A DNA stretch of 64,000 nucleotides from Paramacrobiotus metropolitanus (lineage: Eukaryota > Tardigrada > Eutardigrada > Parachela > Macrobiotidae): positions 558,001 through 622,000 of the forward strand of contig NW_026570233.1 in the NCBI RefSeq assembly GCF_019649055.1. The letters run 5' to 3'. Positions 1 through 64,000 of the stretch are shown in pieces (position 1 is the first letter of the stretch; every line of letters starts with the position of its first letter). Under the pieces are notes generated by a model, which saw only the letters and a list, made by a program, of their open reading frames with translations, was not told the origin of the DNA and ran no database searches. Position numbers and translations under genes: made by a program.

Positions 1-690
1 TCGATATTTGGCATGCATCAGCAATGCCATTGCCAAATGCATGTAAAGCGTAACTACTGTGGCATAAATTCAGTTGGTGGGGAGCATTCCCAAAAGAAGT
101 CACCTGAAAAATATCCATTTTTTAACCTCTCTCCTCTATTGTCACGAAGAACGACAGGTAGAAAAAAAGCAGGCAACGAAAAATATACGTAAGTACCTTT
201 ATTGCACAGCTGCTCTGTACCTTTCACCTGACTCGAGCTGAATGGTTCGCTGTGATTATGTTGATCAGTATCAGTGCAATGGTTTTGTTAAGGTTTTGTT
301 AAGGTTTTGCAATGGTCTTTTGACATTTATCTGGACACATTGGGGTTATCATAAAATTAACAACGGCAGTTGTAATTATACCCTTTCTTGATATCTTGAT
401 TTCTGTAACAATCGATGCCATGACTGTAAACCGCTCTTGTGCAAAGATTTTCTAAAGTACGAGTACCTAAAACGGGTCAACTGGCTGGTGGCGTGTAGAA
501 GCAGCAATTACAAAAAGGCATGGCAAATTCGGTGAATTAGTATAAACTTCGTAATGCCATTTTATGGGATTTTTTTAAATGTATATAAGTTTGGTGGTGC
601 AGCAACATGGAAGCCGCTGATAGCTTAATAGTATTATAACTTATTTGCATAATGCTTATTTGCGTAATAACTTAGTTGGGTTACCTTAGA

Positions 691-764
691 AGGCGCTATA
701 ATTTGAAAATCGCAAATGATTCGTAAATTTACGAATCATTTGCAATTTCTAAATCATAACGCCT
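691..764. repeat. 74-bp near-perfect palindrome
   Basis: The central 32 bp (712-743) form a perfect inverted repeat with arms of 16 bp and no loop. The symmetry continues imperfectly to 691 and 764, where the left arm begins AGGCGCTATAATTTG and the complement of the right arm reads AGGCGTTATGATTTA. It may be a tiny MITE remnant or a hairpin; nothing coding overlaps it. The rest of 1-1182 shows no gene; a triplicated 11-bp unit (GTTTTGTTAAG) lies at about 282-310. Confidence 0.85.
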
Positions 765-1182
765 GCTGCACAGAAAGAAATTTGAGTACCGTTCTCCTGT
801 GACATTTTCTGTTCTAGCATAGGAAGTCAAACAAGCAGAAACCGGAAACAACAGGATGCGAAAAGTAGGCTATGGACGATCAAGCTTGAAAGACAACCAA
901 ATCGTATGACGCTTTCTTCTGTATCACGATGAATAAAATTCCCAGAAGCGTCGGATACAAAACTTCAAATGTCAGTTGTCACAAAAGTTCCACCAGTCGA
1001 CTGTGCCCTTTGCGGGCTTTGACACATCTCACTGGTCAGGTTGTTGCAAGAACGTTTACTAGAACAAATCGAAGCATGCACCTCATCTCGTGATTGAATG
1101 CCGATCAAGCAGGTCTTCTATTTATTTTGTTGCTAAATTACAGAAATCCTACTGAGAAAAATGATGAACGTAATGCTTTAAC

Positions 1183-2503
1183 ATGAATAATTCAAGACTT
1201 TTATTTCCCGCACTAACCAAATCTGTTGCCCACAATGCAACGGAGGCAGTTACATCATCAGTCCCGTATCCATTAGTCGCCGTGGTATCCCTTATATGCG
1301 TTGCAACTATCGCTTACAACACTCTGTTTATCTGCGCGTTCGTAAGAGATGCCGCAGTCCGAAATCCATTTACGTACTATCTTCTTAACTTGTCCGTGTG
1401 TGACCTTGGTTTGGCGTTGTTCAGTATGTCCGGTTTCATTTGGTTCACCGTGTCACCGCGTTCGAGCGCGGCATACTGTCCGTATTTTAATTTTCTCGGC
1501 AAAAATCTCTTCATCGGCGCCGGATGCGCGGTGATGCTGGTCAGTATTGACCGGTTGCTGTCCATGTTCGCACCGGTGCGCTATCGAAATATTCGATCAG
1601 TAAAATTTACTGGCATCGTGTGTGGTGTAATGTGGCTGCTGATACTCGCACTGACGACACCCTACATCGTGATGGATGCGCTGTGGTATATTCGGATGAG
1701 CCTGCCGTGTTCGGTGAATTATGGAGCGCAGCGAACATACTCGTTGGTGATCGAACTTCTCGCATACGATATGCCGCCAATCTTCGTTTTGTGCAGCTAT
1801 ATTGTCATATTCACGAAATTATTTCGTCGAACGTTGCGCACATTGAAAAGGCGGGTATTACCTACCCCGAATACATCGCAGACTTTCGGTAGGTGCGAGT
1901 GTACTTACCTGTAACACATTTTCTGCTTTTGAAGGTTTTTCTTATACTGGCCTGTCCAGTATAATACTTTTACATTCTATAAAGTATACTCTTGATCTTG
2001 AATCTGCCAGGAAATGTAAACGATATGAAATCTCAGGAACCCATCTAGAATCAGCTTCGAAAAACGAGAATCAGTTCACAATTTCACAGAGAGTTAGTAT
2101 AAGGTGAACATATTTGGTTAGTATAAGGTGATGTTGAAATGGAATATAATAATTTGTCTATAGCGTCAACTTTTCCTCGATTTCAGCCCTTTCAAAGCCA
2201 TATGCATCCACCCCAAGCACAAAGGAAAGGAATCCGGAAGCCCAGTACGCTAAGCAGAATCCACTACAGAGCGAAAAGAAGATGTTTAGTCTCTTTGCAC
2301 TGCTATCACTATGCGTCCTGATCTGCTTCGTTCCGCCCATGGTTTACTATTTAGTCGTTGACTTCATGGCCTACTGGAACGCTACCCTGTACCAAATTTC
2401 CGTCGCTCTAATGTACCTCAGTTGCGCATTCAATCCACTGATCTATCACGCTAGTCTGCCGGAAGTTCGGAAAGCTATAAAGAGTTTGCTTCGACGTGCA
2501 TGA
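1183..2503 (+). CDS. Class A (rhodopsin-like) GPCR, copy 1
   Basis: Two coding exons, 1183-1888 and 2187-2503, joined in phase 1 (donor GTAGGT, acceptor TTTCAG), give about 340 aa with seven hydrophobic segments. The N-terminus has N-glycosylation sites (N-N-S, N-A-T). TM2 carries SVCDLGL with the conserved Asp. Cys in AYCPYF lies 25 residues before the Arg of the DRL motif (SIDRLLSMFAPVRYR) and can pair with Cys in SLPCSV. TM4 has the conserved Trp. The intron falls in the third intracellular loop. TM6 has CFVPP instead of CWxP, and TM7 has NPLIY followed by a short helix-8-like tail. This is a plasma-membrane receptor; the ligand cannot be told. It is a tandem paralogue of the gene at 3729. 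AATAAA-like signals follow at about 2687. Confidence 0.9.
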
Positions 2504-2684
2504 AACTGGAAGTGAATGTTATTTGTATTTTTCTGCTATTACTTAATTGAAGCATCTTTCATCGTAATTTGGCACCATTTGTAAAATTGATATGGTCCTG
2601 CATTGTGCATGTTCTTGTTCGCAGACTAAACCCATGGGCGTTACGGTTAAGCTTGTGAAGAATGGGTGGAATATTAAAATTTAT

Positions 2685-2743
2685 AAATAAATCTTATCCG
2701 CGATACACAAATAAATCTTATCCGCGATAAATAAATCTTATAC
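2685..2743. repeat. Short tandem repeat downstream of GPCR copy 1
   Basis: Two complete units and one partial unit of AAATAAATCTTATCCGCGAT lie in tandem and supply AATAAA-like polyadenylation signals for the receptor gene. The remainder of the 2504-3728 interval shows no gene; it presumably holds the promoter of the second receptor. Confidence 0.8.
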
Positions 2744-3728
2744 AAAGCTGCATGCGGGACGAATGTGTTGCGCCCAAAACCGGGCCAAAAGCACCCAGTG
2801 TTTCAACCACTATTCTACTCTCGGGTAAGGAAAAAAGGGTTACTGTACTTGAATAATATTATACAGTATTATACATGTAGTACATACCGGTATAAATAAA
2901 CCGTTTTGTTCATATATGTAGATACCAGTACCATTTTTGTTTCAGCGATTATGTTTTTCCATTTGCACTTAAAGCTTCGAGCTTGTATGCAGTTAGTAAA
3001 TATGCAGTAATATCATGAAGTGATCATTTTGTATTGTGTCACTTGTGTCGCCTCTTGAACTTGGTGGGATCATTGAACAGTTTTTACGCGTATGAGAAAC
3101 GAGGCGAACAACATCATATTTAAATGAATACTGCAACCTCTCGTCATGTGGTTTTGCACAACATTAAAAAATTAATGAAATCTAGTAATTCTGCAAACCG
3201 GAACCCACTGACATCACATGAACTATGTATGGGGATTTCCACAAAATAATTTCAGCCACATGACCCCCGGTAGGCTCTCAGTAACCGAACCCCTTCATAG
3301 TTCATACTGCGACAAAACGTTGAAAAGTGAAACAGAGAAAATGTGAACGCGGAATCGAGGTCAAGCAGTCGAATGTAAAAGACATTCAACGCCAGTAAAC
3401 TACGTTCAAGGTGTAGGTGTTAAAGTGTCAGGTTTAACATATGTTCTAAAAACCAGCTGCGCAGATCGCATTGGTCTTATGGTTTCATTTGTCTTAGTTT
3501 CCATTTATGCGCGTGGGCGCGCTCATTTACGGAAAAACGATCCAAGCGTTTGGTGTTAGCACTTACAAAGTACATTATAGATTTGGTACTCGTATCCCTA
3601 TGAGCCCTATCATTGAAAATATGCATCCAGTTGGTGTTTTCGGGAGCAAGCGCACGACCTTGGATGTATAAAACTGGTCGGCTCCTAATTGTTGCTAACT
3701 CAGTAAGCAGTTAAGTACTGAAAAGAAT

Positions 3729-4931
3729 ATGAACATCTCATTGCTAATGAACCGCTCGCTGGGCGATTCTGTTGCCAACAATGGCACTGCCGTAATTAAA
3801 TCAGCATCAATCCCGTATCCTGTCGTAATCGTTGTATCCGTCATATGCGTTGCAACTACTTTATACAACGTTCTATTTATCTGCGCTTTTGTGAAAGATG
3901 CCGCAGTACGCAATCCGTTCACGTACTATCTCCTTAACGTGTCCATATGTGACCTTGGTCTGGCCTTGTTCAGCATGACCGGCTTCGTCTGGTTCACCGT
4001 ATCGCCGCGTTCCAGCGCGGCATACTGCCCATACTATAATTTTCTCGCCAAACATCTCTTCGTCGGTGCCGGCTGCGCGGTAATGCTGGTCAGTATTGAC
4101 CGATTGCTTTCCATGTTCGCACCGGTTCAATACAGAAATATTCGGTCGGTGAAATTTACTTGCGTGGTGTGTGCTGTGATGTGGTTGCTGATAGTCGCAC
4201 TGCTGGCGCCGTTCATTGTGATGGATGCCCTGTGGTATAATCGGATGACCCTGCCGTGCGCGGTGAATTTCGGAGCTCAGCACACTTATTCGTTGGTAGT
4301 CGAGTTTATTGGTTACGATGTGCCGCCGGTATTCGTTTTGTTCAGCTATATTGTCATCTTTACAAAATTATTTCGTCGAACCTTGCGGAAATTGTTGAAG
4401 AATCGTGTAGTAACTGCACCTAACACGTCAAACGCTTTCAGTAAGTGACGGGCTTAAATTAAATACGAGTGTACTGTATTATGGGGTAAAATTTATTACT
4501 GACCTTTTCAGTACATAGTCGAAGACTGACTTTGCCTAAAATTTCTAGCATTATCTGTTTACTAAAATACGGAGTACTTGAATATTGTCGATGACGCCGG
4601 TTTTCATTTTGCTGTTGCAGCGCTAGCCATGTCTAAGCAAGAAGCGTCCGCCTACGGTACCGGAGAAACGGTTCCGGAAACCAAATCCGCTAAACAAAAG
4701 CACCACGGCGAAAAGAGAATGTTCAGTCTGTTTGCTCTGCTGGCACTATGCGTTCTGATCTGCTTCATTCCGCCCATGATTTACTTTTTAGTCGTGGATT
4801 TTATGGCTTACTGGAACGTTACCCTGTTCCAAATTTCCATCTGCTTAATGTATCTCAGCTGCGTTTTCAATCCCCTAATTTATCATGCAAGCCTTCCGGA
4901 AGTCCAGAAGGCTATCAAGAAATTATTTTAA
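3729..4931 (+). CDS. Class A (rhodopsin-like) GPCR, copy 2
   Basis: Exons 3729-4440 and 4621-4931 are joined in phase 1 (donor GTAAGT, acceptor GCTGTTGCAG), giving about 340 aa, the same length as copy 1. Intron position and phase are identical, so the two arose by tandem duplication. The motifs match: SICDLGL in TM2, DRL after TM3, Trp in TM4, CFIPP in TM6, NPLIY in TM7, and Cys pairs at the tops of TM3 and ECL2. The N-terminus has glycosylation sites (N-I-S, N-R-S, N-G-T). The regions that differ most between copies are the N-terminus, the third intracellular loop and the C-terminal tail; the TM core is nearly the same. The receptor is an orphan by sequence, and the CFxPP replacement of CWxP is shared by both copies. 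Confidence 0.9.
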
Positions 4932-6080
4932 TGAGTCTGAAATAACATTTGGATTTTGCTACGGTGGATTACTAAACTAATCAAAACTTGGATCGTAGAA
5001 TAGTATTACCACATAAAGTTGACTGCTGCTATTGACGGGAACATAATGTGGCAAAGATTTTCATGTCGTGCACTTAGGCGCTTGTACGTACTGCAGTCAC
5101 CATGATACAGATGGAGCCTAAACGACCATGAACAGCCTTATTGCCAAGTTCCCGTTAGCGAATGTACGAGTGCCAGCCACACGTGAACACTGTGTAGCTA
5201 GTTGCTTAACGAAAACTATGAAAAATCTGTTCTCCATGACGATATTAAGCTATCGCATGTAATTATGTTAACCATTCCCACTAGCGTATCTTATTTTTAC
5301 AGTGTCCATTTAAGCATGTTAGCATGTCACCCTAGCCGGAAACTGGCTATCTCATTCAAGTTGAAATAAATGAAATAATAAATAAGTAGCCTGCTGTCTT
5401 CAGTCTTTTGTGGTTATGTGTAATGTCGATAGGATAACATAGAGAGTAAAGATAGATCGTTTCTTTAATCGCCTTGTATCCTGTATTTCACAGGTACGTT
5501 TTATCATAGTGGAGCCATACAAAACGAAATTCGAAAATCAGCGGAGATTCTGTTTGTATAAGTTTTTTGTTGTATAAGTTTAAAAAATGTGTGGAAAACC
5601 AAGTTTTTGTGAAAGTCTGTTGACTAAAGTTTTGATATTACGAAGCTCTGTTTTGATATTAAAAAGCTTATTGTTTACCATTTTGAAACAGACAGTACGT
5701 AATAAGCCGAACGCTGAATATTATACATGAAAATGCGTTTCTTTTCGCCAGGATAGTTATTCATGCTCGCCGACAGTACTGTTTCATGCCCACCTTGCTG
5801 GTCTGTTCCCTGTATTGTAACACCTGCTGTTTTTCAGATCTGATAACAAAATCTTTACAAAGATAAAAGTTTATCGACGCTCTAATCCGCAAATACAAAT
5901 ACTTTTGACATTATTAACTCCCAACGTTACGGTTAAATCTATGATTCGATCGCATACAGTCCTAATTGCCTGGACCGTCCTCAAAATTTTTTTTTCAGTC
6001 GCAATATAGTGGTTTCGAAGTTCTTCGGCTGCTGATTGCCTTTGCACTGATAACCGCTGAAGCCTAAAAAATCTGCAATT
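4932..6080. other. Intergenic region, no gene seen
   Basis: AT-rich DNA with scattered stop codons in all frames. It contains AATAAA-like signals near 5367-5386 for the upstream receptor. Nothing else could be recognised. Confidence 0.6.
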
Positions 6081-7632
6081 ATGTCGCAATATATTGTTTT
6101 TGTGTTATTGGTCTTCCTCAGCTGTGGCCGGATATGGGCTTCCCAAAATCTAAGCGTGCCCGCAGCAGCAGGTACAATTGTATTGATCGTTCATAGTTGT
6201 AACTTGTAAGGACTCTAGTTCTATGGCATGTACAGAGTATGTGAGTAGCGACGCAGTTCCCGGAATGTAGCCGTAAGCGTTGCAACAGGCAGAGGGACTT
6301 GCCAGGGTGCTCCGTTGGCCCATAATCCTATCCAGCCCAAAATCCATAATTCCATAATTCCATAATTCTATAATTCCATAATTCAAGCCCATAATTCTAT
6401 CCAGCTGCCTTATTTTATTAGCAAAAAATTGCACAGGTCTTATTCTAAAGCCGTGTTCTTATAAGATCTGATTTTACAGTAAATAAAACGTGATTGGTTT
6501 ATAGAATACAGCACGGTTCGATACACCATAAAACCGCTACCGCCTCAGAAGACGTCCTATCGCCTTCCACTAGGCGAAATAACTCTTCATGTATCCGATT
6601 TTGATGTCTATTTTGACGATCAGCATGCAAAAAGCTACGAGAAAAAAGTTTACCAAAAACCCACGTACAGCCTAATCCACTCAAACTGCTCCGAGCAAAC
6701 ACACTGGGTGTCGTTTTCCAGCCGCCGCGCTCGGGGCATCCAGCCTTTTATTAAATTTGGTTACGGCGAGCCGCTAACGCAAAACACCCTTTTCACTTCG
6801 TCTCCAAAATTAACGGTTCTCGCGATGACACACTCCATGCGATTACGTTGAGCGTGGAAGACGAAATCTCCATTGTCGGTATCCCGAGGTATTATCGACG
6901 CCCAGTAGTCGCCGACGCGAAACCATTTATTGATCCGCATTCACGCCGCGGTTTCGTGGAGCTTATGCAAGAAATTCAGGCCGGTCCAGTGCTTGGTGAG
7001 CTTGTGGAGGATGTCACTGCGTTTACGCTTACCCAGGATCAACTGGACGCTATCAACTATTCCTTAGAAACAGCGGGTTGTACGCTGGCCAACATCATCA
7101 GTAACAAGACAATGGCAATGCGTGATAACGTAGAGAAATTCTATCATTACATTCGCTTTCTGGGTTCCAATCAGACTGGTGGGAGAATGACTTTGGAGGT
7201 ATGGCCAAAGGTCATCACAGTTCCGTTCATAACCACGCCTACATGACGGAGGTGATCAAAGTCCTCCAAGGCCCGATTAAACTGGAATGGTACAACCCGA
7301 TTGTCAACGCCTGCTACGATCAGCCGGTAATGTTTAGGTCGGAAGAACTGCATGCTGGCAACATTAGCTGGAAAATTCCAGATTTGTACCAGACGCGAAA
7401 GCTATACAATGTCAACCCGGAAAAGGCAGCCATTACGGTCCAAGCGTACCGGTATGATGACGAACAGTCGTGGGAAGGTTATTTTGCATTTGTCAAGCCG
7501 AATTCTACTAGTCCTTATCTTGGTCGATTCTTCCCCACGACTGACTTAATGATGGAAGAAATCACCACACCCCAAGGAAAAATCATCCAAGAATTTAGAA
7601 ATAAGCGATGTGAATCTGAGGGATCCGCTTGA
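6081..7632 (+). CDS. Secreted cupin / cysteine-dioxygenase-like protein with two apparent frameshifts
   Basis: A likely first exon starts at ATG 6081 with a signal peptide (MSQYIVFVLLVFLSCGRIWA), ending near the GTACAA donor at 6172. A long open frame resumes at about 6483-6510; the exact junction could not be resolved. Reading then shifts twice: near 6789 (CTTTT, one T short) and near 7210 (AAAGG, one G short). With those allowed, one protein runs to the stop at 7632. The second shift falls on the first Gly of a canonical cupin motif: G, five residues, HNH, four residues, E, six residues, G. The surroundings resemble cysteine dioxygenase, but the position of its third iron-binding His appears to be Tyr and the crosslinking Cys position is Glu. 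The N-terminal half is unrecognised. It may be a decaying gene or an assembly error. Confidence 0.55.
6343..6384. repeat. Minisatellite, ATAATTCC(C) units
   Basis: About four copies of a 9-10 bp unit (CATAATTCC and variants) lie within the presumed first intron of the cupin-like gene. Flanking copies of a CATAATYCTATCCAGC phrase sit on both sides at about 6321 and 6390. Confidence 0.8.
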
Positions 7633-8320
7633 TATTATTTCTTCCGTCGGATGCTGCGAAAAGTCATCGAACAAAATCGCCAGGCTCTGATTTCTTACTA
7701 CATATTTGCAATCGTGAACGACGATAAAATTTTTCGCTGCTAAGTTCTCGAGCTTTAAGATTTAAGTGTATCGAAAAATTTGAAACCTATTGCGTAAGTG
7801 GCAGTGTTCAAGCAAGCACCCAAATGCTTTGAGTATATTAGCACTTTAATCAGCTCACTGTAGTAGAATTATTTAACGTCCCTCCAAAGTTGTGCAACAG
7901 AGCTAACACGTGAACAAACACAATTGTAGTAGAATTGTTTTGAACACAATACTGCCAATTTCTAAGCAAATTTTAAAGATGAACCAGTGCTCCAGCAAAC
8001 GGTTCAACGTGAAGATCAGCGAATGCCTTGTTGAACAGCTCCGGTGTCGGTTCCCTGACAATATACCAGTGTCTCGCCGGACTGGGATAAGCCACCGAGT
8101 AAGAAAATTGCGAGACCAAAGTTCTGCAAGTCGAAATTAAATAGATTGCTTATTTTATGCCCAACCAAAGTTGTTATTGTTACCCGTTCTCATTCGCTAG
8201 CATGTCATCCCGACCAATCAGTTGAACATTCAACGGAATTCCTTCATTCGTCACAGCATTACTCTCATTCCATGACGACGATATGCGGTTCAGTATGACG
8301 TCGGTTCCCTATTACGGTAG
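7633..8320. other. Intergenic region between convergent genes
   Basis: This interval separates the 3' ends of the cupin-like gene (+) and the large secreted gene (-). A short frame near 7980-8140 encodes a basic, Ser-rich stretch without a recognisable domain and is not supported as a gene. Confidence 0.5.
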
Positions 8321-11300
8321 TCAACAAAACTGCTTTGTAAAAACTATACGCTTAAAGTAGAGGATTTCAAATAATACCAAGTTCTGCTTCGGATCAACGT
8401 CCGTTCCCGTGCGTAGCAGGTTCAGCATTCGCAGTTTGGAATACTGACAATTTCGGCAAACAGACATATTGAGGTTCGAGAGAGCGGTGTCTAGCGCATC
8501 CGCCGTAAGGTCACTGTAGAGTGTCTTGGCGAGGGTGGAGAAAATTTCCGGTAGAACTTCGGAATCACCATTTGGCAGTGCGGTCGACACCAAAACTTCG
8601 GTTACGTCTCTTCTGTACAACTTCACAATTTCATCAAATCCTTTAAAATTATAAACATGACAATGCTTACGTTGAATTATCGAACGCTTGTAATCCGTAC
8701 TCCATTCCAACGACAGTAAAATTGGAATTTGGTTGTACGCTACTTAAACTGTTGATAATTGTCGGCCATTGCTCTTCTTGTAGTTGACCTTTAAGGTACA
8801 ACGGAATGATCGGATTTGGGACGAGCGTTTCGCTCGATCGGTTTTTCATAGTATCTTTTATGGCATCGGCGTAAAACAACCGCGGGTCCAGCGTGCGATT
8901 ATTGGGAAGAACAATGAAAAAGCCTTCTTGTGTGACAATCGACCTGTAAAACAGTCCACAATATTTTCTTTGGTTATCGTAAACCAGATCGTTTAGTACC
9001 CATTCGAATTTATGAACGGCTCCAAATTCCACAATATTGGTTTCAGAGGGGATTGATCTGCAAAGCACGCCTTAAATTTTACTGGTTGCGAAGGTTACAC
9101 ATGGGCTTACCAGTTGCATTCGAAATGTAATCGGCTAATTCGGTATTGACCTTTGGAATCTCTTGGAAGCTAATGGAACCGTTCAAGTAATCCACAAACG
9201 ATAAATCCTTGCTGATCGGGGCAGTACCGTCGTAAAGGTCACTGTTTAACCCTTTCTCGTGTAACTGCTTCGACAACTCGGATTGGTCCGGTCTGCTTTC
9301 TGGGTGGTTCCACGGTTTGTCGTTTGATGTGACAAAGTATGGGATTGTTGTAAAGCGCATTCTAAAATCGAAATCGTACGGCTTTATATTTACATACATA
9401 CAGTAAATACAGATACATATTTAAAACAAAACGGTTACTTGCGCTTCGAATAACTGTCCCGCTGCATAATTATTATTACATTTAACGTACCTGGCTCCTT
9501 CCGGTTGTATCGTCGTGACCGGTATGCCACCAAAAGCCTTAACCACGCTTTCTCCACATGCTGATACCGGTTTATGGGATTCCCAAGCATTGCGCAGTGC
9601 GTCGACATATGAGGACACATTTGCGGATAAATCAAAAATTTCCTTGATATGCAGCAGCTCACCACGGTAGACATTGCAGGAGCACATGGAGATATTCCGT
9701 TCCGCCAGACGTGATCCAATAATTTGAGTCGTGGGAACGCGAATGACAATAGACGACGACGTAAACTTATTCCGAGCGGTTATCGGTACCGGTTTCATGC
9801 CGACCACGTAGGCAATATCCACAACCGGTTCCCTAAGCAAAACAATCACATAAGCCACAAAATTTAAACATGTAAAGGAAACTTGGCCGGAAATTCGACT
9901 AACCCTTTTTCCGAAAATGTTCCGTAATCGTTTATGGAAATAATTTTGATTGTCAAACCGCTTTGCTCGGGTGTTTTTCCACCTGCTCATAAAACCCAAG
10001 AATAACGTTTGCAACCGCCATTGCACATCTTTCGGCTAATAAATAAGCGATTTTTTAAAAATTGGCACAAGTAAAATTGCTGAGCCCGCCTAAAAATTTT
10101 TTTTATTATTTCTCGAAAATGGTTAAAAATAACGTTTTCGTAATCTATGTTTTGTTTACTAATTTTGGGTTGGGCTTGCTGCGGTAATTCAAAAAATGGA
10201 AATTTATATTATGCTTAATTTGTAATCGACTGCCAACTTTTATAAAACCTATAGTTACATTTCTTACTAGGAGTCCATGCGTAAAGCAGCGCATTTTCAA
10301 CGTCTGCGATCGTTCCTATTCGTCCGTGAATGGCCACCTTGTGCACACCAAAAGACGACTGCACCGGCTTCAGGCTCTTGATTGTCTGTAGCAGCTCAAA
10401 GATTTCTGGATCTGCTCGCAGGTTCACAGCAAACATCGGCCGTTTCCCAAGGAAATTCGCCGGCGTTGTATTGGATGATGTATCATTAGGGCAGCGGGGT
10501 GTCGTTGTTGTCAAAGATGGCGGCGTACTTAACGCCGAAGTTGTGGCATTTGGCGCTGCAGTTGTAGCGTTATTTACAGGTTCATTAACTGTGTTGGTGT
10601 TGTTACTGGCGGCTGTTGTTATCGCACTGGAAACGTTCAAAGCGAGGGTAGTGTTCTCCATAACAGCGCTACCTCTTGATGTTTCTGTACTATTTGGTGC
10701 TTGCGTTGTACTCTCTGTAGCGTTCTGCCGGGGCGTAAGATTTTTCGCCCATGCCGGTGTGGTGAAGTGCAGTTTTCTTGCGGTTGTTTGATTCAAAACT
10801 GGCGACATGGTTGTCGATGTCGTAGCATCTGTGTGGTTGGATACCGGCAAAATTTCAGTGAGCCGTCGCTTTCGGGTACAGCGGCAATCTCCGGGATGGA
10901 TGCATTGGCGATGTTGTTGTGGAAGTCCAGCATGGCTTGCGGGACGTTTAACCGGCAGTTGCCGACACCGTTAATGCGGTACTGAACATCCCGTACGTTG
11001 GGAGGGCTGCTACGACGCGCGTCCTTGATGTACGTCACAGTGAGATTTTCCGCCGTGTCACCTAAAAAACCCGCTATGTATCAAAACACTGACTCAAGAC
11101 CCTGTTCCGTAAAATGTGAAGGTATGTGTTAAAATATAAAAAAGTTAGGTACAAACGCCAAACAAAAAAAACTTAAGAAATTAAATAAAAATACGAAATA
11201 CAAACGGAAAATTGATATCAAATAATTAGAAATAATTAATATCTAAAAAGTTAAAAATACCAAAAAAAATTATAAAAAAATGAAATAATCAATAAAAATT

Positions 11301-14300
11301 ATGTGCTGGAATAGGACGGATAAATATGTGTTTATATATTACTTGTAGATTTGCCAGACCAGATTAATGTTACACGTACAACAGAACTTTTTGTTGAATT
11401 AACGCGTTTCTTCAATCGTTAATATGTGCGACTTGCGAGGACACTCGGCTTAGTCGCTTACCGAATACCTTCCGCCACTGCGGCAACACGGCACCATTAA
11501 GTACTTCCTGTTGCGCAGTGCGCGTCCGAGATGACATCACCAGCATATCCTCGATGGCAAACGGTGAACTTGCACAAGAAACCGTTGTACTTTCATTGGA
11601 AGAAGACTCTAATGAACCGGTCGTATTGGACAACGTAACATTTTCTTCGTTGATTGGAGTAGTTGTTACGGCCGGCGTTACGGTGGTATTTGTATCCAGC
11701 GAAATAGCAGTACTGGATTCATCGACAGTCGCATTTGGAGCGATAGTTGTGACGGACTCGTTAAGTGTACCGTTTGGACTCGTTGTGGTTACATTCACGG
11801 TGATATTTGCCGGCGACGTTGTGGTTTCTTCTACACTTTCGGTTGTGACTTCCGGCATCGACGTTCCTGATTCCGGCGTGGTTTCATCGACACTTATGTT
11901 AGCAGTGGGAGGGCGAAGCGATTCCGTTACGCTTAAAGGCGTGGTGGCACTCGGTGGCGGCACCGTAATTCCGGCTGCCTTTCCGGCCGGTAACAGTTGC
12001 AGATTCCCCGAAGAATCGGGTACGGCCAGAACGTTGGGTAAATTCGCTTTAGCGACTTCCTGGTGGAACTGGTCGCGTACCTGGTCAACCGGAACCGGCG
12101 TGTCGGATGTGCCCTGGGCGGAATAACTGATCTGTCTGGCTTTAGTGCCGTTCTTGCTGGGTACCGGCGTTTCGCTGTCGATACTTAACTCCACATTAGA
12201 AACATTAGGACCTATAATAAAAGGTCAGATGTCTGTGTTCTAGAACCAGCGCAACATTTCAAAATAATTTAGGTTTTAAAAAAAGAAGTTTTTAAGATAG
12301 ATCAGCACAGACATTGGCAGTGACCTCAATAATATAGCTGTTGCTATACCATAGCGCTGCAGTTACGTACCAAGTGCATTCTGCCACAGAGGTTTCAGCT
12401 GTTTATTGAGCACTTCGTCCCGCTGCTTCGTATTCTCCACACTAACAATGGTAATATCCCCAATATTAAAGGCCACAATTTGCATGCCTTGTTCGTCCGG
12501 CGGACCGAACGTCACCGTGGATCCCAGCGCATCATGCGAACTCACCGTCACCGGCTCAATATCACTCCGATAATCCCCGGTGTAATCACTGACCAGTGGG
12601 TTCGGATTGGATTCAAACGCAATCGGTGAATTATTATCCATCGGCGACGGTCGTCTCGGTGTGGTCACTTTTTGTGCACCCCTTCCGGTAGTCGATGGAG
12701 CAGCTGTAGTTGATGCCGACGGAAGCCCTGCCTCAAGGGTGGTTGGTACAAGCGGAGCCTCAGAGGTGGACATTATTTGATTCATTTCGCCGCCGACCGG
12801 AACGATATCGCTCCCGAAATCCCCGGTGTAGTTACTAATCAGCGGGTTATCATTAGTCCGGAAACCGCCGGCCATGGCGCTAGCTCCGGATCCCAGCGGA
12901 CCGGTGAACCCGGACGACGCCGCGAACCCCCCGACCCGAATGCGCTTTCGCTTGGTGGTTAAGAAGCTGCCGGCAGGCGTCGTCGTTGGGACAGAAAGGT
13001 CACCAACCGCCGAGGGACCAGTCGTCGCATTATGATCACCAAAACTGAACAGGACGGTGCCGTTGGGTACCGCGTTGGTGTCATTGGAGAAGGATGCCGC
13101 ACCCGGCCACGCCGATTTCAGTTGGTGGAGTACGTCGTTACCCGGCCAATCTGCCGGTACCGAGAAGTTGATATTTGTCCCTGTATTTTGCGGCGCAACA
13201 GTAACTTGCGCCACGCTCGCTGGTAGTGTCGTGTGACGTGCCCGGCGGGACCAACGCGTTGTCACTTGTTCGCCTGAAACAGTGGTTAGTGATGTTGACG
13301 CTTCCGACGAGCCAACCGCCAGTGGTCCGGATGTTACTTGCTGTAAAGATGTCGCTGGTGTCGTACTTTCCGATAACGCATTTGTCACTAGTGTCGCCTG
13401 GTCAACGGATGGTGATGTAACATTGGGATTGCGGAAACTAAACTCAACATATCCATTCGGTAAGGATTCATTGGAGAACAGCGCTAGTCCCGGCCACGTG
13501 GTCTTCATCTGGTTGAGCATATCGTTGCCCGCCCAATCCGCCGGTACCGTGAAATTAATGAACGGGTTGGGCGCCTCCGTTGCGCCGCCATTCGCCGCTG
13601 TTGTTCTTCGTCGCCGGCGCCTTGAAACAGAAGCCGCCCCCGTCGTAGCGGTTGTCGTTGCGTACGAGTCTGGTTGACTTTTAATGGCGTTGCCGGTCGT
13701 ATTGATAGCGGCGCTTTGTAGTGGGAAGATATTAGCGTTTTCGCTGGTGTTCCCGGCTAACGGCGATGTCGGTGTCGTGGTGCCGGTTACCGATAAGAGA
13801 ATGGTGTTGTTGTCGTTATCCGGTACCGCCCAAACGTACGGGAGTTTTTGCCGTACGACCTCCTCGCGGAATTGCCGTCTAATATTTTCCAAATCAAGCG
13901 GTTCGTAGGAACTGATGTTAGCCAAATACGTAACAAACCGCACGGCTTTGCCGTCTGGCGTAACCGATGTAATCCACGGCTTATCGCTGATTATCGACAG
14001 CTTTATGTCTTGCGATTTTGATCCTAGACAAAAAAACTGCATTTACTGAGTACATAAATTTTCTTATGATGAAATAATTTTTACCTCAGCGACATACATA
14101 CCGGCAAGATTCTTCCACAGCGGTGTTACGACATCCGATAATAATCCATCACGCTCTTGTGGTGATGATGCAATCATTACCAGGCTGTCATTGGTTGATT
14201 GATGATTGATTGCCGGGTGATTTAGAACCTCTTTAGCCACAAATTACAGCATGATTAGTTATTTATTTAAAGAGCACGCGCACGTTTAATGCAGTTTTTC

Positions 14301-14753
14301 CAGTTTACCTGCTGCAGAAGCAGCCACGGCATCTCTAGTGGAAGCTATATCACATCTGATGAAAACGAGCTGCAGGGAATCAAAAATAAAATTTAAGGAT
14401 TAGTCTGATTATGATAAATTATGAATATTTCAGTCTGCATTCATGAAAACAGTTATATTTAGAATTATTGTCGTTTGTCATATAGCGTACAGATACTTAT
14501 CAGCTATCACAAGGGAGCATTTACTCTGTATAGTAGTTATATAAATAGTTCCACAAAAGTAGTCAAATTTACGCTGTGTTTGCAAGAAGCCGTTTAATAA
14601 AATTGCGACGGTTAGGTTGTCCGCATATATTTCAACCCAAAATTTTATAGTGTATGAATTTCAACAGTTTTCTCATGGGCATACACTTCCACGTACCTGT
14701 GAAATTATTATCATAAAAATCCAGAAATATCTTATCACAACCATATTGGCCAT
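8321..14753 (-). CDS. Large secreted mucin-like protein with a repeated unknown domain
   Basis: Exons recognisable from splice sites and phases: 14311-14376, about 14107-14240, 12371-14023, 11462-12211, 10268-11061, 9904-10035, 9491-9832, 9111-9361, 8671-9057 and 8321-8612. A likely first exon at 14697-14753 encodes a signal peptide (MANMVVIRYFWIFMIIIS); the link to the rest is unresolved. A recurring unit has a beta-rich start (IISDKPWITSV, GKAVRFVTYLA), a helix, and the phrase LPYVWAVPD or a variant (LPNVLAVPD, IPEIAAVPE). A companion unit ends in RDEVLNKQLKPLWQNALG or a variant. Thr/Ser-rich linkers with many N-x-S/T sites join the units. The largest exon also repeats NFTVPADW modules and NPLISNYTGDF modules beside polybasic sites. 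One-base shifts near 10852, 9970 and 9048 are needed. The function is unknown; it is likely extracellular. It is related to the gene at 19308-20749. Confidence 0.65.
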
Positions 14754-15351
14754 AGTATGGCAGGGACGCCGTTATTTAAGCGCTATTGAATTATCCAGTA
14801 AAATATTGTGATAATTATATGCGGCATGTGAATACGGCTAAAAACATTCTTTGTAGCGAAATAACTCGAACAGCTGCGCGCCGCACAGAAAGTCAGACAG
14901 CGGCTGAAGAATTGTTCCGTCAGACAATATGATTCGCTTTCGAAGAAAAACCCAACAAGCGGATCCAATTATCATTTTACTCATTAGTCATTTAAAAAAA
15001 ACCAGTTGTGTACCGTAAATTATCTATACTAGGGTGAACATAAATACAACCGACCAAGAATCAGGCGCATTACGCGGCCATTCTTTTGGAGGATGTTTAC
15101 GGTTATTGTTGTGCATTATTGGGCAGTGATGCGGAGCGGGTCGATTCCCAAACGTCTGTTTGAGAGCGCACGGACACGCATCATTGCGGCCATTTACCAG
15201 TAACAGTCGCAGCAACACACACGCTCGTGCAAAATTAATTAAACCATACCGGCAACAATCAACGAACGGTAAGAAAATTATAAAATATTCATAGAAAAGT
15301 GTACAAATGTGTGTATCGGCTGAAATTTGCGCCAACAACATGCCGGCAAGG
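14754..15351. other. Intergenic region, no gene seen
   Basis: This interval lies upstream of the large secreted gene and downstream of NYN gene 1. It has several short frames but no domain, no convincing splice pattern and no RNA gene that could be recognised. Confidence 0.5.
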
Positions 15352-16182
15352 TTAGTCAGTCAGAAGGGTCAAATCCCATACGTCCTTGGGATGCAGTACA
15401 ACTTTGTTCCCGCGGTAAACATTCTGGATTTCCAGGTCCTTGGCTCGCTTACGCAGCTTATCATCATCTACAAAGATAATCCTTACAACTGCTTTGTATG
15501 GATTATTTTTAATGATTTGTGAGAGTTAATCACTGTTATGTAAAAAGTAATTTATGAAATTATTACGCCCTTACTGGTGAACAAGATAACCGTGACATTC
15601 TGGTTCAACTGGAAGTACTTGTTCAAATGGTCGATGATATAATTGTCTGCCGTGGCATCAAGTCCATTCGCTCGCCAACCGCACGTGATGTCCACTCCTA
15701 ATAACAGCACACTCGAGTATAATTATCAGTTACAAATTGCGCAATTTAATGTCTGTGCACTATATACGAAATGCATCCCCTGTTCCATTAAAGATGAAAC
15801 AAACTTTTTTTAAGAATAACTGGATACAGACCCTAAAAATAAATTTTTTCATCAAACTTAATTAATAAAGTTTAAACTTAATTGACTAACCTTCTACTGG
15901 GGTGGACTGGATTCGTGGCGGGCCAGCATGTACAATCGTTCCTCCTGTAGAAAGATACTGGTAACGACAGGCAGTGGCAGTACAATCCTGCTGCTTCCCG
16001 CCGCAGACAATCCGAATGCGCTGGTTATTGCTCAGCGTAAAGCCGTTCTCACGCATCACACCACGGGTGAGAATTTTCGTGCACTGGTCCAGTTTCAGTG
16101 TCCGGGGGACGGCTTCATTCTCAATATCCCACAGGACACAGACTTTGTCGTAGTTGGGATCGGTTGGTGGTCCGGATGCCAT
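15352..16182 (-). CDS. NYN-domain RNase-like protein 1 (soluble)
   Basis: Three exons, 15891-16182, 15575-15697 and 15352-15488, all joined in phase 1, give 183 aa. The start is MASGPPTDPNYDKV. The fold signature begins at VCVLWDIENEAVP, where the Asp of WDxEN is the usual first acidic metal ligand of NYN (PIN-like) nucleases. Then come RIRIVCGG, a short Cys-rich stretch, VDITCGWRANG with further Asp residues, the strand VTVILF, and finally IIFVDDDKLRKRAKDL. No membrane segment is seen, unlike the two paralogues at 17480 and 60091. NYN proteins usually cleave RNA; activity here is inferred from the family. It is transcribed head-to-head with NYN gene 2, 1.3 kb away. Confidence 0.75.
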
Positions 16183-17479
16183 CTTGACTTCAACAAAATC
16201 CTGCGTAACTCGATGTAAACTTGTACACGCAACTTTATAATTAGCGTATTAAAATTAACTGGATTTAAAAGCACTTTAATTCCGCTACAAACAAGTAGAG
16301 TAGGCTTATATACTCGTGAAATTTGATATACATTTGCCTAACAGAGTTATGGTCATCAGCCTGGGCAATCTCAGTTTATCTGTTTATTTCATTGTAGATA
16401 AATGTGGCATGCATTAATTGTCATGATGAGCGCAATTTTAATTTCTTTGTGTAAAAATATTTTCAGTATTGAGTCACTGGCCAATGCATTTAATTAAATG
16501 GCAAGGTGTGATGATATAAATACGAGTATCATAATCTGCCTATCCATCCCACAGTGCTGAGGCTTAATGCGAGCAACATTGTTATCGGTTATTCGGTTCA
16601 TTGACAGACTTCCGAGTACTGTTTTGAAAATGTCTTCACTGGCACGTGCACTGCACTCCGCAGCGAATTTACTATACTTGTGGCCGATTATCAGCGTACG
16701 AGTATGCAATGCATAACTGCAAAGCTGATAAGGGATGGGAGTTTATGTCTTTGTTAGTAACGAATTAAAACCAGTTGTTTTTACAATAATTGCTCATATT
16801 TCGATGGCTGCCATAATATTTCATGATTATTTATCACTGTGCTGACCCATGACTATTCTATGAATTTGACTATTAATTTTTAAAATTCGGTACAACTATG
16901 TTGTCGTTTGCTGTCACATAATTATGTTCTCTATCGCTCTATCTACATAGTACAGTAGTTGACATCCCAAAGAAATGTTTTCATTATCGCTGTTTATGCA
17001 TGCGCTTGTCAGAGAAACCGGCGTTTTCGCATATCTAATTGGTATTAATGAATGCATGACTAATCGATGCAAGCGCAATGTTTATGCAAGTATAATGCCA
17101 GTCTGCAGACATGCAACGTTGGCAGAAGATCAAATACACTGCACACATGTGCGCTACCATCAAAACGGTTCTTTTTACACCCGTGATAAATTAACAATGA
17201 AAACGGCTGTTTAAAGATGCGTACCACCATCACTTGGGTACAATCGTATAATATATACACACTCTCGCTTTCCAGCCACCGCAATAAAATCCTCACTGCA
17301 TTCCGGTTTTTACACGATGGCACGTACCAATGCCGCATATACAGTGTACCGCACCTTCACCACTTGACAGCACGTTAGCAATCGCCGCGGGAAAGAATGC
17401 CTAGTGTTGCATAGCACCATCAGAAAACCGTAGCGTGCGGAAATGCTGCTTTTCCGTTGAATCTTCACTTGTTTCAAAA
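16183..17479. other. Divergent intergenic region between NYN genes 1 and 2
   Basis: This stretch presumably contains both promoters. It has a TATA-like run near 17250 (ATAATATATACAC), and no gene or repeat could be supported in it. Confidence 0.5.
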
Positions 17480-19188
17480 ATGCCCGTGGAGATTGGTGAT
17501 CTGGCGGGAACGGCGCATGTGCGCTGCTTCTGGGATCTGGAGGATGCCACACCGGTGGCGTTGACGCGGTTTGATCTGCCGCGGTGTGTCAGTATTATCA
17601 AGGACATCTTTAGTGGCTACGGGATTACGCTGAACCCGAAAAATCGGATACGCTTGTTCTGCGGCGGACAGAGATGTGATGCTGTCAGCTGTTTCTACGA
17701 TACGCTGTGCGGACTGAACAAATCCAGCGCCGGATATCCGTTTCCGACGGAGTTCAACTGTAAGTGATATTTTGATTGATGGAGCATAACGTGTCGGTGT
17801 ATGGCGAGAATTATGCAGCGTCGCTGGTGCGATTGCAGGTGTGGATATTGTGTGTGAAAAATTCAGCGGAAATGCTGGTGGTTCGTCACAGCAGAAGTCG
17901 CATTATCAGCTGCTGCACAATCTCAAAGAAGTCTTGAGTAATGAACGGATCGGCACAATTATCCTTATTTCCAGTAAGTAAAGCAAAATATTTGCACCTA
18001 TTTACTTAATAATTATTATATTCTTTCGCTGTGTCATATTGCATTACTAGTCAATTTGCTGCTGAATAAAATGCTGTTGTAGTCTAATTGCTTAGTAATC
18101 TGTTTTCTTCACTAACTGCTAAATAAATCTACAATTAATCAAAAGTATGACAGGATAAAACACTTCGCGCACAATTAGAGCTAACAATAAGTCGGCTATA
18201 ACGGCTAAAAACGAGTAAAGGAATGTAAAAAACTATGAAAATATGCATATCACCACCGCGATACTGCAAGTCTGTATTGCAATAGTTTTTGTGGTGGTAA
18301 GCGGCGCATACTGCATATATATTATGCATAAAAAGTTTAAGTTGCACATACACTGGTGCATTTAAAAATGATTTCTGGTTTTACATTTGCTTTTAGAAAC
18401 GCACTAAAGATTATCATAGCAGCATCATGCAAAAACTGAATATTTAAGTATTGTACACGTACTTAAAACATTTTTGTCATGCAACTGAAACTAAAACTTT
18501 TATATTTTTTATAAATTCTTATATTTTTACGAGTCTTTAATATTTTGCTCAGATTTCCTTTTACGTTCTGCCTAAAAAACCAGAGAAAGCGTAGTCTAGC
18601 GGCTTTCGATCTGCTACCATGTAACGGCTTAGGGATGAAAACTGCCTTTACGTGGTAGCAGAGCGTAAGCCTATGGACACAGCTAGTTCTTGTTTTCAGA
18701 AACAGCTTATAATTACGGAAGCTACGAAAAAACCAAAGCGATTTTTTAGAAACATTGGTTAGAATATACATTTTAGCAATATAATTTTTGGTAAAAGTAA
18801 GTTGTTTACAATAATTATAATTAACCAGCTAAAATTGTTATTAAAACACTTACAGCTTCTGTTTGAAGTAGCAGATGGCAGTTATATTTTGACCAAGGCA
18901 TAAAGCCACAAGGCATCAAGTTTCTCAATACTTATAGAAGACGAGAAGCTCCGCCATAAAGCAGAAAAGCGGAAACAGCATCCCAAAGCCCAGACAATCC
19001 TGGTTTATGAACTGCAGTATATCACCAACTCTTCCACTACCCCGTCTACCATTGTGCCGTTTTTCGTACCCGTTCCATCTGTGAAAACACCCTTCCCCTG
19101 GGCGACCGTTATTCTCAACGTCATTTTATTTAGCCTAGCTTTTTTGTTTGTAAAGATGGGCTGGAATGACGACGAAGGATTTACTTAA
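17480..19188 (+). CDS. NYN-domain RNase-like protein 2 with C-terminal membrane anchor
   Basis: Exons 17480-17759 and 17839-17973 (phase 1 joins) are clear. A third exon ends at 19188; its acceptor lies near 18890 but could not be fixed. The start is MPVEIGDLAG. Motifs follow NYN gene 1 in order: VRCFWDLEDATPV (Asn of WDxEN replaced by Asp), RIRLFCGG, VDIVCEKFSG, IGTIILIS, and ILIEDEKLRHKAEKR. The last exon then departs from the paralogue: a Ser/Thr/Pro-rich linker leads to a hydrophobic helix (WATVILNVILFSLAFLF) and an acidic tail MGWNDDEGFT. This looks like a single C-terminal anchor, with the nuclease-like domain on the cytosolic side if it is tail-anchored. The second intron is unusually long (about 0.9 kb) and holds a hairpin. 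Confidence 0.7.
18611..18661. repeat. Inverted repeat in an intron of NYN gene 2
   Basis: Arms CTGCTACCATGTAA (18611-18624) and TTACGTGGTAGCAG (18648-18661) pair with one mismatch around a 23-nt loop. AAAAAACC-containing flanks at about 18573 and 18725 suggest a degraded foldback element. No tRNA features (anticodon arm, T-loop consensus) are present. Confidence 0.6.
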
Positions 19189-19307
19189 AAGATTTATTTA
19201 CTAATACTATGTTCCGCATGCCAAAATTAGACTGTCCTAAACAACTTTAATTGTTTGTATAATATATGAAATGAGTCCTTGAACCCGGTAATACAAATGA
19301 ACACGGT

Positions 19308-20749
19308 TTAAATTTGGAATACACGTTTGAACACGCGACTGGACATTTCGGTCAGTTTTCCCATCGTGTCGATTAAATTGCTCATGAGTAAAAATGAACC
19401 GTAGTCTGGAACCGAAGAGGGAATTTCCTTAGGAAGAGCCGGCATCGTAATGTTCACGGGAATTACCGGCGCTGCCAGATTGATGAAGGTTAACGGAATC
19501 GTCGGTTCGGTAACGTTGTCCCACAAAGAAATATTCGATACGATCGAGAACGCTGTTATGTTTTGCACAGACACTATCGAAAGGTCGTCCGGCCTGGTAT
19601 AATTCGGGCAAACGTAGTTGCATGGCTCGGTGACGTTAACATAGACAACGCTAACATTCACCGGCATCTCGATAACTGTTTCGTCCACCGCAGCCGCTTC
19701 GGCATCCTCTTCACTAATAAACCATAATCCTTCAACGGGGAAAGCCGCCACCACTTTGCGGAACCGGCGTTTAGCCTCCGAAACGCTTATTCCCGTGCTG
19801 ACTTGTCCAGACACTCGAATAACAATATTTCGCAATACCGGCGTGCTGAACGACATCCCGCTGAAATTTGGCTGAGTAGTTGTTGTCGGTATCGTGGTGT
19901 TGTTATCGAACGCCGGGATAATGAAGTCCGGGATCTTCCACAGATTGCGCACCGCCGAGATGTTGAGATGGAGGCGGAATTCGTTCTTCAACGCCAGCTC
20001 ATCGAAATCCGTGTTGGCGGTGGCGGTGATTCGGTAGGTGATGCTGCGAATGGGAACGCCTTCACTGGTGGCGTAGGCTTCCGATGGGCGGTCGCTTATA
20101 ATGTCGACCTGCAGATGGCTAATGTTCGCCGCTACAAAAATTAAAAATCTGCTGTTATGCAATGGAGTTATACAAGAAATGTTGTAGCTGTGTACCGGCT
20201 GCGACTTTTTCCCACACTTGCTTGATATCCTCCATTATCTTGTCGCGTTGCGCTCGACCGGTGGCGGTGATTTCAATGGAGTCCGTAATCACTACGGGTC
20301 GACTGTTGGTTAACGAACCGTTCCGCATCAAAGGTTTTGGTAGACCGTCCAGAAACAGATACGGCGAGCCGTCATCCGTGAACTTTTGCGTAAAAAAGGG
20401 AGAATCTATTAGTAGATCGATCTTGACCTTTTCCACTTCCGGGCCTGATTAAAGGAAGCTTTCAGTTACAGAAGCTGTCACTTGATACAGAAGGTAATAT
20501 TGAGTACTTACGTAGGGAAAGTTCATACGCTTGCCGAATGCGCTCAAGAACCACATCTCGGGCATTATTAGAGCTATTCGGGAGCACGATGACCATTGTA
20601 TCGAAAAGATGCACTAAACCATAGACAAAATTATTAATTGTAACCTTTGATAAGTAGACATTAACGCTGGCATGTGCCGAACAGATTATGAGCTCTTTCG
20701 CATAGCCGGTTAACAGAAAAAGCGTTATTAGTACAAGTACCTTGTCCAT
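19308..20749 (-). CDS. Secreted protein with the repeated unknown domain (smaller paralogue)
   Basis: Three exons, 20512-20749, 20196-20444 and 19308-20131, joined in phase 1, give 436 aa without any frameshift. ATG 20749 opens a signal peptide (MDKVLVLITLFLLTGYA). The protein then repeats the unit of the large gene at 8321-14753: MVIVLPNSSNNARDVVLER; IDLLIDSPFFTQ with SIEITATGRAQRDKIMED and VWEKVAAG; VDIISDRPSEAYA with IRSITYRITATA, ending in LWKIPD; and a fourth copy ending in LWFISEED. The C-terminal third has dense N-x-S/T sites and Cys in EPCNYVCPNY. It is a predicted extracellular glycoprotein whose domain is not recognised. Its 3' end lies about 120 bp from that of NYN gene 2 (convergent). 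Its intact frame makes it the reference for the larger relative. Confidence 0.8.
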
Positions 20750-21769
20750 TTTGTGCCAGGACCAGAAGGCAGGGGATGCCTGCACTTAAGAGGAGCACCT
20801 AAAACCATTACCAAGAGCAACACATTACTGGAGCAAAATATTGCATTTTAATCAAACTGTTGTAAAGCGTAAACTGACTTACGAGGATGCTAATTGCTCG
20901 AGACATCATAAAAATCCTGGGAAAAACAACCAAGATTGGACCTAATGGTGTGATGGATACCAAAAAACTGGTTCAAGGAGTTATACAAATGCAATACTGA
21001 GATGTTTAAAACTGCCATGAGATCCGACCATCAACTTTACATGCAGTAATTAAAAGCTTTCAGTTTGTCTATCCGCTGTCGTATCTCTTCGATCCAATTC
21101 GGAAAGGCCATCCATCCGTGCAAATATCTTTGTTGTGTGTTATGCAGTACAGCAATTACGGTGTAACGATCGTTCTTGTTTTGGATTTACAATTATTATC
21201 TGATTATAAAAAGCCTCCTAGCGTGTGAAAAAGTCTGGTGTTGATGTTTACAGCGGCGACTCAATAGAGAGAGCTACACCATGCCGATCGCTTCGATCGT
21301 GTGCGGTGGTCATAAAAAAACTTACTAAATTCAAACCGGCATATTAACAAACGCATAAGTATCTTTACGTTTAATTGCTGATCGTTATAACCAGAACCGT
21401 AAGGAATGAATTCAAGGGTTAGCCCAATCCATCCGACTCGCGCAAAATTCACCTTTTAACAGGAGACGGAAGACCGTTGCTTATACCGGTTAGCACGTAC
21501 ATAAAAAGTAAATGTTCGCTACATATGCTTACAGATTCGGACAGTGTCACAAAAGTTGCATTATCTATAGCCTATATATAGACGATAGTAGTTTCGATAC
21601 CCGATAGAAGCACGTAAGCTTTAGCAGTTATCCAAATAGAGAAGAACAAACAAGATGAAAAGTCTATGAAAATTTAGACTTATGACAAAACGGTTGGCCT
21701 GGCTACTTTCCGTGCAACAAAAAAAATTCGAGAACTGAAAATACCGTCTCGCTGGGCCATGCGCAAGCA
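20750..21769. other. Intergenic region left of the Hsp70 array
   Basis: About 1 kb without a supported gene. It contains a TATA-like stretch near 21570 (CCTATATATAGACG) and the upstream region of the secreted gene. It marks the left edge of the A/B array. Confidence 0.5.
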
Positions 21770-23768
21770 TTAAACGACATTATCCAAGCGAATTTCAATA
21801 TCCATTTTATAGTGGGCGATGTCGCCTTTGCCTTGCGCAGTCGCATGCAAGATATTATTCCCATCGATGTTGTACGTTACATCAAACTTGCACTCTCCCC
21901 TCTTCCGTGGGGGCAAACCAGGAATGACAAATCCTCCAATTCGGAACTTGTCCAAAGTGAATCCGCGTTTACTCTGATACACACTGAAATCCACCTCTGT
22001 CTGATAATCGTAAGATGTGTGGAAAACGTCGGTAACACTGGAAGGGAATGCTGTCCCCCGAGGAATCAGATCGCAGATGCGTGTACTGCCTGGCCGCGAT
22101 CGATCCACCACCTTCAGTCCATAATGGTACGCTGTGACCTCCTGTACGTTGGTTGGCTGACGGTTGTTTATGCGGTAGGACTGCATGGCGGCGCCACGCG
22201 CGATCGTCTCATCCGGATCGGCATCCGCGCACACCACTCCTTCCCGGCCGAAAAACGTCTGCAGGGTCTCTTTCACCGCCGGCATCCGACTGCTGCCGCC
22301 CACCAAGATGACCTTGTCGATATCTCCAGGCGCCAATTTAGCGGCTTCCAGGGCGTTCTTCACTGGAACCAAGATGCTCGGGAGCAGACCGCTGAACATG
22401 CCGTTGAAGGTCGCTTTCGTCAGCTCTAAATCGTAGTCAAGGCCTTCACGCAGCTTGTGCACGATTTCCCGATATGTGCCACTGTAGGGACTGGACAGCG
22501 CGATCTTGGCCTGTTCGGCGGCCAGTTTCAGTTTTGCCAAGGCTTTGCTATCATGGGCCAAATCGATGCCATGGCGGCGACGGATGTCGTCCAGGAAATG
22601 CTGGACAATCTCGGCATCGAAATTCTCCCCGCCCAAATACATGTCGCCGTCCGTGCTGAGGACGCGGTACTCGTTGCGGCCCTCCACCTTCATGATGCTG
22701 ATGTCCAATGTTCCGCCGCCGAAGTCGAAGACTAGGATGGTGCACTGCTCATCCACGACGCCGCCGTAGGCGATGGCGGCGGCGGTCGGTTCGTTCAACA
22801 GGCTAACGTCTTTGAAGCCTGCCAGGCGGGCGGCGGTCAGCGTGGCGGCGCGCTGAGTCTCCATGAAATTAGCCGGAGTAGTCACTACCGCGGAGGTCAC
22901 CTTGCTGCCCAGGAATCCTTCAGCCATCTCCTTCAAATACCCAAGCAGCGAGGAGCTGACCTCCTCCGGACGGATAACCTTCTGCCAGATGACGTTGCCG
23001 CTCTCGCTGCACTGTTCGACCTGCAAACAGCCGCGTTTACAATGCATTGCAGGGAAAACGTGAACAGTTAACCATAAGCAACTTTTGCACGAGCGCAAGG
23101 CAATGAAATGAGCTTTATAAACTACAGACAAAGAACTTTACTCGTACGCTGTACGGTTAGCACTTGATACTGATACTGACAGAAGAACTCTCTTCTGAAA
23201 TATTATTTTCGTATTGAAAATTTCGTTTTATGAAACGCACTGTTTTAATAAGACTTTATTCGTAGCTGTTTTGCCGCTTTCGGTTATATAAGCGTAAGAT
23301 CGATATAAACCGGGCAGGTGTAAACGAAATGTAAATTAAACAGTCTTACGATAAGAATGCCTAGTATACATCTTGAAGTTCTTAACATCTATAAACGTAA
23401 TTAACAAACCTATACCCGTATAAATTCAAGTATTTAAATCAGAGATAACCAGCAATCACCCGTATGGCCGGGGATCCTCTATCGTTGATGATTGCAAAGG
23501 GCATCAGACTGCGTTCCACTGTCACAGCGGGATCGTCGAATCTGCGTCCAATGATCCGCTTAGCGTTGCGGATAGTATTGCGACTGTTGTCCGGGCTAAG
23601 GCGTTTGGCCTGTCGGCCCACATCCATCCCGTCCCGCTCCAGGCGCACCCACGACGGTGTGGTGGCGTCGCCGATTTTGTTCTTAATCACCTGCGGACTC
23701 CGGCCATGCTTGTAGACAAACAGGCAGCAGTGCGTCGTGCCCAGATCGATGCCTACTCCGTCAGCCAT
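21770..23768 (-). CDS. Lidless Hsp70, array copy A1
   Basis: Exons 23460-23768 (103 codons) and 21770-23020 (416 aa plus stop), joined in phase 0 over a 439-nt intron, give 519 aa. The start MADGVGIDLGTT is chosen because all five A copies share it. ATPase motifs are intact: GIDLGTTHCCLFVYKHGR, NAKRIIGRRF (active-site Lys), NEPTAAAIAYG, LVFDFGGGTLDISIM and VILVGGSSRMP. The usual hydrophobic Leu-rich interdomain linker is missing; NVQEVTAYHYGLKV stands there. The beta-sandwich substrate domain follows (LIPRGTAFP, GGFVIPGLPPRKRGECKF) and the protein ends at IRLDNVV, before the helical lid and the EEVD tail of a roughly 640-residue Hsp70. A cytosolic chaperone ATPase is inferred. The intron donor is weak (GTGATT). 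It is divergent from B1. Confidence 0.9.
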
Positions 23769-24049
23769 GTCTGGATTTAAGTAAAACCGAGGCAAACAAA
23801 AATCCCTTGTATGCAGTACGCACAGAGCTGAAGATGGAAACCCCGAACAACACTCTTAAATTTTAAGGCATCAATCGACGATAGAAAAAGCGCGCCACGT
23901 TGGAAAAGTACACAGTTTTATACTGATTAAAATTGGAAACGCGTGAACTGGTGAACAACAATTAATTAAGATCCCGCGACCGGCTATAACGAAGAAAGCC
24001 CTATACAGCAGCTACAGCAGAATGAGAAATTGTGGCTCGTGCAGCGCGA

Positions 24050-24140
24050 CCAGTCGGAGCTGTCCAGTAAGCGGCTAACAGAAACGCAACAGAGCGTGTC
24101 GGCTGTCTTTGAGATCAAAGCGCCCGATTCGCGGGGCCGT
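24050..24140. promoter_or_regulatory. Conserved promoter block of pair 1
   Basis: A stretch recurring upstream of all five A genes: GTAAGCGGCTAACAGAAACG, then CAACAGAGCGTGTCGGCTG and the near-palindrome CTTTGAGATCAAAG. It lies about 300 bp upstream of the A1 start and about 1.2 kb upstream of B1. The rest of 23769-25297 shows no gene. Confidence 0.65.
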
Positions 24141-25297
24141 CTATCTACCTGGCACATAGATAGAGTACTCGTACTTACAGCACCGTAGGTACGTGGCCAG
24201 TGCCTGAATAGTGCTCTCTCATAGGCTGCCTGGGCTTGTAAGGATAGCTCACAGCTGACATGCATATTGCTTTGCTTTGTACGAGTCGATGCAGACACAC
24301 AACGATCTGCTTAGATTCCCGGAGAGTGCATTGCAGACTTGCAGTCATATTCCAGGTTTTTCCATAACGATGTTAAGATTTACTGCATTAGTAATGACGT
24401 TGTGATTGGTGTTGGTACAAATCGGGAATTATTACTAACTGGAATTTGTTAGTATTATTTACAAATAGGCTGTCATATCGGCCATCGAAGCCGGCGACCG
24501 AACTGAGAATAAGCAATAGTCATGTGCAGGCGGGCCTGAGAGATTCCCTGTACAACACTTGCGCCGCTAATATTTCAGAAGAGATTGTACATAGGCATTT
24601 ACAGAGGCGTAAGACTTTTACGCTTGTATTACGATTTCTTCTGCTGGTTCAGCTATTATCCGCATACCAAAATGTAGAGAATCTATTTCTCTACAATTAG
24701 GTCCATAACTTGTTTAGGAAAATTTGAAATGAGCGATACAAGGAAAGTTTTACCGAAAATGTCTAAATCCCATTTGGGAGATCAGTCTGTGAACACCCTC
24801 GTTTGGCAGTGCCGTGCAGTAGCATAGCACAAGACTATTTCCTTTAATGATTTCTGAAACACTCTCATAAGGTTTTACTTGACAAATTCTACACTGAAAT
24901 GTGGAGAAATAAATTCTCTACATTTCACTGCCTACCTGACAGTTACAATCTTTCCGACAAACGTTGTAATCAATGAAATAACAATTCAAGCCATAGAGAA
25001 CCCAGTGCTATCTCTCTTCTGAAACATTCTGCGCACATGTGCAGTAGTATGCCCGCATGCACGTGCCTATGGCTCATTCGAAGCTCCAAAAGACAAAATC
25101 AGTAGGTGTAGAATAGCGCCAATGTCGACCTAGTGTGCGTACTAAAGGGTGAAGGCCTTCATGCCGCCCTTCAACATTAATAATAGTTTTTAGGTAGCTC
25201 TGTACAGTGTATCGTTTACAACTTTGAATGCATGTTTGATAGCCGAACTCACCCTGTTATCATCCTTACGATTATTTTGAATTCTTTCTCAGGAAAA

Positions 25298-27427
25298 ATG
25301 AGCGGATTACGGTTGGGAGTGGACATCGGATTCAAGAAGATCTCGATTGCACTGTACGAGAATGGTGTACCGCGTGTGCTGCACAGTTTTCCCTCCGTGG
25401 CGGCCTGCAGCAAGGATCACAGAGAATGGCATTTCGGTATGGACGCGCGCAGCTTCCAAGCGGACACCAATTACCGTTATATGGGTAGTGTTAAACTTAT
25501 ACTGTTGGAGCACGGCTACAGAGAGAAGAATTCGCTTGTATCGTTGCTGTTGGAAGGACTCTTTACTCACATTAAGATGATTGGGGAAACTGAACGGAAG
25601 CAGTGCCTTCAAGGCGTCGTTGTGGTTTTATCGCACTGTCTCGACACGTTCCATGTCGTCCGTCAAGAGGTGATCGAAGCCTGGCAGAAGAATGGCGTAC
25701 CGGATGTCTTCTGCATCTCTGATGTATCGGCCATTCTGCTGGCTTACACCGTGCAGACACTGGACCGGCAATCCCTCAGCACGAGCAAGACTGGACCGGT
25801 TAGTCTCTTAGTCTGCAATGCAGATGCCGAGCACTGCCGGGTGGACGTCTTCGAAGTGATCAATAACGATCTCGTCGTCAAATTCCTGAGTAATCATTGT
25901 GTTCTGTGGAACTGTTTCGGTGAACTGCGGCGGCGTGGTGTAGTCGCTGTCCATCAGCAGTTGAAGGGCGTTGGGATGCCCGAGTTGGATCAACGTTCGT
26001 GGGCGCAGCTGGAGCAAGAATGCTTGGAACAAATGTCTCTGTTTAACGATCCCCGGACTGACAAAGTGGCCATACGCGCCCCCGTTCATACGTATTTGGT
26101 TACTTACACGCGGGAGACGTACCATGCGGCGGTGGAACCAATCATCCAGTTCATCCGAACGCATGTCGTGACGGAGTTAACGAGGATCGGCATAATTGAC
26201 GCAAATACCGGTAACATTAGCGGAAAAGTGGAACTGCTGTTGGTGGGCGAGAATTCCCGCTTGGGACTGTTGCGGAGCGCGCTGGAGAGTGTCACGAAGA
26301 GCCAGGTGATTGCCGGAGTGGCGAGTTATGTGGACGATGCAGAGGCCTTTGGTGCGGCGATCGCCAGCAGTCTGTGGGGGAACAACGCAGATATCAATAG
26401 AGAAGTTCAGCTCTACCGACTGCAAGAAGGAATCGCGCTCAGTATGAGAGTCATACTAAAGACATTGCCGGTACGGGACGCTAACCTTATGGTACAACCG
26501 GCACGGGATGTCTTCATTAGCAACCGCCGTGATTTTGTCCTGTCCGGACGATTGTACATGGGTGACGGGAAAGAGGTCTTTGGCATTCTTGATTGTCGCC
26601 TGGTATTGTCTATGCAGAAGATAGGAAACTGCGAAGTGCACTGTTTAAAACTGGAAAACAACTTCAATGGTCAACCGGTAACGTACATGCGGATGTTGTT
26701 GGGGAAGGATGTCTGGATGCTGTGGCGTACACTGCAGCGTAAAAGAACTGATCAGACGGTCGTCGAATGTCAATATCTAGGGATGCAAGTTTCGTTCACG
26801 TATCGAGATAGCTCTGGCTGTAGTAATCTTGGATTTTTTGCGGATGACGCCAGCACTTATAAGCCGTTTTTAGAGGAGTACAAAGCCCGGAAACGAGAAA
26901 TGTTGAACATGTTTCCCTCTGCATCTGACGGTATGTTCACAGGATTTCAATCCTGAAGGACTATTGGTTTATGTTGTAATGTGGTTGCAAAATATTAGTT
27001 CATCTTTTTGGCGTACACAGTACACGAGTCACTACTAAGTACTAATCGTAAGCAGTGTATTGTTTGTTCAGGGGACAAATCTCTTCCTGCGTTAGAGTGG
27101 CCATCCGCGTCCTCCTTCGTTGCTCTTGTGTCAGACCAGCTTCCTACCAAGCATTCCCATGAAATTCACAAAAATCAGCAGCATCCAAGCATTGTAACCG
27201 TTAATTGTTCCTCCACGCGGGATCTCGTTGTCGTGGTCCAGCAGTGCCAAGAAGTAACCGGAAAGCTGCGAGTAATTGGAAACACTTTCGCAATCGAACG
27301 GCCGCATAAGATTCGCCCGGAATCTACTGAGAGGGATACAATTGTTATTGAACTGACGCCGCAAGACTGTGTTCGTGTTAGCTTTCCAAACGAAGCCACC
27401 CGCTGGAGTTTTCTTAAAAAGTGTTAA
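25298..27427 (+). CDS. Pseudo-ATPase Hsp70-like protein, array copy B1
   Basis: Exons 25298-26930 and 27072-27427 (phase 1) give 662 aa. The start MSGLRLGVDIGFKK is conserved among copies; an in-frame ATG at 25232 is ignored because an acceptor (TTCTCAG) lies between. The order of Hsp70 ATPase-domain elements can be followed, but signatures are degenerate: GVDIGFKKISIALYENG replaces the DLGTT loop, LLVCNADAEHCRVDVFEV replaces the GGGT loop, and VELLLVGENSRLGLLRSAL keeps the adenosine-motif pattern. ATP binding is therefore doubtful. A beta-rich middle (VQPARDVFISNRRDFVLSG) resembles a substrate domain. The separate last exon encodes about 118 aa with SSFVALVSDQ, HPSIVTVN, VVVVQQCQEVTGKL and VRVSFPNEATRW, a domain not recognised. 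It is paired head-to-head with A1. Confidence 0.8.
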
Positions 27428-28607
27428 TTTTTATAGTGGTAAGCATACTGCGACTGTATAGATTGTTGAAAAGCCGCATATTAAAGCAGTTATTGATTCT
27501 GGATAAATAGAGTATGAAGGTTTATAATTGTGTTCTTCTTTCTTTCGGGATTTTGACATAGAACATAGAACACCGACACTAATTTTGGCACATTCAAACA
27601 GGTTACGAAACTTACAGGTACAGTACTAGTACATATTATGAATGTCTGTTATTGTTTGATTATTTGAACGATGTACTGGTTGTTAGTGTTACTTGTTGTA
27701 TGAGAAGTTATACAGTACTTGTATTAAAACGATAATCCGCATGCCTCACTGAAGTCAAGAACAAAGAATTCAGTAAGCAAAATCCAAAATTTTGTTTTAA
27801 GTTGCTGACATTATCACCTAGTTTTATTTATTTTTTTATTTATACTTTTAATCATAGCTTTCAGCGCTAAGCAAGTGTTGTGCGACTAAGATCGTAATTA
27901 ATAAATCTTGCAGCTTCTAAAGGTTTTGATCGCTCGTCTTGTTAATCAGCCCTGTTTAAATCTTGCTTGAAATCAGCAAATTAAATTTTTTAACCGGTAT
28001 CCTTACTTCTTGAGACATTTCTCGAAAGGTCGCTTAAAACCGGACAAAATCAGTACTTTTTTACAGAGACCGTCACTTCTGGTGATGAGGAGAAATGACA
28101 TTTACCAAAATCTGTAATTCATCGGTTTTGGTGCTTACTGGATTCTAAACAAAAAAAGGTACTGTACGATCTGTACCTGCATACCGTCCATAGGTACTTT
28201 ATCTATAGTAGTAGTAGTAATTCGTAGTACAGATACGGACTGTACCTACAGCCTGAGGCTACAGGTACGGCAGACCGACTGAAAGGCACTTTTGCCGTCA
28301 AGTGGATCATTGTCAAGTCAATTTATACACTTATTAGTTATTACTAATACGCTGTATTCCCATTATTAATACTAGTACGCTTTATTCAACCTGATGCTTG
28401 ATATGATGTGCAATGCGTAGTGCGACACAAGTACGAAAGTATTGTAAAAAGGCGTGCACACCATACGTAGAAAATTTAATCAAGAAAATATGAGAACTTG
28501 CAGTGAAGCTTTAAAAATCGAAGCCATGAATGTTCATTTCAGCGAAGCAAAAAGTAATATATGCTAAAAACGTACCGGCCAACTTGGCCATTCGCAAAAC
28601 GCAATTA
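27428..28607. other. Tail-to-tail spacer B1-A2
   Basis: No gene is visible. It contains a short TAGTAGTAGTAGTAAT run near 28207 and several inverted GTAC-rich words near 28160-28260. It serves as the 3' flank for both genes. Confidence 0.5.
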
Positions 28608-30536
28608 CTAAACGACATTATCCAGGCGGATGTCGATATTCTTCTTGTAGTGGGCGATGTCGTCTTTCCCTTGCGCCGTCGCGTGCAAGATGTTGTTCCG
28701 ATCGATGCTGTATGTCACATCAAACAAACACCCTCCAGCTTTCCGCCGAGGCAGATCCGGAATGACAAACTGGCCAATGCGAAATTTGTCCAGATTAAAT
28801 CCGCGTTTACTTTGATACACATCGAAATCCACGCTAGCCTGATTATCGTAGGCTGTGACAAAAACTCTCGAAACACTGGCAGGATATGCTCTCCCCCGGG
28901 GAAGCAACTCGCGGATTCGCGTACTGCCGGCTTCCAGTTCGTCCACCACTTTCAGTCCATAGTGATAGGCGGTAACCTCCTGAACGTTGGTAGCCTGCTG
29001 ATTATTGATGCGGTAGGACTGCATGGCGGCGCCGCGAGCAATCGTCTCATCCGGATCGGCATCCGCGCACACCACTCCTTCCCGGCCGAAAAACGTCTGC
29101 AGGGTCTCTTTCACCGCCGGCATCCGACTGCTGCCGCCCACCAAGATGACCTTGTCGATATCTCCAGGCGCCAATTTAGCGGCTTCCAGGGCGTTCTTCA
29201 CTGGAACCAAGATGCTCGGCAGCAGACGGCCGAACATCCCGCTTAAGGTCGCTTTCGTCAGCTCTAAATTGTAGTCAAGGCCCTCACGCAGCTTGTGCAA
29301 GGTTTCCCGGTATGTGCCACTGTACGGACTGGCGAGGGCGATCTTGGCCTGTTCGGCGGCCAGTTTCAGTTTTGCCAAGGCTTTGCTATCATGGGCCAAA
29401 TCGATGCCATGGCGGCGACGGATGTCGTCCAGGAAATGCTGGACAATCTCGGCATCGAAATTCTCCCCGCCCAAATACATGTCGCCGTCGGTGCTGAGGA
29501 CGCGGTACTCGTTGCGGCCCTCCACCTTCATGATGCTGATATCCAGTGTTCCGCCGCCGAAGTCGAAGACTAGGATGGTGCACTGCTCATCCACAACGCC
29601 GCCGTAGGCGATGGCGGCAGCTGTCGGTTCGTTCAACAGGCTGACGTCTTTGAAGCCGGCCAGGCGGGCGGCGCTCAGCGTGGCAGCACGTTGCGTCTCC
29701 ATGAAATTGGCCGGAGTAGTCACTACCACGGAGGTCACCTTGCTGCCCAGGAATCCCTCGGCCATCTCCTTCAAATACCCCAGCATCGTGGCGCTCACCT
29801 CTTCCGGACGGATAACCTTTTCCCAAATAACGTTGCCGCTCTCACTACACTGTTCCACCTGCAAATTGTCCCATGTGCCAGTCATGTTCTTTCTTTTCAC
29901 ATTAGTACATCGTTGTAAGGTACTAACTGCAATATCTGGACAAAACTACTCGAAGTAAGTACGCTAAAGCACTGCGCTCTCAAACGATCGAACGACTTCA
30001 AACAATATGTAAAACCAAAACATCAAAATAATCTTAGCACACAACCATATTATTTACAAACCGCAGTAGTTTGTTTAGTTCTGCATTCAAAATAAATCAA
30101 ATAATGTAGTAAATATTGCAGCAATGTCACATGTACAACAAGACGATGTACTCCACAACAGTGTTATAGTACTCCACAACAGTGTTATATACATAATAAT
30201 TAATTTTAAATTGCGGAGGACCCTCACTCGTATCGCAGGGGTTCCGTTGTCGTTGATAATTGCAAAGGGCATCAGACTGCGTTCAGTCTTCACCGCAGCG
30301 TCGTAGAAGCTGCGTCCAATGATGCGCTTTGCATTGCGAATGGTGTTGCGGCTGTAGTCGGGACTCTGTCGCTTGGCGTATTTGCCCACCTCCATCCCAT
30401 CCCGCTCCAAACGCACCCAGGACGGAGTGGTAGTCTCGCCGATGTTGTTTTTGATGACTTGCGGGCTACGGCCGTGCTTATACACGAACAGACAACAATG
30501 CGTCGTGCCAAGATCAATTCCTACCCCGTCAGCCAT
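28608..30536 (-). CDS. Lidless Hsp70, array copy A2
   Basis: Exons 30228-30536 and 28608-29858 (309 and 1251 nt, phase 0, 369-nt intron) encode 519 aa, exactly the A1 layout. ATPase signatures are all present: DLGTT, LVFDFGGGTLDISIM, NEPTAAAIAYG, VILVGGSSRMP. The segment 29035-29218 is essentially identical to A1 22200-22380 at the DNA level, synonymous sites included, while the substrate-binding part differs (VSRVFVTAYDNQASVDFDVY against VTDVFHTSYDYQTEVDFSVY in A1). It lacks the lid, the EEVD and the Leu-rich linker. The donor is CGA/GTGAGG. A 24-bp duplication lies inside the intron (30149-30193). It is divergent from B2; their promoter region carries a MITE-like insertion. Confidence 0.9.
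30149..30193. repeat. Direct duplication in the A2 intron
   Basis: The phrase TACTCCACAACAGTGTTATA occurs twice in tandem. It is not seen in the introns of the other A copies. Confidence 0.85.
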
Positions 30537-30854
30537 TTTATCGAATTAATCTGAAAAACCAGTTTGACGAGGAAAACCGCGAAGTCGAAACGACAAAACG
30601 TCGAAGAGAGTAAGTACTCTAAACTTGAGATCAACGTATAAAGTGTCACTTACACAGACCGATACACAACGTATGGACTATGAAGTATGTGGTATGTATC
30701 ACTCAAACAAAATGTAAAATAGGCTATTACGTGTATAAGTAACGAACTGTAGAATACAAATTTTCCTATATGCAGATCAGTTTTCACGACAGAGGGATTG
30801 ACATGATAAAGCCCAGACTGATAAAAAAATGATGCCCACGCTGAAGTCACTCCG

Positions 30855-30950
30855 TGCAAACTGGAACTCCGCAGAAATCGGCTAACAGAGGCACAACAAA
30901 GCGTGCGGGTGTCTTTGAACATCAATGTCGGCGATTCGCGGTGCAGTCTG
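30855..30950. promoter_or_regulatory. Conserved promoter block of pair 2
   Basis: Contains CAGAAATCGGCTAACAGAGG, then CACAACAAAGCGTGCGG and CTTTGAACATCAA, matching the blocks upstream of the other A genes. It lies about 330 bp upstream of the A2 start. A CCAAT-type word (ATGGCCAATGGCACG) follows at about 30995. Confidence 0.65.
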
Positions 30951-31124
30951 AAAGTTCTGTGTGATCGTTGCGGCGGGTGGAGTTGTTTGGCAATGGCCAA
31001 TGGCACGTTTTGGACTTTGGTCGTACTTGGATGATACAGGATCATACAGCGCCTGTGTACCTACATACAGCCACAGGCCGGAACTGGCAGTCTACGCACG
31101 GCCATTCAGCTCACAGTGATTCAT

Positions 31125-31762
31125 ATGGCGTACCAAATACCTCACCCCCAGTAAATCTTAAAACTTAAAACAGAACACTAAAACGTAAAACACTAAAACG
31201 TAAAACGTATGTAAAACACTAAAACACTAAAACGTAAGACACAAAAACGTAAAACACTAAAACGTAAAACGTAGAACACTAAAACGTAAAACCGTAAAAC
31301 GTAAAACACAATACCGTAAAACTCAGAACTCAGAATCGTAAACCTCAGAACTCAGAATCATAGAACTTAAAACTGTAAACCAGAAACATGAAATCGTGGT
31401 TTTCGTGGACTTTAACAATTTTCACTTTTCAGAGTTCCAATTCCACAAGCCAATTCCAATAATATTAATGGAATTCTACTTAATTATTGGAATTAGGCGG
31501 TGATTTTGGAATTGGATTGGCGTTGGTGGAACTACCGTTTATTTTTGCTTAAAACATTGTGGAATTGAAATGCTGAAAAGTGAAAAATTGTCGAAGTCCA
31601 CGAAAACCACGATTTCATGTTTCATGGTTTACAGTTTCAAGTTCTATGATCCTGAGTTCTGAGGTTTACGATTCTGAGTTCTGAGTTTTACGGTATTGTG
31701 TTTTACGTTTTACGATTTTACGTTTTAAGGTTTACGGGGGGTGAGGTATTTGGTACGCCATA
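31125..31762. mobile_element. Foldback MITE-like element with 6-bp target duplication
   Basis: The ends are TATGGCGTACCAAATACCTC on the left and its exact complement on the right (terminal inverted repeats of about 26 bp). GATTCA flanks it directly on both sides (31119-31124 and 31763-31768), a clear target-site duplication. The arms remain complementary for about 250 bp and include a minisatellite of AAAACGTAAAACACT-type units. The centre is non-coding and there is no transposase. It sits between A2 and B2, which explains why that promoter region is the longest of the five. Confidence 0.9.
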
Positions 31763-32398
31763 GATTCAAGCCATTGCATGGCAGAGTCTCAGTATTAAAT
31801 CGCATATTCGCATTTATTTGAGGTTACAAGTTATTTTATGGCGAGTTATTTTGTCTGCACACTGACAGCACAGAATGCTGCATGAAATATAACAATTAGT
31901 CAATTACAAAATAGAATATTTGAGTTATTAATCATGTTATTTTGAATTCTGCCTACTGTCTGCTTGCTGGACTCATAGCTGGAATGTTATCATTTATGTG
32001 ATCGACTGGAATTACTTGTTTTATCGCAGTTTTACGGAGTGGATACTCGGAAGTAGCCTCCTATTCATTGTAAGCACTCACTAAGCAGTAAGCTATTTAC
32101 GTTGCTACGAGTATTTACGTTCGCAATTTCCTTATTTTTCGAGTTGGTTAGAGGAGCGACAGATTCCAATACTACTCGCTGTACAGTTAGTTCCGTTTAT
32201 TTATATTCGACGTTTAAAGTTCCGCTGTATCGGTTCCGCTTACAGCGCACCTGTTGCCGTTTCTTACTGGGCACAACCGTAAAAGTAAAACCAGCAGAAA
32301 TACTAATACCGGCAGTATCCCCCAGTTAGACTGCTACTGACCGCAAGCGTTTAGTAGCTTGGTGGAATTTCTTTATGTGATTTACTCTTCCAGAAACC

Positions 32399-34522
32399 AT
32401 GAGTGAACTGCGGTTGGGAGTGGAAATCGGATTCAAGAAGATCTCCATTGCGCAGTACGAGAACGGTGTGCCGCGGGTGCTGCTCAGCTTTCCATCCGTC
32501 GCGGCCTGCAGCAATGATCACCACGACTGGCATTTTGGTATGGATGCGCGCAGCTACCGCGCTGACAGCCGATACCAATCCCTCCCCTCGATTAAAGGCA
32601 CATTGCTGGCGTACGGCTGCGGCGAGAAGGATCCGCTTTTGCCGCTGCTGTTGGAGAAGCTCTTTGCCTACATCAAGATGATCGGAGAGACTGAACGGAA
32701 GCAGTGTCTCCGAGGCGTTGTTGTCGTTCTGCCGCATGGTCTGAATTGCAGTCCAGTCATCCGTCAACTGGTGATGGACGCCTGGCAGAAGAACAGCGTC
32801 ATGGATGTCCTGTGCATCTCCGACGTATCGGCCATTCTGCTGGCCTACACCGTGCAGACACTGGACCGGCAATCCATCAACACCAACGCATCCGAACCGG
32901 TTCATCTGCTGGTGTGCAATGCGGATTCGGAGCACTGCCGTGTAGACGTCTTCGAGGTGATTCAGAACAACCACCTCGTCAAGTTTCACAGTGGCCAATA
33001 TGTTGTGTGGAAGTGCTTCGCTAGACTGCGGCGACACCTGGTCAACGCTGTTTTTCAACATTTCAAGAGAGCCGGGATGCCTGAATTGGATCAGCGTATG
33101 TTGCTGCAGCTGGAGGAGGAGTGCGTGGACCAGATGGCGCTTTTTAACGATCCGCGGACCGAGAAAGTAACCATTCGTGCCCCACTACAGAAGTATGTCA
33201 TGATCTGTACCCGGAAGACATACCATGCGGTGGCGGAGTCAAGCGTTGAAGTCGTCCGAAAGCGTGTCGTGGCGGAGTTAACGAGGTTCGGTCTCATGGA
33301 CGCCAACACCGGGAACATTAAAGGGAACTGCGGCTGCTGTTGGTGGGCGAGAATTCCCGGTTGGGGCTGTTGCGCAGGGCGTTGGAGGATGTCACAAAGA
33401 GCCAGATAATTGCCGGAGTGGCGAGTTATGTGGACGATGCGGAAGCGTTTGGTGCGGCGATTGCCAGCAGTCTGGCGGGGAACCGTGCGAATATCGATAG
33501 ACAGGAACTGCTTTTTCGGTTGCAAGAGGGACTCGCATTCAATTTGGAAAAAATACTAAGGACTCTAACGTCGCCGCTTCAAGAGGCCCACGCTCTGGTG
33601 CAACCGGCTCGGGATATCTTCATCAGCGACGTCCGTCGGGACTTTGCGCTGTCCGGCGAATTATATATGGGTTACCCGAAAGAGCCCGTTACCCTTCCTG
33701 CTTCCCGCCTGCTGTTGTCCACTCAGAAGATGGGAAGGTCCAAAGTGCACTGTATTAGCTTGGAAAGCAGCGTAAACAGTCAGCCGGTGACGTACATGCG
33801 GATGCTACTCGGTAGGGATGTGCGGATTCAGTTGCGCAAATTACAGCCTGATAGGCCGGACGATACGGCCGACAAATATTTGTGGATTCAGGCGTCTTTT
33901 ACATATCGAGAGAGCGCCGGCTGGAGCAATCTCTGGGTTTTTGCTGATGACCCCAGTGCTTATGAGCCGTTCATGGTGGAATACGACGCGCGACGGCGAG
34001 AAATGCTGAACTCATTTCCTTCTGCAGCTGACGGTACGTAACCGATCGAAGGACTCTGGCGTATTTATGTACAAACAGTAGTACGATACCCGTCAAAGAC
34101 AGGTAACAGTGTACTAATTAATCACGTAATGTTTTTCAGCGGACAAACCACTTCCTAATGTAGAGTGGCCATCATCGTCCTCGTTTGTCGCCCTTGTTTC
34201 CGACCAGCTGTCGACCCAGCATTCGTATGCAATCGAGAAAAACCGTCAGCATCCAAGCATTGTTACCGTCAATTACAGCTTCACGCAGGGGGTGGTTGTC
34301 GTGGTCCAACAGTGCCAAGAAGTGACCGGAAAGCTGCAAGCGATGGAGAGCGCTTTCGTCATCGAACGGCCGCATAAAACCCGAGAAAGTACGGTGGATG
34401 GAGATACCGTTGTCATTGAGTTGACACCACAAGATTGCGTCCGTGTTAGCTTTCCCAACGAAGCCACTCGCTGGGATTTCCTTAAAAAGTGTTCGGTCTT
34501 TTGGCAGCTGTGCACGCTGTGA
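32399..34522 (+). CDS. Pseudo-ATPase Hsp70-like protein, array copy B2, with one apparent frameshift
   Basis: Exons 32399-34033 and 34140-34522. The first exon is one base shorter than in B1, B3 and B5: near 33326 the sequence reads AAAGGGAACTGCGG where the paralogues imply an extra A, so the frame breaks in the middle of the adenosine-motif region and resumes at once (VGENSRLGLLRRALEDVTKS). The splice phase at the exon end is correct only if that base is restored. The rest matches the family: MSELRLGVEIGFKK, LLVCNADSEHCRVDVFEV, VQPARDIFISD, and the last-exon domain (SSFVALVSDQ, VVVVVQQCQEVTGKL, DFLKKC). It is either a recent null allele or an assembly error; no other damage is visible. Confidence 0.75.
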
Positions 34523-35301
34523 TCGGCTCTGGGCCAACTTGACAGAGTGCGACGGTAATGAATAACCATAACTAATTCTGTTTTGAAATTTACAATAGCA
34601 CGAAACGCCTGTTGTTTTAATTCAGCGTGTTAATTATGGTTTTTTTGTGTTTACAGCAAATAGGGTGCATTTTTTGTTGTCAACGACTTCTTTATTTAAA
34701 GACAGAACTCCTTGTCAACTTCTTGTGTTGTTATTAAATGAAGATCGCATTCTGAACTGAAACCAGTAATGCATAAAAAGTACAGTTTTTCTCGGATTAA
34801 AATTAATTGCGACTGCATAAGGAACGCGCAAGATCCGCGTCCGCGGTCTACTCGTCGCGTAAGATCTTGTCATCGTCTCAAAAAGTATGGCAAATTGTAA
34901 TCATCTTTAGGTTCACGAATCACAAGCGCAACTTACGTACTCTACGGTAGCTTCCAAGTCATTTTTGTACAGTAATATTATCATCTTCTCAGCAAAACGG
35001 CAACAAAAAAGTCAAGTACAAAAGTAGCGCTATATTTTTATTTGTGAATATGCTTCGCACAGCGATACAAAAGTTGTAATTTTCCGATTTTCGACTTATG
35101 CATTTTTTCAAGGTTGGAAAACGTTATGAACACAAAGATGTGTTTAAGCAGTTCAATCAATGAGATATACGGCAAGCATAAAAAAGCGAAGCTGAGTTAA
35201 GTAAGTGCACCTATTGCCCAAGCATTTTACAGTACTTACCACTTTAGATGCAGTAAAAAAACATGCAGTAGAGACAAAAATACCAGTTAACAAGGCGATG
35301 C

Positions 35302-35370
35302 GCAACCATTACACGACATTATCCAGGCAGATATCGATATTCTTCTTGTAATGGGCAATGTGGACAGACA
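35302..35370 (-). pseudogene. Relic of an A-gene 3' end
   Basis: The complement of this stretch matches the last codons and immediate 3' flank of the A genes: it contains ATTATCCAGGCAGATATCGA on the plus strand, as in A2 at 28617 and A4 at 44712, and continues into TTCTTCTTGTAATGGGC. Nothing else of the gene remains. It lies in the unusually long B2-A3 spacer in the orientation expected for an A gene, pointing to a lost pair. Confidence 0.7.
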
Positions 35371-35754
35371 AGAAGCCATCCCACTTCCGGTATCATTCCA
35401 ATTTCCATTGAGTCGGTTGTTTTAGAACGATACTTCTACATGTGAGAGCCGCGGCGGATGCGATGCCGGTTTTCTTTATCAACTTCGCAATTTCCGAAGT
35501 TATTATGAAATTTTCTGTGTTGGCATACTATGTAAATTGGAATGTAAGAATACAACTGGTAGTACAAAAGTGTAAATACTGCGAAAAAATTCACAATTTT
35601 GCAATTTTACAGCTTTTGTCGCCATATGTACTGTACTACTTTGTACATACTGCTGACGAGTCGCCAAGTACTTACTGTAGATGAACCGAAGATTGACTAC
35701 TTGTACTCCAGCTCTGTATTTCTTATATTATTATTTGCACCGAGCGCGAAGCGC

Positions 35755-36370
35755 GAGGTGCTGCAATTACAATGGAAGCCAAAATTGTCTTACATTCGGT
35801 CCGGGACCGAATGACCAATAAAAATAAATGGCCAGGACCAAATGACCAATAACAGAAAACGTGCAAGAATACGAACACTTGTTCCTGGCGCATTTCCTAA
35901 CGAAAACCATCAAGCGATATCTCAAACGAAAGACAAAAAAATTTCAAGAATTTTGATACCTAACGGGTCATCCTTTATAAGATCTAAGAGAAAATCGAGC
36001 CATTCTAGTTTGTCGTAGACAGAGCACACGATTTCTGTGTGAAAACTGAAACCAAACCGCGGATGCAAATCCTATGCTATGTCTACGAGAAACTTTAGAT
36101 GCCTCGATTATCTCTTAGATCTTATAAAAAACAACTTGTTTGGTATCAAAATTTTTGAAATTTAGTCCTCATTCGTTTGAGATATCGGTCGATGGTTTTC
36201 GTTGGGAAATGCGCAAGGTGTAAGTGTAAATGTCAGCAGACCGATGGCCAGTCAAAAATTTGGCTGTTTGGTACAGAAAAGTGCTTGGTTGCGCGCGTTT
36301 TGTGATTACATAAGTGTAAGACAATTTTGGCGTCCATTGTAACTGATCGTCAAGTGATGCACGCTCCATA
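35755..36370. mobile_element. Second, degraded foldback element
   Basis: An imperfect large inverted repeat. Outer arms: AATGGAAGCCAAAATTGTCT near 35771 against the complement of AAGACAATTTTGGCGTCCAT near 36318. Inner arms: CGCATTTCCTAACGAAAACC near 35889 against GGTTTTCGTTGGGAAATGCG near 36193, and TTATAAGATCTAAGAGA near 35975 against TCTCTTAGATCTTATAA near 36109. There is no coding capacity. No clean target duplication was found, so the limits are approximate. Confidence 0.7.
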
Positions 36371-37044
36371 GCAGAGCATACATTTCCACAGCAGAGCCAA
36401 AAACCAAAAAAAGCGTACGTAACACTTTTCCAATTTCACAATCCAATACCATTTTCCAGTGGCATTGGCGAAGTTAACCAGAGAAGAATTGTTAATTATC
36501 TTTATCTTTAACAAAATGCTCTAACCAAACAGTTGGCTGGTGCAAAGAAGTTGGTAGCCGTCTCTGTAGCTCTCTGAATTTCAGTAAGTACGTACATGTA
36601 ATATCGTACTTTCGTTTTTAATTTTTCCGCATACTTACTATGTGGAATTTTGACACAGATCACTCTGAGAAATCTGTGTTTAGTTTATGACGGATTTGTT
36701 CATAAAATGACAGCGGAATAAAATTAAGTATATATCTATTATTATATATCTGAATAAAAAGTTCAAAAAACATATCTGCTGTTTACAGTTCACCTATTCA
36801 ACTTTCAGTGTAAACATTTGTCGGTGAGTATCACTCCCGCTCGGTGCAATGATGTGGTTATCAACCACCACTAGTAAAATACAAGAAGCATCTTACATTC
36901 GGCAAAGCAAAATGGATAAATCGTGAAAGCGTAAAAACGGAATTTTTTACTAAAAATCAGTTTATCATTTTCACTCCGAAGCATTCCATTTTTTTTACAA
37001 ATGCTCTGTTTGTACGCATGAACTGGACGGTAGCGGTAATTTTG

Positions 37045-37396
37045 TCACTCACTCATTCACTCATCTAGCAAGCTATTCAGCGGCACTGGTGCTTGGTAGC
37101 TCGGTCAGCGTATTTTGCTTATTCGGCAGTGATAGCTTGTTTACCCACTCGCATAGAGATTTTGCTCACTGGGCAGTGGCAGCGGTGGTAGCTTGGTCAC
37201 TCATTCATGTAAAGATTTTGCTTACCGGGCGGTGGCGGTAGCTTGGCAGTTCCTCACAAAGCGAACTTTTACACTGGACAGTGATTGTAGCTTGGTCTCT
37301 CTGTCGCCTTACATTGGCCCATAGGCTTGTAGTAAGTGTTTTAGAAGAGCGGTTGTAACTGTAACGGTCCGTGCGTTTGTAACGGTCCGTGCGTTT
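37045..37396. repeat. Degenerate tandem repeats and an 18-bp duplication
   Basis: From about 37045 to 37310, units of roughly 60 bp recur with phrases such as GGCAGTGGCAGCGGTGGTAG, CTTGGTCACTCATTCA and AGATTTTGCTYAC. At 37361-37396 the unit GTAACGGTCCGTGCGTTT occurs twice in tandem. No gene could be supported between 34523 and 38147 apart from the A relic. Confidence 0.7.
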
Positions 37397-38180
37397 ATTT
37401 CGTAATACGTACAGATATGGTCTGAAGTTAAAACCTCCCAATATTCTACAAAATTAAATGCGCCGACAACAAAAGCCGAGAGACTTACTTGGGATTACTT
37501 ACTTATTAGGTTTTGCGGTTGGTGACAGACTAGTGTCGTTCGAAAATAAGGCAATCTATTCGTTCAATTGGAGTATTTAATAATTCGTGTTAAGTATTGC
37601 ATCCAGGCAAAATTTTTCTAAGTTTAAAGGTCACCTTGAAACAGGGTTGTATCGTTTGCGGCATCGTGCCGGCACAGTTCTGATCGAAAGTTTCGAAAAA
37701 AATATCATGTGAGCCACTTCTGGACTATACGCGATCTAATGGCGTTGTCCGCTTGTTCAGAATTTTTGTGGTTAGCGAGATCTAAAAACTTTGGGGCGCC
37801 GCGCGTAGTATAGATATAATATCTATAATCTGCGCAAAATTCATTTTCCAGACATAAACAGATATGTTATAGGCAGTATGCAATGAATAATTTTACATTC
37901 ATATCTATGACCCGTGCATTCATATTTCTTTATGCCTGTGCTTCACAGCGCCGAAAACGCTGCTTGAGACAAAAACTTCGCTATTACAATACGATTAAAG
38001 TAAGCATTTAAGCAACAAATAAGAAAAAGTACGGAAAACACGGCAATATTCAATAATTAAACCAAAAACAAAATTTGGTGACACGGCTATTTACCGAGTT
38101 TCCTTTAAATACAGCAAACGGATTAGTAACAGAACGATTCGCAAGCATTACACAACATTATCCAAGCGGATGTCGATGTT

Positions 38181-40057
38181 CTACTGGTAATGGGCAACAT
38201 GACCTTTGCCTTGGGCCGCAGCGTGCAAAATGTTGTTCCGATCAATGCTGTACGTCACATTAAACTGGCACTCGCCGGCCTTCCGCAGAGGCAGATCCGG
38301 AATGACAAACCCACCAATGCGGAATTTGTCGATATGGAATCCACGCTTACTCTGATAAACATCGAACTTTGAGGCAGGCTGATAATCGCGGGCTGTAACG
38401 GTAGCTTTCGTAACGCTCGTAGGATACGCTGTTCCCCGGGGAATTAAGCTCATGATACGCGTAGTGCCCAGCAGCAAATCATCCACAACTTCCAGTCCGT
38501 AGTGGTAAGCTGTGACCTCCTGGATGTTCGTGGCCTGTCGGTTGTTGATACGGTATGACTGCATAGAGGCACCCCGTGCAATCGCCTCATCCGGATCGGC
38601 ATCTACGCACACGACTCCTTCTCGATCGAAAAACGCTTGCAGCTTCTCCTTAACCACCGGCAGCCGACTGCTGCCGCCCACCAAGATGACCTTATCGATA
38701 TCGCCCGGGGTCAAGTTACCGGCTTCCAGGGCGTTCTTTACCGGAACCAGGATCTTCTCGAGCAGGCCGCGAAACATTCCGCTGAAGGTCGCCTTTGTCA
38801 GCACCATGTCGTAATCGAAGTTATCGCGCAGGTTATGCACTGTTTCCCTGTAAGTGCTGGTGTACGGATTGGACAACGCAATTTTGGCTGCTTCGGCGAC
38901 CAGTTTCAGTTTCGCAAGGGCTTTGCTATCGTTTGCCAAATCGATGTTGTGGCGGCAGTGAATATCGTCTAGGAAATGCTGAACAATTTCGCTGTCGAAG
39001 TTCTCCCCGCCCAAATACATGTCGCCGTCTGTGCTGAGGACGCGGTACTCGTTGCGGCCCTCCACCTTCATAATGCTGATGTCCAGAGTACCGCCGCCGA
39101 AGTCGAACACCAGAATCGTGCACTGCTCGTCCACCACGCCGCCGTAAGCGATTGCGGCCGCCGTCGGTTCGTTCAACAGGCTGACGTCTTTGAAGCCGGC
39201 CAGGCGGGCGGCGGTCAGCGTGGCGGCGCGTTGGGTCTCCATGAAATTAGCAGGAATTGTCACCACCGCTGTGGTCACTTCGTTGCCCAGGAATCCTTCA
39301 GCCATCTCTTTCAAATACGCCAGCATCTTGGCGCTGATCTCTTCCGGACGGATAACCTTTTGCCAAATGACTTCACCCGCCTCACTGCACTGATCCACCT
39401 ACAAAACAGGAGTACTTAAATTAAACTGTCACTGTCAGTGTCGGCCAAGGTAAGAGTGGCAAAGCGAAAAATGCTTACTTACAACTTACGGTAACTTACC
39501 GTTTAAACGTTTGCTTAGTGGTATGCAATTTCGATAGTATAATTAATGCAGCGACTACAGTTCCAGTTATTTCTAAGTTTTCCACAAGTTAAAGCGTTGC
39601 CGATTTGAGAATTCTTCTGTTATACGTAAACAGTAAAAACACCCCTTTGCGGCATATCACTCTTGTTTTGGCGAAAAAGTGATGTACCGGTAATGAGGTA
39701 TTTTTTTTATAGACGTCCTTATCCACGTACTGCATTCCTGATACTTACCCGTATCGCAGGAGTTCCTCGGTCGCTGATAATTGCAAAGGGCATCAAATTG
39801 CGTTCCGTCGTCACCGCGGGATCGTCGAAGCTGCGTCCGATGATACGCTTAGCATTACGGACAGTATTGCGGCTGCTTTCCGGACTCAGTCGCTTGGCGT
39901 GTTTGCCCACATCCATCCCGTCTTTTTCCAAGCGCACCCAGGACGGTGTGGTTGTATCGCCGGCTTGGTTCTTAATAACCTGAGGACTACGACCGTGTTT
40001 GTACACGAACAGGCAACAGTGTGTTGTGCCCAGATCAATGCCTACTCCATCTGCCAT
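38181..40057 (-). CDS. Lidless Hsp70, array copy A3, with premature stop
   Basis: Exons 39749-40057 (309 nt) and 38181-39398 joined in phase 0 (donor GTAAGT) encode 508 aa. The usual A-gene end is at 38148, but here the codons equivalent to Lys-Lys before the final IDIRLDNVV have become Gln and a TAG stop, so the last 11 residues are lost. The ATPase motifs are intact (DLGTT, NEPTAAAIAYG, LVFDFGGGTLDISIM, VILVGGSSRLP). The substrate segment is its own variant (VTKATVTARDYQPASKFDVY). It lacks the Leu-rich linker, lid and EEVD as do the others. The truncation may be tolerated because it removes only the tail after the beta domain. It is divergent from B3, 1.0 kb away. Confidence 0.88.
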
Positions 40058-40304
40058 GGCATTCGGTGTAAGATCGAGCTAAGCAACGCGAAATAGCAAA
40101 TTCTTCGAAGTCCGGAGAGTAGAGAATCACGTAAAATATGCGTTACACCATTTAAAGTGCGAAATGCGGTGCATGAAATTCAGAAACTCACTACTATGAG
40201 ATCGCTCAACAGCTTGGAGAGCACTACTGTAACTGTAACAGACCAAACAGACTCTTTAACAGAGTACGAAATGCAGTATGCAACGATAGAACAGGTGGAG
40301 CGTG

Positions 40305-40460
40305 AACAATACGAACTTTCCAGAAAGCGGCACAGAAAGACATGACACAAAGCGTTCGGCTGTGACCATCAAAGGTAGCGTTTCGTTCAGAAACCGTCTT
40401 TTTGATGCACGGGAAGGAGGTCATGCACCGCAAGTACGTAAAAGTGACCTTAATTGAAGC
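40305..40460. promoter_or_regulatory. Conserved promoter block of pair 3
   Basis: Contains CAGAAAGCGGCACAGAAAGA, then ACACAAAGCGTTCGGCTGTG and ACCATCAAAGG, about 270 bp upstream of the A3 start. It is preceded by TTTCCAGAAAG, the only block with a spaced TTCnnGAA pair. An inverted CCAAT word (CCATTGGCT) lies at about 40468, following GTGACCTTAATTGAAGC, which is shared with pair 4. Confidence 0.65.
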
Positions 40461-41050
40461 ATTACCATTGGCTACGAGGACTAACTCATCTGGCTGCTGC
40501 CGTACTAGTACTTCCAGCATACAGTTCGATTTACGGTAGTTGCGGTAATCCGTGAAACTGCAGGCTACGAATTTACGAAATGATCTGTGGTCATAATTAC
40601 TGTATCATATCCCAGAATTTGTTGTTGTAATTTTACCAGGTTTGACACTTCGAGTTATATCCTGTGGCTGGAATTACCAACTTTGAATATTTTAATTTTC
40701 GCACAATCAATTCGAACTACACAGAGGTATGTACCCTAATTAGTTACTGGAAACAGTGAAGTGGCTTAGCACACCGGTCGTAGTTTACAATCCGCATTCT
40801 GATATTATTTTACGGTACACAGATGGTATCCGCGTTCTGGTACAACGTCACTTATAAACGAGGACGATATTTGTTACTACAGTTTTGAACGATCTTGTAT
40901 TAAGCTAAATTGATCGACTTAATTATAATACTACCATCGTGTACTTTGTAATAAGATCACCGTACCAGTGCCCTTTTTTTCTGTACCGCTTACGTCCGCC
41001 CGTTAAGTTAACATATCATCGTTAAATTCTGCTCGATATTTTTCCAGAAA

Positions 41051-43440
41051 ATGAGCGAGTTGCGGTTGGGAGTGGAAATCGGGTTCAAGAAGATAACTAT
41101 TGCGCTGTACGAGAACGGTGTGCCGCGTGTAATGTCCAGTTTTCCTTCCATCGCGGCCTGTAGTATTGATCGCACCGAATGGCACTTCGGCGTGGACGCG
41201 CGCAACTACAAAGCTGATACCAGATACTGTTTCTTCCCCTCGGTGAAAGACACGCTGCTGGCTTATGGCTACGGTGAGCAAAATCCATCTATTCCATTTA
41301 TGTTGGAAAATCTGTTCGCGCGTATCAGGATGATTGCGCAAGCCGAACGCAAGCAGTGTATCCGTGGCATCGTTTTCGTTTTGTCGCATAATCTGGATTC
41401 CATCCACGTTATTCGGCAAGCGGTGGTGGGTGCCTGGCAGACGATTGGCGTACTCGATGTCCTGTGCATCTCCGACCCATCAGCCATTCTGCTGGCGTTT
41501 ACCGTACAGACGTTGGACCGACAATCGTTTCAAACGAGCGCCACTGAGCCGCTTTTTCTGTTGGTGTGCAATGCCGATTCTGACCATTTCCGGATGGATG
41601 TCTTCGCTGTGATCAGCAACAACCATGTCGTCAAATGTCAGAGCAGCCAGCATGTTCTGGTTAATTTTTTCGTTGAAATGCGCCGGCGCGTGGCAGATGC
41701 GATCCACCAGAAGCTGAAAAATATCGGCATGTCCCCATTAGATGACCGCTCGTTGGCGCAGCTGCGGGAAGACTGTTGGGACCAGGTGGCGTTATTTAAC
41801 GATCACCGAACCGAAAAAGTGACCATTCGCTCTCCGTTCCACAAGGATGCCGTGGTGTATCAGCGGCAGGCATATTACGCGGAGATTGAGCCAGTCATCG
41901 AAGCCGCCCGAAAGTATGTCGTGGCAGATTTGACGAGATTTGGTATAATGGACGCGAACAACGGAAATATCAACGGGAAAGTTGAGCTGTTAGTGGTCGG
42001 CGAGAATTCCCGGTTAGGGTTACTGCGCACTGCGCTGGAAGGTGTAACGAAGAGCCAGGTGATTGCCGGAGCGGCGAGTTATGTGGACGATGCGGAGGCG
42101 TTTGGAGCAGCGATAGCCAGCAGTCTGGCGGGAAACAGTGCGAATATCCACAGGCAGCATTTGTTGTTTCGACTGGAAGAGGGACGCGTATTCGACATGG
42201 AAAAGATCATGAAAGCGCTGCCGGTGCAGGAGACCAGCATTGTGGTTCAACCGGCACGGGATATCTTCATCAGCGACCGCCGCGATGTTTCTCTTTCCGG
42301 CTACTTGTACGTTGGCAACCCAAGAGCGCTCGTTGATATTGCCTCATTTCGCTTGGTACTGTGTACTCCGAAAATAGATGACTGCAAAGTGCATTGCATC
42401 GATCTGGAAAGCAGCGTTAACGGTCAGTCGGTGACGTTCATGCGGATGTTGCTGGGAAAGGATTTGCGGATTCAGCTAAAAAAGCTAACGCGCTATAGAA
42501 ACGGTCAACGACTCATTGATTGCCAATTACTGTGGCTAGAGGCGTCGTTTATGTATCAGGAGAATACTGGATCAAGTCAACTTGTTTTTCTTGTGGATGA
42601 CGCCAGCGATTACAAGCCGTTTATGGAAGAGTACGACGCGCGGAATGGGGAGATGCTGAACGCATTTCCTTCTGCAGATGGCGGTACGTATGCATTCTAT
42701 ATAGGAAATTCTTGAACGAAGGGCTGTTTACTGGTAGAGTAATAGCGAATAACGATACACCATCATTTCGGATTACGTGGTCGGTGGTATACCTGTTTGC
42801 AGAGTGTAGGCTGCTAAACTTATGGCAACTTTGAAAATTTGTCGTATGTGTTCTTTTAGTGCGTTCTCAGTGTATGTGCGTGCGTTCATTAGTAAGCTCA
42901 TAAATTCCGCTTTTTAACAAATTAATCAAATTTGAATGCCAAAACCAAATTTATGTGACAGAAAATCTAGGAAAATGCCGTTACTGTACCTTGGCTGTAG
43001 TCGAAGTAAAACACGTATAATTATGATATATTACCATAATAAGTTTTGCGCTGGTTGTTTTTCTAGCGGGCGAATCACTTCCTAAGCTACCGTGGTCATC
43101 AGTGTCCTCGTTTGTCGCTCTTGTCTCAGACCAGTGGCCTACCAAACAGTCCCATGAAATTCATAAAAATCAGCAGCATCCCAGCATTGTTACCGTTAAT
43201 GGCTTCTCCAAGCAGGAATTCGTTGTCGTGGTCCAGCAGTGCCAGGAAGTGACCGAAAAGCTGCAAGTGATGGGAAACACTTTTGTAATCGAACGGCCGT
43301 ACAAGATTCGCAAAGAACCTGTGGAACGCGATACAGTTATCATTGAATTGACTCCGCAAGATTGCGTTCGTGTCAGCTTTCCCAATGAAACCACCAGCTG
43401 GGATTTTTTAAAAAAGTGTCCGGTTTCTTATATCTCGTAA
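41051..43440 (+). CDS. Pseudo-ATPase Hsp70-like protein, array copy B3
   Basis: Exons 41051-42683 and 43067-43440 (phase 1 join, 383-nt intron) give 668 aa. The first exon is 1633 nt, the same as B1 and B5. It starts MSELRLGVEIGFKK; an acceptor-like TTTTTCCAG lies just upstream. Degenerate phosphate loops: GVEIGFKKITIALYENG and LLVCNADSDHFRMDVFAV. The adenosine-like motif ELLVVGENSRLGLLRTALEG is kept, followed by SYVDDAEAFGAAIASSLAG. The middle domain has VQPARDIFISDRRDVSLSG. The last-exon domain is present (SSFVALVSDQWPTKQ, FVVVVQQCQEVTEKL, VRVSFPNETTSWDFLKKC). The whole frame is open, with no sign of decay. The partner is A3, whose own C-terminus is truncated. Confidence 0.82.
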
Positions 43441-44195
43441 TATGACCGGCCAAGGTATCGAAAGGCTTTGGGTAGATAAGCAAAAACTCAGTACTGCTAC
43501 TATAATTGTGCGGATCTTCTTTTCGAAACGAATAATTGTACTTTCACTTTCTTACTAATGTGCGAATAATTTGCCGCTTATCATAACAGGCCTACAGTGC
43601 AGAATTGTGTATTTTGTTTTATTTTGTGTGGCAAGAAATACGAACTGCCAGTCCAGCGTTAGTGCATTGGATTCAATTTTGTTGTCTTTTGCTTCCCGAC
43701 AGGTATTTTGATTGTATGCTTTTATTTAGTTTGATTCCAAATTCCAATGCTTTTATCTGGTATGAATATAAATATGAAACCATTATATGGCATGAGAGTG
43801 ATTACATTATTTGACAGTTTCGCTTCGAATATGCCATAAGTGTTACGTCAGCGATCACTTGTCCAAGTAGAGATGTGCACTGGCTTTAAGTCGGCAACAG
43901 GTAATAAAAACATCGGACAGCGCCGAAAATGGTTTATAATTCACTCGATCCCAACGATTATAATTATAAGCCATAAGGTCAAAATAAATAAAAAAAACTG
44001 TCAAAATAGTCGCATGCTGGAGCAGATATGCCGGCATTTCTGCCGTTTCAGTGCAATACTGCCTGATAAGTAGCAACGTTTTCGCGATTTTACTGCCCAA
44101 TTAAATTAGCGCTGGTTAATATCAACATATTTTAATATAATTATTATATTTGCAGAGTCAACAGAGACAAGCCTCGCTCACAAAAAAACGTTCAA

Positions 44196-44510
44196 ATGAA
44201 TACAGTACATAATCACGTATTGCGTGATTACAGAACAAAGATCATGCATGTTGCCAGACCGAGTATAAAACAGTTGATTAAACTCGTAGCACAATCCTCA
44301 TACCATGCTTATATCTTGTACAGTCTTAAACCGCTTGAAAGTTTGCTAAAAACCTTTTATACTTTGCAACCAACAGAGCGTGCAAAGACAATAATTATTA
44401 TGTACTACTTAGTACCACTTCTGGTGCATGTGCTCATCGTGCTATCACGTACGACGCTCCAGGATTTGCGACAAGATAATGCTTTTCGCAATTTATTAAG
44501 CAGCGAGTAA
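44196..44510 (+). CDS. Hypothetical 104-aa frame in the B3-A4 spacer
   Basis: An ATG-initiated frame with a possible membrane helix (TIIIMYYLVPLLVHVLIVLS) and a short polar tail. It has no recognised domain and no counterpart in the other B-A spacers, which argues against a conserved gene. It could be a chance frame. The rest of 43441-44701 shows nothing recognisable. Confidence 0.15.
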   Translation: MNTVHNHVLRDYRTKIMHVARPSIKQLIKLVAQSSYHAYILYSLKPLESLLKTFYTLQPTERAKTIIIMYYLVPLLVHVLIVLSRTTLQDLRQDNAFRNLLSSE

Positions 44511-44701
44511 ACTAAGACATACTTAAGCAACTAAACAGGAAATATCCGAAACACGAGAAAACTTAAAATAACGGACGTTCGTAGAAAAAAAGTAATTGAT
44601 TCCATTATACATACGCAGTTACAGTATGTGCCCAGGCTCAATGTCCGTGCAGCAAAAGAAATAAGATAAAACCTATTGGTTAACTCGTCAATTCGCAACC
44701 A

Positions 44702-46721
44702 TTAAACGACATTATCCAGGCGGATTTCGATGTTCTTTTTGTAGTGGGCTATTTCGTCTTTCCCTTCCGCCGTTGCGTGCAAGATGTTATTCCCATCGAT
44801 GCTGTACGTCACATCAAACATGCATTCTCCCGCCTTCCGCAGCGGCAGATCAGGAATAACAAAATGGCCAATACGAAACTTGTCCAGACTGAATCCGCGT
44901 TTACTCTGGTACACTTCGAAGTCCACTTCATCTTGATTATCGTAAGCTGTGACGAAAGCTTTCGTAACACTTGTAGGATACACTTTCCCGCGGGGAATCA
45001 ATTCGCGGATACGCGTGCTGCCCACTTGCAAATCCTCTACAACTTTCAGCCCGTAATGGTAGGCTGTGACCTCCTGGACGTTCGCCGCCTGCCGATTATT
45101 GATGCGATAGGACTGCATGGCGGCGCCCCGAGCAATAGCCTCGTCCGGATCGGCATCCGCGCATACAACTCCTTCTCGGCCGAAAAACGCCTGCAGCGCC
45201 TCCTTGACCGCCGGCAGCCGACTGCTCCCGCCCACCAGTATGACCTTATCGATCTCCTCAGGTGACAGCTTAGCGGCTTCCAGGGCGTTCTTCAGGGGGA
45301 CCAGGATCTCCTCGAGCAGAAAGCCGAACATCCCGTTAAAGGTCGCTTTCGTCAACTCCACGTTGTAGTCGAACTCTCCATGCAGTTTGTATACAGTATC
45401 CCGATATATGGGTGTGTACGGACTGGACAGCGCGATCTTGGCCTCTTCGGCAACCAGTTTCAGTTTCGCAAGGGATTTGCTATCTTTTGCCAAATCGATG
45501 TTGTGGCGGCGGCGAATGTCCTCCAGAAAATGCTGGACAATCTCGACATCGAAGTTCTCCCCGCCCAAGTACATGTCGCCGTCGGTGCTGAGGACACGAT
45601 ATTCATTGCGGCCCTCCACCTTCATAATGCTGATGTCCAGCGTGCCACCGCCGAAATCGAACACCAGAATGGTGCACTGCTCGTCCACCACGCCGCCGTA
45701 AGCAATTGCGGCGGCTGTCGGTTCGTTCAGCAGACTGACCTCGGTGAAGCCGGCCAGGCGGGCGGCAGTCAGCGTGGCGGAGCGTTGGGTCTCTATAAAA
45801 TTGGCCGGAATCGTCACCACCGCCGTGGTCACTTCATTGCCCAGGAATGTTTCAGCCATCTCCTTCAGATACGCCAGCATCTTGGCGCTGATCTCTTCCG
45901 GACGGGTCAACTTCGCCCAAATGACCTCACCGCTTTCATTGTATTGTTCCACCTGCAAGACAGTTGCGTTTAACATACACGACCTAAGCGATAATTTCGT
46001 TTTTCTAACCATGACAAGATCCACAAGAACGACGAAGCACTAGGCTGTTACACGATCCAGCAATAATAATCTCCATTAATTCGTAACGAAATGAAGCGCA
46101 AACGCGCAAATTTAAATTTATCAAAATAGTACCGTGTTGTTGCTACTTAGTACTTGCCATGACTTGCTTTCATTCACAGAAAAAATTACTGGTAGACCCA
46201 ATTTTGGAATCATTCATTAATTTACATAACTTATAGCTTCATTAAAGTAATCATGCGATTATATCATTTAAATGGTAAAACGTAAAGATTTGAGTGGTTT
46301 GGTAAAGTAAAAGTCCATCAAAATTAACGACATTCAGGTAGTCATTAAACACATTTGCGTTAGCTATTGCCTATGGCATACTTACCTATCTTTCTTAATT
46401 TTAAACTCTTACCCGAATCCCAGGGGATCCGTTGTCGTTAATAATTGAAAAGGGCATCAGGCTACGCTCCATGGTCACGGCGGCATCATCGAAGCTGCGC
46501 CCAATGAGGCGCTTCGCATTCCGAACAGTGTTGCGGCTGTGGTCCGGACTCTGTCGCTTGGCTTGTTTGCCCACATCTATCCCATCCCGCTCCAGGCGGA
46601 CCCAAGACGGCGTGGTGGTGTCGCCGGCTCTGTTCTTAACCACTTGCGGATTGCGACCATGTTTGTACACAAATAGACAACAATGCGTAGTGCCTAAATC
46701 GATGCCTACTCCATCTGCCAT
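44702..46721 (-). CDS. Lidless Hsp70, array copy A4
   Basis: Exons 46413-46721 (309 nt) and 44702-45952 (1251 nt), phase 0, with a 460-nt intron (donor GTAAGA, acceptor CTTGCAG), encode 519 aa. ATPase motifs: GIDLGTTHCCLFVYKHGR, NAKRLIGRSF, NEPTAAAIAYG, LVFDFGGGTLDISIM, VILVGGSSRLP. The linker position reads NVQEVTAYHYGLKV. The substrate segment is distinct (VTKAFVTAYDNQDEVDFEVY) and the protein ends IEIRLDNVV without lid or EEVD. An upstream in-frame ATG would add nine residues (MLLNFKSNN), but five-way conservation favours MADGVG. It is divergent from B4 with the shortest promoter interval of the array (954 bp). Confidence 0.9.
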
Positions 46722-46954
46722 GTTATTCGATTTGAAATTTAACAACACACTAAAACAATTCTATGCTGTATGCTGGGTCACAACACTTTAATTAACTTTC
46801 ATGTACTTCCAGTGCAAAATCGAATAACTGCGAACACCATTAATTTTAATCACGTTTACGGGCAAATGTCACAGGGTAGATTAACTGAGGTAGCGCGACA
46901 TGTGGATTGAGAAGAAAGGTGAGAACTCTTTACTGCCGCTCTAGGGAACGTACA

Positions 46955-47046
46955 GCGCCAACAATCGGAGCTGTTCAGAAAGCGGCTAACAAAGACACAA
47001 AGCGTGCGGCTGTCTCTGAACATCAGAGCGGTACAGCCTGAAACCG
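46955..47046. promoter_or_regulatory. Conserved promoter block of pair 4
   Basis: Contains CAGAAAGCGGCTAACAAAGA, then CACAAAGCGTGCGGCTGTC and the inverted repeat CTCTGAACATCAGAG, about 260 bp upstream of the A4 start. GTGACCTCAGTTAAAGCG and CCATTGGCT follow at about 47095, as in pair 3. It is the closest to a consensus of the five blocks. Confidence 0.7.
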
Positions 47047-47675
47047 TTTGTTTTGGCCTATGCGCCGGGGTGGGGCCGTACGTATGTACGTAAAGTGACC
47101 TCAGTTAAAGCGTCTCCCATTGGCTGGCTGCGCCTGGCGGTGTGGAGTCGGAAGTCAGGATCTATGCTGTGGGCAGTGGAGGTGGACAAAAGTGTACGGT
47201 CACTGTGTACCGTTGTTCGTTGTTCTCATACAAGTACAGTACTGTATGTACTCTGCAGTTTGCAAGTTGCGGAAACGCAGCTGTGGCGATCTTGGCGACC
47301 CGTTTTGTGTACACACTGCACAGAGTGTTGGTACAGTAGTAATTTTACTGTTCATATAAAGTGTCAAATTGAAATAATGCGGTAGTTCTTATGCATAAAT
47401 TCATTGAGAAAAGAAGTAATACTTGTACTGCAATTCTTTGTATCCTTCCATCGCTTATTGATGCGAGTGAGTCGGAGTGACCCAGGACTTATGAGTTATG
47501 ACGTAAGACTTTTTAAACGTCATCCTGCTAATTTGCTAAAGGAAGAAACTAAACTAAACTCGAAAAAGGAAGAAACTTTACTCAAGTGCCTGTTGTATAT
47601 TACGTAACTAATTGCACGCTTTTTAGCAGCTCGCTAAAGTTAGATCTCGCTCGAGTTTCGTTCTTTTTCAGAAAA

Positions 47676-49778
47676 ATGACCGGATTACGGTTGGGAGTGG
47701 AAATTGGATTCAAGAAGATTACTATTGCGCTGTACGAGAGCGGTGTGCCGCGGGTGTTGTTCAGCTTTCCTTCCATCGCGGCTTGTAGTGTTGATCGCAC
47801 CGAATGGCACTTCGGCGTGGACGCGCGCAACTACAAAGCTGACAACAGATACCGCAATTTCCCCTCGGTTAAAGGCACGCTGCTGGCTTACGGCTACGGT
47901 GAGCAGAATCCGTTTGTGCCGCTGCTGCTGGAGAAGCTCTTCGCCTTCATTAAGATGATTGGTCAAACCGAACGGAAGCAGTGTCTCCAAGGCGTTGTTG
48001 TCGTTCTCTCTCATGGCCTACACGCCTGCCAAAATATCTATCAAGCGGTGACGGAAGCCTGGCAAAAAAACGACTTAACCGATGTCCTGTGTATCTCCGA
48101 TATATCAGCCATTGTACTGGCGTACACGGTGCAGACGCTGGACCGGCAGTCCATAAAGAAGAGCGGGATAGAGCCGGTTAATGTGTTGGTGTGCAATGCA
48201 GATGCGGAGCATTTCCGGATGGGCGTCTTCGAAGTGATCAACAACAACCTCGTCGTCAAATACAAAAGCAACCAGTATGTTGTGTGGGACTGTTTCACTG
48301 AACTGCGGTGGCGCGTTTTTGATGATATCCATCAGCGCTTGGAGAGCGTTGGGATGCCTGCACTGGATCTGCATTTACGGACGCAACTAGGAGAGGAGTG
48401 CGGGGACCACATGGCGTTATTTAACGATTCCCGAACCGTTAGAGTGATCATTCGCGCCCCTGTCCCGAACTGTATCGTGACGTACACGCGGGAGGATTAC
48501 CAGGCGGTGGTAAAGCCAATCATCGAAGCCATCCGAAAACATGTCGCGGCGGAGTTAGTGAACTTTGGTATAATGGACGGGAGCAGCGGAAACGTCGGCG
48601 GGAAAGTTGAGTTGCTAGTGGTTGGCGAAAATTCCCGGTTAGGGTTATTGCGCACCGCGTTGGAGGGGGTAACGAAGAGCCAGGTGATTGCCGGAGCGGC
48701 GAGTTATGTGGACGATGCGGAAGCGTTCGGTGCGGCGATTGCCAGCAGTCTGGCTGGAAATAGCGGGAATTTATACGGACAACACCAGCTCTTTCGACTG
48801 CAAGAAGGACTCGCATTCGATGTGGGAAAGATACTGACGGCGCTGCCGTTATTGGACGACAACATTCGCGTGCAACCGGCGCGGGATATCCTCGTTAACG
48901 ACCATAAGAATGTGGCCCTGTCCGGGTACTTGTACATGGGAAACGGGAAAGGGCCTGTCATAATTCCCGATTTTCGTCTCGTGTTGTCCACTCAGAAGAT
49001 CCGAAGCTGCAAAGCGCACTGTGTACACCTGGAAACCAGCGTTGATGGACAAACGATGACGTATATGCGAATGTTGCTGGGCAAGGATGTACGCATTCAG
49101 TGTCGCGAACTACAGCGTGAAGAACCGGATGAGATGGTCGTTGAATGTTTACGGATACAGGTGTCATTTACGTATCAGGACAGCGCGGGCCGGAGCAGTC
49201 TTTGGTTTTTTGCGGATGACGCCAGCGCTTATGAGCCTTTTATGGCGGAATACCACACGCGACGACGCGAAATGCTGAAAGCGTTTCCTTCTGGAAATAA
49301 CGGTATGTACGTAACCTTTTAGTAGAAATTTAAAGATACGTTGTGCCAAGAAAGGTTAGCAATAGCATACGATTGAGCCGTGTTCTGATCGCTTCCAGCG
49401 GACGAATCGCTTCCTAAGCTAGCGTGGTCATCATCGTCTTCGTTTGTCGCGCTTGTGTCGGACCAGCTGCCTACCGCGGAGTTTCAGGAAATAAATAAAA
49501 TTCAGAAACGTCCGAGCATTGTTACCGTCAATCAAGATTCACAGCATGGCCTGGTTGTTGTGGTCCAACAGTGCCAGGAAGTGACCAAAATGCAAATGAG
49601 GGGAAACACGTTTGCGATCGAACGGCCGAATAAAATCCGTGAATGTTCCGTGGAGCACGATACAGTCGTCATTGAGTTAACGTCACACGATTGTGTTCGT
49701 GTCAACTTTCCCAGGGAAGCTACCCGCCGGGATTTTCTTAAAAAGTGTTCTGTCTTTTGGCCGTTGGGCAAACCGTGA
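47676..49778 (+). CDS. Pseudo-ATPase Hsp70-like protein, array copy B4
   Basis: Exons 47676-49302 and 49399-49778 (phase 1, 96-nt intron) give 668 aa. The start is MTGLRLGVEIGFKK; the acceptor-like run CTTTTTCAG ends five bases upstream. Phosphate-loop replacements are GVEIGFKKITIALYESG and VLVCNADAEHFRMGVFEV; the second has also lost the Asp kept in other B copies (MDVF or VDVF becomes MGVF). ELLVVGENSRLGLLRTALEG and SYVDDAEAFGAAIASSLAG follow. The middle domain has VQPARDILVNDHKNVALSG. The last-exon domain is intact (SSFVALVSDQLPTAE, LVVVVQQCQEVTK, VRVNFPREATRRDFLKKC). It lies head-to-head with A4, and the two share the best preserved promoter block. Confidence 0.82.
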
Positions 49779-50407
49779 CCGGTTATCGAAAAATCGAAGT
49801 GTATGTGACATGAGTAGTCATATATAGTGAATACCGCTAACATAACTACGTAACTGTCTTTTTACTACTTAATGGTGAAGCATGACAAATAACTCCGATA
49901 GTTGCTTCTGCAGACTGCAGTTTGGATTTTTGCCTCTTGTGTTTTCGGCAGGTAGCTATTTAGGTAGATTTGAAAACTCTTGTTTAGGTCTACATTTTCT
50001 GCTGCTCAGAACTTGTCCTAAATTGCAAACCAAGATATTTTCAGTAAGCGATGGTAATCATCATTCCCAATTAAGGTCGGCAAGCAAATCGAAAATATCG
50101 TTTCCGGCTTTTAAATTGTTATAAGCTCTTAGAATCGGCAACTTGCGGTTGCTCATCCAGGCGGGCTTTCAGCGTTCGGTTCTCCACTGACACAGCGCAG
50201 TTTAATGGCGACAGTTTCTTTGGTTACAATCAAAGTCACATAAGCTTTATTGGTAACATATTGCTCTAGTGTGGTTAGACCGGTAAGTACTGCAATTTGT
50301 GTGCCGTATTGTTTTAACTATTATGTACATTAAGTAGAATTGTTCCAGAAAATCGAATTCTGCGTGGTCGCGCGGCCATGGCCGCGGCATTCGATACATG
50401 CAGAAAA

Positions 50408-50671
50408 TCATTTTTCATCCAGCAACTCCGAGAATCCGGTGTGGCTGGCAAGATCGATCCAGTCGAAGGCGGTCTCTTTCCGCCTGGTAGGAGAAGGATG
50501 TTTTATTACGTGAATTGTTTTACTGCGTTTGCGTGTGTCAAATAAGCCTCGCTTCACATTACTGCTGCACGAGTACCGCAATTGGTCAACCGAATGAGTT
50601 TTTCTGACCGACCATAAAGGAAGTGTGCGCAAATTAAAAGATACTGCACGAGCAGGCAACCATTTAAACAT
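50408..50671 (-). CDS. Hypothetical 87-aa frame
   Basis: An ATG-initiated basic frame ending in RKETAFDWIDLASHTGFSEL. A pyrimidine-rich acceptor-like stretch (CTTCTCCTACCAG) precedes the last part, so it could be the final exon of an unknown gene. No domain is recognised and no copy occurs in other spacers. The rest of 49779-51540 holds only short unsupported frames. Confidence 0.2.
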   Translation of the reverse strand: MFKWLPARAVSFNLRTLPLWSVRKTHSVDQLRYSCSSNVKRGLFDTRKRSKTIHVIKHPSPTRRKETAFDWIDLASHTGFSELLDEK

Positions 50672-51544
50672 TCACATCAGCTCAACGAACCGTGGACACT
50701 GGACACTGTGTACAATAGGCTGATGGTGAGCGGTAAACACAGCACGTGCGAAATTGGAAAGCAATAATATCGCTCAAGCGTGAAGAAGACTGGCATGATG
50801 GCATCACATACACCGCTGCCCTGGCACGCATCGCCCCGAAGAAAACCGCCTCTGCGAAGTGCGAACAATGGAACACCGGAAGTGAATGGTGTGTCTGTCC
50901 AGACATCCAGTGCGCAGATAGCCAAACACATATTGCGCGGTACGCGATAAATAAGTACCGTAAAAATCTAGCGAATAATAAAACGCACAACGTATATGTT
51001 ATGGGAAATAAAGTATTTAAACACATTATCTGTAGAAGTTATCTGCTCGGTAATCCTATACATATGTACATGTACTATGTAGTAAGTACTAACATCTCTG
51101 ACTTGTACACCCTATTGGCGACAAGTGACCACCAGCGGTAGTTCGCTGGAAAACAAAGCGAGCGATTTACGGTGCGGGTTGCTCTCAAAAACCGTGGGTG
51201 TGCCTCTACTGTGTACTGTGCTGTCAGCCTGTCTAGGCAGGGCCGATGCGAAGGGCAGGGATAATGAGCTGGGTACGCATGTTAAGATGACTTCGTTTAA
51301 CGAGTAAGTACGTAAATATACCTTTTACAGTTTAACTACTGCCTCCTTCGGAGGCTTCGGTCAGTTTGATATGGTACACAAATTTATTGCCGTTGTCCGT
51401 TGGTTTTGTTCCTTAGCAGTTGGCAGCGTAACACTAAGCAATTTCCTCTTGAAAACTGCTTGCCGAATCTGGATGGATTGTCTTACTTTTCTGTACAAAA
51501 CGTTTAATTCAGTACGAGCTTTCGTAGCTTGTATTCTTAGTGTG

Positions 51545-51792
51545 TCCACTGTCCAGCATTGCGTAAGCAGTGCCTACTCGTGGTTACTGTCAATAACTCA
51601 TTCACGCAGGGCGTGGTTATTGTGATGAACAGTGCCCGTAAGCAACCGGGCAGCGGCGACTGACGCGAAATACATTTGCAGTCGAACGTCCCAATAAAAC
51701 CCACGAAAGAAGATACAGTCGTCATTGAATTGGCTCCGCAAGACTGTGTTTATGTCACCTTTCACATCTTTTGGCAATCGTGTAGGCTGTGA
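51545..51792 (+). pseudogene. Decayed last exon of a B gene
   Basis: DNA-level matches to the last exon of the B genes run in order: TTACTGTCAATAACTCATTC with ACGCAGGGCGTGGTTATTGT, then CAGTCGAACGTCCCAATAAA, then GATACAGTCGTCATTGAATT with GGCTCCGCAAGACTGTGTTT, and a terminal CTTTTGGCAATCGTGTAGG. Several deletions break the frame, and no first exon is found upstream. The orientation matches the B genes. Its place in the long B4-A5 spacer indicates a lost pair. Confidence 0.8.
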
Positions 51793-52281
51793 CTTGTTAG
51801 TGAGTTGTTACCGAAAAATTGAATAGCTGTGATACGAAAGCGGCATTTTTAAATGCGGTTAACATATAAACTGCGTAACTGTTTCTTCCCAGTAATATTT
51901 ACCTGTACGTGTGATTTGTACTTATTTAAGTACTAATACTTTTACTCAAACATACTTTAATACAGACAGCACAGTATCTGTAACCTGCACCTTTAACACT
52001 GCACTGAATAAATTAGAACGTCCATAATCCAGGGGCCAACGGCCCAATAGTGTGGTGTGGAGAGTGATCAAAGGAATCAGAGTTGTATACATGTAATAAT
52101 TTTAACAATTCAAGAAAAAAACGAGAAACAATGACAACCATAAGAAAACAAAATTAGTGTATTACTAGATAACGATTGACACATCTGTGTGCCCCCTGCC
52201 CAGCGTTCGCATTCCATGCACAAAAGAAACAAGACAAAAATTTTCGTACTGGTTAACCGTTAACCGGTCGATTGGCAATCG

Positions 52282-54284
52282 TCAAACGACATTATCCAGG
52301 CGGATGTCGATATTTTTCTTGTAGTGGGCAATGTCGCCTTTACCCTGTGCCGCCGCGTGCAGAATATTGTTCCCATCGATGCTGTATGTCACGTCAAACT
52401 TGCACTCTCCCGCCTTCCGCAAAGGTAAACCAGGAATGACAAATTCACCAATACGGAATTTGTCCAGATTAAACCCGCGTTTACTCTGATAAATGCTGAA
52501 CTTAGCAGCCGCTTGATTATCATAGAATGTCCCAAAGACTTCCGTCATACTGGAAGGATATGCTTTTCCTCGGGGGATCAAGTCACGGATGCGCATACTG
52601 CCAGGTCGCACACGGTCCGCAACTTCCAGTCCATAGTGGTAGGCGGTGACCTCGTGGACGTTGGTGGCCTGCTGGTTGTTAATACGGTACGACTGCATGG
52701 CAGCCCCCCGCGCTATCGCCTCATCCGGATCAGCATCCGCGCAAACCACTCCGCTCCGACCGAAGAACGCCTGCAGTGTCTCTTTAACCACCGGCAGCCG
52801 ACTGCTGCCACCCACCAAGATGACCTTATCGATATCGCCCGGTGACAGGCTCGCAGCATCCAGAGCGTTCTTCACCGGGACGAGAATCTTCTGGAGAAGA
52901 TCCCGGAACATTCCGCTGAAAGTAGCTTTTGTCAGCTCCACGTTGTAATCGATGTTTCCATACAGTTTGTGCAAGGTATCGCGGAATGTGCCGCTATACG
53001 GACTGGACAGCGTGATCTTAGCCTTTTCGGCGACCAGTTTCAGTTTGGCTAAGGTTTTGCTATCTTGTGCCAGATCGACCTGGTGGCGGCGGCGAATGTC
53101 GTCTAAGAAATGCTGAACAATCTCGCTGTCGAAGTTCTCCCCGCCCAAATACATGTCGCCGTCGGTGCTGAGGACGCGATATTCATTGCGGCCATCCACC
53201 TTCATAATGCTGATGTCCAGCGTGCCGCCGCCGAAATCAAACACCAGAATGGTGCACTGCTCGTCGATGACGCCGCCGTAAGCGATGGCGGCGGCCGTCG
53301 GCTCGTTCAACAAGTTGACCTCCGTGAACCCTGCCAGGCGGGCGGCGTTGAGAGTGGCAGCGCGCTGAGTCTCCATGAAATTGGCCGGAATGGTCACCAC
53401 GGCAGATGTCACTTTCCTGCCCAGAAACCCCTCGGCCATCTCTTTCAAATACGACATCATCGTGGCGCTGATCTGCTCCGGCCGAACGATCTTTTCCCAA
53501 ATGATATCGCCCGCATCTGTGCACTGTTCAACCTACAAGATTATAAGATTAATAAGAACCTTTGCTCACGTAAGATTTGTAGTCAGTACAAACATTTGTA
53601 TTTAGTAGAGCACCCGCTGGCAGAAACGAATCTAATGGGAAAGGAGTACTGTATAATAGTGTATTTTGACTTAAACTTATTAAAATAACAAGTTGTGATT
53701 GATTCAGGTTTTAATAAAGCCAAAATCTTTTTTTACAGCGAGTCTGTCAGAAATGCCTCTACGAGTCTACGTAGCTTGTTTACGTTGCTTTAGTTGCGTT
53801 TGCAGTTTGCCAGTTAAGAATTAAGATGTAATTTTCCATTAAATTAGGTGTTAAATTTTTAATAATTAGGTTTATCGATTAGCCTAGATAATCAGAAATT
53901 TAAAACTTATGGATTCATAACCAATATTCATTAGTGATTAGCGATAAGTACTTATTTAGATGCAGATGCACCCACCTTTATCGCTGGTGACCCGTTGTCG
54001 TTAACAATGGCAAACGGCATTAGACTGCGTTCCATTGTCACGGCGGAATCGTCGAAACGGCGTCCAATTAGACGCTTAGCATTACGAATGGTATTCCGGC
54101 TATTCTCGGGACTGAGTCGCTTGGCGTGTTTGCCCACATCCATCCCGTCCCGCTCCAAACGCACCCAGGACGGCGTGGTGGTGTCGCCGTTGTTGTTCTT
54201 AATCACTTGCGGACTGCGGCCGTGCTTGTACACGAACAGGCAACAATGTGTTGTGCCCAAATCGATGCCTACTCCGTCAGCCAT
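52282..54284 (-). CDS. Lidless Hsp70, array copy A5
   Basis: Exons 53976-54284 (309 nt) and 52282-53532 (1251 nt), phase 0, with a 443-nt intron (donor GTGGGT, acceptor TCTTGTAG), encode 519 aa, the standard A layout. Motifs: GIDLGTTHCCLFVYKHGR, NAKRLIGRRF, NEPTAAAIAYG, LVFDFGGGTLDISIM with KVDGRNEY (others have KVEG), and VILVGGSSRLP. The linker position reads NVHEVTAYHYGLEV. The substrate segment is the most different in charge (MTEVFGTFYDNQAAAKFSIY). It ends IDIRLDNVV with no lid or EEVD. The region after the intron, CTDAGDIIWEKIVRPEQISA, has diverged from the CSESG form of A1 and A2. It is divergent from B5 over 1.3 kb. Confidence 0.9.
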
Positions 54285-54524
54285 GTTACAGGATCGTAAT
54301 TAACGAGCGGAAAGGAGTCAAAAGACAATTGTGTGCGGTGCTGGACTGATATACTTGTGAATTTGTAATCGGAGAGGAAGTATCAAAGTTAAGTACATAC
54401 GGTAAAACTCAGCTATATACTGTGTATATTACAGTACCGGCCGTTAAAAAGTGCGTGAACTCGATCCCGAATACAAAATTCCAAAATAATGCGATCGGAA
54501 GCTACATAGCTCGATGTAGCGTGC

Positions 54525-54610
54525 AGCGTGCAAAACCAATGGAACTGGATCAGCAGAAGAGCAGCTAACAAAGAAACAACAATGCGTGCAGCGGATAGAG
54601 GCTTAAAACG
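54525..54610. promoter_or_regulatory. Conserved promoter block of pair 5 (weakest)
   Basis: Contains CAGAAGAGCAGCTAACAAAG, then AAACAACAATGCGTGCAGCGG, about 280 bp upstream of the A5 start. The CTTTGA/TCAAAG palindrome is not clear here. An ATTGGCTGTCTTTG word follows at about 54627. Confidence 0.5.
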
Positions 54611-55600
54611 GGTTACTATTGGCTGTCTTTGTCAAGAATAGGTGGAACCCTCTTGTCGAAGGCTTTCTTGTGTGGGTGGTTACATCTTTGCAAGGTATCT
54701 TCACTTAACATACCTTGATCAAGTGAAGTTACCTTGATCTTTGCAAACTGCGTCATTCCAGGTTTTTCATGGTGATTTAGCTCATTTCTCGTAGGCTCGT
54801 ACCTTATTACTTATCTGCATATATGCAGTTTGCCCTGGATACAGTTATGCACTATGTACTGTAAATTAGCACTATAAACGTCATCTCTACCTTTTATCTG
54901 TTGATACAGCACAATTTTCGGATTTATAATTTATTCCTCGATATTGCTATCCCGCAGCGACGGTAGGTACTCTGTAGATAGTTCTTTGTAATTATACTTT
55001 GTAATAGATAAACAGTAAATAGTTATCTTTTTGATTGTGTTTTTGTGGCGCTGTCCATTATGCTCAAGGTGAATAAACGAGATACTTATAATAGTTCTGC
55101 CACCAGCCAGTAAATAAACAGTTTATGTTTTGTTATGTTGTGTTACATTTGGTTAACTTTTTTGCGTCTGCTCTCCGCAGTTAAGAAGCAGAGAAGTGCA
55201 AAACTTTAGTACATATGTACAATACTCGTACGCGTGGTAAGAGCTATTAATAATCCGGTATTGTGAACTCGTTACAGTAAACGAACAATTGTTTACTGTT
55301 CACTGTTACCTAAATTTTAGTATTTTCAGTAAACTGGTAACTAAAATATTCATAGAACTATTCGACGCGCGATCGTATACAGCGTACTTGTTGCCAGTGC
55401 TTACGCGCAGGACCACAGTAAACTTGATTTCTATGGGATATGGTCAATAGACTCAATACCGATACTTCACTACTTGCTACAGGTAGTCACAACTTACACC
55501 ATTATAAGTTAGGAAAAATTGGCAATGCAGTGCGCGCTAACTGACTAGCACGTGTTTATGTTCAGTCAAATGTAGATTATTAATTACTTTTCTAGAAACC

Positions 55601-57746
55601 ATGAGCGGATTACGGTTAGGAGTGGACATTGGATTCAAGAAGACCTCGGTTGCGCTGTACGAGAACGGTGTGCCGCGTGAACTGTTCAGATTTCCTTCCG
55701 TCGCGGCTTACAGTGCTGATAACACCGAATGGTATTTCGGCGTGGACGCGGGCAGCTACCAAACTGACAGAAAGTATCGGACCATCCCATCGGTCAAACG
55801 CACGCTTCTGGCTTACGGCTACGGAGAAAAGAATATACTGGTACCCTTGCTATTGGAACGACTCTTCGCTCACATTAAAATGATTGGGGAAGCTGAGCGA
55901 AATCCAGGTGTCCGTGGCGTGGTTATTGTACTGTCGCATGTTCTGGACGCTAGTCAAGTGATGCGGCAAGCAGTGATGGACGCCTGGCGGAAGAACGGCG
56001 TACCGGATGTCCTGTGCATTTCCGACGTAGCGGCTGTTCTACTGGCCTACACTGTGCAGACACTGGACAGACAGTCCATTAACACGAGCGCTACTGAGCC
56101 GGTTTATCTCTTGGTGTGCAATGCAGATTCTGAGCACTGCCGCGTAGACGTCTTCGAAGTGATCAACAACAACCACATCGTCAAATTTCAGGGTAATCGA
56201 TATGTTTTGTTTGCCTGTTTCACCCAAATGCAGAAGCGCGTTATAGCCGGCATCCATCAGCAGCTGACGAACACCGGGATGTCTAATTTAGATCAACGTT
56301 CGTGGGACCAGTTTAAAGAAGAGTGCATGGACCACGTAGCGCTCTTTAACGATCCCCGAACTGACAAAGTGACCATCCGCGTTCCATTCCACAAGTCGGT
56401 CGTGACGTATTCCAGGGAGGCGTACCATATCGCGGTGGCGCCAGTCATCGAAGTCGTTCGAAAGCATGTCGTGGCGGAGTTGACGCGGTTCGGAATTATA
56501 GACGCGAGCACTGGAAATATTAACGGGAAAATCGAGCTGTTATTGGTGGGCGAGAATTCTCGGTTGGGGCCTTTACGCACTGAGCTGGAGGGTGTAACGA
56601 AAAGCCAAGTGATTGCCGGAGCGGCGAGTTATGTGGATGATGCGGAGGCGTTTGGTGCGGCGATTGCCAGCAGTCTGGTGGGAAATAACGCGAATGCCCT
56701 CAAACACCAGCAACTCTTCCGGCTACAGGAGGGGCTGGTATTCGATATGGAAAATGTACTGAAGACGCTGCCGCAACAAGGCGCCCACGTTCTTGTACAA
56801 CCGGCGCGGGACATCTTCGTCAGTGACCTTCCTGATGTTCCCTTGTTCGGCAAACTGTACATGGGCAAGCCCAAACAACTCGTCATCGTTCCCTCTTTTT
56901 GTCTGAGATTGTCCTCTCAAAAGATGGACAACTGTAAAGTGCATTGTCTTCATCTTGAAAGCAACGTCGACGGGCAACCCTTAGCGTACGTGCGGATGAT
57001 ACTTGGGAAGGATGTGCGGATTCACTGTCACATACCACAGCGCGAAAGAAGCGATCAGAAAGCCGTCCCATATTTGTCGCTGCAGGTGCCATTTACGTAT
57101 CAGGGAAGCGCTGGCTGGAGCACTATCTGGTTCTTTGCGGGTGACACCAACGGCAACGTTTATAAATCGTTTCTGAAGGAATATGACGCCCGACAGCGAG
57201 AAATGCTTAATACATTTCCTTCCACAGCTGACGGTTAGTAGAAACTTCAGTTTGTAAACGTATGCTCTTCGTGGTTATACTTATGTCGTGGACTTACCGG
57301 TATTGCCGGGTAAGAATCTTAGCGGCGCACAAGCGTTAACAGTGCATTGCTTGTTTATAGCGGAGGGATCGCTTCCGAAGTTAGCGTGGTCATCATCGTC
57401 CTCTTTTGTCGCTCTCGTTTCGGACCAGCTGGCCGTTAAGAATTCCCATAAAATTCCGGAAAATCACTATCAGCCAAGCATTATCACCGCTAATCAGTGT
57501 TCCCAGCAGGGTATCGTTATCGTGGTACAGCAGTGCCAGGAAGTGACCGGAAAGCTGCAGGTGATGGGAAGCACTTTCGTCATCGAACGGCCGCATAAGA
57601 TCCGCAAAGATTCTGCGGAGGGGGATGCTGTCGTCATAGAGTTGACGGTGCAAGAATGTGTTCGTGTCCGCTTTCCTGACGAAGCTACCTGCAAAGATTT
57701 TCTTAAAAAGTTTGCGGACTCCTGGTCATGGTGGCGTGCTGCGTAG
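55601..57746 (+). CDS. Pseudo-ATPase Hsp70-like protein, array copy B5
   Basis: Exons 55601-57233 and 57361-57746 (phase 1; donor GTTAGT, acceptor TTTATAG) give 672 aa. The start is MSGLRLGVDIGFKK, with an acceptor-like CTTTTCTAG just upstream. Loops: GVDIGFKKTSVALYENG and LLVCNADSEHCRVDVFEV in place of DLGTT and GGGT. ELLLVGENSRLGPLRTELEG has Pro where other copies have Leu. SYVDDAEAFGAAIASSLVG follows. The middle domain has VQPARDIFVSDLPDVPLFG. The last-exon domain keeps SSFVALVSDQLAVK, IVIVVQQCQEVTGKL and VRVRFPDEATCKDFLKK. It is the last member of the array; nothing related follows to the right edge of the window. Confidence 0.82.
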
Positions 57747-60090
57747 GTTATTCGAAACAGTGTCACACTTTACCCTAGCAAATACTGTTAGCATAAGCTT
57801 TTAATTGTGTCGCCTACATTTCGTAATGTTAAATAGGAGTACAGGTACCGACAGGCGACAGTCATTTCGGCAATTTATGTATATTGCAACTCAGATTTGT
57901 AAATCCTCGTTGGTGTTTGCCGGCAGGTGCCTATTTTGCGTTTTTTCTTGTTGTCCAGTATTTAAGCACCTTTAAGTTATTAGGCAAGGGCAGGCAAGTT
58001 ATTAGTAAAAATTGATAGTAACGTACTTGCAGCATAAATGTGTAGTAAACTGAGTATAAAGAATGCGAACGACAATCACAGTGAGACGCCTTCACAGAAG
58101 TTTTTCTACTGACAAGATGTTGTTTCGTGTTGACTTATCATTTTTATTTTGTGATTAAAGTAATCTGAAACAAACGTAGTACAGTAATGAGTAATGATTA
58201 CTCTTTAACTAATATCAGTGCAGCTTTCGTCTGATAGGCAAACGGAATTCCTTGTCTGGTGTTGCATGAAGTCCAGCATAAAACATGCGTAAACAGCTGA
58301 CACAAATTATTGTTGAAAAAATACGGATTTATGATACAAATTATAAGCAGCCTGAACTGGCGAGTCGGGCCATAGTCGGTATTAGTATTATGCAGTTATC
58401 GCCCAGTGCCGAAAATGATTAAGTCACTTCCCAAAGTCCCAAAAGTTATAATGATGACCTGATGCCGCTAATCCAATAAGTCGTATCTTATTCAATCGTC
58501 GTACTTCACTCGATTAGGATACCATTCAGCTGCATCAGAGCCTATCAGTGATTTTATTGTTTTGAAACTTATATTGCAAAATTGCAAATGAACGCCAAAC
58601 ATGTATTTCCAAAATCTTTGCTACAGTAGACTGATTCGGAACCACACAGTCAGCAAGCGTAGCGTTATTTAGATTTTACTCGTACAGTACCAGTTCCGCA
58701 ACTTAAATTTCGCACTGAATATCCCGCAATATCAGGCAAACAATTATTTTAGGATATTGAGAACATCACCACTCACAGACGAAGATCATTTACAGATACT
58801 ATCGGGCTTTACCTGGGTCCCTGCCTACACGATATTACTTACCTCAATTACATAATCAACCACATGAGTCTCCGCACTACCCTACTTAACTAATCCTGCG
58901 CTTTTTTATGTTTGAATTTTTTTTGGTTTTTCTCATAATTCTTTCTACCAAGTAGTGAGTAGCTGTTTAAGAAACATAAAGCTAACTTAACCGGTACTCG
59001 TATCCCTTTTGAAATAGGCTCAGAAAACCAGGGCATACATTATGATTTATGGGTAAACTGCATACACCATCGAACACCAGTTCTCTTTGTTTTGTTAGAA
59101 GAAATAGTAAAGGGTGGAACACACGGCGGTGATTCGCTCCAGTAATAAAGGAAGTGTAGTGGGTAAACACATTTCCACCCGCATAGCGTTATCGGCTTGG
59201 AAGTTTGGGTGTTACCACCAAATCTGTACCTTACCGCCGATAAGACTTACCACAAGTACCGTAAACCGAAGCAGTTTTACTTAATTTAATTTGTAAGCAG
59301 TTCTACCATACTGCCACTGGTACAATCTCACTGTAGCCATGAAAGTTGTGAAAGGAAGCTACATCAGACATCTGCAGTACGACTGTACGAGTATGTACTA
59401 GTAAATACGCACGACTAAATGGAAAATACTTTTGGCAGAATCATTACTTTTGGCAGATTATACTAGTGGTGGTTGTTAACCACATGAATGCACGAGCGCC
59501 AGGACAAATGTTATGCTCTTGACAAAGGCTTGCAGCATCTCGCTGCGCTCGATGCAAACATTTTAAGACAGAATAAGTTAAAATAACCAGCCCATGTTAG
59601 TTGATACGTACTCGTAGTCGTAGCTAAGGATGAGACAGCTATAACATTGCTTGGGTTTGAGCCAGCGCCTACGTGCAAACTTGCCTTTACAGAAGCACTT
59701 CCGACTTACATTATTAGCTTGTATTAAAGAGGTTTAACGCAAAGGGAACTTTGAGCCTTCTTTCTATGTAATCATTTCAATCATCATCAGTGCAAAAAAG
59801 TTTCAGACACTACGCGACTAAACAGCGCATAGCCACACACACACACATACAGAACAATATTAAAATATTTGTGGAACCGGTTCTCTGTTTACCAGACGCA
59901 CTCCTGTCAATATTATAACCAGAGTACCTGATGCATGCTCACTAACTCATCCTAACGGCACCAACACATTGATATAAGTATTTATTTTGTCCAATATCAC
60001 ACTCCATATAATATTATCTGGATAGAGTACTGCATTATTTTAACGGCTACGTAGTGCTTCCGATACGCAACAACCTGGCTGCGATTCATA
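57747..60090. other. Long intergenic region right of the array
   Basis: About 2.3 kb in which no gene, RNA gene or A/B relic could be recognised. It holds a short CA run at 59837 (ACACACACACACATAC). Confidence 0.5.
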
Positions 60091-60738
60091 ATGGACCAGG
60101 GGCGAAAATATGATCCCGCAGAAAATCCTGTGCAGCGGCTTTTCATGGTTATCGGGCTTGCCATTTTGAGCTGCGGTTTGATCACTTTTATTAAATGGTT
60201 GTTTGTTCGTGCTCCTAGTGAGCGACCAGTTAGACTGTTCTGGGATGTGGAAAATGCACGATGTATGATCCCCAAACGTGCCAGCTTTGAACGATGTGTG
60301 GATTATCTACGCCAGATCGCTTCGCTCCACGGAGTTGATTTGCAGGAAGAATACGGCATCAAAATCATTTGTGGTGGTTTCGATGATAACATCCGGTGCT
60401 CACAGAGCATGTGTATTCATGCTGCTAAGGTCTGCGATTCAGAAACCCTGAAAATATGGAAAGCCGGCAGCACTCTTCCTACTAGAATCAAAGGTCAGTC
60501 TTTCGTTGAACTGTTATCGGCAATTTTTATTTCGTTGAAAACAAACCTTGACAACATAATAAGTAGAAGCGTTAAAAAAGCAAATTGTATAGGTGTCATG
60601 ATACAGTGTGGCTGGGATGGAAAAATCGTCTATGAAAAGAATAAGGCAGATAAGATGATCCTGAAGCAACTTGACGATGTCCTCCTCTCGTCGGAGAAGG
60701 TGACAGTTATCGTCGTATCAGGTACTCAAAAAAACTAA
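60091..60738 (+). CDS. NYN-domain RNase-like protein 3 with N-terminal membrane anchor
   Basis: Read as two exons, 60091-60493 and 60593-60738 (phase 1; donor GTCAGT, acceptor TTGTATAG), it gives 182 aa; the intron is open in frame, but splicing brings IKG next to VMIQCGW exactly as in NYN gene 1. The N-terminus has a single hydrophobic helix (VIGLAILSCGLITFIKWLFV). Then come VRLFWDVENARCMIP with the family Asp, IKIICGG, a Cys-rich stretch with SMCIHAAKVC, VMIQCGWDGK and VTVIVVSG. It stops right after the strand that ends exon 2 in NYN gene 1, so the third-exon segment is absent or lies further on beyond a possible donor (CAG/GTACTC). Membrane topology is opposite to that of NYN gene 2. Confidence 0.72.
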   Translation: MDQGRKYDPAENPVQRLFMVIGLAILSCGLITFIKWLFVRAPSERPVRLFWDVENARCMIPKRASFERCVDYLRQIASLHGVDLQEEYGIKIICGGFDDNIRCSQSMCIHAAKVCDSETLKIWKAGSTLPTRIKGQSFVELLSAIFISLKTNLDNIISRSVKKANCIGVMIQCGWDGKIVYEKNKADKMILKQLDDVLLSSEKVTVIVVSGTQKN

Positions 60739-61686
60739 ATCTGGTAAATTCCGTCACTAAATATTAATGCTGGTAGTTAATGGTGATGTACCAGTCGACA
60801 GTACACGTAGAAGTAGTTATTTTGCTGGTTGATTTTTGCGTTCGCATCAACGTATCATTATGCTACTGTAGTACAGCGTACAGTGCACATTAATATTTTA
60901 TGAAAAACTGAGAGAACTGTGTTGTACGGTAAGGACATGTCTATTTTTAGTTGACTACCGGTTGCGTCAACGAGCTCTCAGAGCTCCCATGAATCCCTCC
61001 AAGCAGAGCGTTGTTTTACATCCAGAGTTTGATTCGCAAGACGGAGTTTGGCCAGTTGAGTTCTATGAGCGGTCTGCACGAAACTGATTTAAAACTGAAT
61101 GCAGGCAATGAATTCAAGTCTGCCTGGTTGGATCATGTGCAGAGGACCATCATATAAAATGTTCCGATAGTGCGGTTTTGGCGTCAATACCATATATACA
61201 TACCGTGGCGTCGTTATTTGTTTGTGTTCTAAGTTCTAACACTACAGTGACTACACGTAGGTTTGCCTAAATAAACTTGTATCCATGAAACTTAACTAGG
61301 AAAGTGCACTCGCTTTCGGCGGGCACTGTATGACCGAAGCGTAGGAGTAAATTTATAAATATTTTTTATCTACTTGGTATCAAAAATTTGTACGATGAAT
61401 GTTGCGATTTTGAATTTTATACTATGTACAGTGTCTGTAGACTGTAGAGTACAACCATGAGACCGGTGAGGTCCTCCAGGCAGATCAATATTCCGCTGTT
61501 CTCGGAATATGGCAAAAGTTTTGAATTGGATATTTCTGCCGGTCATATTGAAAAACATTGTGCAAAACTAAATTCTACTTGGAGGAACATGTATTCGTAT
61601 TTACGGTCTCAGTTACGATGAACGTCCTTCTGGGGCGGTGGATGCATGGTTTAACCGGCTATAGACGTGTTTCTGGACAATATTTA
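60739..61686. other. Intergenic region, no gene seen
   Basis: This interval contains no recognised domain. The missing third exon of NYN gene 3 was looked for here (a match to IIFVDDDKLRKRA) and not found. Confidence 0.45.
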
Positions 61687-61986
61687 ATGCAAATTCCAAA
61701 TTTCCTTCTTTTCTTCAGTTTTCAGTTTTCTTGTTTGTTTTGCTCGATCGCCATTCGAGTAGATGGCGGTTTCTTTCTCGGCGAAATACCAAAATATTTT
61801 CCAGGTGAAGTGGCTGTTAAATGCGATTTTAGGATTAATTGCACGTTAAACTGCTGCGGCACTCCATCAAACTGCACTACCTACGGTCAGATCAGGATGC
61901 AGCTTGGGCATGCCGGCAGTGCGCTAGTCAAACCAAGCAGCTATGGGTATATGACTATTTCCGGACTTCCAGACTTTGTGTCCTAG
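61687..61986 (+). CDS. Possible small secreted Cys-rich protein
   Basis: The ATG at 61687 opens a 99-aa frame with a hydrophobic leader (FLLFFSFQFSCLFCSIAI) followed by a polar domain containing four closely spaced Cys groups (CDFRINCTLNCCGTPSNC) and two N-x-T sites. The frame extends upstream to 61558, but the leader fits this start. A pyrimidine-rich CTTCAG inside the leader could instead be an acceptor, making this a last exon. No family is recognised. Confidence 0.35.
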   Translation: MQIPNFLLFFSFQFSCLFCSIAIRVDGGFFLGEIPKYFPGEVAVKCDFRINCTLNCCGTPSNCTTYGQIRMQLGHAGSALVKPSSYGYMTISGLPDFVS

Positions 61987-62109
61987 TTTCATGGAGCGGT
62001 TACATTATTCAGAAGCTAGCGATTTTAGCAGCAAATAGTGCAAAGGCAGGAGGGTACCGTCGTATCGGTTACCGAAAAAAGACTTTACGGTAACCATAAG
62101 CCTCGAGTA

Positions 62110-62670
62110 CAAATGGACACTGCGCCTTTTACCCTTTTAAGTAGGGTGGCGGTGACCGATGGACAAACACAACGCGAACTGCAAAGTATGTGTTGTGCTA
62201 AGATAGGAATACAGAAATTAATGCTTACCATGAATTATCAACGAGATAAATATGTCATTCTTCTAAACGCCAGTAGGCAGCACAGCATTTTTATACGGCT
62301 ACCGCGCCTCTGGACACCTTGTAAAGAGAGATGGTGACCAGCATACCGCATTTTACACGCGGCCCTAGCATATACGACCAGCCAGCATTTCTGTTTTTTG
62401 ATAGTATTGTGACCGTGCATGTGTCCGTTTCACAGTATGTGGTGACCGTAAAAAATATGCATTAGATGGCGGTGGGTGACCGTGTATGTATGCAGTTTAA
62501 TAGTAGGTATACCGCGCATATGTTCATCAGATGGCGGTGACCGACAGACACCACCGTTTGCACGGGCCTTGAGTATATACGGCCAGCGCGCATACGTGCA
62601 TTTCACTTTAAATACGCCGCGCACACGTGCAATAGATGGCGGTGACCGACAGACACCACATTTTTCATGA
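62110..62670. repeat. Diverged tandem repeats with a GATGGCGGTGACCG core
   Basis: At least five copies of GGCGGTGACCGA-type cores recur (about 62148, 62330, 62467, 62532, 62636), two of them followed by the identical CAGACACCAC. Between them CGCGCATAYGT, ATATACGRCCAGC and ATACCGC words repeat. The unit length is uneven at about 80-150 bp. Short frames crossing it have no support as genes. 61987-63236 otherwise shows nothing coding. Confidence 0.7.
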
Positions 62671-63236
62671 ACACTGAACATAGAGGACCTTCGCTACGCT
62701 TCGGTCGATTAACAAACCGTGTGCGAGTTTTGAATCGCCACTCACCAAATAGGTTGAATTCTTCGCACGTGCGTTGTCGCACGGACTCGCACCCACAATC
62801 AATTGCCAGTTTACAAATTTAGGAAAATGATAAAGTAGTGCTGGACAGAATAGCGTTGTAATGTTACTAATCATCTACGGGACTTACTACGGTAGTGTAG
62901 CGCAGCAGCGGTACTTGTCCTAATTGCTAACTAACTGAACCAATGCATAAAATATGTACAACTAATCGCGAAAGGTTCACCTCGCATGCATCATAAACGC
63001 ATAAATTGAGGCCATGGAGAAATGAACAAGATAGGTTCGATTCGCGTACATGCACGAACGCATAAATACATTAACCATAAATATAGATACACCTCGCTCA
63101 AGACAAGATGACGGGTTCCTTTTTCAAAATTCCTCAAGCGCACAGGTCATTGAATCAAACTTTATTTACCTTTTACATCTTTTACACTCAAGGTATTCAA
63201 GTTTTAGTCTTGTTACGAATCACGGAAATGTGAAAA

Positions 63237-63907
63237 CTAGAACATGCCATCGAAAATGATAATATGGGAGCCTTCTTCTAACTTGGTATACACTGCATCA
63301 CCGCCCCGATAACCACCATTCCCATAACAAATAGCCCGGTTAGCGGTCAGGATTTCGGATGCCCGAAGGATATTCTCCGGGCCTCGCTTCACCAGGTCTT
63401 CGTCGTCAGGTGCCAAAATCCTGCAGACGGCTTCCGGTCCACGTATTCCGATCACTACTGCCGGATACCAGATATAAATGTCGTCCTTTCACGAAAACTT
63501 CCTCCTGATGCTTCAACTCCCACTGCCCAACGCGGATGACTGGGGATCGTCGGGGCTGCGTGGAGAAGCGTAGCGGAGGCTTCGCCATGGCATGCTTGTG
63601 AAGGTGAATATCCTTCCAGTCTGCTGGCAGCAGCACCGAATCCTGCACAAACGAAAGCAGTGTGAACCATAGAAAACAAACGTTTTGCCGGTGGAATTGT
63701 CAAAAAGGCAGCTAACTGCACGCCGCGGGTTACCTTCAAGAGACCATCAGCGAGTTGGGCGTCCGTCATCATTGGGAATCGGACCAGGAAGAACATGTCT
63801 CCTAGAGCCTGTCGCCGGTTCTGCGGTGTAGGTCCCAAATTGCCCCGAATGCAGAATGCCGAAGCCCATCTATACTTGTAGGCACAGTGTACTGTAGTAA
63901 CATACAT
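63237..63907 (-). CDS. BTB-BACK family protein, 3' part, cut by the window edge
   Basis: The upstream exon has WASAFCIRG and LGPTPQNRRQALGDMFFLVR with FPMMTDAQLADGLLK, the BACK-domain pattern of BTBD1/2/3/6-type proteins (WAEAEC, NKRKVLG, LIRFPLMT in that family). It ends at an AAG/GTAACC donor near 63735. The next exon starts after TTTGTGCAG near 63647 with DSVLLPADWKDIHLHKHAMA. Near 63473 the frame shifts by one (one extra T in a TTT run) and continues as YIWYPAVVIGIRGPEAVC to the stop at 63237. The PHR domain expected after BACK in that family is not recognisable; the tail is unknown. The BTB domain would lie beyond 64000. Family members act as Cullin-3 adaptors. Confidence 0.5.
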
Positions 63908-64000
63908 TTGCTATGTACAACTTCAACATGTACAACATGTATTGTACATACAACAGGTATGTATTGTACAACACTACAACTTCAGTACTGTAAGATAATA

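What the first reader, a model, noticed from the sequence alone, without database searches (positions are those of the whole stretch)
21770..57746. Tandem array of five head-to-head Hsp70 / pseudo-Hsp70 gene pairs
A genes (21770, 28608, 38181, 44702, 52282; all -) alternate with B genes (25298, 32399, 41051, 47676, 55601; all +). Every unit has the same order, orientation and intron positions. A has an intact Hsp70 ATPase; B is an Hsp70-like protein with degenerate catalytic loops and its own last exon. Whole pairs have been duplicated, so selection seems to keep the two together. This suggests a two-component chaperone; I know of no described system with this layout.
Basis: partly seen in the sequence, partly recalled or inferred. 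Interest (0 to 1): 0.95.

Follow-up and report, generated by a model that had tools for sequence, protein, structure and literature searches.

The report
Paired active and dead tardigrade Hsp70s
In what is almost certainly a tardigrade genome, a lidless Hsp70 with intact ATPase residues and a catalytically dead Hsp70 relative lie back to back and have been copied together many times, which suggests a two-part chaperone or switch worth testing.

Summary
The window holds five divergently transcribed A/B units. A is a 519-residue Hsp70 with intact ATPase motifs but without the lid domain and the usual linker. B is an Hsp70-fold protein whose phosphate-binding loops are lost in all nine copies with an intact exon 1; its last exon is only weakly PH-like. 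One window B is frameshifted and one A has a late stop. Across the genome I found 13 A genes; 11 sit head to head with a B, at seven places on four contigs, with intact paired B proteins down to 39% identity. A and B distances correlate (Mantel r 0.93, 11 pairs), so pairs were copied as units, although the two gene trees share only one deep split. Both proteins are under purifying selection, B more weakly. CAHS-like genes and the longest-contig length point to the eutardigrade Paramacrobiotus metropolitanus. An HSP70 expansion is published for another tardigrade; my searches listed no paper on such a paired layout. Most likely B is a pseudo-Hsp70 partner that regulates or anchors A, as Ssz1 or Hsp110 do for other Hsp70s. 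Interaction, co-expression and conservation in other tardigrades could not be tested here.

The parts
21770..23020 (-). A1 exon 2 (Hsp70 NBD part and SBD-beta; includes stop)
   Evidence: ORF and splice sites; Pfam HSP70 2e-99 for the reading frame
23460..23768 (-). A1 exon 1 (start of Hsp70 NBD)
   Evidence: Pfam HSP70 1.1e-23
25298..26930 (+). B1 exon 1 (degenerate Hsp70 NBD and SBD-beta-like part)
   Evidence: family profile and B5 model match Hsp70
27072..27427 (+). B1 exon 2 (weakly PH-like family)
28608..29858 (-). A2 exon 2
30228..30536 (-). A2 exon 1
32399..34033 (+). B2 exon 1, frameshifted near 33,325 (pseudogene or assembly error)
34140..34522 (+). B2 exon 2
35312..35359 (-). relic of an A 3' end (16 residues, 94% identical, E 0.001)
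38181..39398 (-). A3 exon 2, late premature TAG (508 instead of 519 residues in the whole protein)
39749..40057 (-). A3 exon 1
41051..42683 (+). B3 exon 1
43067..43440 (+). B3 exon 2
44702..45952 (-). A4 exon 2
46413..46721 (-). A4 exon 1
47676..49302 (+). B4 exon 1
49399..49778 (+). B4 exon 2
51580..51762 (+). relic similar to B exon 2 (32% identity, E 7e-4)
52282..53532 (-). A5 exon 2
53976..54284 (-). A5 exon 1
55601..57233 (+). B5 exon 1 (the copy used for the structure model)
57361..57746 (+). B5 exon 2 (Pfam ASK_PH E 0.02, below cut-off)

Best explanation
A tardigrade gene module of two divergently transcribed genes. A encodes a lidless Hsp70 (NBD plus SBD-beta) whose ATPase residues are intact. 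B encodes a pseudo-Hsp70 (degenerate NBD, SBD-beta-like part, extra C-terminal exon that may be PH-like). Shown: the anatomy, the homology, the head-to-head pairing at seven places, copying of whole pairs, purifying selection on both, and loss of the phosphate loops in 9 of 9 B copies with an intact exon 1. Inferred: the proteins form a heteromer in which the non-hydrolysing B regulates or anchors A, in the manner of Ssz1 or Hsp110 with their Hsp70, with the last exon acting as a targeting or scaffolding part; the array raises dose or diversifies clients.
For: Genome searches (counts are lower bounds): 13 A genes and 16 B loci; 11 of 13 A are head to head with a B, start-to-start gaps 670-4694 bp. 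The A and B dN matrices over 11 pairs correlate, Mantel r 0.93, p 0.00025; for the five window pairs alone r 0.63, p 0.0086, about the least p that five labels allow. dN/dS among the seven near units: A 0.11-0.20, B exon 1 0.25-0.36, B exon 2 0.19-0.41 (two of these seven B are frameshifted). B is an Hsp70 homologue: hhalign B profile to A profile E 1.9e-9, Foldseek best E 9.4e-14 with Hsp70-superfamily chains in the 50 rows shown, Pfam HSP70 matched by 5 of 10 members at E up to 1, best 7.8e-9, tblastn of A against a B locus E 1.3e-5. B active-site loops are lost in 9 of 9 aligned copies while the five A copies displayed keep them. VIA-align ranks RAC/Ssz1 entries first, Z 20.8, 20.8, 20.0, 19.7, against 19.0 for the best other Hsp70. 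The lowest pN/pS in B is in codons 301-330 (pN 0.10, pS 0.53). Of the five B loci without a head-to-head A, four are broken, deleted or end early.
Against: No interaction, expression or structure of the complex was tested. Three of 11 paired B genes are broken while their A is open; the paired versus orphan difference in breakage is not significant (Fisher p 0.11). The A and B trees share only 1 of 9 splits, and one pair of well-supported splits (97 and 100) conflicts, hinging on C123c, which is not a head-to-head pair. The two A genes on C123 are not head to head with a B. The B model has mean pLDDT 54, and VIA matches span mainly residues 40-387, so the Ssz1 lead is soft and the SBD-like part is little tested. 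The PH reading of exon 2 rests on weak Pfam matches (ASK_PH in 3 of 14 members, best E 0.0044), and its model failed (pLDDT 41). No B exon 2 was found at C1 or C224. No heat-shock element excess was seen, though the control regions showed none either.
Confidence: 0.5

Rival explanations
1. Passive co-duplication. A and B happen to be neighbours; segmental copying carried both, with no joint function. B is a diverging or decaying Hsp70 relative.
For: Broken B beside open A in W2, C13:653k and C13:1612k; among near units B dN is about twice A dN; A and B trees agree poorly; five B loci without a head-to-head A exist.
Against: Nine B exon-1 frames of about 540 codons are open, and B dN/dS among the near units is 0.25-0.36; the head-to-head order persists at dispersed loci where synonymous sites are at or near saturation; none of the 13 A genes lies further than about 26 kb from a B, though the A fragment on C101 has none on its contig.
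Confidence: 0.3
2. A paired signalling or sensing module on Hsp70 folds: A is the ATP-driven switch, B a membrane- or partner-binding receptor half, comparable in layout to head-to-head paired plant NLRs (recalled), rather than a protein-folding machine.
For: A lacks lid and canonical linker. The same genome fuses Hsp70 to a protein kinase (C85, C150) and to a RhoGEF domain (C86). The B last exon is weakly PH-like. The family is expanded and B diverges fast.
Against: No ligand, effector domain or immune expression known; the two fused Hsp70s that were in the tree (C85 kinase, C86 RhoGEF) fall outside the A and B clades.
Confidence: 0.15
3. B genes are mostly pseudogenes or gene-prediction ghosts.
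For: 7 of 16 B loci are frameshifted, deleted or end early.
Against: Nine open exon-1 frames, splice sites kept in the window copies, dN/dS 0.25-0.36 among near units and constrained blocks. The assembly described for the probable species is nanopore-based with Illumina polishing (PMC8277472, passages seen), so single-base breaks may partly be errors.
Confidence: 0.05

Closest known systems
Ssz1 (HSPA14 type) pseudo-Hsp70 of the ribosome-associated complex, with Ssb
   Same: Atypical Hsp70 with a truncated SBD that assists an active Hsp70 (recalled, and abstracts listed); top structural match to the B model.
   Different: Works with the J-protein Zuo1 at the ribosome; gene layout as head-to-head arrays not known to me (recalled). 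B has an extra C-terminal exon and destroyed phosphate loops, whereas an Ssz1 ATPase was solved with ATP bound (4gni title).
Hsp110 (Sse1, HSPH) with Hsp70
   Same: Divergent Hsp70 that acts as partner of an active Hsp70; appears among the structural matches (3c7n, 3d2e).
   Different: Hsp110 keeps ATP binding and a large helical SBD-alpha (recalled); in the low-confidence B models only one helix (519-538) and a beta-rich last exon follow the SBD-like part.
Plant truncated cytosolic Hsp70 (Hsp70T, T1 clusters), PMC10687569 (abstract and outline seen)
   Same: Hsp70s without the C-terminal motif, expanded in tandem gene clusters.
   Different: Plants; no paired degenerate partner mentioned in the abstract.
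HSP70 expansion of the tardigrade Hypsibius exemplaris, PMC6652013 (section 10 read, passages elsewhere) and PMC5531438 (passages seen)
   Same: A eutardigrade with an exceptional number of HSP70 genes (69 in PMC6652013).
   Different: Counts only in what I read; pairing, orientation or a degenerate partner not mentioned there.

Membership tests
Hsp70 (PF00012), protein A | HSP70 profile over the curated cut-off | tested here: met
   333.9 bits for the A1 exon-2 frame, cut-off 20.6
Hsp70 (PF00012), protein A | intact ATPase residues (phosphate loops 1 and 2, Lys71, Glu175, adenosine loop; numbering recalled) | tested here: met
   aligned columns of five displayed A copies against own-genome Hsp70s
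Hsp70 (PF00012), protein A | SBD-alpha lid, EEVD end and hydrophobic interdomain linker | tested here: not met
   A ends at HYKKNIDIRLDNVV or similar after SBD-beta; the linker columns read EVTAYHYG or similar. These features are not required for membership in PF00012
Hsp70 (PF00012), protein B | HSP70 profile over the curated cut-off | tested here: inconclusive
   window copies B1 and B5 below cut-off (9.9 and 12.2 bits); 5 of 10 members match at E up to 1, best 7.8e-9
Hsp70 (PF00012), protein B | Hsp70 fold | tested here: met
   Foldseek best E 9.4e-14, VIA Z 18-21 in the rows shown, mainly the NBD, from a model of pLDDT 54
Hsp70 (PF00012), protein B | ATPase residues | tested here: not met
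   FDLGGGT replaced by CNADSEH-like letters, Glu175 column is Asp, GTT of loop 1 lost, 9 of 9 aligned copies
Ssz1 / HSPA14 | NBD plus SBD-beta without lid | tested here: inconclusive
   order of predicted secondary structure and rank of matches fit, but the model is of low confidence and VIA spans mainly the NBD
Ssz1 / HSPA14 | orthology to Ssz1 | not tested
   no eukaryotic genome collection held here
Ssz1 / HSPA14 | complex with a Zuo1-type J-protein at the ribosome | not testable with these tools
   needs biochemistry
Hsp110 | large SBD-alpha helical domain | tested here: inconclusive
   the low-confidence models show one helix (519-538) and a beta-rich exon 2
Hsp110 | nucleotide exchange on an Hsp70 | not testable with these tools
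   needs an assay
PH domain (B exon 2) | PH profile over the curated cut-off | tested here: inconclusive
   ASK_PH in 3 of 14 members, best E 0.0044; PH_15 in 2 of 14, best 0.11; the only member row displayed is below cut-off (15.7 of 27.8 bits)

The most novel reading that the evidence does not exclude
The A/B pairs are a tardigrade two-component switch in which an active lidless Hsp70 and a dead, possibly PH-tailed Hsp70 form a sensor and effector pair, in a genome that has recruited Hsp70 folds into signalling proteins (kinase-Hsp70, Hsp70-RhoGEF) and copies the pair as a unit.
Probability: 0.15. Interest if true: 0.88.

Novelty: new variant of a known kind. Interest (0 to 1): 0.63.

Why it matters
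In the tardigrade papers that I saw, HSP70 expansions are reported as gene counts and discussed as chaperone reserve. Here part of such an expansion is an ordered set of active and dead Hsp70 pairs with unusual architecture. If the two proteins work together, this is a new natural case of pseudoenzyme control of Hsp70 and gives a defined gene set to test in stress tolerance. It also warns that HSP70 counts in tardigrades can mix classical chaperones with very different proteins.

Tried and rejected
Heat-shock elements: 6 matches with at most one mismatch (two of them exact) in 18.4 kb of A/B intergenic DNA against 5.3 expected from shuffles; six upstream regions of other Hsp70 genes gave 3 against 3.2, so the scan says nothing either way. 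Shared promoter element: short similarities some 230-420 bp upstream of the A start in near units only (five window units, and C13:653k with C16), no clear bidirectional motif. Relatives of B in viral and prokaryote contigs: none confirmed by tblastn, with patterns that reach close relatives only; one weak plasmid match, E 2e-4, with grpE annotated under it. PDB by sequence with the four-member B profile: none at E up to 1; with ten members a DnaK at E 0.0045. Exon 2 against PDB: nothing meaningful. Exon 2 structure: unusable. Gene conversion as the cause of the conserved B block: codons 301-330 keep high pS, so constraint is the better reading; codons 331-360 have lower pS, and some conversion is possible. 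A lipocalin/FABP search for taxonomy was not informative.

Paper searches for a described paired system or a related idea: (listings only, except the papers named in this report). No listed title or abstract start describes head-to-head active and dead Hsp70 pairs. Subscription journals and preprints are not held, and I recall work on fungal Hsp70-like immune proteins that these searches did not find.

Full report
OBSERVATION. The window contains five units in the order A(-) B(+). Exon boundaries were set from reading frames and splice signals. Each A has two exons joined by a phase-0 intron of 350-460 bp; each B has two exons joined by a phase-1 intron of 96-383 bp. The other four A exon-2 proteins are 80-88% identical to A1; the other three intact B exon-1 proteins are 60-64% identical to B1; the other four B last exons are 64-77% identical to B1. 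B2 is frameshifted near 33,325, and an assembly error is possible. A3 stops 11 residues early. Relics of an A end and of a B last exon lie in the two widest gaps.

THE GENOME. The window is contig C13:558001-622000 of a 169.8 Mb assembly of 533 contigs. PMC8277472 (passages seen) gives 170,483,395 bp, 684 scaffolds and a longest scaffold of 4,484,941 bp for Paramacrobiotus sp. TYO; PMC11191345 (passages seen) gives 170 Mbp and a 4.48 M longest scaffold for P. metropolitanus. Here C1 is 4,484,719 bp. The species is therefore very likely P. metropolitanus, as an inference; contig number and total differ somewhat.

HOW MANY PAIRS. Searching the genome with A5 exon 2 gave 13 genes at 54% identity or more plus a fragment on C101; the next Hsp70s are at 38%. 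Searching with B5 exon 1 gave 25 matches that I merge into 16 B loci. Both counts are lower bounds by the tool's own note. After fetching the loci and mapping exons, 11 of 13 A genes have a B head to head: five in the window, and C13:653k, C16:1103k, C13:1376k, C110:197k, C13:1619k (called C13:1612k after its B) and C1:4436k, i.e. seven places on four contigs. Start-to-start gaps are 670 to 4694 bp. Intact paired B proteins go down to 39% identity to B5 (C1; C110 41%, C13:1376k 48%). The two A genes on C123 are not head to head: one has a same-strand B about 6 kb downstream, the other lies about 26 kb from a B. Five B loci lack a head-to-head A: C123b (exon 1 intact), C123c (several frame breaks), C13:680k (a stop and frame breaks), C224 (match ends early, truncation or divergence), C346 (internal deletion). 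Among paired B genes three of 11 are broken (W2, C13:653k, C13:1612k). Paired versus orphan breakage (3 of 11 against 4 of 5) gives Fisher p 0.11, not significant.

WHAT A IS. Pfam HSP70 scores 334 bits for the A1 exon-2 frame; the best solved relatives are DnaK and Hsc70. The ATPase loops are intact in the five A copies displayed. The protein ends after SBD-beta: no lid and no EEVD, and the usual hydrophobic linker is replaced by letters such as EVTAYHYG. In a tree with ten other Hsp70s of the genome the 13 A form one clade (SH-aLRT 100).

WHAT B IS. Window copies B1 and B5 fall below the Pfam cut-off, and a four-member profile finds nothing in the PDB at E up to 1. With ten members the link is clear: hhalign of the B profile against the A profile gives E 1.9e-9 over 331 columns (a one-to-one comparison), Pfam HSP70 matches 5 of 10 members at E up to 1, best 7.8e-9, and Foldseek with the B5 model returns Hsp70-superfamily chains in the 50 rows shown, best E 9.4e-14. 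That model is of low confidence (pLDDT 53.9). VIA-align ranks three RAC entries and an Ssz1 ATPase first (Z 20.8, 20.8, 20.0, 19.7) against 19.0 for the next Hsp70; rows within 1 are tied and the span is mainly residues 40-387, so the Ssz1 lead is suggestive only. In all nine B copies aligned, the second phosphate loop FDLGGGT reads like CNADSEH, the Glu175 column is Asp and the GTT of loop 1 is lost; the adenosine loop is partly kept (VGENSRL). The B last exon has weak PH-family matches (ASK_PH in 3 of 14 members, PH_15 in 2 of 14); its structure model failed, and no last exon was found at C1 or C224.

SELECTION AND CO-DUPLICATION. By Nei-Gojobori counts among the seven near units (five window units, C13:653k, C16; two of the seven B are frameshifted) dN/dS is 0.11-0.20 for A, 0.25-0.36 for B exon 1 and 0.19-0.41 for B exon 2. 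The lowest pN/pS in B is in codons 301-330 (pN 0.10, pS 0.53). A and B distance matrices over the 11 pairs correlate (Mantel r 0.93, p 0.00025; seven near units r 0.48, p 0.03; five window units r 0.63, p 0.0086). The C123, C13:680k, C224, C346 and C101 loci were left out of this test because they form no head-to-head pair. Gene trees over 12 shared labels (including C123c) share only one of nine splits, the deep one supported at 100 and 98; one pair of well-supported splits (97 and 100) conflicts and hinges on C123c; among the near units, A joins W1 with W2 (99), while B joins W3 with W4 (81) and, weakly, W2 with C13:653k (53). So copying of pairs is supported, with some reshuffling, gene conversion or poor resolution. 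In the wider tree the earliest A (C123a) and the earliest of the nine intact B (C123b) lie on the same contig, which suggests that the two families have been linked since early in their history.

MECHANISM. The anatomy fits a non-hydrolysing Hsp70 relative that partners an active one, as Ssz1 with Ssb or Hsp110 with Hsp70. The missing lid in A and the extra exon in B argue against an ordinary folding cycle. I put 0.5 on a heteromeric A-B unit with B as regulator or anchor, 0.3 on passive co-duplication, 0.15 on a signalling or sensing pair and 0.05 on mostly dead B genes. Everything beyond sequence, copy number and selection is inference.

CONTEXT AND NOVELTY. Published tardigrade work reports an HSP70 expansion in Hypsibius exemplaris (69 genes; PMC6652013, section 10 read; PMC5531438, passages seen), with no mention of pairing in what I read. 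Eight searches listed no paper on head-to-head active and dead Hsp70 pairs. I rate it a new variant of a known kind: known protein family, known principle of pseudo-Hsp70 partners, new arrangement and architecture.

Noticed in passing
L024 (G000:C85:92501-95800) and L035 (G000:C150:132501-135500): Single reading frames that join a protein kinase domain to an Hsp70 NBD (Pkinase 2.6e-23 with HSP70 2e-89; Pkinase 1e-24 with HSP70 3.4e-31).
   Followed up: partly
L023 (G000:C86:209501-212600): Single frame joining an Hsp70 NBD to a RhoGEF domain (HSP70 2.5e-94, RhoGEF 2.8e-17). L034 on C49 may be similar by eye, as its C-terminal letters resemble a DH start; Pfam gave it no RhoGEF match.
   Followed up: partly
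G000:C83:95660-100277 (L018, L019): Another head-to-head pair: a canonical Hsp70 (-) and a degenerate Hsp70 (+) with Ala in the Glu175 column and Cys in the Thr204 column; both lie outside the A and B clades.
   Followed up: partly
window 35312-35359 and 51580-51762: Relics of A and of the B last exon between units, signs of lost units.
   Followed up: partly
window 15886-16248 (-), 17405-17767 (+), 60055-60738 (+): Frames on both sides of the array share a motif like WD(I/V/L)E.A with IVCGG or similar, which by eye resembles NYN-type nucleases; no Pfam support.
   Followed up: no
window 1174-1914 and 3699-4931: Tandem rhodopsin-type GPCR genes (7tm_1 4.2e-19 and 3e-18).
   Followed up: no
G000:C30:31845-32132 and others: CAHS-like sequences: 18 matches at about 16 places in this genome.
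   Followed up: no
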